Of a stretch of DNA of 64,000 nucleotides, positions 1-64,000 are shown in pieces. Origin of the DNA: Medicago truncatula (taxonomy: Eukaryota > Streptophyta > Magnoliopsida > Fabales > Fabaceae); contig NC_053045.1 of the NCBI RefSeq assembly GCF_003473485.1, forward strand, positions 43,194,494 through 43,258,493. Reading direction: 5' to 3'. The notes beneath the pieces were generated by a model. That model saw nothing but the letters and a program-made list of their open reading frames with translations, ran no database searches and was not told the DNA's origin. The translations under genes were made by a program, and so were the position numbers. Each line of letters opens with the position of its first letter. Position 1 is the first letter of the stretch.

Positions 1-111
1 AAAAATAATATATTTTTTTTTAAAAACATATTGATAGCTCAGTGATACAAATCGAAACAAATTGAAGCTCTATATCTTCATACGTAATGAATTTTTCTCA
101 TGTCGCCTATT

Positions 112-175
112 GCAGACCCGTACTCGCATCGCATACAGCCGTGAATTGTGAATTATGTGACTATCCACTAAAAAA
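112..175. repeat. Left arm of an inverted repeat bracketing LEUNIG-like copy A
   Basis: This stretch, containing CTATCCACTAAAAAA and a GTACTCG core, matches the reverse complement of 2868-2933, which contains TTTAGTGGATAGTCACAT. The match is imperfect, but about 60 bp can be aligned, with the best block ATGTGACTATCCACTAAA shared exactly. The two arms lie on either side of copy A and face each other as terminal inverted repeats would. They may be transposon ends or simply two opposed copies of a dispersed repeat. Confidence 0.5.
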
Positions 176-538
176 GAGCATATGAAATAAGACTGCAATT
201 CTTGAGGAGAGATGAAGAACATTGTTAAAATGATAACAAGAGCATTAAGAGATGGATTGTTTGTACATATATTGGTCGCCTATTTTTCTTCTGTTACTTA
301 TAGATTAGTCATTTCCATTTGATTATTACATCATAATTTCATCAACATTTCAATTGAAAAACAAAGACATGTTTTATTTAATTACATCTATACTGCTATC
401 AATCAACAACAATTTTTTCTTTCACTGACTAGAGCTTACAAGACAAGGAGTACATATACACAAAGATCATCTAACAAATCTTAGAAACTGAAGTAGTGGA
501 GGAATTTACACCAAAGAACAGAGACATTTACTAGAACT

Positions 539-2689
539 TCATTTCCATATCTTCACCACAGAATCACTGCTAGCTGATGCAATATTGAATTCACTTCGCG
601 CCGTAGTAGCTGCTAGTCCAGTAATTAATACATCAGAGGCACCTCCTTTATTACGTCTTTTCTCAGTCTCAAGAATCAACAATTCCAAGCACTGCAATAA
701 GTTGTCCACAGATTATTTACTTACTATTTATGCAACCACCTCGTATACTTTTATAGTTTTAATAGGTTCAACTATGACTGAGTCTAACTGTATAACCTCT
801 GTAACATTTACTTAACAGAGATATAGATGGGACTTAATGATCATAATAGAAGCGCAGGGAAGTGTTTACCTGAAAACCAGCAACAACTAAGACGTTAGGG
901 TATCGAGGATGGAATATGACAGACTGAAACCTCTTCCCGTTTGATTGATACTCGAATATGCATCGTCTGTCCGACCAGACACGTACTTCATCTTCACTGA
1001 CAGAGGCAATCATATTCCCAGTGACGTCCAAACATATGGAATTGATGTCTTTGACGTGTCCCTAATATCGAATGAGAATCAGAGACACGGTGCAGTAATA
1101 ATAGTATCATGATACACAACTTATATATGATATGTGAAGCTCACCTGAAGTTGGTCAATAACAACCATAGTCGGAGTATCAATTATGGTAATAACATTTC
1201 GATTAGCAACTGCCAAAAGCTTCCCTGATCCAGGCTGAAATCTCACTAGGCTTCCTGCCTGAAATTCATTTTTATACAAGTCATTTTACTCTGTGATTCT
1301 GTTTTGAATACTTTAAAAGATGAGTTTTGAATACTGCAAAAATGAGTTTAAGACTAACCTTAAATTCGTTAACTAAGACATTCTTATGGAGATCCCATAC
1401 TTTAATTACATCACAGGTATCGGACGTGCAAAGAACTCCTCCTAATGGGTGAAAGTCCAATGATCTTACTGTCCCATTATGTCCAACAACATTGCAAAAT
1501 GATCTCTCGGGCTATACATATACAAATAATGAATTAATCCATAAGTTACATAGGAAGGAATAATGCAGATGAGTGAGTAGAAGGAGATGTGAAAAGAAAG
1601 AGACTCACACTGTTTGCATCCCATAATTTTACTGTTTTATCAGCAGAAGAGGTTGCAAACACAGTTGATCCTGGTTGAAATCTAACTTCGAAGATGGTAT
1701 CTAAATGTGACTCCAATGCCGTAACAGAAAGACCAGTTTCCAGGTAGCAAATGAAAGGCTATATAAACCACAATATAAGGAAGGATAAATACATTGGATA
1801 GACAAAGTGACAACAAACAAATGGATTTGAAAAATTTATCATATAGATTATTCACCTTCTTCCCAATCCCACCACTTGCTACAATCTTTCCATCCGATGA
1901 TAAATCGCAGGACAAAAGACTTTGACCGCTTGAAATACCTTGTGTTAGAAATAAAAATAAACATTTAATCAACTAAATTTCCTTAATTGTCATCTAAATT
2001 TCACAACTAACAAATATCATGTGAAGTATATGAAATGACAGAATTGTGATGCCAACGATGTATAGAATATAAATTTACATGCAAGCTCTTGAATAGAATG
2101 TCCTTCCAGAATTATTTGAGGGGTAGTTTTCCTCAAAGAATCTAGCACACCGGCTAATGTGCGACTGGACGGTCCGGGCATCTGTTGCCTAGATTTACTG
2201 TCATTATATAAACTCCAGAAATCATGCAACAATCCATGTGGTTGTTTATCAAATTCTGAAAGCACAGTTAAATAAAACTAATCAGTCACAGAAATGAATG
2301 AGAAAAAGAAAGAAAATATAATAAGATAAAGAAAAGAAAATGTAGAATCACACACAAGCTGAATTATCCATATTATATAAGACCAATGAAATAATGCAAG
2401 GAGCATCAAAGAAATAAAGATTTTTAGGTAAAATGAATTAAGCAGAAGCATACACACCAGGGGGAAAATGTCCGGTAACATGAGCTTCATTTTTGAAAAT
2501 CTCAGCAGTGTTTGACAATCCCTTCTTCTTGAGGTAATCATACAGAAAGTTTTGAAAACTACAAAGAACACACAGGATTCATATTACGAAAGAAAATGAA
2601 AGAAAGCAATTCAAGAAAAAGGAAAGAACATGCATGCATGCAGCATTGTACTCTACTCACAGTTCTTCTTTGGGATTTTTTGGATCCAT
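539..2689 (-). CDS. Compact LEUNIG-like transcriptional co-repressor, copy A (9 exons, 383 aa)
   Basis: Exons on the minus strand: 2689-2661, 2558-2458, 2255-2079, 1938-1856, 1758-1609, 1511-1359, 1258-1145, 1061-870 and 691-539. Together they give 1152 nt, open to a TGA at 539-541, with GT donors and AG acceptors throughout. The protein begins MDPKNPKEEL, then a LisH helix pair (FLYDYLKKKGLSNTAEIF, about residues 13-31) and a LUFS-like tail around FDKQPHGLL. WD40 repeats fill the rest, for example SSADKTVKLWDA, TCDVIKVWDL and SSDSVVKIWK at the C-terminus; I count up to seven. In LEUNIG the LUFS domain binds SEUSS-type adaptors and the WD40 propeller binds targets and repression partners in the nucleus. 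The long Gln-rich middle of classical LEUNIG (over 900 aa) is absent, so a co-repressor role is inferred. Exon 3 is a single unit here but split by an intron in copies B and D. Confidence 0.88.
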
Positions 2690-2823
2690 GTTAAAGGAAA
2701 TGGTTCTTGCACTTAGATGAAGAAGATGATTAATGAAAGAAAATAAAAGGAGAGAAAGTGAAGTACTGCAAGACAATAGCGAGTGACCATGCAGAGTCAT
2801 GCATAACAAGAAAATCTTTTCAT

Positions 2824-2841
2824 TTTTATACTGTGGCGGTT
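2824..2841 (-). promoter_or_regulatory. Core promoter (TATA box) of copy A
   Basis: Read on the minus strand this is CCGCCACAGTATAAAAA, about 135 nt upstream of the copy A start codon. The same CCGCCAC block followed by a TATA box lies upstream of copy D (27763-27779). Copy B has the TATA box and the following ATGAAAAGATTTTC in common with copy A. Conservation between copies supports a real core promoter. Confidence 0.5.
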
Positions 2842-2867
2842 AAGTGTGTGGTTAGTTTTTTTTTGTT

Positions 2868-2933
2868 TTTTTTTTTTGTTTAGTGGATAGTCACATAGTT
2901 CGTAATTCTTGTTGATACGCAGCACGAGTACGA
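2868..2933. repeat. Right arm of the inverted repeat bracketing copy A
   Basis: Inverted partner of 112-175 (see there). It starts just upstream of the copy A TATA box, so copy A with its core promoter lies within the bracketed 2.8 kb. Confidence 0.5.
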
Positions 2934-2964
2934 GTCTTTTTCAATTGCTCAACTCTATCTCCGC

Positions 2965-3565
2965 CAGGGGCGGATCTAGACGTTTGGTGCATGTGGGGCT
3001 ATAAAATCTAGTTAAGTTGCTAACATTGGCACTTGTTATCGACAAAAGCAAAATCAACTTCAAAAACTTATAAATCATAGCAAATGTGTTACACTTGTTT
3101 GTTTCCATAAATTTTGCACAAGGTTGTTGGCTGACTTGTTGATCTTATTCGAACTGATGAGTTTTTACAAATGTGTTGGTTCTTAACATATTGTGTTTTA
3201 TTTATAAGGGGTTATAATTATTTTGGTCCCTGAATATGTAAGGAGTAACTATAATAGTCCCTCAATGTATCAAAATTTAAAAATAGACCTTGATTGTGCA
3301 CTTTGCTAGTCAAAATAATTTATAAATACTATCATATTAGTCTTTTAATATACTTTACTTATTGTCACTTCAGACCTATTTTGACTAATAAAGTGCAAAA
3401 TCAGATACTATTTTAAAATTTTAATACATTGAGAGACTATTGTGACTACTCGTTACATATTTAGGGACCAAAATAACTATTACCCTGTTTATAATGAAAA
3501 AAAAAATAGGGAAGTTGGATGTGGGGCTTTAGCTCCACATAGCCTCTAAATGTTTCCGCCCCTCG
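2965..3565. mobile_element. Non-autonomous hAT-like element with a nested MITE
   Basis: The ends read CAGGGGCGGATC on the left and TTTCCGCCCCTCG on the right, short inverted termini. The 7-bp sequence TCTCCGC flanks both ends (2958-2964 and 3566-3572) and reads as a target-site duplication; one further matching position would make 8 bp with a mismatch, the usual hAT size. There is no transposase. A second element, 3208-3487, is inserted inside it. Confidence 0.6.
3208..3487. mobile_element. Foldback MITE nested in the 2965-3565 element
   Basis: Two arms of about 105-110 bp, 3208-3313 and 3380-3487, are inverted copies of each other (shared blocks TTTTGGTCCCT, ATATGTAA, CTCAATGTAT, TGCACTTT). 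The 7-bp TTTATAA directly flanks both ends (3201-3207 and 3488-3494) as a target-site duplication. The transcript would fold into a long hairpin. No coding capacity. Confidence 0.7.
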
Positions 3566-3572
3566 TCTCCGC

Positions 3573-6112
3573 TCTGATACTCAAAACCTATTAATATTAA
3601 GTTGATTGATAGTGCAAAAAAAATTAGAATGATTAAGTATTCAGCTGCAATAAACCAGTGGCCACTTCCCAAAACCATTTTTAACATTCACTTTTATTTA
3701 GCTTTTTTTTCTTATTTATAGGTGTTATTTTGCAAAACATTTATTTTTCTCCAAACTTCAAAGAAATTTTCTTGCAAAATTTAATTGCTCCACAAAATAT
3801 TTTCCTTTCTCTTTTATCTTTTACTCGAGATCTTCTTCCTCTTTCTTCGATCTTCACTCACTTGTCTCATTTAACTCGTTCTTCGATTTCCACGGATTAC
3901 AATTCGTGCGAACCAATTCGCAGAAGTACCACAAATTGGTGCACACGTACCGATTCGCGGTTCACATCATCTCAAGAGAATTATGCGACTATGATTTAGT
4001 GTTTTCTTCTCCTACTATATATGTAAGATTTTTGGGTAAAATGCACTTCACATTGAGTTCGGGTATGCTCTATTTAGACTAAGCTGCATTTACTCCATTT
4101 AGAGTTTGGATGCATATGTTTAGTAGTATTTACATACACAAGATAGAAAGGTCAATTAAACTTGGCAATGATTAGAAAATATGGCTTTCAATAAAGCAAC
4201 ACATATACTACTCTATTCTTGAAAATAGCCAAGGTAAGATTACAACTTTGATTGATATGTACAAATTTGGATCGTTGATTATTGTCTGAAATCATATCAA
4301 TTTTTTCAAAAAGTTGCTCAAACTAAACAAACCTTATAAAACTTGTTTCCTTTTGGAAATCTAATATGGTATGTAGATTTCTTCATTTGTTTTATATCTG
4401 AGACTCCTGACCTTTATTCATAGAAGGATCAAACATAACATTACTTTATCAAAACCCTGAAGTAGAAAAGCATGATGAGAAGCCCTTATATCTTAGGTAC
4501 ATAATTAAGCCTAAGTTGAATTATTATGGTTTGAATTATTATGCTTTTTGATTTTCCAGGGGACTAAAATGTTTGCAAGAGCATATGGATAATGTCCAAA
4601 CTTGATTGGATCAGCATATAACATTATATTCAGATTCTTATTTGGTATTTACATATTTTGTATTTAAAGAATCCTGCATATAACTAACTATCAGTATCTT
4701 GAAATTGAGAACAATTTGTCTTGATTGACTTTTATTACTGAGCATCAAAGAAATAAAGTACATGTCAATTTGAACCCAAATCTTCAACTTCTTATTCTTT
4801 AATTCAAATTAATTGATCAACTCAATCCATCAAACATGTTTGATACATCATTTTTTTTTTCAAGGATGTTTGATACATCATTGTATTCCTTTGCCGTCTC
4901 TTTCGCACATTTCCTATATTAAAGTACATGTCAATTTTGTTTCTCAAAATACAGTCTGAATGTAATGCAATAAAGATAAAGATTGTGGATTATTTCCTAT
5001 TTTTTAGCTATTTGTGGTCCTATATATTCCTACGTCATCATCAAATCTCAGCCTACATATTTGCAGAGAGTGCTAATTTTTATAGCTATTGCATTTAGTC
5101 TAAGTTTAGTCTATAAATTTTTAGAAAATGATATCCTATAAAATGATATTTGATTTTTATAGCTTTGGGTTGATTTCTTTTTTTTTTGCCCAATTCACCA
5201 AATACCAATAAAATGATATTTGATTTTTTCTATTTATAAAGCTACAACTTGGATTTACTCCGGTCAAACATCATTGGTCATTTGATCTTAATCCAACATC
5301 GCATGATTGGTGATGCATGACTGCAGGGACAAAAATCAAGTAATGATGTTTTAATATTAACCATAAAATCTAGTGTTTCAACGACCACAAAATAATCAAA
5401 CAATTGGACTCAAATGGTTAATGAATTTCATCAAAGAAAGAATTGTTTGGAGGAATCCGAATTTTGATTCTTAGATGGAACAATTCTTGATCAGATTATA
5501 CATACCTCAGAGTCGAAGTCGAACTTTGGTTTACCAGAACCCTCTTCTTATGAAAACCGGATCGTTAGCATAAAAAAAAACCACAAAATCAAGAAATGAT
5601 TTTTCAAACTAACCACAAAATTATGCTACCGACTCCCCATCTCGTCGAATCATTCACCTTACATTTGAGAAATTATCTATTAAGACGTAACTCAACTTAC
5701 AAAACATACTACTTACGGTAAGTAAATCGTCAAATAATTGTTTATCGATATTTTTTTTTTCCACAATTTGCTTAAATTATTATATGACAAAAAAATATAT
5801 TTTTCCCTTGAAAAATATTTCTACAACATAGATGGTTATCACAACATGCAAACATAGAATTATATATAAATTAACTCGATTATGTATGACAGCAAATATT
5901 TTTCACTTGAGTTATATATTTTTCCCTTGTAATCCAAATTAATTTATATATAATTACCGCGTTCTTCACATACATTCTTTCGGATAATCTGATTTGCTTG
6001 TGTCTGGATTATTTAGAAGGAAATAAACAACATGGTATTTCATCAAAAGGTTGCAGAGAGGGTCAAACTGTTATCATTTCAGTGGCTAAAGGAAAATATG
6101 ATTACTTTTGGT
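3573..6112. other. Gene-free spacer with fragments of duplicated array spacer
   Basis: AT-rich, with no ORF I would defend. The stretch 4285-4390 (TTCAAAAAGTTGCTCAA, then ACTTGTTTCCTTTTG) is repeated at 16045-16158, and the block AAAAGCATGATGAGAAGCCC near 4460 recurs near 22850, next to pseudogene C. These spacer pieces show that the duplicated LEUNIG-like array once extended through this area. The short ORF at 3730-3999 has no recognisable features. Confidence 0.5.
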
Positions 6113-6120
6113 TTTAACTA

Positions 6121-7114
6121 GGGGTGAGCATGGTTCGGTTAACCATATTAACCGAACCGAACCAAACCGTTTAAGGTTTGGAACTAACCGAACTGAACCA
6201 AAGTTATAATTCGGTTAACCGTTTGCTTGTCTATTAACCGAACTGAACCGAACTAAAACCAAAATTTTGAACCGAAATATATTTTTTTATCCTTTTGCTA
6301 ATTTAATTGTGTTTTTTTTTGTCTTTTTAAATTTAATTGCAGGGTATTCAAAACATTATTGATATATTAAGTGTAATCCATTGATAAGTGTTATATCATC
6401 TGACATCCGTGTAATCAAAAAATCAATAGACTAGTTAGAACTAAAATATGCAATCGATAGATGTTCAGTTTACACACTTGTTGCTGCCATATAACTGAAC
6501 CATATGTGATTCTTAAACAAACATATGAGCTAGAATTGTATACAAATTACTGTTAAGAGGTAAGTATGGCTTATCACATGAAATCATATCAAAACCAAGC
6601 TACAGTTCCTGCCTACAAAACATGTTCCAAAATGTTGGAGGTTCAATACTAGGACCATACTTCAATTGCAAACAATAGATATATAATCCCTCCATAAAAT
6701 ATATAAGTCAAAGCTGGTAGACGTAAGATAGATAGATATATTCAACTATTTGCTTCTAAGCACAAGAATCTAACAACAGGTAGCACGTCAAAACAATGTC
6801 AGTTTTGGACCAAACATGTCAGAAAAATTGAAATACTTATAGAGATTGTCTGAAAAACTGTGCTGAGTTTGCAGGGTTTGCAAGGTTTTTTCAATTGGTT
6901 TCATTTGGTTCTCTGAAAAATAAGAGGTGTTGTGAAATTGTGTTGTATCGTTATGGTTTGGTTCGGTTCGGTTTGGATAACTGTGGTTATTAATGGTTCG
7001 GTTCGGTTAATTAACTGTTATCAAAATAATGGTTCAGTTCAAAAATTTGTGAAATGGTTCAGTTAATTTTGATATGGTTCGGTTCGGTTATTGGTTAATT
7101 TTGCCCACCCCTAT
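6121..7114. mobile_element. hAT-like non-autonomous transposon rich in GGTTCGGTT repeats
   Basis: Ends read TAGGGGTGAGCA on the left and TGCCCACCCCTA on the right, a 12-bp inverted terminus with one mismatch. The 9-bp TTTTAACTA occurs at both borders (6112-6120 and 7115-7123); counting TA as part of the terminus gives an 8-bp duplication with one mismatch, as in hAT elements. The subterminal regions are packed with AACCGAACC on the left and the reverse complement GGTTCGGTT on the right, likely transposase-binding arrays. The interior has no transposase ORF. Confidence 0.6.
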
Positions 7115-7715
7115 TTTTAACTATCATGAGTGGTGGCGGCACCCTCTGTCTTGTATAGGCATTAATCTGTAATTTTCTTTTTCCGTTTTTTCAATTCAGT
7201 GCTCGTTGTTAAGCATCAGTGACTTATTGTTGTACTCTGTTTTGGTGATCATCTTTTGCACACCTTGTACGAGATGAATTATCGGTGGTAATCTATATTC
7301 CATTTTTACTTGTTAAAAAAAATAAAAAAATCTTTTAAAAAAAAAACTATTAACTATTTACGCGATTTAGCATGCGAAGATAGATGATATCACAGCATGC
7401 AAACATAGATATAGTTCTTTTTTCTAAACAAAAACATAGATATTATATTGAACTTTTTTTCTTTGAAAACTTCACCACATATCATTCACATTAAACAATT
7501 AAATATGGTTTGCCTAAAAAAACAATTAAATAAGGTGAATTCTTACCATGAATTTTGATTAAAACTAATACAAAATTTGATTTTATTTTAAAATAACATA
7601 ATATAATATAAAATACGACATAATTGGATGAATTTGAGAGGTACCTAAGATTTACTAAACACCCGTTAAAAAAAAGAGTTTACCAAACACATTCTAAATA
7701 ATTATAATTAGTTTT

Positions 7716-8809
7716 TTTAGACAAAAGGAAAATTAAAATAAATAAAAAAATAGAGATACAACTAGACATGAAACTTGACCAAAGTACAATTCAAAATGGG
7801 ATGCATCAAAATAAAGCATACCTAGTGGATCAACTCTAATCTATCATAACAAAAATCCACTAATCACGATGCAATCCAGAGAACCTGCATACGGGCGCGA
7901 AACCAGGTTTAAAAAAAGTAAGCCTTTGCAAATAACAGTCATGGTTTAAAAACGTCGAATGAATTGACCGCCAACACGAAAATTCAAGTGCCAACAGCTG
8001 CCTGAACAAAGCAGCAAGCATAAAAGCTCTTTCGAGCATCAAATACAAAGTGTAGGCAGACAAGATGACTAGAAACCTGGAGATCTCAACAGACCTGAAA
8101 ACATACAATTGAAGCAGTCGGGCCATCAAACACAACATGATTCAAACATACGCATAAGAACTCAAATCGATGGATGAATCCAATATGTTAGTATTCAAAC
8201 CCTTTCAGGTTAACAGAACCATACCCCTTCAGGTTTAGAAACCAAACCACATCAAAACGAGGCCAAAATTCTTCAACCACTCAGTCTCTGGTCACGAACA
8301 TCACAAACAAAAAATGAAAAATATACCAGACGTCGATGAAGAACATCTGGTGCACACACCACCAGCCACGAAACTCCACCTACCAATTACCAAACCAACC
8401 TTCGGCGCGAACAACAACAACACCAAAAGAAGGCGCACCAACCCAAACCTGAAAACACAAAACCAAGAAGTCAAAGACCCTTTACGATGACAAAATCACG
8501 CTCATTCCCCGCCAGTACATAAGGAAACAAACAAAAAGAGAAACTGGTCCAAAAAACCAGATCTGTCTCCAAACAATCAAAACCATAAACCTCCCAATAA
8601 GCCGACCAAACCATCATGTCCCTATTAACGACGGAGAGCCAGTGGAACGACAACGGAAAAGTGTTAAACACGTGGATCTACGACCACCAGAAGGAAACAG
8701 AGAAAGAAACTCCGTCAAAAAAGGTACAATGGTGCGGAGGAACGAGACCCTCGTCGCACCACCATCGATTGATGCTACATAGCGGCAACAAATATGGATT
8801 TTGGAAGAT
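7716..8809 (-). mobile_element. Retroposed LINE-like segment, minus orientation, with 17-bp target-site duplication
   Basis: The 17-bp sequence AATAATTATAATTAGTT flanks the segment exactly on both sides (7699-7715 and 8810-8826). Immediately inside the left copy is a run of T, i.e. a poly(A) tail on the minus strand. A long duplication plus poly(A) is the signature of target-primed reverse transcription (LINE, or a sequence moved by LINE machinery). The interior is GC-richer than its surroundings and has short minus-strand ORFs (7860-8138, 8471-8671) without recognisable domains; it may be a LINE 3' end truncated at its 5' side. Confidence 0.5.
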
Positions 8810-8829
8810 AATAATTATAATTAGTTGAC

Positions 8830-9420
8830 CAAACCTCAATTAAAAAAACTAAAGTAATTACCTAAAAAATATATAATCGAAAACTCAATTGTTAAAATTC
8901 AAAAATAAATTCAGACTTGCTCCTTCTCCAACAAATCGGTCCTTGTTTTCTCTCTAGGTTTTCTCTTCTCGTTTCTTCATTGAGGGTGATTTTGGGTCAA
9001 TTTTTGACCTGAAATAATCATCCCCTCTTCATCTTTTTCCTCTTTATTGCAATCTAAATAAGTGATTTTCACATAGATTTAGGTTTTTTCTTCGTGATTT
9101 GATCATCTAAGTGTGGTGGTGTGTTGTTTGTCGTCTTCTGCGGCGTTGTTTGATTTTCCGTCTTCTTGCGGTGTTCATTTGATTCATATTAAAAGATCAA
9201 CTATTCATTCAATCAAAGAATTGGTTTCAACGTTGCAGATCCGGAGACATGGTATTTCGGTCATTTTAATTTTATCAGATATGTTTGTAGACATTATGCA
9301 CTTATATGCTATTAACTTGGATGTTGTGAGTTTGTTTGCAGATTCATCCTTTACGTTTTTAGAAGTGTTGAATGATGTACTCATCGATTTGAATGAATGA
9401 ATATCATTTTTTTTAAAAAA
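8830..9420 (+). other. Unclassified segment ending in a poly(A)-like tract
   Basis: The only notable ORF, 9113-9400 (95 codons), has no recognised domain. The segment ends in a T/A-rich tract (TTTTTTTTAAAAAAAAAATA) after a GAATGAATGAATATC stretch, which resembles the 3' end of a retroposed sequence. I could not find flanking duplications. Confidence 0.25.
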
Positions 9421-10076
9421 AAAATAAAATAAAAATATCAGGCACGTTTACAATTTGCCTAGAAATAAAAAGATATGTTCACACATATATATAGGGATAT
9501 ATATATTAATCTGAACTAAAATTAGTGGGGTGTATTGGATTGAGATTTCAAAGGATTTTAAAAGACTTTTTTGTTTTAAAAATTCTTCTTAAAAAAACTA
9601 AAAAATATCTTAAATATCACCTAAAAAAACTTAAATATACATTCAAATCAATAATAAAAAAAGAAAGAATATATTTACTCATTTATTATATTTCTAAAAA
9701 ATAGGAGTAAATAAATAAAATAAAGAGTGAATATTGGAAGAAGATCTTGGAGTAATATTTAGTTTTCGATTCCCCTCTTATAGTTGGCGCCATTATTGCA
9801 CTTTACATATTTAGCATTCTCTTCACTTTCTCACTTTTTTCTTTCTCTACTTCTTCCGGAAAATACTTCTTTCATACGTTTTCTTTCTCTCTATTTCTAT
9901 TTCTTTCACACCAACTTGTGATTCTTTTTCCTTTGTGAACTTTTTTTCGGTATATATCTTGAAACCTTTTTCAATATAACCCTAACACAGACAAATATAC
10001 ATTAAAAACCCTAACACGGACAGAGAGATTAAAAGAATACAAGTGAAGTTGTTTGTTTTTTTTGTTGTTGTTTGTG

Positions 10077-13000
10077 ATGGCTGGTGTTTCTAGCAGAACT
10101 CGTAGCAAGAATGTTCCGTTGTTTGGTTCTCTTTTACTTGGTGGTTCATCAAAACGGAGAAAGAGTGATGAAGAAGATAAGGGGTTGGACTATGTTTCTC
10201 GTTCTAAAAAAAGGAAGATGAACGAAGAACCTTTTGTTGTTCCTGCAGATGCTGAGGTAGTTTCCATCGATGATGATGAATATGAAGATGTTGGTCAAGA
10301 AGGTTCAGAGCATAGTGATGACAAGATGTCTAAAGATGGAAAGTTTGTTGATGAAAATTGTGAGAGGGAACAAGATAACCCGGTTTCGATAAGTTCAGAT
10401 GAGTATGGTGAAAGTGATGAAGAACACTTTGTTGATTCTGATGCTGATAATGAAGAAGAAGAGGAAGAAGAAGAAAAAAAAGAAGATGATGCTGTTAAAG
10501 AGGGAGTAAAAAGTGATGAAAGTGGGGGAATTGGTAGGTTTTCTGATAAAGGTGAAAAGGTTATAATTGATTTGGATGATTCTGAAGAGAGTGAGGAGGA
10601 GGATGATTCTGATGAGAGTGAAGAAAATGACTCTAGTGATGAAGATTTTGCAGTTGATGAACTGAATGAAATTTCAGACAATCATGATGATGACAGTTCT
10701 TCTAGCTCCTCTTATGTTGATGATGATGATGACGAGGAGGAGGAGGAGGAGGAGGAGGTGGTGGAGAAGGAGAAAAAAGAGGGTTACAGAAAAGACTTCA
10801 ATGTGGTGGAGGAATTAGTAAGAAAGGTGAAGAGTCAAAAAAGGGGAATTTCTGAGGGTAATGATGAGGAAGTAAATGTTGAGAATTGTTCATCTTCTGA
10901 TAATGATGATGAGGAGATGGTGAGAGAGGGGAAGGATAAAAAGAGTGGAATTTCTGAGAGGAATAATGAGAAAGTAAATGTTGAGAATAGTCCATCTTAT
11001 GATAATGATGAAGAAATGGTGAGAGAGGTGAAGCGTAAAAAAAGTGGAATTTTTAAGAGGAAATACGAGAAGGTAGAGAATGAGAATGTTCCATCTTCCA
11101 CAAATATTGATGAGTTGGAGCATGCAGATCATGCTAGTGTTTCCTCCTGTATCATTGAGAAGAAGGGTAGTTCTTCTTCTAAACTGAATGGAGTATCAGA
11201 GACACTGAAACCAATGAGTGTGGATGTTGGAGTGAATGCCAAGTCAAAAGCCAAATCCAAAGAAAATGTTGGTGATTCTGATCGAGGAAAAGATCAATTT
11301 GTTAAAGGCTTAGATGTTGGAGGAGTTTCTTCAGTTCATAGAAAGCAAGAAAAGATGAATGAATCAGATAAACAGAAAACAATGGAGAACAAAAGAAGGG
11401 ATTATAAAGGTAGAGCTAACATCTGTAATGGTGAGAAGAAGGAATCTATTGATACCAATGGTTTGAATCAAAGCGTCAAAAGCACACATTTTACGCGGAA
11501 GGAGTTGCGTTCACTCGAACTCCTTGTTAAATGCTATTGGGAAAGAAAGAATACCATTAACAATGATTCAATTGTGTTAGAGGATAACGACGATGGTGTT
11601 GGTCAGCAAGATACATGGCCACCACCAGTCTCTGTGGAGACACCTCGTGAACGGATATGGAGCCTTAAAAAGGTGGAAAAAGTAGAAAAGACCAAGGAGG
11701 AAGAGGAGGAGGAAGTGTTATGGGATGAATTTGATACAGCCCGTAGAGAATCTGACGCTGAATCCATGGTAATCCTCCTCTATAAGAACATATAAATTTG
11801 AACTTTGCTTTTAAATTTTAATTTGTGAACTATAGGACTAGTGCTTAAGCTTTGTGAACTAATAGGACTAGTGCTTAAGCTGATTTTGATTTTTAATTTA
11901 AACTGTTTATATGTTAAACTTTGGTGATCTAAATGATATCTATAAGATTCACAATGAGATTCGTAAGGAAAAATCAGTGACATAGCGTGTTACTCTCTGC
12001 AGATTGGAAATTTAGGAGAAAACGGAGGTCCATCGTTCCGCTGTGAACATGATAGTTTTCTCGATGAAGAGATTGGTCTATTTTGCAAATTGTGTCATGA
12101 GGTTGTTACTGAGATCAAATATATCTCACCACCTGTGGTAAGCACCGTTTCATGTTTATTTATGTAAAATAACCTGGTTAATTTTTTAATTTTGATCTGG
12201 ATAGCGAAATTTGAAAAAATGCTATTGTTCCGCAATAGGCGGCGATTCAATATGAAGTGTTGTCTAATTGTGTGGCTAAAGTGGCGCTATTTTGAACATA
12301 CCGCTTTATTTTGTGATCCTCGATTGACAAACTGATTCACATTATTTTTTTCATTCTCAATACATTAAAATTCGCATTATATGTTAAAACTGAAGAGAAA
12401 GAAACAATTTCTGTGGTATTCAATGTATTATTATGATTTATGGCATTATAATGACATTTAGTACTCATGTAGTAATGGAAAAGGACCTTAGTTGTATGTT
12501 TGTTCTGATTTGATAATGGGATCCGTTGGTGGTGGGAGGCATTGATGTTTGTATCTTTTGTTTTATGCTGATTTGATTTATTTGAAAACAAGTTTAAGTT
12601 TAAATTTTCTTGCTGTTAGATTAATATTTTGACATCATGCTGATATAAGGTTTGATAAGAGGAACTGAATTTTGCATACTTGTTTTTCACGTGACACAGA
12701 TTGATAGATTTCCCGGTGAAGGTTCAGGAAAAAAAGCATCATTTGATGGAGTAAATGTTTCACATGTTGATGGATCTCAGTTAAATGTTTCTGATAATGA
12801 TTCGGAGACTAATTTCTCTCGCAATGAAGGCACAGTTTGGGACCTAATTCCTGGTGTGAAACAAAAATTATATCCTCATCAACAAGAAGGCTTTGAATTC
12901 ATTTGGAAAAACATGGCAGGACACACTGAGCTTCAAAAGTTAAAGAATGCCGATCCTTCCAGCGAAGGTGGCTGTATTATTTCTCATGCTCCTGGAACCG

Positions 13001-14595
13001 GAAAGACAAGGCTGACCATAGTGTTTCTCAAGGCATATTTGAAAGCCTTTCCCAAATGCTTGCCGATTATTGTTGCTCCTGCTAGTATACTACTAACTTG
13101 GGAGGATGAATTCAAGAAATTGGACATCGGAGTTCCATTTCACAATTTAAACAATCCCGAGTTATCTGGTAAAGAGCATCCTGATGCGGTTGAAACATTT
13201 GATATGTCTAATGCACGGCATAATATTCATGAAACGCGGATGGCAAAACTGATTTCGTGGTTCAAAGAACCAAGCATTCTTGGAATCAGCTATAATTTGT
13301 TTGGGAAAAAATGCCAAGATAAGAGAAAGCATGAAAATGTGAATGAGAGAGAAGGAAACTGTGATATGCGAAAGGTTCTACTTAATTCTCCTGGGTTGTT
13401 AGTTCTAGACGAAGGACACACACCAAGAAATCAAAGAAGTCATATTTGGAAGGTGTTTTTGAAGCTTCAAACACAGAAGCGTATTATCCTTTCCGGAACT
13501 CCATTCCAGAACAATTTCTGGGAGCTTTACAGCACCTTAAGCTTAGTGAAGCCTTCTTTTCCTAACACAATACCGCCTGAGCTAAAAAGTTTTTGCCAAA
13601 ATCAGGGACTTAAATCATCTAAAAAATGGAATTGGGAACCAGCGTTGCTCAACAAAACAAGAGACCCTTCTGATGATCAGATCAAGAAGTTTAAATTGCT
13701 AATGGATCCCTTTGTTCATGTGCACAAAGGCGCAATCCTTGAAAATAAGCTTCCTGGGTTAAGGGACAGTTTGGTGACTTTGAAGGCTGGTAGTTTGCAG
13801 AATGAAATTCTGAAGAGCATTAAACGTTCTCAGAACACAATATTTAACTTTGAACGTAAGGTAGCGTTGACATCTGTCCATCCATCGCTTTTCCTTGAAT
13901 GTGCTCTTTCAGAAGAAGAAAAATCTGCTCTCGACAAGGATCAGCTGGAAAAGCTTAGACTGAACCCACATGAAGGTGTCAAAACAAAATTTTTGTTCGA
14001 GTTTGTTCGGCTATGTGATGCTTTTCACGAGAAAGTTCTTGTGTTCAGCCAATTCCATGCTCCTTTACAATTAATAAAAGACCAATTAAACTCAGCTTTT
14101 AAATGGTCTGAGGGAAAGGAAGTGCTGGTCATGTCTGGCGAGGATCCTCCAAAGGTCAAGCAATCCGTAATCCATAGCTTCAACGTTGAAAATTGCCAAG
14201 CAAAAGTTTTACTTGCATCTACAAAAGCTTGTTCTGAGGGAATTAGCTTAGTTGGAGCTTCAAGGGTTGTACTTCTGGATGTTGTATGGAATCCTTCGGT
14301 CGAAAGACAAGCTATCAGCCGAGCGTATAGGATTGGTCAGAAGAGAGTAGTATACACATACCATCTGCTCGCTGAAGGGACTACTGAGGAAGAAAAATAT
14401 GGTAAACAGGCCGAAAAAGACCGGTTATCTGAGCTTGTTTTTTCAGCAAAAAATGCTGCCAATAATGGTGATAAGTCCAAGAGCTCTGCTGTGAACTTCG
14501 AAGATAGAGTTCTTGATGAGATGACTAAACACGAAAAGCTCAAAGGCATATTTGTTAAGTGCGTAGTACTGAGGAAGGAGCGAGATGTGGTCTGA
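10077..14595 (+). CDS. CLSY: CLASSY (CLSY3/4-type) SNF2-family chromatin remodeler, 3 coding exons, about 1240 aa
   Basis: Exons 10077-11768, 12003-12137 and 12700-14595, all joined in phase 0. I chose the ATG at 10077 (MAGVSSRTRSKNVPLFG); the reading frame stays open upstream but has no better ATG. Residues 1-564 are basic then strongly acidic (Glu/Asp/Ser runs) with a likely nuclear signal around KRRKSDEED and SKKRKM. Exon 2 holds a Cys/His cluster (FRCEHDSF, GLFCKLCHEV). Exon 3 carries the SNF2 ATPase: Walker A HAPGTGKT (about 705-712), DEGHTPRN in place of DEAH (about 846-853), SGTPFQNNFWELYS, and the helicase C-lobe with VFSQFHAPLQLI and ISRAYRIGQKR. DEGH-TPRN is characteristic of the plant DRD1/CLSY clade. 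Family members recruit RNA polymerase IV to make 24-nt siRNA precursors for RNA-directed DNA methylation. Length and acidic N-terminus favour CLSY3/4 over CLSY1/2. All motifs look intact. Confidence 0.9.
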
Positions 14596-14663
14596 GAGTT
14601 TTGGCCGTGGATCCAATGTCGTGTTTGGATACATTTATGTGTTTGCAAGAATATCAAATTTTC

Positions 14664-15201
14664 AATAAATTAAGTTTCTGTGTATAGACCAAGGACTACT
14701 TGCAAAGGTAAGAATATTTTTGTCTTTGTATTTTGTTAGTACTCATGATGAATCAATGATATACTGTGACCAAAGGTTAAACAAAAAACGGAAATGCTCT
14801 TAATTTAACCATTTTGATTAGATCAAATTATCTCTATGTTGCTTTATTCAGATCGTGCTTCTGATGTAGCTCTTTGTTTTTGCAGATTCTTCAACATTGG
14901 TCACTATACAAAATTTAATGCAGGCTTGTTAAATAAATTAAGTTTCTGTGTATAGACCAAGGACTACTTGCAAAGGTAAGAATATTTTTGTCTTTGTATT
15001 TTGTTAGTACTCATGATGAATCAATGATATACTGTGACCAAAGGTTAAACAAAAAACGAAAATGCTCTTAATTTAACCATTTTGATTAGATCAAATTATC
15101 TCTATGTTGCTTTATTCAGATCATGCTTCTGATGTAGCTCTTTGTTTTTGCAGATTCTTCAACATTGGTCACTATACAAAATTTAATGCAGGCTTGTTAA
15201 A
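14664..15201 (+). repeat. 268-bp tandem duplication at the CLASSY 3' end
   Basis: Two nearly identical direct copies, about 14664-14933 and 14932-15201, offset by 268 bp; I see only a few base differences. Each copy begins with an AATAAA poly(A)-type signal and contains an intron-like unit: AAAGGTAAGAATA donor and TTTTTGCAG acceptor. The duplication probably lies in the CLASSY 3' UTR or just beyond it, so transcripts could use either of two poly(A) signals or splice a 3'-UTR intron. Confidence 0.85.
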
Positions 15202-16160
15202 TTGATGAAAATAGGTTTCATAAGTAAACACATTAGGATGTCATTTATTACTATATGTTAAGTAAAGCAATTTCTTTCCTAGGACTTACAACTTAGGATA
15301 TATATTACTATCTGTTAAGTAATGCAACTCCTTTGCTAACTTAGGATACATAACAAGTCATTTATACATTTATGTTATCATTTTACTAATTATTATTAGA
15401 ATAAACAATAAATGATCGTTATTTCTTCACACAAAAAATGATCGTTATTTTTTTTTTATTTTATATACATGCAAACAAAATATGTCGAGTTGATAAATAA
15501 TTTTGCTATATGCTTTAACAATAATTTGTAGATAAACAGCACACTTTTAGAGAAAAGACAATTATTCTTGTGTGAACCTATTAACAAAGATAGGAGCTAC
15601 ATTTACTTAAATATTGGATCTTTGTTCTTGCTCTTTTCTTCCTGCTATCTGCTATAAGCAAAGAGAGGAACTACATTGACTTACATATGCATATCCATTC
15701 CTTCTTTCCTGATATTGGAGTTTTCTTCTTGCTCTTTTCTTCCTGTCATCAAATAGGACTTTGTAAAATGTTGAACATTGTAAAATCTAATGGATGTGGC
15801 TCAGTTGGTTGGCCAAGCTGAGCTTATCAAATAGGACTGCAAGAGAGGAGACATATCGTAAAGGAATTGATACAACTATGCTGTAGTTTGATACAACTAA
15901 TGGATTGAAATGAAATTGGAATGTGGGTGACATATACGGACCATTATGCTGCTCTTCCAATATGATTATACCCTCACAAAGATGATTCATCGTTCGTAAA
16001 ACTACTGAAAGTGAAAACAGCAATTCATTTTCATTGATATTTATCCGAAATCATATAAATTTCTTCAAAAAGTTGCTCAACTTGCATCAATCTTATACAA
16101 CTTGTTTCCTTTTGCAAATCTTATGGTGTGTAGATTTCTTCATTCGTTTTATATCAAAGG
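15202..16160. other. Spacer without supported genes
   Basis: AT-rich. At about 15794 a GTGGCTCAGTTGGTTGG block resembles a tRNA A box and may start a decayed SINE. 16045-16158 repeats the spacer block at 4285-4390. Nothing else stands out. Confidence 0.4.
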
Positions 16161-16167
16161 CTTATTA

Positions 16168-16839
16168 TGATGGAACAAATGAATGAATCAATTCTCATTA
16201 AGTGTGATCAAAGTGATAGTACAGCTTATATAGGAGAAGTGAAATACAATAGGAACTATGCTACACTAACTGTATATTAACAAACACTCTAATACAGTTA
16301 GGTAAATGTAACTAACTGATAACTTGTATATCAAGTTATCTCTATATCTAGGATTTATCATCACTAATGTCTTAACTATGCAATAGCCTCCCACAAGTTG
16401 GAGGTTGGCAAATGTCTACCAATCCCAACTTGGATAAGAGTGTATGGAAAGGTTGAGGTAGCAAATCCTTTGTGAAGAAGTCTGCAATCTGAGCCTGAGA
16501 AGTGATTGGAAGCAATTTCATGACACCAGCTTGCAGCTTTTCCCTAAGCAAGTGACAGTCAATCTCTAAGTGCTTTGTTCTTTCATGAAAAACTGGGTTA
16601 GCTGCAATGTGAAGGACACTCTGATTGTCACAGTAGATGACAGGTGGTTTGGTGCAAGTTAACTGCAAATCCTGAATGAGATATAGAAGCCACTGCAATT
16701 CACAAGTAGCAGCTGCAAGTGCCATATACTCAACTTTGGATGAGGATCTAGATACAAGCAACTGCTTCTTTGTGCGCCAAGAAATGAGGGATTTACCTAA
16801 GAAGAAGCACTGGCCTGAAATAGATCTTCTGATGTGCAA
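16168..16839 (-). mobile_element. Ty1/copia retrotransposon relic: RNase H end of pol plus LTR
   Basis: The minus-strand frame 16839-16372 encodes a copia RNase H: SWRTKKQLLVSRSSSKVEYMA, TCELQWLLYLI, YCDNQSVLHIAANPVFHERT and HLLREKLQAG, then the copia-type C-terminus ADFFTKDLLPQPF. Downstream of it 16363-16168 looks like a short LTR of about 196 bp, starting TGATGATAAATCC and ending TTGTTCCATCA (TG...CA), with a CTATATAAG TATA box inside. The purine tract before it is weak. Everything upstream of RNase H (gag, integrase, most of reverse transcriptase) is missing, so the element is dead. Copia elements replicate by reverse transcription of genomic RNA. Confidence 0.85.
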
Positions 16840-16899
16840 AGATATCGCTCTGTTCTTTGTTGGAGTTGAATTTCATTGGGCCAATTGGGTTTTACATTT

Positions 16900-18098
16900 T
16901 CAGTTGTTGAAAAATATCTCAATCGAGGTTTCGAGTTAGATGTGAAAACTCTTACTACCTTGGTCCAAGGTTTGTGAGCAATCTCTTAACCTTGTGAATT
17001 ATGAATAGTTGAGTTTTTATAGAGGTGGGGACATTAGAATCATGGAGAACAAACTCCAAATATAGTCGTTACACTACATTCTTTAATGTGGACTTCAGAG
17101 TCTTGGAGAACAAGTTACTTCTGTTATGATGTGAATATGAACCAAATTTATACTTTGATAATGGTTCTTAGGTGTTGTTTTGATGATCAAACTGTTAGCA
17201 GCCAACACTCGGATAGATAAGATTCTTGAGAAGAGTTTATAAAGAGGAAGCACTCCTCACCTTACAAGCTGATTTTGTAAGGATGAGTTAGGCCCCATAA
17301 TTTGTGACACGAAGACGTTTGTTTCTTTCAATAATTTAACAGTTTGGCACCTATATGGTGTGATTGATATCAATGAAAGAAGGCATCTTATCAATCAGTA
17401 AAATACAACTTTTTCTTATCACTAAAATCAGAATTGCATTCACTCAAAAGGCTCAAAGGCACCGGGAATCATTCATCCCTTGTATACCACGCGTTGAACT
17501 ACGATTTTCTCGTATACTCTCCATGAACATCTAAAACTGTACTGCATAACACTAAGAACATTGTTAAATGTTCATTCGTTTACGCTATTTTAAATTTGAC
17601 TTAATCATTTTATTTAGAGAATCGTTTCAATTCAGTTTTACGACTATGCTACAGTTTCAATTTCATTCGTTTACATTATTTTCTTGATTCAAATGAAATT
17701 GGAATGTGGACTAACCAACAGATATGAACAGTTATGCAGTTATGCGGCTCTTCCAATATACCCTCAAAAAATGGTTCATCCTTACTGATAAAACTACTTC
17801 AGAATTTTATATCAGTGATCAATGCTCTTAATTTTTTCAAAGTTTACTGAAGGTATGATCAAACATAATCCAAAAACTGATACTCTCCTATAATAGAACG
17901 AATGAGTACATTTTTATTTGATTACATCATAATTTCATGAACATTTGCCTCAAGAAACTAACACATTTTTATTTGATTACATCTGCACTACTGGACTCAA
18001 TCAACAGGAATTTTTTTTTTCTCACTACGTGACTAGCTAAGAGACAAAGACAATAACTTCAGGGGAGGTATTTACACCAAGGAACAAAGACAATAACT
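16900..18098. other. Spacer and 3' flank of copy B
   Basis: No gene supported. The last 200 bp (GATTACATCATAATTTCATGAACATTT near 17920, then TTTACACCAA near 18071) match the 3' flank of copy A around 320-360 and 505, so they belong to the duplicated LEUNIG-like unit and probably hold the copy B 3' UTR. Confidence 0.45.
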
Positions 18099-21013
18099 TC
18101 ATCTCCATATCTTCACCACAGAATCATCGCTAGCTGATGTGATGGTTTCATTTTGAGCCACTGCTAGTCCAGTAATTGATAAATCAGAAGCATGTGTACT
18201 GCTATGTGTTTGGCCATTCTCAAGAATCAACAATTCCAGGCACTGTAATAAATTGTACACATATTATTTACTTTCTCTTTATGCAATAAGTTTTTTTACT
18301 TGCTGCATGACAATCAAACCCAAAAACTTTAAGCTGAAATACTTGAAACATAAAAGTATTTATTACTTTCAGAGGAACCAGTTGGAAATCTTTATTTTTA
18401 TCCTCTTTTTTTTTGTTACAAACTCGATTCTTATTCTATTTCAATTTAGGGAGCCCAAATTTATATGGTCTAATTTAGCAAGTCATGTACTACCAAGAGA
18501 TTATGAGCTTCATGAATAGATGCCAGTATAAGTCCATTGGGGATAATGAAAACCTTAATTAGTCAATAAATAGGTCCAAACCATTGAAAATTGAAAACTG
18601 TTTACCTTCTATCTATATAAAGAGAAGTTAAGATCCAATCAAAAGAACTAAAAAGATTTGGTTGAGGATGAATCATGAGGCCATATTCTATTGATTGTCA
18701 GAAGATAGATATGCAATCAATAGCTATGGATTTATGTATTAACCATATCCTCCATAATCTAGTAAACAATAGCTTGATTCTATGGCCTTAAGCGTTTGTT
18801 ATAGATTGTAGGCCTATGAAATTTTCAGGTTTTGCATAATGTATGAAAACAGGACTTTAATCCACAAATCATCACAACAGCATAAGCAGCTGGAGATATA
18901 GACACAGCCCATATATGAAAACAGGACTTCATTCCATAAATCAGGATAATCAATATAGAAGGGACAGCAATCATAATGGAAGCGGAGGGAAGTGTTTACC
19001 TGAAAACAACCAATAACTAAGACGTTAGGGTATCGAGGATGGAATATGACGGACTGAAACCTCTTCCCATTTGATGGATACTCATATATGGACTCTTTCA
19101 TAAAAACTGACAAAACACGTACATCATCTTCACTGACAGAGGCAATCATATTCCCAGTGGCATCCCAACATATAGACTTAATTTCTTTGACGTGTCCCTA
19201 ATTAGGAATGAGATTCAGATTCATGGTGAAGTAATACTGGTGTCATGATACACAGCTTATATATGATATGTGAAGCTCACCTGAAATTTGTGGAAAACAC
19301 TCAAATCCTGAGTATTAAATATGGTTATAACATTTTGATTAGCAACTGCCAAAAACGTCCCAGATCCAGGCTGAAATCTCACTTGCCTTCCACCTTCCTG
19401 AAATTCATGTTTATACAAGTCATAGTACTCATGTGACCTGTGAGTGGTTATTCAGTTTTGAATACTAAAATATGAGTGTTAGACTCACTGTAAAGTTGTT
19501 AATCGTGACACACTGTTCGAGATCCCATACTTTAATTGCATCACATGTATCAGACGAGCAAAGAATTTCTCGTAATGGGTGGAAGTCCAATGAACTTACT
19601 ATCCCATTATGCCCAGCAAGTTCAAGCAACTCTCTCTCAGGCTATACATATATCATGAAACATCAAAACATAATGAATTAATCCATGAGTTACAAAGGAA
19701 AGACTATTGCAGAAGAGTGAGTAGAAGGAGCTAAGAAAAGAAAGAAACTTACTCTTGTTCTTTTTGCGTGCCATAGTTTTACTGTTCTATCAGCAGAAGA
19801 AGTTGCAAATATAGGTGATCCTGATCGAAATCTGACTTCTAAGATGGCATCTAAATGTGTCTCTGATGTTGTAAAAGAATTACCAGTTTCCATGTAGCAA
19901 ATGAAAGGCTATTTAAACCACAATATAAGGATCAGTACATTGCACAACGTGAGGGTAAACAAATTGAATTGGAAAATTTATTGCATTATTTATTCACCTG
20001 CTTCCCAAGTCCACCACTTGCAACAATCTTTCCATCTGATGAAAAATCACAGGACAAAAGCTTCTGACCGCTTTGAAAACCTTGAGTTTAAAATTAGAAT
20101 AGACATTGAATCAATTAAATGTCCTTAATTGTCATCTCGATTTAGAACGGAAGTTACAAAATGCAATATATAGTTCGCGAGACACTAACAAAGATTTTGT
20201 GAAGTATATGAAATGACAAGATTGTGAAGGACTTTGTAAAGATGTATAGAAAAGAAATTTACTCTCAAGGTGTTGAATAGCATATCCATCCGGAATTATT
20301 TGAGGGGTATTTTCCATTATAGGACCAACGTTTTGGGCCTGAAAATTGAGTAATTAATATATGACTGTGTTGCACTATATATGAAACCAAGAACCAGTTA
20401 TTAACATTGAACATTTAGCCATCATATATAACCTGACTCTGACTGGAAGTTCCTGACATCTGTAGCTTAGAGTCATAGAATCTAGTCCAGATGTAGTACA
20501 AGAAACCACGTGGTTCTTGATCAAATTCTGAAAACACAGATAAATAATATAAGAACAATAATTAGTCACAGAAATGAATAAAAAAGAATATACAATAATA
20601 AGATAAAGAAAGAAATATTATAATGCAAGGGGCATCAATGAAGAAACCATTCTTGGGAAACATGATTAAAGAAAAAACTAAAAAAACAGACATGAATGAT
20701 TTTAGAACTGACATTACTACCGAAATTGCACATCAAGAACTGATTAATGGGTAAAGAAAGAGCAAAATCAGACATATATACATACCAGCAAGAGTTTGTC
20801 CATTATTAACTTGAGCTTCATTTTGGAAAATCTGTGCAGTTTCCAAGAATCCTTTCTTCTTGAGGTAATCATGCAGAAAGATTTGAAAACTACACAGAAC
20901 ACACACACACTGATAAGAAACAAAATGAAAGAAAGCAGCGCAAGAAAAAGGAAAAAACATGCATGCATGCAGCGTTTTTCTCACAGTTCTTCTTTGGGAT
21001 TTTTCTGGTTCAT
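18099..21013 (-). CDS. Compact LEUNIG-like transcriptional co-repressor, copy B (10 exons, 384 aa)
   Basis: Exons on the minus strand: 21013-20985, 20889-20786, 20527-20433, 20338-20263, 20080-19998, 19908-19753, 19641-19489, 19397-19281, 19197-19000 and 18242-18099 (1155 nt, no internal stop). The protein starts MNQKNPKEEL, with the LisH segment FLHDYLKKKGFLETAQIF and LUFS-like FDQEPRGFLYYIW. WD40 repeats follow (SSADRTVKLWHA, TCDAIKVWDL, ASDDSVVKIWR at the end). In exon 8 the usual VRVWS is VRVLS, so one repeat has lost its Trp. Same architecture as copy A but with exon 3 split by an intron at 20432-20339. The 1.7 kb repeat-bearing spacer upstream separates it from pseudogene C. Nuclear co-repressor function is inferred from the family. 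Confidence 0.88.
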
Positions 21014-21130
21014 GTTGAAGGAAATTGCACTTAGATGAAGAAGAAGATTAATGGATGATGAAAATGTTGAACTAAGGTGGAGTTAATAGTGTGAGTATGC
21101 AGAGTCAAACAAAATAAGAAAATCTTTTCA

Positions 21131-21140
21131 TTTTTATATT
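21131..21140 (-). promoter_or_regulatory. TATA box of copy B
   Basis: Minus-strand AATATAAAAATG about 120 nt upstream of the copy B ATG, followed by the same ATGAAAAGATTTTC as at copy A. Position and sequence match the copy A core promoter. Confidence 0.45.
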
Positions 21141-21141
21141 C

Positions 21142-21260
21142 TACTTTGTGATCGATTAGTGAACCGGGCCAGACTGACAGGTAAAACAGTTGAACCTTGA
21201 ACCAGATATTTGTGCGGTCCAATCCTTTGAACCGGGATAAAACCAATTAAGCTGGCACAG
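21142..21260. repeat. Dispersed repeat upstream of copy B, related to one upstream of copy E
   Basis: Contains GTGAACCGGGCCAGACTG, CAGTTGAACC and TTTGAACCGGGATAAAA. A clearly related block (GTGAACCGGACCAACC, CGGTTGAACC, TTTGAACCGACATAAAA) lies at 33000-33075, 0.3 kb upstream of copy E. It is either an old transposon fragment duplicated with the genes or two independent insertions. Confidence 0.4.
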
Positions 21261-21529
21261 GCTGCCTCAGCACACAAATAACAGCCATGCACACGGTCCG
21301 TAGCGTCGCAGTGAGGTTGCTTCCTTTGCATCAGCTCGCAAGTCAGACCTCCACCGTTGATGGCGACATACCGCTGCCAATCTCTCTCTGTCTCGCAACC
21401 CATCTCTTTCCTACATTAACCCAATGGCCGGTAACCGTTTTTTTAACGGTTATGCAAGTTGAACTTCTTACCAACTAAACCAACCTCTATTTAAGTTGTT
21501 GATTTAAGCTGCATATATTTTTGGTGCAA

Positions 21530-21622
21530 CATTTAAGGTGCCGGGATTCAAACTCCGATCATGGCATACGGCCTAACAATTTCGACATTTTTGCCAGTTG
21601 AGCTAGGACTTGTGGATTTTAA
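21530..21622 (-). mobile_element. tRNA-derived SINE-like copy, second family
   Basis: On the minus strand it reads CCTAGCTCAACTGGCAAAAA (tRNA A-box-like), then GTCGAAATTGTTAGGCCG, then a B-box-like GAGTTTGAATCCCGGCA. A + strand relative lies at 29232-29318 (GTAGCTCAACCAG, GTCGAAATTGTTAGACCG, GGTTCAAATTCTG). A and B boxes at this spacing mark sequences copied from tRNA-like RNA polymerase III transcripts. Confidence 0.5.
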
Positions 21623-21873
21623 GGTGCATTCTATTTGCAATAATCATTACAAATTTTAGGGTTAAATAAGCAAGTGGTTCTCGTAAATATACATACTTTT
21701 TGGTTTTAATTCCCCTACAATATTCCTTAGATTTTTTGTCCCTCAAGAATTTATTTTAATAAAAAGTTTTTATTTTTTTGTGCCTCTTGAAATCAATTTT
21801 ATATATGTTATTGATTTTCTATATTATTTAATAAAATAATAGATTATTTTTTCTTTATCATGGTCCATGTCTA

Positions 21874-22676
21874 TCTATTATATTTTATCTATTAAAGTAG
21901 ACCCTCAAATTCATTTGATTACAACTTATCAATCATACTCCACGTAATCTTGCCACATCCTCTTAAAATCCAAGGTGGCACTTCCTAAATCCTTCCCAAC
22001 TCCCCTTTTATCAATTTTGAGCAATATGTTGGCATTCAGGTAATCATGCTTGTTCTGCTCTCACAATATTTAATGCTTTCCCTTTTTAACCATACCAATA
22101 ATACTTGTGTCTTTACTAATTTCTCTTTAACATTATGCTTGACCAAAACATTTTGGTGTGTCCTATGTTGTCTTTTAAGAATTGAGGGTAATCTACTCAA
22201 CATCCAATGAGAATTAGTCTCATGAGTAAATTTGAAAGTGGTACCAACAAACTAATTTAGTCGTGGAGTGATTTTTATTAGTTGGGTAAATTACTTACAA
22301 TATTTCAAAGTCAACCTAATAAAAACAAACAAACATTTTTTTACTTCTAGAGGACAAAGAAGCAAATAACCTCCCAAATCACAAATATCAAGCATATACA
22401 TCTAACATGTAAATATGTAAAAACAATTATTTTCTTATACAATTGGGTGGTCGGTGTCTACTTGATTTAAAACAACAATTTTTCTGAAGTGTAAAAGAAA
22501 TACAAGCTGAAACCATAATTTTCCTTTAATCTATAAAATTAATTCACATATGCATTCATGAAATAAACGTTTAGCATATTAGTACATTATAAATTACATA
22601 TAACAAATCTAATACATGTATTTATAATTCAATACAAAATACACAATCGCCGTGCAACGTGAGGGTCTCATTCTAA
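21874..22676 (+). mobile_element. Non-autonomous Helitron-like element
   Basis: The 5' end starts TCTATTATATTTTATC directly after an A, and the 3' end is GCCGTGCAACGTGAGGG, an imperfect short hairpin, followed by TCTCATTCTAA and then a T. A|TC...CTRR|T without target duplication is the Helitron insertion pattern. The 803-bp interior has no Rep/helicase ORF, so it would need an autonomous partner. Confidence 0.6.
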
Positions 22677-22924
22677 TACATTTTGTTTCAGGACAAACAT
22701 CTTTATATGTCATTGAAAATAATATTATCATCTCAATAGATCAAATTTCTATATTATAATAATAATGTTTAGAAAACTTACAATATAACTTTCAAATTTA
22801 GTGTAAAATAAATTTGTCACAACATTCATTGATATCCTCCTATAATATAGAAAAGCATGATGAGAAGCCCTTAATTTTCTTCTGTCAGTTATGTTATACA
22901 CAGACATTAACTAAAATTCATTCC

Positions 22925-23905
22925 CATATATGTTGGCCACAGAATCATTGCTGCTAGTCCAGTAATTGATACATTACGTTTAGCACTTCTAACACTACGT
23001 GTTTGGCCAATCTCAAGAATCAACATTTCCAAGCACTGCAATAAATTGTACACATAGTATTATCTTCTTATTTATGCATTAACTATTACTTGTTACGTAG
23101 CAATCAAAGACAGCAACTTTAAGCTGAAAATACTTAAAACATAGTATAGATTTTATGGCCTTGAGTGTTTTGTTATAGATTGTATAGCTGCAATAACATC
23201 TGTAACAGTTACTTATCTGAGATGGAAATAGAGGGAATTGTTTACCCGGAAATAGAGGGAATTGTCGAGGATGGACTGAAACCTCTTCCCATTTGATGGA
23301 TACTCGTATATGCATCGTCTTCACTGACATATATATGGCCTTGAGTGTTTGGCCCATAAAAATCGACCAAACACGTACATCATCTTCACTGACAGAGGCT
23401 GAAATCTTACTTGCCTTCCACGTTCCTGAAATTCATGTTTATGCAAGTCATTTTATTCATATGACTTGTGAGTATTTATTCAGTTTTGAATACTAAAATA
23501 TAAGTGTCAGACTCACCTTAATGTTGCTAATCATGACACGCTGATTGAGATCCCATAATTTAATTGCATCACGAGTATGAGTACGAGTACTATACAAACA
23601 AAGAATTTCTTTAATTGGGTGGAAGTCCAATGATCTTACTATCTCATTGTGCCCAGCAAGATCAAACATATATATGATGAAACATCAAAACATAATGAAT
23701 TAATCCTCAAGTTACAAAGGAAGGAGTAGTGTATGAGGGGATATAAAAAGAAAGAGATTCACTCTTTCTGTATCCCATAGTTTTACAGAAGAAGTTGCAA
23801 ATATAGGTGATGCTGGTTGAAATCTAAATTCTAAGATGGCATCTGAATGTTACTCTATTGAAGTAACAGAATTACCAATTTCCATGTAGCAAATGAAAGG
23901 CTATA
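22925..23905 (-). pseudogene. LEUNIG-like copy C, fragmentary pseudogene
   Basis: Pieces of exons 9, 8, 7, 6 and 5 are readable in the same order as in copies A and B: exon 9 about 23037-22925 (CLEMLILEIGQT, then frame loss), a scrambled exon 8 at about 23400-23232 containing internal repeats, a stub of exon 7 at 23427-23398, exon 6 around 23670-23519 with a small insertion, and exon 5 around 23902-23764 with 12 bp missing inside SSADKT. The exon 8/7 junction is fused, removing the intron. Exons 1-4 (LisH/LUFS) are absent. It cannot encode a working protein. Confidence 0.85.
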
Positions 23906-24080
23906 TAAAATTCACAAACCACAATATACGGATAAATAAACTGCACAAACACGTTGAGGAAGTGATAGTAAACAAATCGAATTAGAAAATTTATTAATCC
24001 CATCAACCAAATATTTTGATATGGTAAGGTCTGCATAACATTATTATCAATCCCATGAACGAAATTCGATAAAAATACTT

Positions 24081-24507
24081 AGCTATTGTAACCTTTAACA
24101 GCTTATGCCTTTTCTATTATGTCACTGTATTTATTATCATGCTCGCCTATCAAAACAAGATTGGACGAACTCATGTGTTTAAAATCCTCAAAGGATCGAT
24201 TGTACCCAATTTTATTTTATTAGTTGTAGAATTGCTTTCTATTTCCTTAGTTTAATCTTGGAAGTGACACTTTCTAACCAAAATTTCATTGATCTTGTAA
24301 GGGAGTGCAGATGGCTGGGTACAAGGCCTAAAATATATATTTAAAGGTCTAAAACAAATTTGTCATATTTTACATTTATAATTAAATTGAAAAATTATGA
24401 AGCCTTTTTTTGGCATAAAATTGAGGTCTAAAGCCCTAGCGTAGGCCGTTTGGCAATTCTTGAAACATAATCTGCAATCAGGAATCCCTCAAACATTATA
24501 TATCATC
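24081..24507. repeat. Duplicated array spacer, copy 1
   Basis: About 430 bp, nearly identical to 30127-30557 (shared blocks GGGAGTGCAGATGGCTGGGT, GCCCTAGCGTAGGCCGTTTG and GGAATCCCTCAAACATTA). Each lies in the spacer at the 3' side of a LEUNIG-like copy (D and E), so gene and spacer were duplicated together. No function is apparent. Confidence 0.85.
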
Positions 24508-25011
24508 ATAATCTGCAACATGGTCTATATTGATGGCACATATTGGTACAATATGTTAGGATATAGAATAGTAGAATACAATATAATCTATCTGGCAAGT
24601 CCAGATCATACATGTAGCCTTTGGACAATATATTCACACGAATCGTCGCTTCATAAGCCCACCCAAAACAAATTATTGTAAATAGCAAGATAGCTTTCTT
24701 CCCCCCACCCACATGGATAACATGCCTAGAGATTTAGTTTCTGTGATGACTATACTTAAAAATCTTACCATATTTTAGCCATGCATAAAATTCTTACCAA
24801 ATTTTGCTTACACACACACAAACGCTCAATCATCTCTGCGTGTGAAAAAAGACGTGTGTGTGAAAAAGCCACAAGTCTTATAAATAAGTTTCTAATACCC
24901 AAAAAAATAATATAATCATCATGAATGGAAAATATATATCACTTGCAACAGCACAAGGCATTCGGAAGCTGTATCGAATAGAGGAGAGTAATACATGTAA
25001 AAAAAAACAAT

Positions 25012-25050
25012 TTCGAGCTCATCTCTCGCGTTTGATGTTTCGAAATACCA
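25012..25050 (-). pseudogene. Relic of the PKR1-like terminal exon at the 3' side of copy D
   Basis: The + strand AGCTCATCTCTCGCGTTTGA matches the PKR1-like terminal exon at 36590-36612 (AGCCCATCTCTCGCATTTGA). The flanking leader AGTAATACATGTA also matches 36418-36431 before that exon. The rest of the exon is deleted. The same short relic is found beside copy E at 30610-30645. Confidence 0.55.
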
Positions 25051-25140
25051 ATTGTGAAATACACAGATTATCTAACAAATCCTCAAAATTGAAGCAGGGG
25101 AGGAGTTTACACCAAAGAACAACTGACATTTACCAGAACT

Positions 25141-27645
25141 TCATTTCCATATGTTCACCACAGACTCAGAGGCATTGCTTGTAAATGATAATGCAATGAA
25201 TTCAACTCCCGTACAAGCTGCAAGTCCAGTAAATGATAAATTAGAAGCCCTAAAACGATGTATTTGCCCGTATCCAAGAGTCAACAATTCCATGCCCTGC
25301 AATAAATTGTACACAGATTATTTACTTTCCATCTATGCAATAACTTTTGTACTTTTTACATAATAACAATCAAAGATAATAACTTATGTTTCAAGCAAAC
25401 TGTCTTTTGGTTCTGTTCAGTTCGGTTTTCTTTCTTGAACAAAACCATAACAACCCTAAGTGGCATAAACATCCGGAGGAAAATATACTTCGTTACTCAT
25501 ACTAAAGATGTAACCAAACATTTCCATCTCTATTTTTTATTATTTTAAAGGTTCAACTACGACAGAGTCTAAGCGAATCTCTATAACAGTCACTTAAAAG
25601 GAGATATAGAAGAGACACTATGATCATAATGGAAGCAGAGGGAAGAGTTTACCTGAAAACCGCCAACAACTAAGACATTACGGTATTGAGGATGGAATAT
25701 GACCGACTGAAAATTATTCCCGTTTGATGGATACTTGAAAAAGCATTGTCCGCCCATAGAAAGCGACCAGACACATACACAATCTTCGCTGACAGAGGCG
25801 ATTGTTTGCCCAGTGATATCCCAACATAAGGAACAAACATATGTGACATGACCACCCTAATAGAGAATGAGATTCAGACTTGGTTTTAGTAATACTTTAT
25901 CATGATGCAAAACTCACATTTTAATCAATTAATTATGATATGTCGTATGAGAACCTCACCTGAAGACGGTACTTAACAGCCAAAGACGGAAATTCAAGTA
26001 TGGTAACAACATTTTGATTAGCAACTGCCAAAAGCTTCCCAGATCCAGGCTGAAATCTCACTGGGCATCCACCTTCCTGAAATTCATTTTTATACAAGTC
26101 ATTGTACTCATGTGACCTGTGAGTAGTTGTTATTCAGTTTTGAATACTAAAAGACGAGTGTAGGACTCACCATAAAGGTCTTCATTATGACACGCTGATT
26201 GAGATCCCATACTTTAATTAAATCACAGGTATCAGACGAGCAAAGAATTCTTTCTGTTGGGTGGAAGTCCAATGATCTTACTATCCCATCACATTTAAAA
26301 TCAAACAACGCTCTTTCAGGCTATATACATATGTATCATGAAACATCAAAACACAACGAATTAATCATCAAGTTACAAAAGGAAGGACTAATGCAGCAGA
26401 GTGAGTAGAATGGGGTATGAAAAGAAAGAGACTCACCGTTTTAGCATCCCAGAATTTTATTGTTTTATCAGCAGAAGATGTTGCAAATATAGTGGATCCT
26501 GGTTGAAATCTAACATCTAAGATGGTAGATGAATGTGACTCTGAGGCAGTAACAGAAGTAGAAGTATCCATGTTGCAAATGAAAGGCTGTATAAACCACA
26601 ATATAAAGATAAATATGTTAATTATGCAGACCATAAAAAGATGGAATTGGAAAATTTATCGCATTGATTATTCACCTTCCCGCTGTTCCCACCGCTTGCT
26701 ACAATCTTTCCATCTGATGAAAAATCGCAGGACGAAAGTGTCTGACCGCTTGGAAAACCTTGTGTAAGAAATAAAAATAAACAGTGAATCAACTAAATTT
26801 CCTTATTTGTCATCTCAAATTCACTAGATACTAACAAAAAAATTGTGAAGTATATGAAATGACAGAATTGTGATGCCAAAGATGTATAGAATAGAAATTT
26901 ACTTGTAATGCTTTGAATAGAATACCCATCCTGAATTATTTGACGGGTAGAGTTGATTATTTGCGGGGCCTGAAATTTAGTAATGTATGAATAGATTTGA
27001 TTATTTAGCACTGTGAAACCAAGAACCATGAATTAACATTAATTGAACCATCATATATAACCTGACTCTGACTTGAGGATCCTAGAGTGAGTTGAGTCTG
27101 TTGCCTTATACTCCAAATGTCGGACAAGATTCCACGTGGGTGTTGATCGAATTCTAAAAATTCAGTTAAATAATCAGTCAAAGAAATGAATGATATTAGA
27201 AGAAAGAAAAGAATATGCAGAAGATCTGAATATGTATCCGTTGTTATCACCATCACCCTTTGCAAAACATAATCATACAAGCTTAAGAATCTATATTATA
27301 AGCTGGATTTGCGCTTCAACTACATTTGTCTGCATTTTGTTGCAATATCAAGATTCGCAGAAAGTGCAAAAGTAGACATATATACATACATACCAGGGGG
27401 AATTGATCCAGTAATGTGAGCTTCGTTTGCAAAAAGCTCAGCACAGCGTAACAATCCTCTCTTCTTGAAGTAATCATGAATAAAGATATCAAAACTACAC
27501 AGAACGAACGATAAATTATATGGATAAGAAGCATTTTAAGAAAGAAAATAAAAGAAAGTTGCGCAAGAAAATTGAAAGAACATGCATGCATGCATGCAGC
27601 ATTGTACTCTACTCACAGTTCTTGATCAGTTTTATTCGGGTCCAT
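25141..27645 (-). CDS. Compact LEUNIG-like transcriptional co-repressor, copy D (10 exons, 382 aa)
   Basis: Exons on the minus strand: 27645-27617, 27494-27394, 27153-27062, 26969-26903, 26758-26676, 26586-26437, 26320-26171, 26076-25960, 25856-25653 and 25296-25141 (1149 nt, open to the stop). It begins MDPNKTDQEL, with LisH FIHDYFKKRGLLRCAELF, LUFS-like FDQHPRGILSDIW, then WD40 repeats (SSADKTIKFWDA, TCDLIKVWDL, SEDCVCVWSL, ASESVVNIWK). It is the most divergent of the three intact copies and closest to E and F, sharing the longer GGQCFFKYPSNG exon 8. Intactness over ten exons suggests recent or present selection. Function (nuclear co-repressor adaptor) is inferred. Confidence 0.87.
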
Positions 27646-27762
27646 GATGAAGGAAATTGCACTTAGATGAAGAAGAAGAAGAAGAAGATTAATGGATGAT
27701 GAAAGTGAAGAAATTGGTTATATTTTTGAAAGAGAATGAATCATAAGAAATTAACTAGCTAG

Positions 27763-27779
27763 AATTTATAGTGGCGGGT
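27763..27779 (-). promoter_or_regulatory. Core promoter (TATA box) of copy D
   Basis: Minus-strand ACCCGCCACTATAAATT, about 120 nt upstream of the copy D ATG. The CCGCCAC-TATAAA block is shared with copy A (2824-2841). Confidence 0.5.
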
Positions 27780-28694
27780 AACCGTTTTGATTTTCCCTCT
27801 TTCGGATTTAATTTTCTGTTTATTAGTTTATTTCTTAAATTTTGTTTAATGGGATCAGATCCATTTTTTCCCTCTAATGTAGGACTTAGCCCTAACATTA
27901 GTCTTATGTCATTATTATTGTATTTTATATCATTCTATAAATTTTAAAAATGATTGTGTTATTTAGACCCACAAAGCACGACATTGTATCCGAGTGTAAA
28001 ATGTTGTGTTTGTTACGTAGTTAGACTACAGATCCGTTTGGTGCACATGGTGGAAAGATATGATATGATAAAACAGTTCTATCATATCTTAATTTCGCAT
28101 TTTGACGCATCAATAGGAAGAAAAAAAAAATTGACTTACTATTAATCTCATCATGTTGCCATTTTGATATTTTAATCCTTAATTATAGTTGGGTTACAGA
28201 CTTGATAGGAAACGTTAAACCTATCATGCTAGCTACACTTTTTCGCACGTAACTGTCCTCTCCCGTACCCTTGACCTCTTTTTCGATGAACAACCTCTTC
28301 TTCAAACTCCATCTCTGCAACCGGTCTTGTTGCTCCCATCTCCAACCCATTCTCCCTCTCTCATCTTTGCAACCTCTTTATTTAAAAAATTATGTTTCTT
28401 TTCTCTCATGTTATTTTTCTCAACTTCATATTTACTCTTTTCTTTATTTATTTGTTGCTAACTTTTTTTCTATTTTCTTTTACTCTTATATGAAAAATAT
28501 GTAACGAATATTTATCACTGATGTATAAAAAAAATACAACATCGCACATGGGATAATTGTAAATTATTATAAATATTATATACGGACAAATGTTTGTCAC
28601 TAGTCAAAAAAGTTAAATTTATCGTTTTTTCATATCATCTTTCTTCTAAATAAAAATGTAAAAAATTATAATTTATTATCAAAACATACACGAG

Positions 28695-28698
<4 letters not shown>

Positions 28699-28758
<60 letters not shown>

Positions 28759-28760
28759 GT
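28699..28760. repeat. (TA)n followed by (TAA)n microsatellite
   Basis: An uninterrupted run of about 22 TA units followed by several TAA units. Likely length-variable between individuals. Confidence 0.95.
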
Positions 28761-29231
28761 TTATTGATTCAATAAGTTTTACATGAAAATGCACTATAAC
28801 TACATTTATATCTTAGTAATATTTTATAACAAGTTTCTAAAAATTTATTATATATTACTATCTTAATATATGATTGTCGATCACTATAGTTTCTAGTTAG
28901 TTCAAAAAAAATTGATATCTTTGTATCTTTAATTTGCTCCCTCTGCCTCTTAATAATGTATTGATTGAAAAAAAAAAAAATTCATGTTTTGAATACCTTT
29001 GTATCTTAAAAAATTGTATTATTCTTAGAACCCTTTTGTTTGTTTGATTCATATGGATTTAATACCTTTGTATCTGAAAAAATTGTATTATTCTAGAACC
29101 GTTTTGTTTGTTTGATTTATATGGTCAAATGTTTGACAACATATTATTGTTTTATCGTTGTTTTGTTACTTTGTTGTTATACTGCTACTTTTTTTAATAA
29201 ATTGTTATACTTATTTTATTGTTCCCATAAG

Positions 29232-29318
29232 TCGTAGCTCAACCAGTAAAATTGTCGAAATTGTTAGACCGAATGTCATGACGGAGGTTCAAATTCTGAC
29301 GCCTCTTACTTTGTGTGT
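29232..29318 (+). mobile_element. tRNA-derived SINE-like copy, second family
   Basis: Plus-strand relative of 21530-21622, with A-box-like GTAGCTCAACCAG and B-box-like GGTTCAAATTCTG. Decayed; no clear target-site duplication seen. Confidence 0.45.
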
Positions 29319-30126
29319 GTTTATGATAGTTTTTTCATTTCGTCTATCTATCAAAAATATATATAATATTAAAAAAAAAACATTTGTTTCACATTTGCAT
29401 CAAATAGTTGATATAATAAGCATTTATCGTGTCACTATTTTATCTTATCCTTATCCAGCTCATCGTCATATTTGTTTATATTATTCTATCTTGTGCCCTA
29501 AACAAACACCCCACAAATTTTAAATAGGATGGTTTATTGAACCTTTTAGGCTTTATATACCAATGTGTGATATGAGTTTTTAAACAATGCTTATAAAAAA
29601 TCATTTTAACGTAATTTAATCCATGTAGCCAACCTATGTAGTGTGATAAAGTTTGGTTCATCATCAACAGTTATTTTGTGTGGGTCTATAAATACTCTAT
29701 CAGCTACCATTCTAATTTGATATCTCAAAATTTGAAGTATTTGGTGATCAGAATTTCCAAATAAGGAGCAAATCAATTCCACTCTCGACTTACACGGTGC
29801 CTCATTTGAACTCACTACTCAGAGTACCTTATCTAATAACTTCACAAACAAATTATGGTAGCAAAAGCAATGGTTGCTTCAGCAAGTATGGTGCCAAACA
29901 AATTTTCAAAGAAAAGGTGCAATGGTAAAAAGTATGATCACAATGCAGCTGGCATTTGCCATTTTTCAATCTCCCTTTGTGAATTTGTCTAGCACTTGCC
30001 TGTAAGAAATCAAAAGATATTGAACACTTGCAATTTGGTTGTGGGACACTTTTGGCTGATAATATTCCATTAAATGATTGCAAAGTTTAATAGTTTGTAA
30101 ATTACTATGGCAGCAGAAATCTATTA

Positions 30127-30557
30127 AGCTATTGTAACCTTTATAAGCTTATGCCTTTTCTATTATATGTCGTTGCGTATCAGGCTCACCTATCAAAACA
30201 AGATTGAATGAACTCATGTGTTTCAAATCCTCAAAGGATGCTGTTACCTGTACCCCAATTTTATTTTATTAATTGCAGAATTGCTTTCTATTTCCTTTGT
30301 TTTAATCTTGCAAGTGATACTTTCTGACCAAAATTTCATTGATCTTGTTAGGGAGTGCAGATGGCTGGGTACAAGGCCTAAAATATATTCAAAGGTCTAA
30401 AACAAATTTGTCCTATTGTACATTTATAACTAAATTGAAAAATTATGAAGCCTTTTTTTTTGGCATAAAATTGAGGTCTAAAGCCCTAGCGTAGGCCGTT
30501 TGGCAATTCTTGAAACATAATCTGCAATCAGGAATCCCTCAAACATTATATATCATC
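30127..30557. repeat. Duplicated array spacer, copy 2
   Basis: Partner of 24081-24507 (see there), located at the 3' side of copy E. Confidence 0.85.
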
Positions 30558-30739
30558 GCTGCCATGCAACAATAGAGGAAAGTAAAACATGTACAAAGAA
30601 AAAAACAATTTCAAGCTCACCTCTCGCGTGTGATGTTTCAAAACACCAGTTGTACATATACGCAGATTATCTAACAAATCCTCAAAACTGAAGCAGGGGA
30701 GGAATTTACACCAAAGAACAACTGACATTTACTAGAACT

Positions 30740-32717
30740 TCATTTCGATATGTTCACCATAGACTCAGAATCATTGCTAGTTGTAGTTGATGCAATGAAT
30801 TCATCTCCGGTACAAGCTGCAAGTCCAGTAAATGATGAACTAGAGGCCCTAATATGATGTATTTTCCCGTAACCAAGAGTCCACAATTCCATGCACTGCA
30901 ATAAATTGTACACAGATTAGTTGCTTTCCATTTATGCAATGACTTTTGTACTTGTTACATAACACTCAAAGATAATAACTTATGTTTCAAGCAAATTATT
31001 TTTTAGTTTCGTTCAGTTCAGTTTTCTTTCTTGAACGAAACCATGAACAACCCTATGCAGCATAAACTGCTGGAGAAAAAATATACTTCGTTACTCATAC
31101 TAAAGATGTAATCAAACCTTTCCATCTTTATTTTTATTATTCTAACGGTTATTTAAAAGGAGATATAGAAGAGACACCATGATCATAATGGAAGCTGAGG
31201 AAAGAGTTTACCTGAAATCCACTCACAACTAAGACGTTACGGTGTCGAGGATGGAATATGACAGACTGAAACCTCTTCCCGTCCATAGAAAGCGACCAGA
31301 CACTTACACAATCTTCACTGACAGAGGCGATTGTTTGCCTAGTGACATCCCAACATAAGGAACAAATATTTTTGACATGACCCTGATAGAGAATGAGATT
31401 AAGGCTCATGTTTTAGTAGTACTATATCATGATACACAACTCACATTTTAATCAATTATATATGATATGTCATATGTGACGTCACCTGAAGACTGTTCGT
31501 AAAAACCAAAGACGGATATTCAAGTATGGTGATAACATTTTGATTAGCGACTGCCAAAAGCTTCCCTGATCCAGGCTGAAATCTCACTAGGCTTCCTGCC
31601 TGAAATTCATTTTTACATAAGTCATTGTACTCATGTGACCTGTGAGTAGTTGTTATTCAGTTTTGAATACTAAAAGACGAGTGTAAAACTCACCATAAAG
31701 TTCTTCATCATGACACGCTGATTGAGGTCCCATACTTTAATTACATCACAGGTATCGGACGAGCAAAGAATTCCTCCTAATGGGAGGAAGTCCAATGATC
31801 TTACTGTCCCAGTATGTCCAACAACATTGCACAACACTCTCTCGAGCAATACATATATATCATGAAACATCAAAACATAATGAACCAATCATCAAGTTAC
31901 AAAGGAAGGACTAATGCAGAAGAGTGAGTAGAAGAAAGAGACTCACTTTTTTTGCATCCCATAATTTTACTGTTTTATCAGCAGAAGATGTTGCAAATAT
32001 AGTTGATCCTGGTTGAAATCTCACGTCAAAGATGGTAGACGAATGTGACTCTGACGTAGTAACAGAATCAAGACTTTCCACGTTGCAAATGAAAGGCTAT
32101 ATTAACCACAATATAACCATAAATACAACGTGCAGAGATGTAGAGGAAGTGACAGTAAACAAATTGAATTTGAAAACTTATTGCATTGGTAATTCACCTT
32201 CGCCCCATGCTTCTTCGCAGTCTCCCCACCACTTGCTACAATCTTTCCATCTGATGAAAAATCGCAGGACAAAAGCTTCCGACATGGATGGCGGCTTGGA
32301 AAACCTTGTGTTAGAAATTAAAATGACCATTTAATCTCTAAAATTTCACAAGATAGTAACAGTGATTTTATGGTAAAACTAGCAAACATAATGCCACAAA
32401 GATAAACTACATGCAACCAAGAGGAATAGAACAAGTATATGAATAGAAACTTACGTGAGCAATGTCGAATAGAATATCCATCCCGAATTATTTGATAGGT
32501 ATTGTCCATTATAGCACCAATGTTTGGGGCCTGAAAATTGAGTAATATATGAATACGGAGGATCCTTGCATCTGTTGCCTATAGAGATATACATGCATGC
32601 CATAGAATACGGATAAGAGGCCGTTTAAGAAAGAAAGTAAAAGAAAACAGCGCAAGAAAATGAAAGAATCTCACAGCATTGTACTCACATATCTTGAGGG
32701 GAATGTTTTGGGTTCAT
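30740..32717 (-). pseudogene. LEUNIG-like copy E, degenerate: LisH exon deleted
   Basis: Recognisable pieces: exon 1 (32717-32689, MNPKHSPQD), exon 3b (32530-32455), exon 4 (32304-32198, enlarged in frame), exon 5 (32096-31947), exon 6 (31846-31694), exon 7 (31599-31486), exon 8 (31382-31212, lacking about 10 codons) and exon 9 (30895-30740, ending VNISK with the WD Trp lost). The whole LisH exon 2 and most of exon 3a are missing, leaving only an AGGCAACAGATGCAAGGATC stub near 32570. Exon 1 (29 nt) joined to exon 3b would be out of frame. The exon 6 acceptor AG is TG at 31848-31847. Long open exons suggest it died recently; a short WD40-only product starting downstream is possible but unproven. 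Confidence 0.8.
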
Positions 32718-32719
32718 GA

Positions 32720-33900
32720 TTGATGATGATGATGATAGGTTGAGAGAAGTTCTTGCAACTAAGAGATTAATATTCAATTAGAAGAAAGCAAATGACAGTG
32801 AGTGAGTAAACTAAGCTGGAACTGTGAACTTTGCAAATAAGTAACCAACTTCCTAACTACCTTTTAACAGATTCAACTAACTATTGCATTTTGAATTATA
32901 CCTCGCATGTATTTAATAGTGAGCAAGCATGCGAATGAATAACTCTACATTTAAATTTTGCTTTTCTCATTGAGTAGTGTTGTGTTTGTTATGATTCGTG
33001 AACCGGACCAACCAGTTCAAACGGTTGAACCAGAACGGATCTTTATCTGATCTAATCTTTGAACCGACATAAAAATGAGCGGGAACAAAAAAAAATATTT
33101 TCAAAGCTAAGGAAACTTTATAAAAAGGAAAATGAAAATATTAATCACATGAAAGAGCATAAGCGATTTGCTAACTTTGTATCTATCTCTCTTTTATATT
33201 GATTTATCTTGTATTTTATCTATATTTTTCTCTCATAAAATACACTAAGGTGAGGGACGGACCCACTTGAAAGGATGTGTGGGCCATGACCTACACTTGA
33301 TTCTGAAAAATAAATAAATTTTTAGTACTCGATAAAACAAAAAAGAAATGAAATTGATCTATATTATAGATTGTGCCTCCACTATGTTTTGATAATTTTT
33401 TGAATGTGTGAGGTTTGATATAATAGTCTTTAATGTTTTAAAATTAGAAAAACAAAATTGAATTCATTTGTCTTTTATTAGTCTGTTCAATCTTTAACTA
33501 TGCCTTTAAGTAGTTAATTTGGTCCTCAAGTGATAAGTTATTAAAGTGAAAAAAATCGAGAATTTGTATTGTAACCACTCAAGATTTGTTATGCATGTTA
33601 TATTATATCAATCATTCACTTTTTATCAGCAATTGATATTACACAATTTACCATGTAAATGGAGCAACTCATTTTTGAGGAGGCTTGTCCTGAAAAAAAG
33701 ACATTTGTGCTGTAAAAACATGTGCACATCTTGCAGCAGTACAACTATACAAAGCATCTAAAAGCCACTTGAAATTGAGGAGAGTAAAAAATGTACAAAT
33801 AGTGAAAATTAAAGAAAAAAAGAAAGAACAAATTAAGCCTAGTGTTCTATGTGGACCATTTACTCTAATCTGGATATATATCAGCAGATCATGAAAACAC
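32720..33900. other. Spacer between copies E and F
   Basis: No supported gene. Includes the GTGAACCGG repeat at 33000-33075 (relative of 21142-21260) and GGGACGGACCCAC near 33253, possibly a hAT-like terminus. From about 33775 on, the sequence matches the region left of the PKR1-like gene. Confidence 0.4.
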
Positions 33901-33910
33901 AAGGTAAGAG

Positions 33911-34008
33911 TTATTCACTCTTTCTGTTTGTCTCTACAGAATCCTTATGTTCCAAGCCCATTCTCACATTTTATAGTAGTACCTATAGAGACTAAACTGG
34001 TTACAATG
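33911..34008 (-). pseudogene. Relic of the PKR1-like terminal exon at the 3' side of copy F
   Basis: On the minus strand the last part reads MGLEHKDSVETNRKSE followed by TAA, which aligns with MGLEAKDPLEANKKSE-TAA of the PKR1-like gene (36544-36591). The upstream part aligns at nucleotide level but carries indels, including an extra A just before ATGGGC. Similarity continues downstream (AGTGTTCTATG, CTCTAAT, CAGATCATGAAAA). It is a duplicated terminal exon fused to the copy F 3' flank, not a functional exon. Confidence 0.75.
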
Positions 34009-34063
34009 AAGCATGGCTGCAGGGGAGAATTTACACCAAAGAATAGAGACATCAACTAGAACT

Positions 34064-35608
34064 TCATTTCCATATGTTCACCACAGGCGCATAGTTGTTG
34101 CTAGTTGATGCAAATAATTCCTTTCGTGTACAAGCTGCTAGTCCAGTAATTGATATACAAGAGGAAGGAATGCTACGAATTTGCCCGTTGCACTCGAGAA
34201 TAAAAAATTCCATGCACTGCAATAAACTTTTTGTACTTGTAACATAATAATCAAAGACAACAACTTTATGTTGAAATACATAAACATAGAAGTTTTTATA
34301 TTTTCACATTAACCAGTAGGAGGAAGCATATGCTATCAGATAAGTAATCAATAGCTATTATGTATTACTATTAAGTAACCCTATCCTCTATAATCTATCA
34401 GCATAACATAGACTGTATGGCCTGAAGCATTTTGTTATAGATTATGCACATAAAATTTCCGGATTTCGCATACAGAATAAAAGATAATAATTATTCTAAC
34501 AGAGCCCATATTTGGAAACAAGAGTTCAATCCAAAAAGGTTCAACTATGACTGAGGAAAATATACTCAAGATGTAATCAAACTTTTCCATCTTTATTTTA
34601 TTATTTTAAAAGGTTCAACTATGACTGAGGCTAAATGTAACCTCAGTAACAGTTACATAAAAGTATATATAAAAGAAACACCATGAACATAATGGAAGCA
34701 CAGGGAAGAGTTTACCTGAAAACCACCAACAACTAAGACGTTACGGTATCGAGGATGGAATATGACGGACATAAACATCTTCCCTTTCGATGGATACTCA
34801 TATAAGCACTGTCCGTCCATAGAAAGCGTCCAGACACGTACACCATCTGCACTGACAGAGGCGATCATTTGCCCAGTGACATCCCAACATAAGGAACAAA
34901 TATATTTGACGTGGCCCTAATAGGGAATGAGATTCAGACTCATGCTGTAGTAATACTATTTCATGATACACAACTTACATTTTAATCAAATTTATAAATG
35001 AGATGTCAAGCTCACCTGAAGACATTAAACAACAGTAAAAGTCTTAAAATCAAGCAAGTTGATAACATTTTGATTAGCAACTGCCAAAAGCATCCCAGAT
35101 ACAGGCTGAAATCTCACTTGGCCTACACCTGCCTGAAATTCATTTTTATATAAGTCTTTGTATTCATGTGACCGGCAAGTAACTATTCTGTTTTGAATAC
35201 AAAAAGAGGAGTGTAAGACTCACCTTACAGTTTTTAATCTTAATACACCGATTGAGATCCCATACTTGAATTCCATCATGGGAATAGGATGAGCATAGAA
35301 ATTGTTCTGTTGGGTGGAAGTCCAATGATCTTACTATCCCACTATGTCTAAAAATGAAGAACATTCTTGCAGGCTATATATATGTGCATCATGAAACAGC
35401 AAGACATAAGGCATCAATCCTCAAGTTACAAAGGAAGGACTAATGCAGAAGAGTGAGTAGAAGGGGGATGTGAAAAAGAAAGAGACTCACTTTTTTTGCA
35501 TCCCATAATTTTACTGTTTTATCAGCAGAGGATGTTGCAAATATAGTTGAACCTGGTTTAAATCTAACATCGAAGATAGTAGATAAATGTGACGCTACTG
35601 AGCGTACT
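34064..35608 (-). pseudogene. LEUNIG-like copy F, 5'-truncated pseudogene with an in-frame stop
   Basis: Exons 9 (34216-34064, ends VVNIWK), 8 (34916-34716), 7 (35132-35016), 6 (35373-35224) and part of 5 (from about 35608 to 35490, ASHLSTIFDVRFKPG and SSADKTVKLWDA) are present with usable splice sites. Exon 7 has a TAA at 35027-35025, codon 36 of 39. Everything upstream of mid exon 5, including LisH/LUFS and promoter, is missing; the homology stops near 35608. A SINE-like insertion lies 75 bp further upstream. Confidence 0.85.
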
Positions 35609-35681
35609 CTAGTGTCATGCAAAAGTATATTCAATGCGTTTATATCCATTTTTTGTTCACTTTTTTTGGGTTTTAGCCCTT

Positions 35682-35765
35682 TTTTTTTTGTGGTGGCCGG
35701 GGTTGGAACCCCGGACCTTGCATATTTTATGCATTGTTCATACCAACTGAGCTAAGCTCACGAGG
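35682..35765 (-). mobile_element. tRNA-derived SINE-like insertion with 16-bp target-site duplication
   Basis: Minus-strand body of 84 bp: GTCCTCGTGAGC, a perfect tRNA A box TTAGCTCAGTTGGT, a middle containing AATGCATAAAATATGC, a B-box-like GGGGTTCCAACCCC, then GGCCACCAC and a poly(A) run. The 16-bp GGGTTTTAGCCCTTTT flanks it on both sides (35666-35681 and 35766-35781). A and B boxes, tail and long duplication show a retroposed RNA polymerase III transcript moved by LINE machinery. Confidence 0.8.
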
Positions 35766-36099
35766 ACGGGTTTTAGCCCTTTTATTCTAACTTTAGTCTT
35801 GTACACTTAATGTAATTTCATTTTTATTGTTTTATATATGGATTTAATTTTATTTTAATTTTAGGGAAAGATTTAATCTTTATATTATCTTAGAAATTTT
35901 GAAAAGTATATCTGATCAATCCTAATCAACCGTTTAAATCTTAAACCAGTGTCTGTTCAATGTTCAATCAAGTTTTGATTACATTGACCATTACACTCTT
36001 CAAGAGTCATTTGGCATCATGCTGCCACATGACAACTAACTGATCTGGGATTCTCTACAGTTGGAAATCGAAGGAATCCTGCAGTCACACAATCGCAAT

Positions 36100-36440
36100 A
36101 CGCAATATTGCTTCGATAGAAACTGGCAAGTCCAGATTATACATGTAAGACATGGGTTGCCAAAAAAAACTTACCGTAAGCAATAAGATAGCTTCTACCC
36201 CATTACATGCATAACATGCATAGGGATCTAAAACATGCAATGAATATACTTAGAGATCTTGCCTAATTAATCTTTTTTTACACATACACACACGTGTGTG
36301 AAAAAGCATGCATGCTACACAGATCTAACAGTCTTAATTCAAAATAATAAGATCATTATAAACTAGAAAAAATAAAATATATACCACTTGCAGCAGAAGC
36401 CACATCAGATAGAGAAGAGTAAAATATGTACAATTACAAA
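36100..36440. repeat. Array spacer remnant left of the PKR1-like gene
   Basis: Matches 24590-24990, the spacer on the 3' side of copy D: TGGCAAGTCCAGATTATACATG, the run of ACACACAC, and GTGTGTGAAAAAG. In the array this sequence lies 3' of a LEUNIG-like copy, so its presence here marks the parental junction next to PKR1. Confidence 0.6.
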
Positions 36441-36543
36441 AATTGAAAGAGGAAAAAAAAATCAAGCTTAGTGTTCTATGCTTTTCGACCGTGTACTCTA
36501 ATTTGGTCATGTATCAGGAGATCATGAAAAAACAAGATAATAG

Positions 36544-38963
36544 TTATTCGCTCTTTTTGTTTGCCTCTAGAGGATCCTTAGCTTCCAAGCCCATCTCTCG
36601 CATTTGATGTTCGACGGAGACTAGACCAGTTTCTGAAAGAAACCTATAAAAAAAAAAAAACATAAAATAAATAGAGTACTGCATAGGAAGATCACTAGAA
36701 CAGATTCTAACCAACATATGATTTCATAATTAGATGTTACAAGAAACCCAATGCATTTCATGCATTTACTTTGATATATGATACAACAAGCATTTCCTTT
36801 TCTTTTGTTTTTCTCTTTGCAATTTTCAGCAGAAGGAAACCCAAAAGGTCTATGGATCATTTCATCAAAAAATAAAACGTCTGCACAATCATGATCTACC
36901 AACTAATCTTATCCACGCTTTCATTTTCCTTCCTATTTAATGCTACAGAGGAAAATCACTGCCCCATGAATAATGATATTATCAATCCATCACAAAGCAG
37001 TTGACATAGCAATGCACAGGGCAACAAACACAAAAAACTTAACTAATACATCAAACATAAAGCTCACACCCATTCAGTTTGATACCTTATTCTCGGTACC
37101 CAACACTTGTTAGAGCGCCTTTGCCTTTTAGACTAGACGCTCAAGGGCCATGTTCAGTACCTTATGATCGCTAAGGAAGGAACACAATCAGAGAAATTGG
37201 AGGCGACCAATCAAGAACGTGAAGAAAGTCCCAACAACAGGAGAGGTAGATACAGCCAAATAGGACTTGGAGCAGCCAAGGAGCTGAGTATTTTGACCCA
37301 AAAAACGAGTTGTCTATGACCGACCAGGAGCACCAGAGGAGTCCTAGCGCGCCACGTGTTATCCATTCATACATCACCCAATTCATGCCATACAAGGAAG
37401 GAATATCTGACGGAGGCCACACCCCATATTTAGGTTTGAGCCTAACAGGGGCCCAAAACCTCCAAAACCTAGCAATGGGACACTATAAAAGGATCATGGC
37501 ATTAGGAACAAAGGTAGACTTTACACATATTCCCCGAAATACTAGGTTATTATTACCCAATCTGGGGTTGACTTCTAGATCTGTATTCAAGATAAGAACA
37601 CATTCTAATGACATTACTTCTGAGCTAGAACATTTAGGAATTAATACAGGCAAAATGTTTGCACAGCATCAACATGAAAAGAGGATGTTACATTACATGC
37701 TAAATTCCTACAAGTTGAAAAGAAAAAAGAAAAAAAAACATGGATTGAAGATGGAATGGAATAGAGAGGTTCTATATGTTGCTTTATTTTGTTCTTGCTC
37801 TTTTAGTGAAGCCGGGATGCATTGCCTTTAAAAACATCATGTTCCTAGATGTGCTAATTTAAGTGAGATCAAATGGTGGACAGAATAGTAGTTAAAGATA
37901 GTGGAGACCTAGGAAAAGTTAAACCATTTAAGATTACATGATTTGTCATTAAAGATGGTTCATGGTAAATTACATATGAGAAAAGCACTTCCCTGATTGT
38001 TGTCGTTGTTCTGTTCTGTTTTGTTCAATTTTCAAACATAGCAAGCAAATATAGAATAGAACTTACATCCCCCTCTACACCAATCTAACATGTCTATCAA
38101 AAGCTACATTAAACTAGTTTCTTGTGGATCCAGATTTCTTCCAGTCAAGGAAAACATGTAGTCACACAGTAAAAAGAGATGAGATCTCAACTGTTGGGTG
38201 AAAGATCAGATGACACAAACCTAGTTTCAACAAACCAGCTTTATAATACAGTTCAAAAATTGAGTAAATAATTACAATTCAAAATTAGTTATCTGATCTT
38301 CACCCAAAGACGAGTGACTGCATAGTATCCCATTCCTTACATTTTGGCTAATTAGATTAGTTTCTTCAGGATCCGGATATCCTCCGGTCATAAGCTGTTT
38401 TCAGCTTATTTTAGTAAGCTCTTAAAGATAGCTTATGAAAAAAGCTTCTAACTTATATGAATACAATTTAACTTTATTTTATCTTTCGTTTATTATGATA
38501 GGCGTCTATACTCTGGTTAACCTTGCATATCAAACATGAATCATGATCGAAATCCCAATTTCAATTTAACAACAATTACATTGAAAAAAAGAGATAATTT
38601 GTGAAAGGGTAAGAATGAAATTACCAGCTAAGGAGTAAGAAGAGTGTAACAGAAATAAGAACAAGGAACACAACGTGAAACACCAACCAAGAATCACTGG
38701 AAGAGAATGCTAAACCCAACATAACAGCAAGACAAAGACCCAACATTAAAAACGCAGACTTTAATGTATTCCATGTTGGCCCCTGAAACAATAAGCGAAA
38801 AAAATGAGTAAATAAAGAAAGTTCGTGAAAATAGGAACAAAAAAGGAAATTGAAAGAGAGTAGAGACGTTAACACCAGGAGCTAGAGCTCCTAGGAAAAC
38901 TGCTGTTGCTGAAGATACTTCACTGGAGCTTGATTGTGATTCTGAATTGTGATTTTGGTCCAT
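36544..38963 (-). CDS. PKR1: PKR1-like small membrane protein (V-ATPase assembly factor family), 117 aa
   Basis: Exons 38963-38868, 38782-38625 and 36643-36544 (354 nt). The protein starts MDQNHNSESQSSSSEVS, then FLGALAPGVN|GPTWNTLKSAF across the first junction. Two hydrophobic helices follow (LMLGLCLAVMLGLAF and WLVFHVVFLVLISVTLFLLL), then WFLSETGLVSVEHQM and a polar tail ending KKSE. This is the plant form of the Pkr1 family, whose yeast member is an ER protein needed to assemble the V-ATPase V0 sector; that role in plants is inferred. An upstream in-frame ATG at 38975 would add four residues (MHYK). The exon 1 donor is GTCTCT, weak but forced by the frame and family sequence. Intron 2 is unusually long (1981 bp) and contains repeat-like sequence. 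Confidence 0.8.
37150..37860 (+). other. LTR-like or other inserted sequence inside PKR1-like intron 2
   Basis: GC-richer than the surrounding intron, with a GCCACGTGTTATCC element and a TATA-like CACTATAAAAGG at 37481, a layout seen in plant LTRs. The + strand ORF 37310-37831 (173 codons) has no recognised domain and is probably fortuitous. I could not define ends or a target-site duplication. Confidence 0.3.
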
Positions 38964-38999
38964 TTTGTAATGCAAATTGAAGTAAGTTAGGGTTTTATT

Positions 39000-40190
39000 T
39001 TGCAGTGCAAAAGCATGGAGAATTAGAGATCGGGAAGGAATTAATTAAGCACATAAACTTTTGGATTCAGCGAAATTGTGAAGCGCTCATAGTGTAAAAA
39101 CAAATACTTAACTTTTTATTTTTTTTTTGGTTACTAAACAAATACAATTTTAAAATTACCCCTAAATAAAAAATTCAAATTTAGTCTCGGAACGGCTCAC
39201 GAGTAGATAATTTTTTTTTTTGTTTAAATAGGTTTTTCGTCTTGTATATATAGATTATTTGAATTTTCGACTTTTCGTAGGTGGGGGCGGGACAGGTCTG
39301 AGGGCGGGGCGGGGTTGGGTACTATAAAACGGGGGCGGGTGTGTTAAAACTCGTCTCCGCCCCACCCCGCCCCGTTACCATTTCATGAAGTAGATTTTAT
39401 GTTGTTTTTTTAAGAAGAAGCAGATTTTATATTGTCACAACAAATTATGTGAGTCGTCCAATCAAAATTTTGTGGCCGGTATCATTTTATTAAAAATACA
39501 CAGTTTTTAATCTTATCCATTTGATCTCAAATGAACGGTCGAGATCTAAAACCGTGTGCATTTATTATGTCCTCAACCCACACGGTAGGGGGCTAAAAAT
39601 CATCAGATTAAAAGGTCTCCAATCATGTTAGCCCACAAATCACCATAAGGAAATCCTTATGCACCGTGCATAAATCCCAACATAATTGCTTCCTACACCC
39701 CCAAAATGAGCCAAAACCATTTTTGTTCAAAATAAAAAAAATCTTATGGTTGTGATGTGTTTATGCACGGTGCATAAGGAAATAACTTATGCACCATAAC
39801 TTTTGCCTTAAGTTGGCACCTAGACCCCAAATCTTGATTAAAAAATAATATTTAAAATTAAAAATATGAAAATAATGGAGTGGTGGTGGTTAACACCAGT
39901 CAGTGTTGACGTATAGTAATCCCGCCGATATAAAATGGATCTTCGACGATCGACAGCGGAGCACGGCAGTTGTCTGGTCCTTTAAACATTAGGTAAATAT
40001 AATAGACAAATGTAAAATAGAAGAACAAAAAAAAACATTTTATAAAAAATTATATATAATAGACAAATGTATAATAGAAGAAGAAAAAAGAAACATTTGG
40101 TAAATATTGAAAATCAAATGTCGTCTTCGGTCATTTATACCAAGTTAATTTTTAAGTTTCTTTTTTTGTTGTAGATTGTTGGTTCTTTAA
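39000..40190. other. Upstream region of the PKR1-like gene and repeat fragments
   Basis: Contains a GC-rich fragment at 39280-39380 (GGGGCGGGGCGGGG on the left, CCGCCCCACCCCGCCCC on the right, inverted and probably a short element) and an inverted pair around TTATGCACCGTGCATAA (39659 and 39753). No gene supported. Confidence 0.4.
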
Positions 40191-41033
40191 GGTTATGTTT
40201 GGATTGATGGAGAGTGGTGGAATGGAATGGAGTGGGATAAAACCATATTCCATTGTTTGGTTTTGCAAAAAAGGAATGGAATGGAATGGAGTGTGATGTA
40301 ACTCATTCAATCCAATACCACCCATTAAGCCAAATTTTCATTTCCTCCAATTTGGGGTGTATCCAATGGAATGGAATACATAAATAATACAATGACAACT
40401 ATGCCCCTGCCTTTTCTATTTCATCAACTAATGTTCCTCCTTTCGTCGTTTTTTTTCTTCTTCTTCTGTTCACTGCCTTCTTTCTTCTTGCCTTTCCCAT
40501 ACTTCATTCATACTACTTCCTCATTTTGTTTCCGACATGTTTACTTACTACCGCAGAGAAATTGACTGGCAAATTACCATGCAACAATTGTAAATTATGT
40601 AAGAATCATTATTATGCACTGCACAATTATCTTCAATTCTAACTAATTAGTATTATACGTTTTTTTTTGCCGTTTATGCTTATTATGAACATGTATTGAC
40701 TTGTTTATTCTAACTAATCAATACTGAATCTTTTTTTCAATTACCCATATTTATTATGTACTTGTTTATTAGGGTGTTACTTGATGCCAAAATAAACATA
40801 TATTGATTACACATTAATATTTTTAAACTAAAGGGTAAAATTGGAATAAAAAAGTTATAACATGTTCCGTTCTGTTCACTTTCCAAACAATGGAGTGGGA
40901 AATTAGTTCCATTCCGTCTTGAAATATCCAAACAATGTAATGAAATTTTTATTCCATGCCGTTCCATTCCGTCCCGTCCCATTCCACTCCATTCCGTTCC
41001 GCTCCGTTAGTTTTAGATTATCCAAACAGAGCC
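40191..41033. mobile_element. PIF/Harbinger-like (Tourist-type) non-autonomous element
   Basis: Left end GGTTATGTTTGGATTG, right end TATCCAAACAGAGCC, inverted with few mismatches, flanked on both sides by TAA, the usual PIF/Harbinger target duplication. Subterminal regions are full of GGAATGGAATGG-type repeats on the left and their reverse complement on the right. No transposase; the short ORFs inside are low-complexity. Confidence 0.55.
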
Positions 41034-42115
41034 TAAATTATAGAATATTTATATTGTTACCATTTTTCAGTCAACTTTGTTAAAAAGTGTTTATGGACAA
41101 TTTAGCATTGAGGTGGTAAGTTCAAAAGTGTTTTTGACATCAAACATGATTACGCACTCACATTTTCTTCTTTTGTTTTTGAAGATAAATATTATAAATC
41201 AAGTAATCGATCAATTTTGTTTCAAATCAAGACTGAATAATACATTTATGAACCCTAATTTTGAGAGCGATGAATTTAGACATACCAACTTAACATTAAA
41301 CGTTCATATACATTTTTAACTGAGTTTAATGAAAATAGAATATTGGTGCAGATATATTCTGACTTAAAGGAGTAATTTGTAACAAAAATAACTTAAATGA
41401 CTAACTTATTATAAACATTTAACTTAAATGACTACACGTGGTATTTGGTCAATGTTGAATTAACATGAAATTAGAATATTAATGTGTTTTAAGAGAGAAA
41501 ATGATAACCATAATTTAAATAAATAATGATAATAACAATAAATCAATAATAGTTCCCCTCAAAAAATAATACTCCATAGCTATTCTGGACATCAATTGAA
41601 CATGATGAATGGATATAAAGGACTTTTGATCGAATAAACTTCCTTTGGTAGAACATAATGAATGGATATGAAGGACTTTTGGAGTCCCCATACAAATTTA
41701 GTATCCTACATTGTAAATTTAGCTATGTATTGGTGGTATTACCTTTTCCTATCAGTTAGAGAAACATGTGGGCTTCAACTTATAGATAATACATGCATCA
41801 TGCATTTGAACTAGTGACCTAGAAAAGGTCCAGGACATATCTATATTTAGCAACAACAACGGATCCATTCACCAAACTTAGAAGAGAAAACGTAGGAGAA
41901 ATAAATGGGGAAATGTATCAACATTCACCCATAATCACGTTAAGTCACAAATAACACAACAACCTAATTTCTAACTTGCATACTATTTTATCCTCCTATT
42001 TCCCACTTCTATCAAGAAGGGTAGAGGCAAAGGCAATTCTCTATTCTCTATTCTCTATTCTCTCTACATTTCAAACAAACAAAAAAGTTTCATTACCTTA
42101 CCCATATTATCTAAA

Positions 42116-42451
42116 ATGTTAAACATCAAGTCATGGATTATGTTCTTCTTTCTAGCCATGCTCATTGCCATGGTATCTGCTGAAGCTTCTAAGGTTCATG
42201 ACTTTACCTTTGCATCCGTGCGCGTGGGTGATTTAATCGGAGATGACAATGAAATGTTGATGGATTCTGAATCAAATCGTCGAACATTGGCCGGCAGGAA
42301 AAGAAGATACATTAGCTATGGTGCCCTTAAGGCTAATAATATCCCATGTGGTCAAAAGGGACAATCTTACTACGATTGCAACGCTAGAGGTCAGGCTAAC
42401 CCTTACCGCCGTGGTTGCACTGCCATCACACATTGTGCCAGAACACTCTGA
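42116..42451 (+). CDS. RALF: RALF-type secreted signalling peptide precursor, 111 aa
   Basis: Single exon. Residues 1-22 are a signal peptide (MFFFLAMLIAMVSA core). A propeptide follows, then the dibasic RRTL at 55-58, the site-1 protease (S1P) cleavage motif of RALF precursors. The mature part has YISYGAL (65-71), the YISY receptor-binding motif, and four conserved Cys at 78, 88, 101 and 107, expected to form two disulfides; YYDCNARGQANPYRRGC is typical. RALF peptides bind FERONIA-family receptor kinases and LRX or LLG partners at the cell surface, raise apoplastic pH and regulate cell expansion. The ATG has an AAAATGTTA context and a pyrimidine-rich (TTCTCTA)n leader at 42039-42063. All key residues are present, so a functional gene is likely. 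Confidence 0.93.
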   Translation: MLNIKSWIMFFFLAMLIAMVSAEASKVHDFTFASVRVGDLIGDDNEMLMDSESNRRTLAGRKRRYISYGALKANNIPCGQKGQSYYDCNARGQANPYRRGCTAITHCARTL

Positions 42452-44556
42452 TTAAATGGTGCAAACAAAATCAGGAACAAAAATATTTCATGGTACATTT
42501 ATATAATATAATAATAAATTTCATAATAATATTGTGGCTGATCTTGAAGAATAACATATTTCTTGCCACAGTTTCCTAGGCATCCATTGAACAACTTACA
42601 GTTTTCATATTGTAATTTTCTTTTATCTGTTGAAAATAATTTGTTCTAATTTCGTGGGATATTAATGAATTAAGGGAACAAAGTGGTTTGTTCTTGTTTA
42701 TGTATGTAATATTGTAATAATTGAATATAATTATTTCCCTTCTTTTTGTTATATTATATATTATATTGAAGATGAAATTGAGAATCTCCCAAGTTTTATT
42801 TATGCATTCTTCTATTATTTTTCTGTTTATTTGTTCAATGTACGTTCGGATACTAGTTATCGATTCGTGCAGGATCACGAAATATATATGTTCATGAAGG
42901 ATCAAGATTCATGACCACATTGTAATGTTAATTGTAGAGGATTTTATTATTTTTATTCGACTATTATGTTTTCTGCCAAACGAAATCCAACGATGGTAAC
43001 CATTTTGTGATATGTTCGTAAATTTGTAGTTCGTTGCAAATAGCATTGCTCTAATTTGAAACATAAAATTTATTAGAATTCTTGATGGTCTCAACGAGAA
43101 GCAACTATGTGAGAGCTTGAAAGATCTGGTTTCGAATTTTTGAACTTTTTTCGTGACTCTATTTGAACTTATATTTTAAGATTCAAATATGTTTTTGAGT
43201 TACAATTTAACTTGATATAAAGACTCATGAATAAACATTCATATTGAGACTTCTTCATATAAAATGTATCTCATAATTTTCACAAACAGAAGTCTCAAAT
43301 TCATAACTTTAAAGGTTTGGTCAAGTGATAAAAGGTCTTGGATCAAGAGGTTTTGAGGTAGAGTCGTGCTAGTGCATTTAAAGGTAGGTAAATGCTAATC
43401 TCTTTGTGGATCTTCTCTATCTTAGACGAGACGTCGACATTCTCTCATCCATGTTTTTCATAAAAAAAAAATCCATCATCATGAATAAAGCAATCTTCAT
43501 ATGTATGAGTAAAATAGATATGTTGGTAACAAAGTTGTATCTTGTAGAATGCTCAATGAACGCAAAATCAACATAAACACGATTCTTTCTTTGTATACAT
43601 CTCTCTGCTCTTATAGCACCAACGTCTTTAGACTCAAACTACAACAAGGTAGGGAAAAAATTGTGTCAATGAACATTTAAATAATTCAGTGTAAAAAATT
43701 TGTCATTTAATGACAAATTTAAATATCATAAATGTCAGATCGTTCACTAAATCTGATACCAACAATAGCAGTTGGTAGAAATATTTTCTACATTGATCTC
43801 TAAATCGGTCACAAACTCATTCAGTAGGGGGTTACAAAATTTGATAGCTAAATCGGTTGCTATGAAGACTGAAATTAATCGGTCACTAAATAACAAATTT
43901 TTAGTGGTGATTTCTAACCAATTATCTAAAATTTGAAACGATTTGTAATCAGGAGCGACACTTGGTTGGGCACAAACCCAAATAAAAATATTTAGGCACA
44001 CACAAAAGCAAGAAAAATTAAAAAAAAAAAAATTACAATATATCAATTGATGTGACTGAATACTTTTTATTTAATTTTGTTAGTTTTATGTGAGTGTGCC
44101 CAAATAATATTTATTTGAGATGTGTCCATGAAAAACTTTCTTTGTAATCTGATCACTGTATTTAAAAGTTTAAGGGCCCGATTAAAAACTATTTAGTTCA
44201 CATAATTTTTTAGGGGAGTTCAATGACATAATTAAAAAGAGCAATGATATACTGTACAAAGCGAGCAAACTACGAAACACACGAGCAGTGCAATTTCAAT
44301 ATTCCTACAGGGGTAAATTGGTAAATTCCATTTTAAATGATGGACAAAAATGTAAAAACAAATTGATGGTAATGCTTTTCGTCGCTTTCTTGTGTTTTGC
44401 TTTCGTGCTAAGGAGCATTAGTGAATTAAAAATTATCGATTAATTTAGAGAATCAATTATAAAAAAATAATGTAGTAATACCTTAAATTTTTGTTGCACA
44501 TCCAACTTGAATTAATGTAGTAATAAATTTGTGTTTGAAAATGGGGAACAATATAC
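42452..44556. other. Gene-free spacer after the RALF gene
   Basis: The first 350 bp should contain the RALF 3' UTR. Beyond that it is AT-rich; the ORFs at 42576-42905 and 43747-44046 have no recognisable domain. A decayed SINE-like B-box region may lie at 43315-43400. Confidence 0.4.
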
Positions 44557-44580
44557 TATACTGCTAGCACTAGCAGTATA
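44557..44580. repeat. Perfect 11-bp inverted repeat
   Basis: TATACTGCTAG, two spacer bases, CTAGCAGTATA. A short, perfect hairpin or dyad. It could be a transposon footprint or a protein-binding dyad; context does not decide. Confidence 0.8.
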
Positions 44581-44914
44581 TCAGTTGCAAAGATTCCATC
44601 ATGTACTTGCTTAAGGTGGCTTTTAACACACGTTCATCTCGATCAAAATCATTGTTTGTTCTGATAACCCAAGTTGCAACAAGAGGAAACCAAAAACTTC
44701 GCCCAAAATGCCAAATTTGATTTGATGGGAAATGGAAATAGGACATAAAACTATGCAAGTGGGGGTCGTAAAAATAGATTCACGTGAGTGAGATCCGTGT
44801 TGTATCGATGATGACATATGGACCTCAAATCCATCATAAATTAAGCCCAAATTGAGGTCATATCATGCTGAAAACAATTAATTAAAAGAGTCTTCGGAAG
44901 TTGAACCTTGGTCG

Positions 44915-45064
44915 ATTGGAATATCAACGCCAACTCTACCACTATGAGCAAGTTCCTCTTCCTCATGACCGGCATAGTGGTATAGTTGGCGTTAGTATTC
45001 CAATTGCTATAAATTAGTTCCTCTTCCTCATTGTTTGGAATACCAACGCCAACTCTACCTCTAT
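44915..45064. repeat. Inverted and direct repeat cluster forming a 32-bp hairpin
   Basis: Arms 44915-44946 and 44973-45004 are inverted copies with three mismatches over 32 bp, separated by 26 bp. A third, direct copy lies at 45035-45064 (TTGGAATACCAACGCCAACT). CTTCCTCATGACCGGCAT occurs twice (about 44959 and 45083). Read on the minus strand the repeats give AGHEEEELAHS and related peptides, but there are stops, so coding is doubtful. Confidence 0.75.
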
Positions 45065-45399
45065 TTGATAAGATAAATAGCTTCCTCATGACCGGCATTG
45101 TGAGCAAGTTTCTCTTGTGGAACAGAACACCCTAACCTTCGTATCAATGAGGTTTGTTACAATTGGGTCTGAAATTTTGATATCATATTCACGCCTCTTC
45201 TTTAAGATATTAAGATGGAGATTTTTATTAGTGATGACTTTGATGACATCTTTGTGTAGGAGTCATCTATTTCAAGTACTTATACCACTAAATCAACATA
45301 TTACTGGTTAACCACTATATCGGGACCTAATCTAAAGGTCGTTATGAGTTGGTCTTGAATATGAAAACTTAAGCTTAATGATAATATATGTCATTTTAC

Positions 45400-45660
45400 A
45401 TGGATTGTTATGCATGTGAGGTTGTCTATCTATCAATTTCGTTGCATTCAACATATGTCTTTGGATGCTTCTTGTTATAGATGTAGTACTTCTTGTTATC
45501 ATAAACTATTTTACATATGTTGCGTGATTGCCCTAAGGCCATGCGGGTTTGGCATAAACTCATATTTAATTTTCATAATGATTCAAATGAAGGTGGTCTT
45601 CATTGATGGTTCAAGATGCATGCAACTATACAATATTTTGTACTCTATTTCTCATGCTAC
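45400..45660 (+). pseudogene. LINE relic: zf-RVT zinc finger region
   Basis: One frame reads CYRCSTSCYHKLF; after a frameshift another continues HMLRDCPKAMRVWHKL. Together they match the zf-RVT module (C-x2-C ... H-x4-C then PKA-x2-VW) found after reverse transcriptase in plant LINEs. A stop follows after about 15 codons. The rest of the LINE is not recognisable nearby. Confidence 0.6.
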
Positions 45661-45869
45661 CTAGGTGACATTTGGGTTTCAATGACATGTGACATTGACC
45701 AACCACAATATCACAAGTGTACAAAAAAACAAAAAAACCTTGTGAGAGAGAGAGAGAGAAAAGTTACTTGTAACATTGTGGTTGACTAATATCACATGAC
45801 ATTGACACCCCAATATCACCCAAGTGCTACCCATTTCAAATTGGAAACTGGTTTATTTTAAAAAAAGAA

Positions 45870-46400
45870 ACACAGAAGTATTTTCTTACAGTGGTCACCC
45901 TCTTTGGTTTATACTTAGCCAAATCTACGCTCTTTATAATTCCACCTATAAGATTTGAAAAACCCGGATAAGGGCACAACACCCTCCATTAGGGCTAAAG
46001 CACCCTTCATAAGGGTTCAAAAGCCCTTAGGCGAGCCTACACGTGGGCACCACCTTTAACCCCTTTTAGAAGCTGCTAGACGCGTTAAATGCTTACCTCA
46101 GACAAGCTGACTTTCGGTCTAAATTAACGGTCTAAGTTAGCGGATAAATGGGCCCAGTTACAACTATAAATACCCTCCTTGAGAGCATTCTTAAGGCATG
46201 ACCTAAACAGACTAAACCCTAGTTTTACAAAATCGTACTTTCTGCAAGTACATTTGATTGATTAATTAGCTAAATTAAACCAGTTTCCAGTTTTATAAAA
46301 CCCTAGTTTTATGTTGATTGATTAGCTAAATTGGGAGTTTCACTTCTCATGAACTCACGAGAGAAATACTTGGTTGGGCACAATCCAAAATCAAAAGTAT
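45870..46400 (+). mobile_element. LTR-like remnant of a Ty3/gypsy-type element
   Basis: A run with several AAGGGC/GCCCTT half-repeats, CACGTGGGC, and a TATA-like AACTATAAATACCCTCC at 46170, followed by an ACCCTAGTTTTAC leader that is itself repeated once (46216 and 46302). This composition resembles plant LTRs, but no internal genes or clear ends were found. Confidence 0.35.
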
Positions 46401-47138
46401 TTAGACACATGAATGGTAAAATTTAAAAGAAAAATACTTATTTCTCTTTTAAATTTTATCAATAACGTGTGTGCTCAAATATACTTTATTTGGGTTTGTG
46501 CATATGCAAGACTTGCTCGAACTCACGATTATCCCTACTTATCATTCTTCCCTCTCGAGATATGTTTTTTTTATTCTTTTAATTTTTGAGGGATTCCCTC
46601 TCGAGTTATTATATAGCTTATACTTCGAAAACTAAGATCCCTCGTTTGTAATTTTTCGTTTGCTTTAATTTATTCTTGTTTTTTCATTGATAAAAAAACT
46701 GAATAGATATACTTTTTTGAAAAAGAATCCGCATTTTTTTTATATTTATTACGGAGAAAGTCCTGAATCCTGATAAAAAAAAAAAAATTTGATTGGATGT
46801 TTGATAAATGTTGAAATTTGTATATTTTATTTTGATAAAGGTTTATAAACTTGAGAAATTATTGCATGCAAACACACCTAACACATAAGATTTTACAAAC
46901 AACCACTAATAACTTAACACCTCATTTTTTATTTATTTATGTTAAAAAAAATGGAAATATCGTGCAGCATTTCTCTCTCATGTGGTGGAAAACTGTTTTT
47001 TCTTTTTTTGTTTTCTTTATTTGCTTCCAATTTACATAACCATTACTTATGATGCAGCCTATACATGGTACTTTTAATGGTGGTCTTAAATCGACTAACA
47101 CAAGTTTTACAACATGAAGCACTCATATAACATCATGG

Positions 47139-47534
47139 AGCAATAAGGTTTAATAACCACACAAGTCAAAATGCACATAAGAGTGAATTCTTTTTAGCGA
47201 TCTGTTAATTTTGTTTAGAGAAAAAGAAAAACAGTTGCAAAGTGACGACACAAGATGGGTTGGTGATATTTTCTTTTTTTAGTGATTTATACTTAATATT
47301 TATGTAGGTATGCATAAAAATAAAAATAAACATTTGTTAGCAATAAGGTTTAATAACCACACAAGTCAAAATGCACATAAGAGTGAATCCTTTTTAGCGA
47401 TCTGTTAATTTTGTTTAGAGAAGAAGAAAAACAGTTGCAAAGTGACGATACAAGATGGGTTGGTGATATTTTCTTTTTTTAGTGATTTATACTTAATATT
47501 TATGTAGGTATGCATAAAAATAAAAATAAACATT
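47139..47534. repeat. 200-bp tandem duplication
   Basis: Two direct copies offset by exactly 200 bp, starting AGCAATAAGGTTTAATAACC. I see about three substitutions (GAATTC/GAATCC, GAGAAAAAG/GAGAAGAAG, GACGACAC/GACGATAC), so the duplication is recent. No ORF or known motif. Confidence 0.9.
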
Positions 47535-48099
47535 AATCAACCACCACAATTTCTAACTATTATTGCAAAGGTAAGTCAAGTCATTTCTTCTTATACTTTA
47601 ACAGCTTCACCATTCGATTAAAGAAAAAAGAGTTCAATCCTTACATTAATAGCACATGAAGTTTTGTTTTGTCCCTTTCCTTATTGTTCGTCCATGTTGT
47701 ATTTCTGAAAAGTGGAAAAATTTCTGCTTTGGCGGCAGATAAAGACTCACCACCAAGTGGGCTACTAGTTTTTAAAGTGATCGTCATCACCATGAATGAA
47801 TCCAATCTAAAATTGCATTCTACCTTACACCTCCAAACAATGGTGCCAACTATGTGTCCATGTTCTTGTCTTCACACGGTCTCAAAGTACTGCTATAATT
47901 AATTACATTTTGGTCAACATGAATATACCTTTAAACTAATATATTGACCACTAAGACATCACAGTGTACCTGTCACTTTGTTTAAGATCACATATTTTAA
48001 TGTACTTCAAGAAAAAAATAATTATATTTTATTAAATAATTTCTCTTATGGTCAAACTCTGATTAACACATGATACATGATATCTTTTCTTTTTTAAAG

Positions 48100-48775
48100 T
48101 AGTTTAATGCTTAGAGCTCATATATTTTTAAATGTGTGGTATGTTTGAGTTGGAACTCAACTCCGTTCATATATTATCCATTGTTTTTACCAACTGAATT
48201 AAGTTCATGGGAACTTACTATCACTTTAGCAAGCAACATTTAGTTAGTAATTTGAATTAAATAATTTGTACCCAAAAATCGATTCATAAAACCATAAACG
48301 ATTATTTTTTTTTATCAAGCAATTTAGTGATTAAAATGTAATCATTTTAAAATGAATAAATATACTGTGCAACATTCAAACCTCGACTCATATATATGTT
48401 ATACAATATTTTTATCAACTAAGATAAGTTCACAGACATACCACAAACAATTCTATTGGCCAATATATGCATTTTGTGTCTCCATTTCCAATGAATTAAA
48501 AGGTTTAATTAGGTTATATAGTCAAAGATGCCAAGCTTGAATTTTCTTCATCGTAAAATAAGATATACAGAACGGTTTATATTATCTAAAAAAGAGCATT
48601 CAAAGAGGTCCCCCAAAAAAAAAATAACATTCAAAGAGGTCATTATAAATCAATACTAATAAGGCTTGAAATTTTGTCAAAAAATAATAAAGCTTTTATG
48701 TGTTGGAGTTTGAACATCAGTCCTTACATATATTTTATATATTATCTTTATTAACTGAGATAAGTTTCTGACGAC
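48100..48775 (-). mobile_element. Cluster of decayed first-family SINE-like copies
   Basis: Three minus-oriented remnants: about 48115-48220 (GTTGGAACTCAACTC ... ACCAACTGAATTAAGTTCATG), 48375-48440 (TTCAAACCTCGAC ... ATCAACTAAGATAAGTTCA) and 48705-48775 (GGAGTTTGAACATC ... TTAACTGAGATAAGTTTC). They follow the B-box to A-box order of the intact copy at 35682-35765. None has a clear duplication left. Confidence 0.45.
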
Positions 48776-50548
48776 ATAATCAATCAAACTTTACAAAGTC
48801 CTCAATTACAAAAAAAACATAAGTCCTCAAAGATGGTACTATTTATCACATATTTGTAAACATAACACAATAACTAGACACAAACAAACAAAATAACAAC
48901 GCATATAGATAATCTCAAAACAATGTTTGGAGGCTTTCTCCATTTTCATCACTACATCCCCATCTTTTTCTTTCCTCTCATCATCACAAGTCCCACTTCC
49001 CTTCCTTCCTTCACTTTCTCATGTCCCCATTCACGACACTTGTGGTCTACTTCGAGTCAAAAAGGGTAATTAAAATACTTAATCGGAGAAAGACGAACCA
49101 TCTTTGCATCATTGTTTTTTTCATGTCTCTTAAAAGTTTTTTTTTTTTTCCATTCAAAATAAAATTGAGGTCCCTACAAAAATAAAAGAGTAGACTATAA
49201 CGGCTCACACACACACACATCGTACTTATTTTCTGTTCACAGTTCACACCAAGAGTGAATGGAATGGAATTTATTACTCTAGTCTAACCTACAGATTACT
49301 AACAAAATAGGGGGAGTAGTACTTTGACTTACTCCTTAACATTGCTTCAATTTGAAGGTTTATTGAAAGTTAAAAATGAACATGCTGCTACATCATCAAA
49401 AAAAAATAAAATTAACATGCTAAAATAAATTCTACTATGGATCACCTTCCTAAGTGGTCCATCATACTAGTATTTGAAAAATATTTAAACTCACTTGAAT
49501 TGATCTGATAATATTGACTTGAAACCTGAGACTTAAGAGTATGTTCTTCTTCAAAATCTCATGTTCGATTTTTGAACTGCTTAAATGGTCACACTCACAT
49601 CATGTTGGTATTAGTCCTACTACACAAATGGGGTAATTTTAATTATTATTTCATATTCACTACGTAGAAAACCGGAGTTATGGATCTACTTTACCTTAAA
49701 TTGAACATGTTAAGATGGGAAGAGAGTCATGAAGTGAGTTGCTAGTAATATGAAAAGTAGTGGATGTTTTCTACGCAATCACATAGAATGCCTGTACTCA
49801 CTGCATTTCATGTTGGCACCTTCCCCTCATTTGGAAAGACAACAAAAAGGGTCAAGATTCCTTACCCATTCTTCTACTCTTTGACAGCTAGCTATTTAGT
49901 CCAATGCTTACTTTCTTTTCCCATTGACGTTAACTGAATCAACCCACTTTTTTCTTATTGGTGTCATTATTCATTATTAATGGTTTCTAGTTGAATCAAC
50001 TAAATTGAATTGGATCAACAAAATTCAAACATGCCTCTATCAAGAAACAAATGTGGCCACATGTAATGCTCCATGTTTATATTAATGTTTGCTCAACGGT
50101 TCAATTGAAAATGTAGCTAAGTTAAAAAAAAAATTACTACTACCATTCACATTTTCAAATTGAACATTTTTTAGTTTGACCAAATTTTCAATTTGGACTC
50201 GGTCTTTTCTCAATTTCAATACTTAAATAGTGCACTATTTAGAGAAAGATTAAAGAGTCAAAATTTCTGTTTAAATCTCTCTTAATTATATATAACCTTT
50301 CAGTTACCCAACAGAGAAAAAACCAGAGAATAGAATAAAAAACAAAAATTAAAAGAGGTAAAGAAAATTGATGAAGAAAAAAAAGGCATAATTCTTCTAC
50401 ATACAATTGAAGCAAAGATTCTTCGATTCTGTATTACAAATTTATCTCTCTCTCTCAACCTCATCAATGCCATTAATTTAAATAAAAATCTAAAACAAAA
50501 TCTAAAAAAAAAAAAAAAACAAATAAGAAAAATTCAATTGAACTCAAT
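48776..50548. other. Gene-free spacer and VQ gene 3' region
   Basis: No supported gene. The last 150 bp upstream of 50549 would be the VQ gene 3' UTR; a run of 16 A at 50503-50519 interrupts it. Confidence 0.35.
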
Positions 50549-51283
50549 TCAAGTACTTGTTGAAGAAGAAGAAGGACCCAAACGAGCTCTTGGAGAAGTA
50601 GTTGGAAACAGAGGAAGCAAACGAGGTTGTTCAGAGTCTCTTGGAGTAGTTGAAGGTGAAGGGTGTAAGAAAAACTTCTTTTCTTTTATAGCTTTTTCTT
50701 CAGCTTCAATGTTCAAAACTGGTTTAGGACTTCCATTTCCACATCGGTGACCAGAGACGGTGGTTCTGTTAAAAGGGTCCGGTATAAGAGGTGTAACAGG
50801 GCTAAGAACAAGCGCAGGAAAATCTAGGATACTAGGAGACAGAATTTCAGGTTTTCTAGGTGAAAAGCTTGAAGGGTTGTTTGAATTTGAAGAGAAAACA
50901 GGAAGTAATGGGTTTAGGTGAAGATTTTTCAAAGAGTTTCTTCTTTCATAGAGTTTGAAACCAGATTTTTTTGGTGGAATATGGTTTCGCAGGTTGTTGT
51001 TTGAGGAAGTTGATGATGTTTGTTTTGTTGTTGTTTCAGTGGATCCAGTTAACATTTGAACAACTTGTTTGAATGAAGATGGGTCAGCTTGAACAAATGT
51101 TGTCGGGTATGGGTTACCCGGTTCGGATCTGGTGACTGGTTTTGGTGGGTATGGTGAAGGTGGGTTATGATGATGATTGTTGTTGTTACTGTTGCTACTG
51201 CTACATGAACTGTGGCTATAGCGTGGTGAAGGAAGAGAAGTGTTGTTTCTTGGTGATTTCATGTTATTCTTGTTTGACTCCAT
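50549..51283 (-). CDS. VQ-motif protein, MAP-kinase-substrate (MVQ) type, 244 aa
   Basis: Single exon, as usual for VQ genes. The VQ motif is FKQVVQMLTG at residues 71-80 (FxxxVQxxTG), preceded by TTFVQADPSS. Downstream are LYERRNSLKNLHLNPLLPVF (111-130), a conserved block in the VQ4/13/19/33 group, and the C-terminal EEKAIKEKKFFLHPSPSTTP and PRARLGP. At least eight Ser-Pro or Thr-Pro sites (for example KSPR, PSPR, FSPR, LSPV, PSPS, TTPR, TSPR) fit phosphorylation by MPK3/MPK6. VQ proteins bind WRKY transcription factors through the VQ core and tune defence and growth transcription. The N-terminal Ser/Asn/His tracts are low complexity. Upstream on the same strand is a (CT)n leader, then a three-copy tandem repeat. 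Confidence 0.92.
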   Translation of the reverse strand: MESNKNNMKSPRNNTSLPSPRYSHSSCSSSNSNNNNHHHNPPSPYPPKPVTRSEPGNPYPTTFVQADPSSFKQVVQMLTGSTETTTKQTSSTSSNNNLRNHIPPKKSGFKLYERRNSLKNLHLNPLLPVFSSNSNNPSSFSPRKPEILSPSILDFPALVLSPVTPLIPDPFNRTTVSGHRCGNGSPKPVLNIEAEEKAIKEKKFFLHPSPSTTPRDSEQPRLLPLFPTTSPRARLGPSSSSTST

Positions 51284-51284
51284 T

Positions 51285-51288
<4 letters not shown>

Positions 51289-51319
<31 letters not shown>
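51289..51319. repeat. (GA)n/(CT)n microsatellite in the VQ gene 5' UTR
   Basis: About 15 GA units, read as CT on the coding strand, 6 bp upstream of the VQ ATG. CT-rich leaders are common in plant 5' UTRs; length variation here could affect expression. Confidence 0.9.
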
Positions 51320-51323
<4 letters not shown>

Positions 51324-51479
51324 GAATGAAACTATGTTGAAGGGTACCCTTTGTAAGTTTGGTTTGGTTTGGTTTGGTAAGAAATGTATTTGTAGGACCC
51401 TCTGTTGAGACTTGAAAAACTAATTCATCTAACTACGCGCTTTGTAGTGAGTGAGCTATAGATAGATACATATATATAA

Positions 51480-52205
51480 ATTGTAAGGGGAGGGTAATAG
51501 TGTCATTGTAAATGTTATTTTTGTTTACTTTTTATATTTAAATCTTTATTTTTGTTAGTTAATTATTTTATACACGTATTTGGAATTATTCATGTATTGA
51601 ATTTCTTTTTTAAAAAAAGTTGTTTCTGTTGACTGAATGTAGAATAAAATTATTACTTCTTGTATTGATTCATGTGTGATATTTGAAAATAATAAATTTT
51701 GTCATATTTGTTTAATGCATTATAAGACCAAGGGAGGGTAATAGTGTCATTGTTAATGTCATTTTTGTTTACATTTTATATTTAATTCTTCATTTTTGTT
51801 AGTAAAATATTTCATATGTTTATTTGGAATTAGTCATGTAGTACTAAATTAAGTTGTTTCTGTTTGACTGAATGAAGTATGAAATTATTACTTTTTATAT
51901 TGATCTATGTGAAATTTGAAAATAATAAATTTGGTCATATTTGTTTAATGATCATAAGACCAAGGGAGGGTAATAGTGTCATTGTAAATGTCAGTTTTGT
52001 TTACTTTTTATATTAAATCTTCTATTTTGTTAGTAAAATATTTCATATACGTATTTGGAATTATTCATGTATTGAATTTCTTTTTTAAAAAAAGTTGTTT
52101 CTATTGACTGAATGTAATATGAAATTATTACTTCTTTGTATTGATTCACGAGAAATTTGAAAAATAATAAATTTGGTCATATTTGTTAAATGTGTGAAAA
52201 GAAAT
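51480..52205. repeat. Three tandem copies of a roughly 240-bp unit upstream of the VQ gene
   Basis: The landmark AGGGTAATAGTGTCATTG starts at 51491, 51735 and 51967, giving spacings of 244 and 232 bp. Each unit continues with a TTTGTTTACTTTTTATATT-like block, TATTTGGAATTA, GTTGTTTCTGTT and TTTGGTCATATTTG. Copies differ by small indels and substitutions. The array begins about 200 bp upstream of the VQ start codon and so lies in its probable promoter. Confidence 0.9.
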
Positions 52206-53426
52206 AAAATAGATTTGGTTTATTCGAATTAAAGACATGAAAAGTTTAGAATATTTTATTGCATGTAATGATATTTTTCTATATTTAATTTATCCTTTTT
52301 ACTTGTTTTATATATTTTTATTAGAAAAGTCATAGTTGGACTAGGAGTTATAATTAGTGGTCAATGGCTAGTTTATGTATATATTAATGAAAGTTGGCAG
52401 TCTGTATATAGTTGTATCTTTATCATGTGTATAGTATTGCCAAAATATAATAACTGTACTATTCATACTTTTTGAAGGAGACCATATTCATACTATTACT
52501 AACTTTTTTTTTTTGTGTATACTATTCATTACTTTGACCATCTATTCAAACAATATATTTTAAATATCATTTTTAAAATATATAACATTCAATACATAAG
52601 AAATATAGTTTGAATGCAATGAATAGAATTTCTTAATTTCTAAGTCATCTCTTTAAATAATAATTGTAAAAGTCCCGGGACTTTTCTCCGTTTTGATTGG
52701 ATTTGGATATGGGTTTGGGTTTTCTCTAATTTTAAAACATAAGTACGGGACGGGTAACGGGGATATAGGTACCTACCCCAAACTCATACCCAAACTCATC
52801 AAAGAATGTAGGAAATCAATTTATTACCCTTTTATATAAAAAGAAACTCAAACTCTAAATCATTTCACCCACAGAGCCGGAGTCTCAGTCTTTCAGGTGA
52901 TGATCACTTATCGCAGTTCTCTTTTTTCTCCTTCCATATCTCACACTCTCGGCCTCTTTCTTCTCTTTCACCATAGTCATCAATCGCCAACATCTCTTTA
53001 CTGGATAATGCATTACAACATTGCACTTGGGGCTAAAAAATACTTTTATTATATATATATATATATATCTCCGTTGAGTATGGATAAGGTAACGAATAAT
53101 TATATGGAAGTAAGGTATGGGGACAAGAAAGATAAAACACGTCCCCACCCCGCCCCATTGTCATGCCTACCCATGAGCTTAACTCGCTAGGTAAAGGATA
53201 ATGCATATTATATGCAGGGATCGGTATTCGAACCCCGGACTCCCCAATTTATTCACTTTTAAGGTGATTTTCTCTAGCCGCTAGGCTACTTGACAAAAAA
53301 AATTGTAAAAAAAAAAAATCATCTTTTTTTTTTGAACAAATCATCTCTTTACATGCATAACAAATTATTATGTTAATCACAAGAAAAAAATAACAATGCG
53401 TGTATTTATATTATGTATAACGGTCC
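52206..53426. other. Repeat-bearing spacer
   Basis: No gene supported. Contains CGGGACGGGTAACGGGG (52745) and a partner ACGTCCCCACCCCGCCCC (53138), probably the ends of a decayed transposon, a (TA)n run at 53052, and a SINE-like copy around 53172-53260 (GAGCTTAACTCGCTAGGT, then GTATTCGAACCCCGG). The overlapping ORFs at 52885-53190 have no recognisable features. Confidence 0.4.
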
Positions 53427-53510
53427 TCATGAGCTCAACTCAGTTGATAGAAATAATGCACAATATATGCAAGGTTTGAAGTTCAAACCCCGACCACCAC
53501 AAAAAATTAC
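53421..53510 (+). mobile_element. tRNA-derived SINE-like insertion, first family, with target duplication
   Basis: GGTCCTCATGAGC, A-box-like CTCAACTCAGTTGATA, the AATGCACAATATATGC middle, B-box-like GAAGTTCAAACCCCG, CCACCAC and A-run: the same order as 35682-35765, opposite strand. TATGTATAA flanks it (53412-53420 and 53511-53519). Confidence 0.65.
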
Positions 53511-53688
53511 TATGTATAATGGAAATATATATTTTTTTATGTGTTTTTCTCTTTTCGATTTTACCATTTTGTATATAAAATTTATTTGTAATTTAATTAC
53601 TATGTATAACGGAAATATTTTTTTTTTTAAGTGTTTTCTCTTTTCGATTTTACCATTTTGTATAAACAATTTTATTTGTAATTTAATC
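53508..53688. repeat. 90-bp tandem duplication
   Basis: Two direct copies offset by 90 bp, beginning ATTACTATGTATAA at about 53508 and 53598, each with CTCTTTTCGATTTTACCATT. The SINE-like insertion at 53421-53510 abuts the first copy. Confidence 0.8.
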
Positions 53689-53717
53689 TTTGTTTACAGA
53701 GAAAGATATTAAGTTTT

Positions 53718-53807
53718 GTTTATGACGGGCGGAGTTTGAACTTCGGACCTAGCATATATTATGCATTAATGTCTCTACCAACTGAGCTAAGCTCTCGAGG
53801 ACAAAAT
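53718..53807 (-). mobile_element. tRNA-derived SINE-like insertion, first family, with 12-bp target duplication
   Basis: Minus-strand A box CTTAGCTCAGTTGGTAGAG, middle AATGCATAATATATGC and B-box-like GAAGTTCAAACTCCG. ATATTAAGTTTT flanks the copy on both sides (53706-53717 and 53808-53819). Confidence 0.75.
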
Positions 53808-54213
53808 ATATTAAGTTTTACCGCAACATTTGTTTTTTCAATTTTATCATCTGCTTAAACTTTTTGAATTTTTTTTTTCTGATCCTCTTGTCAAAAAAAA
53901 AAATCATTTCTGACCCCTATGAATATTATTCACCAAAATGACCCACTTTCTTTTTTTGTCCTTTTCCCCATTCCCGCCATTTGAAACGGCGGGAATGAGC
54001 CGCTCTCTGACACATGTCAAATCCTGACTGCCCATGCAGGTTTGACTTTTATTTTTTTCCCATTACCGCCATTTGAAATGGCGGGACTGAATTTTAATTT
54101 ATTTTTTTCGTTTTTTGTTTTTTTAGGCAACATTTGTTTATTTAAAGCACAAATAATAATGATAAATAAAAACATAGTAATTTATTTAAACACATAATAC
54201 ATAACGTTATTAA

Positions 54214-54610
54214 CTACCGATTTTTTATACTCGGACAATTTCTCATAATATGACCGGTATGCCGACACAACACACACTGTCTCGGTGTCGGAGTCCTCTC
54301 TATGACCACCTCGTCCATTTCAGTCCTTATGCGAGTACTATTGGGTCGACCTTTCTTTAGTCTTCGCATGTTTGGATTATGGCAAAGCACGGGACCGTCG
54401 TATGGGAGCCAATAACTCTTGTCCTGGACTACTTTGAAGGTTGTGTTGTAGATGGAGTAAATAATCTCGTTTTTGAACACAGCTGGAATAAGGGTTGTGT
54501 AGTCATGGCGAAACGAAGAACACGCGGCTATGACATGGAAACAAGGCAGATGTAAAGCTTGAAATTTCCCACAATCACATCACCCCGCTCGTAGGTCCAC
54601 CTTGAAATCC
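54214..54610 (-). pseudogene. MuDR-type transposase C-terminal fragment (SWIM finger and CCHC knuckle)
   Basis: Minus strand: CDCGKFQALHLPCFHVIAAC (SWIM zinc finger, CxC...CxH), then SSFRHDYTTLIPAVF, the block KKGRPNSTRIRTEMDEV, and a zinc knuckle CVLCRHTGHIMRNCP before the stop at 54214. This order is the standard C-terminus of plant MULE transposases. A TGA sits just before the first Cys of the SWIM motif (where Trp is usual), and the catalytic DDE part is absent, so it is a fragment. Confidence 0.8.
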
Positions 54611-55107
54611 CATATATTACATAACACCCAAATCCCATATCCAAGTTATTCTCAACAAAGTCATCATGGAGAAAGCTCCCGAACATCAAACTATTCATTT
54701 GATGACTTCAATCCAACTCAGTACACCATACAAACCAGTTACCCAGACCAATCACAATACTCCTCGTTCAACCTACCAACCCCTCCACACATTGTAAACT
54801 ATCCCCAAACAAGCTACGCACCTCAATGACCAAATTCACAAACTAATACCATAGAAAGTTTGGCAGCAGGGTTTATGACGATGATCTCGTTAATGAAATC
54901 TGGACCAACTCAGCTTCACAAGTGCAAAATGAAGTCATTATGGAAACTAATTATGATGTTGAAATTCCTGACGAGGATGTGGAACAGGAAGAGCACGAGG
55001 AAGAGGAAGAGCAAAACCAACGACCCGTACAAAATAAAAAAGATAAATTATGTGCTACGGGAGGTCATAGTTTACATTGGCATAAATGGTTTCTGCGGAG
55101 AAAGTAG
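54602..55107 (+). pseudogene. Plus-strand Gln/Pro-rich and acidic reading frames inside the Mutator-like element
   Basis: Frame 54602-54829 gives SYSQQSHHGESSRTSNYSF and QTSYPDQSQYSSFNLPTPP, low-complexity Ser/Tyr/Gln/Pro. Frame 54922-55107 gives DVEIPDEDVEQEEHEEEEE, then ends RRK. They face away from the transposase fragment. They may be further transposase tail sequence in inverted order, or captured host sequence; I cannot tell. Confidence 0.4.
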
Positions 55108-56049
55108 TTTTTGTTTTTGTTTTTATTTCTTATGAATAAAATAATTAGTGTTTTTAAATTAAATATATCATCATTATCATTACTATGTTTTTATTTATCA
55201 TTATTATTTGTGTTTTAAAAAAACAAAAAAGAAAAAAAAATTCAGTCCCGCCATTTCAAATGGCGGTAATGGAAAAAAAAAAACAGTCAAACCTGCATGG
55301 TCAGTCAGGATTTGACATGTGTCAGAGAGCGGCTCATTCCCGCCGTTTCGAAAGGCGGAAATAGACAAAAGGACAAAAAAAGAAAGTGGATCATTTGGTG
55401 AATAATATTCATAGGGGTCAGACATGAATTTTTTTTTGACAAGAGGGTCAGAAAAAAAAAAATCAAACTTTTTACCACTTCATCATTCCTTATCAATAAT
55501 ATAACCTTTTTTTTTTAATAATTGATTAACTTTTTGCAAAATCTAGCATAACTGATAAAGTCAAATCTATTTGTTTGATATTTTGTGCTGTTATCGAGTT
55601 CAAACTTGGGATCTCTCCTATGTATATGTTAGTTTGAGATGTGATTGTCACTTCTTTAAATTATAAATGTTAGACAATTTAATTCTATGTTTTTTCCTTT
55701 TTATTTTGGTCACTTAAATAAATATCAGACACTTTAATTCTTTAAGTTACAAAATTTAGACACTTAAGTCCTTCCGGTCTAGAACCAAAATGTCTTAGTA
55801 ATTGTAACTTAATGGGCTAAAGTGTTATATGTTCATAACTTTAAGACCAAAATTAAAGGAAAAAATTTTATGGACAAAATTGTATAAAATTTCTAACTAA
55901 AGTGATCAAAATGAATCGAAACTAACTTATTGGACCTAAACAAAACCTAAAAATAACTTAACAGACCAAAGATGTTATTTAATCATAAAAATGGAAAGGA
56001 GCAATCAAGTGCATGTGAGGTGGAGTTAAGCCTGATGACTTGGTATGTA

Positions 56050-56551
56050 AACTAGCATGGACACCCGTGTCAAGCACGGGTTAGAATTCCGTCAAACTTA
56101 AGGGAGGTGATATTATGATGTAATAAAAGTCAGTTAAAATTCAACATTAGATGAAAGAGTGCAAGTTGAACATCAAACGTGTGAAAAAATCATACTTAAG
56201 CCATAAATTTTTGATGAAATTGTAGTCTCATTTTCACTGTGTGGTTGCCCTTTCTCCGAAGTGTCGATCCACATTAGTGTTGCTCCTCCAAAAAGTCCAA
56301 TTATAGTATGATATCCTGGTTCAACGTTGTAGGGGAGCGGGAGTGTTCTAGGTGGTGGATCACAGACACGAAGAGTCTGACACTTAATGGAGAGATATTA
56401 ATATACAATGTTTAATTAATAACACAATAACAATATGTGTTATTAATATATTATGTATAAAAACAATGAATTTTCCATTTAATTATTATTTATATAATAA
56501 AAGTAAATAGTCGACAATCTAGCCCGTGCTTGGCACCGGTGTCCAAACTAG
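56050..56551. mobile_element. TIR transposon of about 500 bp with GC-rich hairpin ends
   Basis: Left end ACTAGCATGGACACCCGTG then TCAAGCACGGG; right end CCCGTGCTTGG then CACCGGTGTCCAAACTAG. The two are inverted copies over about 37 bp with few mismatches. The interior is AT-rich, with no ORF. The end sequence also forms a local stem (CCCGTG...CACGGG), as in some Helitrons, but the long matching inverted ends favour a TIR element. Confidence 0.5.
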
Positions 56552-57599
56552 TTTCTTAAACATTTACATTACCTGCACTTTAATTTTCAGCGCATTTACT
56601 TCTCATGGACTTTATGCATTTTACCTTTCTTTACACGCTACTACTATTTAAAAAAAAAGTCCTTTATATTGCATAATTTTTTCATGATATATGAGAGCAA
56701 CGAGATAACACGTAATAACTTGTTCTTAGACCGGAAACGTTGCAATCTTATTTTTTTAACTTGTCAAGACTCTACATTAACATTCTATTTGTTGATGGTT
56801 ATTGATAGACGAGTTTCATTTCATATAATATAAAAATTAACTCCATCAATATGTGATTCATAAGGAGAAAGGGAACAACCCTTTGGAAAATGTTTTATGT
56901 AGTTTGTAAGAAAATCAGTCAGCTTCGATTATTGGCTTTGTAATTTTAGAGATTTCGAGTGTATATGTTTGTTCTAGCGGTGGGAAAGTAAAAAAGGTGA
57001 GTTTGAGGTGAAGTTAGAAATTTGAGCTTCATAAGGTCACGGCAAAATTGGGTTCCAAACATGAGAAAGCTTGCTTCAACGCCAAACTAAACACATCATA
57101 AGAGAATCTACAATAGAGATATTCATTTTTGAATACTTAAATGAGTCTCACGCGTACACGTCACTTATTTATAATTTTTTAATAGTAATATCTAATAAGT
57201 ACTCAATCCCTCTAGCCTAGCAACTCACACAATTTTTTTAAATGGGACTCACTAATCAACTATCAATAACTTTATATCATTATATTTTAATTTTTTAATA
57301 TTAGTGTGAGTCCCGTTTAAGATTGAGAGTCTTAATGAGACCTTAGATCTTATAAGACCTTAAAAAAGTTTCTCTCAAATAGAAGCACCTAACAGATATT
57401 GGATCTTAAATGTTAAAGACCCTTCCATTAGAGATGGTCTAAGTCTCACGTGTGAAATAAATCTAATTCAATCTTTTATCAGCTTGAACTCTTTTGTTTA
57501 TTATAGTAAATATTGTCGTATCTTTAGATGGAGAATCTAACATAATGTAATTGCACTATATTAAGTTATATATATATGAGGTTTATTCATTGTGCCATA

Positions 57600-57910
57600 G
57601 TACTCTATAATCACTGGCGGATCTTGAGTAAATTTATTGGAGGTGTTAAACCACCATAAAATATATATGTAAATCAGTTTCAAAAAGTATATAAAAATAA
57701 TCACTTGCCGCAGTGGTTTAAATTGTTTGAAAGTACCAAGTGGGTGCAGGTTCGAATCCCTGTTAGCAGTTTTTTAGAATAAAAAATGTAAAAAAAAGAT
57801 GGCGTGAGTGTCAAACTCGCGAGGAGACTAGCTTACCGTTGCGACAACTGAAAACTTACTAAAATAACATATTTAATATGATATATATTGAAAACCCAAG
57901 GGATGCCATG
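57600..57910. other. Transposon fragment with a tRNA-like block
   Basis: CACTGGCGGATCTTGAG resembles a hAT-type terminus; at 57700-57770 a GCCGCAGTGGTTTAA and GCAGGTTCGAATCCCTG pair gives A- and B-box-like motifs. No clear ends. Confidence 0.3.
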
Positions 57911-58334
57911 GCATCCATCTAAATGGTACGAGCTATGTATGTGCTTTAGGGATGAGTTTGTTCTTTGTTCCAACTAAGGTTAATCTTAAGCTTTAAACCA
58001 AGAAAACTACATCATATTAAACGCGCCTACAAAGAGGGTGGGTTTTGTTTGAAAGAGTTCCATATGGTTAGGTCACATTGGTGATATTAAGAATTTTAGG
58101 GCAACATGAGTTAGTGGGGGCCTGTTGTTATAATATGACATATTGAACAGAAAGAGTCAAAAAATAGTTTAATATTTTCCATTGACTCTCAGGCTGAACC
58201 CATGACATTATCATGAATCTGACTACGCCAAAGCACGGGCAATTTCATCCTTGTGCCTTGTTTGGGACGACTCTTATTATATCATCTTCCACTTTTACAT
58301 TAATGGTACCCTATTATTATATTTTAATTTGATT

Positions 58335-58420
58335 GTCCTCGTGAATTTACTTCCGTTGATAAGAATATTGAATAATATATGCAGAGTGTGGGATTCGAAC
58401 TTTGGATACCACCTAAAAAA
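58335..58420 (+). mobile_element. Decayed first-family SINE-like copy
   Basis: CCTCGTGAATTTACTTCCGTTGATA, ATTGAATAATATATGC, then GGGATTCGAACTTTGG and CCACC followed by A-rich sequence. Same layout as 35682-35765. A similar minus-oriented copy lies at about 59740-59825 (GGGGTTCGAATCCGACC ... TTGATTTAAGTTCAAGGAG). Confidence 0.5.
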
Positions 58421-58883
58421 ATATTTTGATTTGATACATCTATTCAAAATCCATTTATTAAATTAACCATTGTAATTCCAAATTTACCCCTAACAATTAG
58501 TACTAGTACTCATAATACATGTCCCACTCTTACAGTGTCCTGTCTTGTATAAATTTGTTTGGTACATACATGTTCATAAGTTAAAGTTTCTTTTATTTAA
58601 TGTCCCCACCACCCTCTATGATATCTATGTAGAGCATAATCTAGTTGCTAAAGTTTGTAAATAAAACTATATCTGGTTTCTTTGGTAGAGAAGAAAAAGG
58701 ATGTGAATCGGGATATAAAGTTAAAACCTTTCCAAATTTATAAAGATTAGATTAGACAAATGTTTTGGTTATCCGTCCATGTTAAGGTCTTACACATGAG
58801 GAGTTCTGATTTTGTTTTTATTTGTCAATATGTCAATGCTAGTAGTAGCATTCACTTTCCTAGAATTAAATAGTAGTACAGTA

Positions 58884-59221
58884 CTCCATCCATCCTAAAT
58901 TATAAATAAAAAAACAAAAATCATATTTATTAAGAAAACTAAAACATAAGAATTTGTAGCATAGTTTTTTGTGTTTTCTTTAGAATAAGTTTCATGGAAA
59001 GATGTAAAAACAATTTTCATTGGCTATTGGTTATGGAAAAAATGGAAGAGAGAGAAAATTAAATGTAATTTGTATTTAATTTCATGAGAATAAACAAAAG
59101 TTTTTATTGAAAAAGATGATTTTTTTAAAAAACAAGATTAAATATAATAAAAGTTTGTCTTTTTTGCTTATATTTTAAGACAAAGAAAATGAGTATTTTT
59201 TGCTTATATTTCGGAACGGAG
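58884..59221. mobile_element. Degenerate Stowaway-like MITE
   Basis: TA|CTCCATCCATCC on the left and GGAACGGAG|TA on the right, the Stowaway terminal motif (CTCCCTCCGT) with several mismatches and TA on both sides. AT-rich, non-coding. Confidence 0.5.
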
Positions 59222-59376
59222 TATTAGTAAATTCCTTTTAATGATTATTATTAGTTCTGCCCCTTTCTTACCTTGAGTAAATTCATAAGGGGCAAATCAA
59301 ATTCCAATGGAATAAGCATATTTTCAAGAATTTAGTTAGGGTGTCGATGTACACAATGGTCTCTTTCTAATTTTTA

Positions 59377-59650
59377 CTCCCTCCGTCTTACAATATTAAG
59401 CGTTTAAGGTTTGTGCACGATTATTAAGGAAATGATTAATTATGTTAATTTCAATGGTAAAATTAATTGCATTTACTAGAACACTCTTATTAATTGTAGT
59501 TAGTGGAGTAATTAAGTTGGATGAAATTCAATAAATAAAGGTATAATATTGGAAAAAATAATAATAAATGTTGCATTGGTATTGTAAAGTGACAATTATT
59601 TTGAGAAAAAAAAACATGCTAAAGAGACAATAATTGTGAGACGGAGGGAG
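59377..59650. mobile_element. Stowaway MITE (Tc1/mariner type)
   Basis: TA|CTCCCTCCGTCTTACAATAT on the left and ATTGTGAGACGGAGGGAG|TA on the right: inverted ends with few mismatches and the TA target duplication of Stowaway elements. 274 bp, no ORF. Confidence 0.85.
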
Positions 59651-59827
59651 TATCCTATGGTTTTAGTTGTCCAACAAAAAGAAGATCAATTTAGAGTGAA
59701 ATGGGTCAGAACTGACATGTTTTAAATGTATTAAAGTGTGGTGTTAGGGGTTCGAATCCGACCTCTGCATATAATATGCAATATCTCTACTAACTACCAA
59801 TTGATTTAAGTTCAAGGAGATTATATT

Positions 59828-61285
59828 ACTTATTTTATAGGACCAATATAATATTGTTGGAAAGTTATAGATTTAAATATGATGTCATTGCAAAATACTA
59901 TTTTTTATTTTTAGTCCTTTGAAATCTTTTTTGTTTTTAAACCTTATAAATACGCCTTTTTTGTCCTTCATATTCAAACTGACCCTATAATATTAATTTT
60001 AAGTTTTTATTTTGACGACCTAAAATCAAATATTTTACTTGTACCAAAAAACCAAATATTATATACCTACTATAGGGATAAATTTTAATAAGAGCAAATT
60101 TTACAAAAATTAAAACAACCAATCCAAAAATCAAAAAGTGATATATTTATATGGATTACATGACAAAAAATATTTTACAAAAACTTAAAAAAAAAAAATT
60201 TAAGTTTTTGACTGTTGGGGAAAACAAACAATTTGTTAATTATTAATGGCATCGAGGGGAGGGCGTTGAGAGGTATAGATGACATTCTTTTGAAATACCT
60301 AGCTTTTTCATAAGTCAGATTTATTGATGCCCACATTGAGGTTGATACTTAATGCACAATGCCCCGAATCCTAAGCTACAAAGAAGAGCAAGAAAAAGTG
60401 AAAGTGAGTGGTGGATCCAATTCCCCTATTTATATAAACCAAAAGCTAAAAGACTATATAATAAATGTAGTAAAATGGTAAAGGGACCACAGTCCAAGTG
60501 CAACCCTTAGCACAATGTCGAGGTGCTCTAATCGTAGAAATAGACTATATTTAGAGCTACATGTAGCCACAAAACACGTTTTACCATAGCTTTATCCAAT
60601 GAATTAACGAGTCCCCTTCATACATTAATTTTGTAAGTCTCTCTTTGGCTATTTAAAAATATATAAATAGTATGTCTCAATCCTTTGATTTTTAATGGAA
60701 GTAGACTTTGGTTATTTGGAGTTCAGCTATGATAAAGTTTTGTTGATGATTATTTTAATAAGAATTTAAACTCAAATTCTTTTACACAAATCTTAACTGA
60801 TAGTTTGATAACTTACAAGTGACTATTCCAATATTTTTTTTTTAGGCAAATGACTATTCCAATATTTGTTACTTAGCTGACTTACACTTTCTTTTTAATC
60901 AAATGTCACTTACACTTTAGTTCGCCTTTAAAAAAAAAAAAAAAAAAAACTTACACTTTAGTTCATGAATACTTTCTTCTCTATTTAAGTAAAAAATGTT
61001 AAGAAGAGGGGGATATAAAGAGGAAAATGTTACAATAAAAACTTAGAATATAATTTAATGAGGAAAATGTTACTTTTGGCTTTTTTTTTTCGTTAAAAAT
61101 GTTACTTTTGGCTTTTGGCTTATTTCAATTGACAATTACTTTTCTCACTTTCAAAATTTCTCATTATTGCAACTGGCGTTGATTGACCAACACTTCTCCA
61201 ACAGTAGTTAAGTGTTACTCGGCACTTTTTAGATCGAAAGAATCACTTATGGTAAATGGATAGTTTCAGGATGGATTGATTTTTT
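59828..61285. other. Gene-free spacer
   Basis: AT-rich, no supported gene. Contains a small hairpin CAAAAACTTAA...TTAAGTTTTTG at 60179-60210 and a direct repeat ACTTACACTTTAGTTC at 60908 and 60950. Confidence 0.4.
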
Positions 61286-61290
61286 TTTTT

Positions 61291-62247
61291 AATTCTGCTC
61301 TTCATCCAACAATTTTTGCTCGCTACCAACTGAAAAGACTAAAATACCCCTACATGAGTTAATTCACTAGTGTTAATTCTGCGTGAGTTAACCCACACTA
61401 ACATAAATCTCTACGTGAGTTAAATCACGCTAGTTTTAATTTCTACGTGAGTTAACTCACGTTGGTTTTAAACAATGACTCCAAGGCACCCCTTTTGCTG
61501 ATACAACAACCATGCATGACTCCAACCAACATCTTCAAGCTGCTAATGACTACCTTTTGGATACTTCAGCTTCAATTTTTCTACAAGGGCAAAGGTCATC
61601 AAATGTTGTCTCTGAGGTATAAAAGCAAAAATAACCTAAAAAACTATTTAATCCTAAAATGGATGTAATTATTCTCTTCTTATTCTGACATAAAATAGCA
61701 TTTTCAGGATGCTAGTCATTTTTGGGAGGTAGAAGATCAGAGACAAAAGTTTCTTCATTCACATGGATTCAACAGCAACTTATGTTCCGTTCATTAATTT
61801 AAAATTCACAGAGGTGCATGCCCTACAAAACTACCAACATGTTTGTAAGCTCTCAAATACAATTCTTATTTCATCTCCTTCAATTAACATGGCCCATTCG
61901 TTTTAAACAAACAGAATTTGAGCTCTCCAATTGACCTTCAATTGTATAAATTCGATAGCAATAAATATTACACGTATAACAGAGGGCAACAGTAAAGCAC
62001 CACCAATGACCAAAACCTTTATCCCTCCCTCATTCTTAGTCACTTTCATTCACTTACTTGGACATACACTGTGTGGTTGGTAAGACTTGTATTTTGATTG
62101 TTTAAAACTAAAGTGAGTTAACTCACTTAGAAATTAAAACTAACGCGAGTTAACTCACGTAGAGATTTACACTAGCGTGAGTTAACTCACGCAGCATGAG
62201 TTAACTCACGTAGGGGTAATTTTGTATTTTCAGTTGGGTGCAGAATT
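61291..62247. mobile_element. Foldback-type element with arms built of GTGAGTTAACTCAC palindromes
   Basis: The left arm (61291-61481) and right arm (62095-62247) are inverted copies, starting AATTCTGC and including ACCAACTGAAAA and TACCCCTAC. Each arm carries four spaced versions of a 14-bp perfect palindrome, GTGAGTTAACTCAC, at about 61354, 61383, 61414 and 61446 on the left and 62113, 62145, 62176 and 62197 on the right. No transposase. The interior includes an exon-like open stretch (61479-61616). I could not fix a target-site duplication because the left border is a T run. Confidence 0.7.
61479..61616 (+). other. Exon-like coding stretch inside the foldback element, possibly captured
   Basis: 46 open codons reading LQGTPFADTTTMHDSNQ, then HLQAANDYLLDTSASIFLQG and QRSSNVVSE, ending exactly at a good donor, GAG|GTATAA. 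Amino-acid composition is that of an ordinary soluble protein, unlike the AT-rich noise around it. I do not recognise the family. Transposons of this type can carry host gene pieces. Confidence 0.35.
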
Positions 62248-62787
62248 CAAAAATTTGGAAGCCTAAAGAGTAACTTTCATTTTCAATTTCGTGTAATACT
62301 CAATGTTCAATTTATTGGGTTATTTTGCAGAGTTAGGCCCTATTTAAAAGGGTATAATTCAAAGGAAATTACTCTTAAACAAAAAACATGTTGACTTTCA
62401 CTCCACAATCATTAAGCTTAAACATAAAACATTTTTTTGGTGTCAAGTGTCAACAACAGAAGATAAAAATCTTTTAATTCTTGCAGCCCAGAAAGAAAGA
62501 AAAAAAAAACTGTGCTTTTATTTACAAAAAAAGAAAACACCGTCCCAAATCTACGAGAAAATTGACCAGGATGGATGAAGGTTCTTTGCGGTAGTAAAAA
62601 GAATAGTGCAAACACTTTGGTCTTCCAATAACTATTCGACAATCTGTCACCTAATCTACTTTCTTCACTGATGCTTCTATAAGTCTTCTCCATACAATGC
62701 TCAACCCACTAAATGATACATCAACAATGTCATGCATGTTTAACTGCATCAGAACTGTGGGTGATCTGTGTTGAACCAGAACTGTCC

Positions 62788-63679
62788 TTACTGTTCCTCA
62801 TGAGTTGTATTGACTTCATTATTGGACTGTTCAGCTCCTGCGTTATTATGGGAAGTGTTGGAGTTGCCTTCATTCTGTACAAAGGTTAAATAAAGGAGTT
62901 GTCAATGCAACCTAAATAATCCACTTAAAAGCTAGAATATATCCCAAAACTTGAGCACACATCCGATGCAACCCTGCCTCTTTCTCTTTTCATTGGTGAG
63001 ATGTAAGGGAGGGTAAACAAATCACAACAAGTAACGGAAATCAGGCCTTTAAACAAGTCATATTTTTCGTGAGATATACTTTAAATTTGGGCTAGTATGT
63101 TAAAGAAAAACTTTAGCATTTATTCTGTAGAATAAGAGATAAACTTTACTTATCATCACTCCACCCCTCCAAAAAAACAGAAGAAAAAAAAAGAGGTAAA
63201 CCACCTCATAAAATTATCAGTTGAGGAGAAACTCATTTATTGTTCATCATCATTCAAACGTTTAGTAACTAATGATGTATAAGAACAGTGCATTTAATGA
63301 ATTATGCAATTCAAATATTTCAAATTTTCAATCGCCAGCCACCTATGATTCTTTTAAATACTTGACATATATGTGACACTTAAATTTACATTATGAACAA
63401 CTCCCCAACAAAGGGTGCTGGTACAAACTACCGTTATACATGTTGCCGCAGCACAAGGACTACAAATACCAAACATCATCAATTGCAGCATCATCAGTAA
63501 CCAGAAACCAAAAAGGTTAATACAAATTTTAGTTCAATTCTTTGGACAAATATCTGGATTATCATTCGTAGGCTGGTTACTGAGAATCAGCGATAAAGCA
63601 GATAGAGCTTTACCTGTTTAGTGAGACCATGAACGGACATAACTTCATAAAGCTTTCGCATGAGCATTTCTTCTTCCAC
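62788..63679 (-). CDS. Last two coding exons of an unrecognised gene (partial, continues past the right edge)
   Basis: Exon 63679-63614 reads VEEEMLMRKLYEVMSVHGLT then KQ, bounded by an AG acceptor and GTAAAG donor. Exon 62874-62788 reads NEGNSNTSHNNAGAEQSNNE then VNTTHEEQ and a TAA. Both are phase 0, giving 50 C-terminal residues: a short helical segment then a polar Asn/Ser/Glu tail. Earlier exons are probably beyond 64000, since I see no convincing one in 63700-64000. No domain is identifiable, so no function is proposed. The 3' UTR would lie below 62788. Confidence 0.55.
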
Positions 63680-64000
63680 CTAACAACCAGAACTCCAAAA
63701 TTAGGGGATTCAAGTTTTGTAGGTGTCATGTGATTTATGTATTCAAAATAATAATCACCAAAGAAAAGTATGACTCTAATTAATTATTTCATGGATATTG
63801 ATATACATTACACAACAAATGAAAACAAAACTATCCTATTCACATTATATCCAACAACAAAAAAGTGGAAATAGAGATAGAGTGAAATCACAAAATCACA
63901 ATCAAGTTTATGAGCCAGCTTAGAATCAGAGGCTAGAAAACAATCAATTTTTAAAGGTTTTCCTCTCCGCCTCATTTGAGTTAATATATTAGTAACTAAG

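Follow-up and report, generated by a model that had tools for sequence, protein, structure and literature searches.

A tandem gene array at the start of the Medicago truncatula window (the whole 64,000-nucleotide stretch of DNA analyzed, C4:43194494-43258493) encodes compact proteins of the LEUNIG lineage; in the reading that is slightly favored here, these are LisH-dimerizing, diversifying WD40 recognition or adaptor proteins, which are maintained by selection and were derived from a LEUNIG-type gene through loss of its Gln-rich middle. The lineage, the compact architecture, six open copies, sequence exchange among these copies, and a frozen core accompanied by ~20% fast sites were computed directly. 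In the proposed mechanism a LEUNIG-type co-repressor would have lost the Gln-rich middle and given rise to a tandem gene family, in which selection would maintain a ~383 aa protein that combines the LisH dimerization helix pair with a WD40 propeller of seven blades. The proteins would dimerize through LisH, and the propeller, with its variable rim and lower face, may bind proteins that vary from copy to copy or change with time; the copies are thus predicted to act in recognition or as adaptors, and to diversify, instead of serving as LEUNIG-type co-repressors recruited by SEUSS. Candidate targets include partners from pathogens, symbionts, the gametophyte, or the endosperm. A more tentative proposal, which falls somewhat short of probable, is that the co-repressor scaffold was cut down to LisH and propeller and recruited into an arms-race-like cluster for pathogen, symbiont, or reproductive conflict.

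Organization of the array

With copy A as query, tblastn and spliced alignment locate six minus-strand copies, termed A to F, within positions 539-35608 of the window; exon matches to copy A have E-values down to ~1e-55, far above chance. The initial annotation had described these six copies with a common exon plan, A, B, and D being open and C, E, and F broken, and the tblastn search and spliced models confirm this description. Its count of three intact and three dead copies is correct inside the window but not for the array as a whole, which extends past the left window edge; a search of the assembly (429.9 Mb, 42 contigs) with the A protein identifies three further open copies there, X1, X2, and X3, and the ratio is therefore six intact to three broken. 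The array thus contains at least nine copies over ~50.3 kb (C4:43179776-43230100), and with six open and three broken tandem copies the proposed birth-and-death cluster is borne out. Beyond these nine, no copies on either flank are among the matches listed in the genome search with the A protein. The copies are as follows, with exon numbers for C, E, and F following the 10-exon plan.

539..2689, minus strand: copy A, intact, 9 exons, 383 aa (2689-2661, 2558-2458, 2255-2079, 1938-1856, 1758-1609, 1511-1359, 1258-1145, 1061-870, 691-539); spliced model, open frame, GT..AG introns
18099..21013, minus strand: copy B, intact, 10 exons, 384 aa (21013-20985, 20889-20786, 20527-20433, 20338-20263, 20080-19998, 19908-19753, 19641-19489, 19397-19281, 19197-19000, 18242-18099); spliced alignment to A, open frame
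22949..23900, minus strand: copy C, broken; only parts of exons 6, 7, 9, and 10 are recovered by tblastn and spliced alignment, and exon 6 contains a stop
25141..27645, minus strand: copy D, intact, 10 exons, 382 aa (27645-27617, 27494-27394, 27153-27062, 26969-26903, 26758-26676, 26586-26437, 26320-26171, 26076-25960, 25856-25653, 25296-25141); spliced alignment to A, open frame
30743..32530, minus strand: copy E, broken; no match to exons 1-3, AG missing from the exon-7 acceptor, and a short deletion within exon 9
34067..35607, minus strand: copy F, broken; exons 1-5 not found, begins inside exon 6, stop in exon 8
C4:43181902-43179776, left of the window: X1, open, 386 aa
C4:43185313-43182781, left of the window: X2, open, 383 aa
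C4:43190685-43188245, left of the window: X3, open, 383 aa

The spliced models of A, B, and D feature GT..AG introns throughout with no internal stops or frameshifts, and protein length over the six intact copies ranges from 382 to 386 aa. Copy A has nine exons because it lacks an intron that interrupts the equivalent of its third exon in all five other intact copies. X2 displays CTG at the usual ATG position, with an in-frame ATG 15 bases upstream; a 392-aa model of X3 was rejected because its donor and acceptor in the linker were wrong, and the splice sites of the other copies give 383 aa. In copy E the exon-7 acceptor reads TTG in place of TAG. The LisH/LUFS exon of copies C, E, and F was not found by protein search.

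Protein architecture

The array proteins contain LisH, a short LUFS-like helix, and a WD40 domain, without a Gln-rich middle. The compact form claimed in the initial annotation holds, with a LUFS-WD40 linker of ~40 residues (4-9 Gln among 42 residues inspected); exon frames between LUFS and WD40 in the LUG gene on C1 reach 42% Gln. LisH scores above the Pfam cut-off in five of the six intact copies, the exception being D (13.8 vs 21.6). The Pfam single-repeat WD40 model matches three stretches each in A, B, and D; the seven blades are recognized by alignment only. Within the LUFS helix GFLxxWWxVFWDxF, only the G, the L, and the second W are retained in all six copies (G57, L59, and W63), leaving a GxLxxxW remnant.

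In the animal protein SSDP/SSBP2, residues V65, F66, W67, L69, and Y70 of the third helix (fly numbering) are reported to make LDB-docking and dimer contacts (PMC6800368, PMC10287724). At these five positions, whose grouping as a set was chosen in this analysis, hydrophobic residues are retained at 5/5 in five full-length LUG-type genes, at 4/5 in the C2 gene (C2_3), and at 2, 2, 1, 2, 2, and 2 of 5 in the array copies; the full-length LUG-type gene C3_53 was left out of this table because its match spans an intron. Judged from the residues kept and lost, dimerization through LisH is likely and docking of SEUSS by the array proteins is doubtful; the suggestion that both binding ends are kept is not supported, although LisH itself is retained.

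According to the initial annotation, these mini-LEUNIG proteins could also act as dominant negatives, in competition with LEUNIG/LUH for SEUSS-type adaptors. In favor of this proposal, LisH, the LUFS remnant, and a complete WD40 domain are all retained, and LUH LUFS 1-88 alone is reported to bind SLK1/2 without repressing (PMC4015341). The proposal is weakened, however, by the loss of helix-3 docking hydrophobics from five in full-length LUG genes to one or two in every array copy, although the docking residues are carried over from animal LDB-SSDP to plant SEUSS-LUG solely by homology; owing to this loss, competition for SEUSS is not the simplest reading. Furthermore, the LisH-LUFS region (59 codons) has an omega of 0.86, which does not differ from 1 and is unlike a conserved interface, and a competitor of a frozen partner would have no need to diversify. 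Competition for SEUSS is considered unlikely and is kept as a rival to diversifying recognition.

A very improbable alternative is that the array proteins serve as CUL4-DDB1 substrate receptors (DWD proteins) whose substrate face diversifies. By the motif definition given in PMC5460815, the four key residues are in register in blade 2 of D, X2, and X3, consistent with such a role; however, A and B display no motif, X1 has only an out-of-register match, and the strict 16-residue pattern occurs in none of the six copies, failing at the second position. The same four residues are also present in the full-length LUG-type gene C3_53.

Relationship to LEUNIG-type genes

Outside the array, the closest matches in the own-genome search are LUG-type loci on C1, C2, C3, C4, and C7, and the genome contains at least seven further LUG-type loci in total. 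A LUFS probe gives 11 hits covering six LUG-type loci, with a weaker LUFS in the C2 gene; the WD40 part of copy B can be aligned over its full length to LUG-type genes and is identical to the seven LUG-type loci at 101-132 of 293-298 aligned columns. WD40 intron positions agree between the array and two LUG-type genes on C7; after the first WD40 exon, both C7 genes have exons of 150, 156, 117, 198, and 141 bases, and the exons of copy B at matching positions have 156, 153, 117, 198, and 144 bases.

A tree was built from 13 WD40 parts with two WDR5-type outgroups, without C1_12 (partial and frameshifted) and with the last exons of C4_54 poorly modeled. The six array proteins form one clade (support 100/100) on the LUG side, with WDR5 outside, on a stem of 0.85 changes per site. 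The sister of this clade is the C2 gene, with support of 83/97, or 75/96 when the short outgroup out_WDR5b (31% filled) is removed; C4_54 and C1_20 are disfavored as alternative sisters (p-AU 0.007 and 0.03, respectively), though the exact sister is uncertain because the branches are long. The LEUNIG lineage proposed in the initial annotation is therefore upheld by genome matches, WD40 intron positions, and the tree. The possibility that the array consists of recent fragments of a nearby LUG gene was rejected on the basis of the single clade, its long stem, and the genome searches with the A protein and the LUFS probe, in which no full LUG gene adjoining the array was found.

The view that such regulators are usually single copy is not supported, given the number of other LUG-type loci in this genome and the 12 LUG genes reported in soybean (PMC13275459). 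In that survey all 39 family members are described as at least 513 aa in length and none as tandem; truncated sequences were removed by hand. No paper on this array or on compact LUG genes was found in open-licence PMC text.

Codon evolution of the array

Codon models were run with custom code, not PAML, on the six intact sequences from one genome, with C, E, and F left out. Pairwise NG86 comparisons on the earlier X3 model give dN/dS of 0.62-1.21 and dS of 0.20-0.51, and intron divergence on the same model is 0.21-0.63; as introns diverge about like synonymous sites, dS is not depressed. Under M0, omega is 0.96 over 361 gap-free codons and does not differ from 1 (p 0.65). The M2a model separates these codons into 25% at an omega of 0.06, 55% at 1, and 21% at 3.3, with 2dlnL of 48.7 for M2a vs M1a and 48.9 for M8 vs M8a. 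The WD40 part alone (274 codons) has an omega of 1.00 with corresponding values of 49.6 and 49.5, and across the two sets the fast class has an omega of 3.3-3.7 on 20-21% of codons; the linker (28 codons) has an omega of 1.3, not different from 1. The same analysis of six full-length LUG-type genes (286 WD40 codons, without C1_12 and C4_54) serves as a control and gives an omega of 0.10 with no class above 1.

The initial annotation had held that a dN/dS near 1 would speak against its reading; the average does have this value, which is better accounted for by frozen and fast codons in combination than by decay. Relaxed constraint, in which a dispensable family drifts towards pseudogenes, agrees with the mean omega and with the three copies that are already dead, all of which lack 5' exons. 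Under neutrality, however, 4.9-10.2 stops are expected per copy on terminal branches, with a probability of no stop of 0-0.007, and none is seen in any of the six frames; in addition, a quarter of codons are strongly constrained, and neutral drift does not give a class above 1. Relaxed decay is rather unlikely and is disfavored as the main reading by the site models, the bootstrap, and the absence of expected stops. The codon pattern is not one of decay: frames and lengths are kept, approximately a quarter of codons are near-invariant, and approximately a fifth evolve at an omega near 3.

Sequence exchange between copies can inflate site tests, and such exchange is evident in the array. Copy A is a mosaic; on its 5' side, 149/150 bases before the ATG match X3, with exons 1-2 at 96% and 92%, and on its 3' side the two final exons agree with X2 at 94% and 92%. 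Tree preference differs among segments of the array, by as much as 21 log-likelihood units, and the splice model of X3 needed correction, all of which would fit a positive-selection signal generated artificially by gene conversion, misalignment, or multi-base mutations among merely fast-evolving paralogs. The signal did not arise under the recombined null, however; in a parametric bootstrap without positive selection on four recombined segments, 0/45 replicates reach 46.3 (the observed 2dlnL on the earlier 364-codon alignment with the earlier X3 model, the same version as the bootstrap) and the maximum is 11.9, and without recombination 0/45 again reach this value with a maximum of 4.1. Each of the four segments, placed on the best of eight trees, still gives a 2dlnL of 6.0 (p 0.049), 9.0, 11.1, or 14.0, for a sum of 40.0; with the earlier X3 model, the first segment did not reach significance by itself (4.6, p 0.10). 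The WD40 part aligns nearly gap-free and was unaffected by the X3 splice correction, and an artefact is considered quite unlikely.

Location of fast sites

Strands and loops were assigned from the known WD40 topology and by aligning the proteins with the WD repeat pattern. Sixteen codons have a posterior above 0.9, of which 11 are located in c-d loops or strand d, three in the a-b-c core, and two in the linker. Posteriors average 0.335 across c-d loops and strand d (n=96) and 0.148 across the a-b-c core (n=182), a difference with p 4e-8; the core block has an omega of 0.81 (p 0.14) and the rim block 1.30 (p 0.13), neither of which alone differs from 1. If diversifying recognition is the correct reading, the propeller rim and lower face would be the variable binding surface of a recognition system built from LEUNIG.

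Comparison with known systems

Few plant regulators are as conserved as the full-length LEUNIG-type co-repressors, in agreement with their low omega in this genome; a tandem offshoot with an omega near 1 and a positively selected class suggests that the scaffold can be converted into a fast-evolving recognition protein. The array offers 16 codons as test sites and the full-length genes of the same genome as a natural control, and it raises the question of which partner drives the change.

Compared with LEUNIG/LUH, which are Groucho/Tup1-type co-repressors, the array shares LisH, a LUFS-derived helix, WD40, the WD40 intron positions of the C7 genes, and the grouping in the tree. LUG/LUH proteins are 700-900 aa in length, whereas the array proteins are 382-386 aa, lack the Gln-rich linker, and have an eroded LUFS docking helix; the array is also tandem and evolves at an omega of ~1 rather than 0.10. 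Soybean LUG genes are reported to have 16-18 exons, in contrast to the 9-10 of the array. The LUG-like gene at C2:3.90 Mb is nearest in the WD40 tree and has an LLHEWWS-type LUFS helix start in common with the array; unlike the array, it retains a 4 kb middle with Gln-containing exons and four of the five helix-3 hydrophobics.

Plant F-box and MATH-BTB proteins are birth-and-death adaptor families under diversifying selection, and the array resembles them in tandem duplication, pseudogenes, sequence exchange, and fast sites in the putative target-binding domain; its scaffold, however, is a LEUNIG-type co-repressor with LisH and not an E3 adaptor. Fungal NLRs of the HET-E type have variable WD40 repeats under diversifying selection, and share with the array a WD40 propeller that diversifies; in HET-E the fast sites recur among near-identical repeats of one protein, whereas in the array the divergence is between paralogs.

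Copy A and neighboring genes

Copy A of the minus-strand mini-LEUNIG array has lost the intron that separates exons 3 and 4 in the other copies, and the reading frame is retained across the site (window 2255-2079). Between copies A and B lies a helicase gene with SNF2 and Helicase_C domains, presumably CLASSY-like, the acidic N-terminal part of which contains three units of ~100 bases; the features of this region and two further ORFs of the window are as follows.

10053-14595 (+), SNF2-type helicase gene, split ORFs
10800-11102, the three repeat units
14661-15196, 268-base duplicate pair, head-to-tail, 99% identity, shortly past the helicase ORF
16372-16839 (-), 155-aa ORF, putative copia RNase H remnant
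42116-42451 (+), 111-aa ORF, putative RALF-type signalling peptide precursor
50549-51283 (-), 244-aa ORF, putative VQ-motif protein

The last three identities are suggested by motif resemblance; a Pfam search of the 155-aa ORF returned no match.

Full-length relatives

C7:27474000-27505999, two LUG-type genes, same strand, ~14.6 kb apart
C2:3896000-3903000, divergent LUG-like gene

The WD40 parts of the C7 genes differ by a dN of 0.006 and a dS of 0.067; the pair is a normal full-length LUG-type gene recently duplicated in tandem. The middle of the C2 gene holds three consecutive similar open stretches containing Gln (SAQTNFMM...), a pattern suggestive of internal exon duplication.
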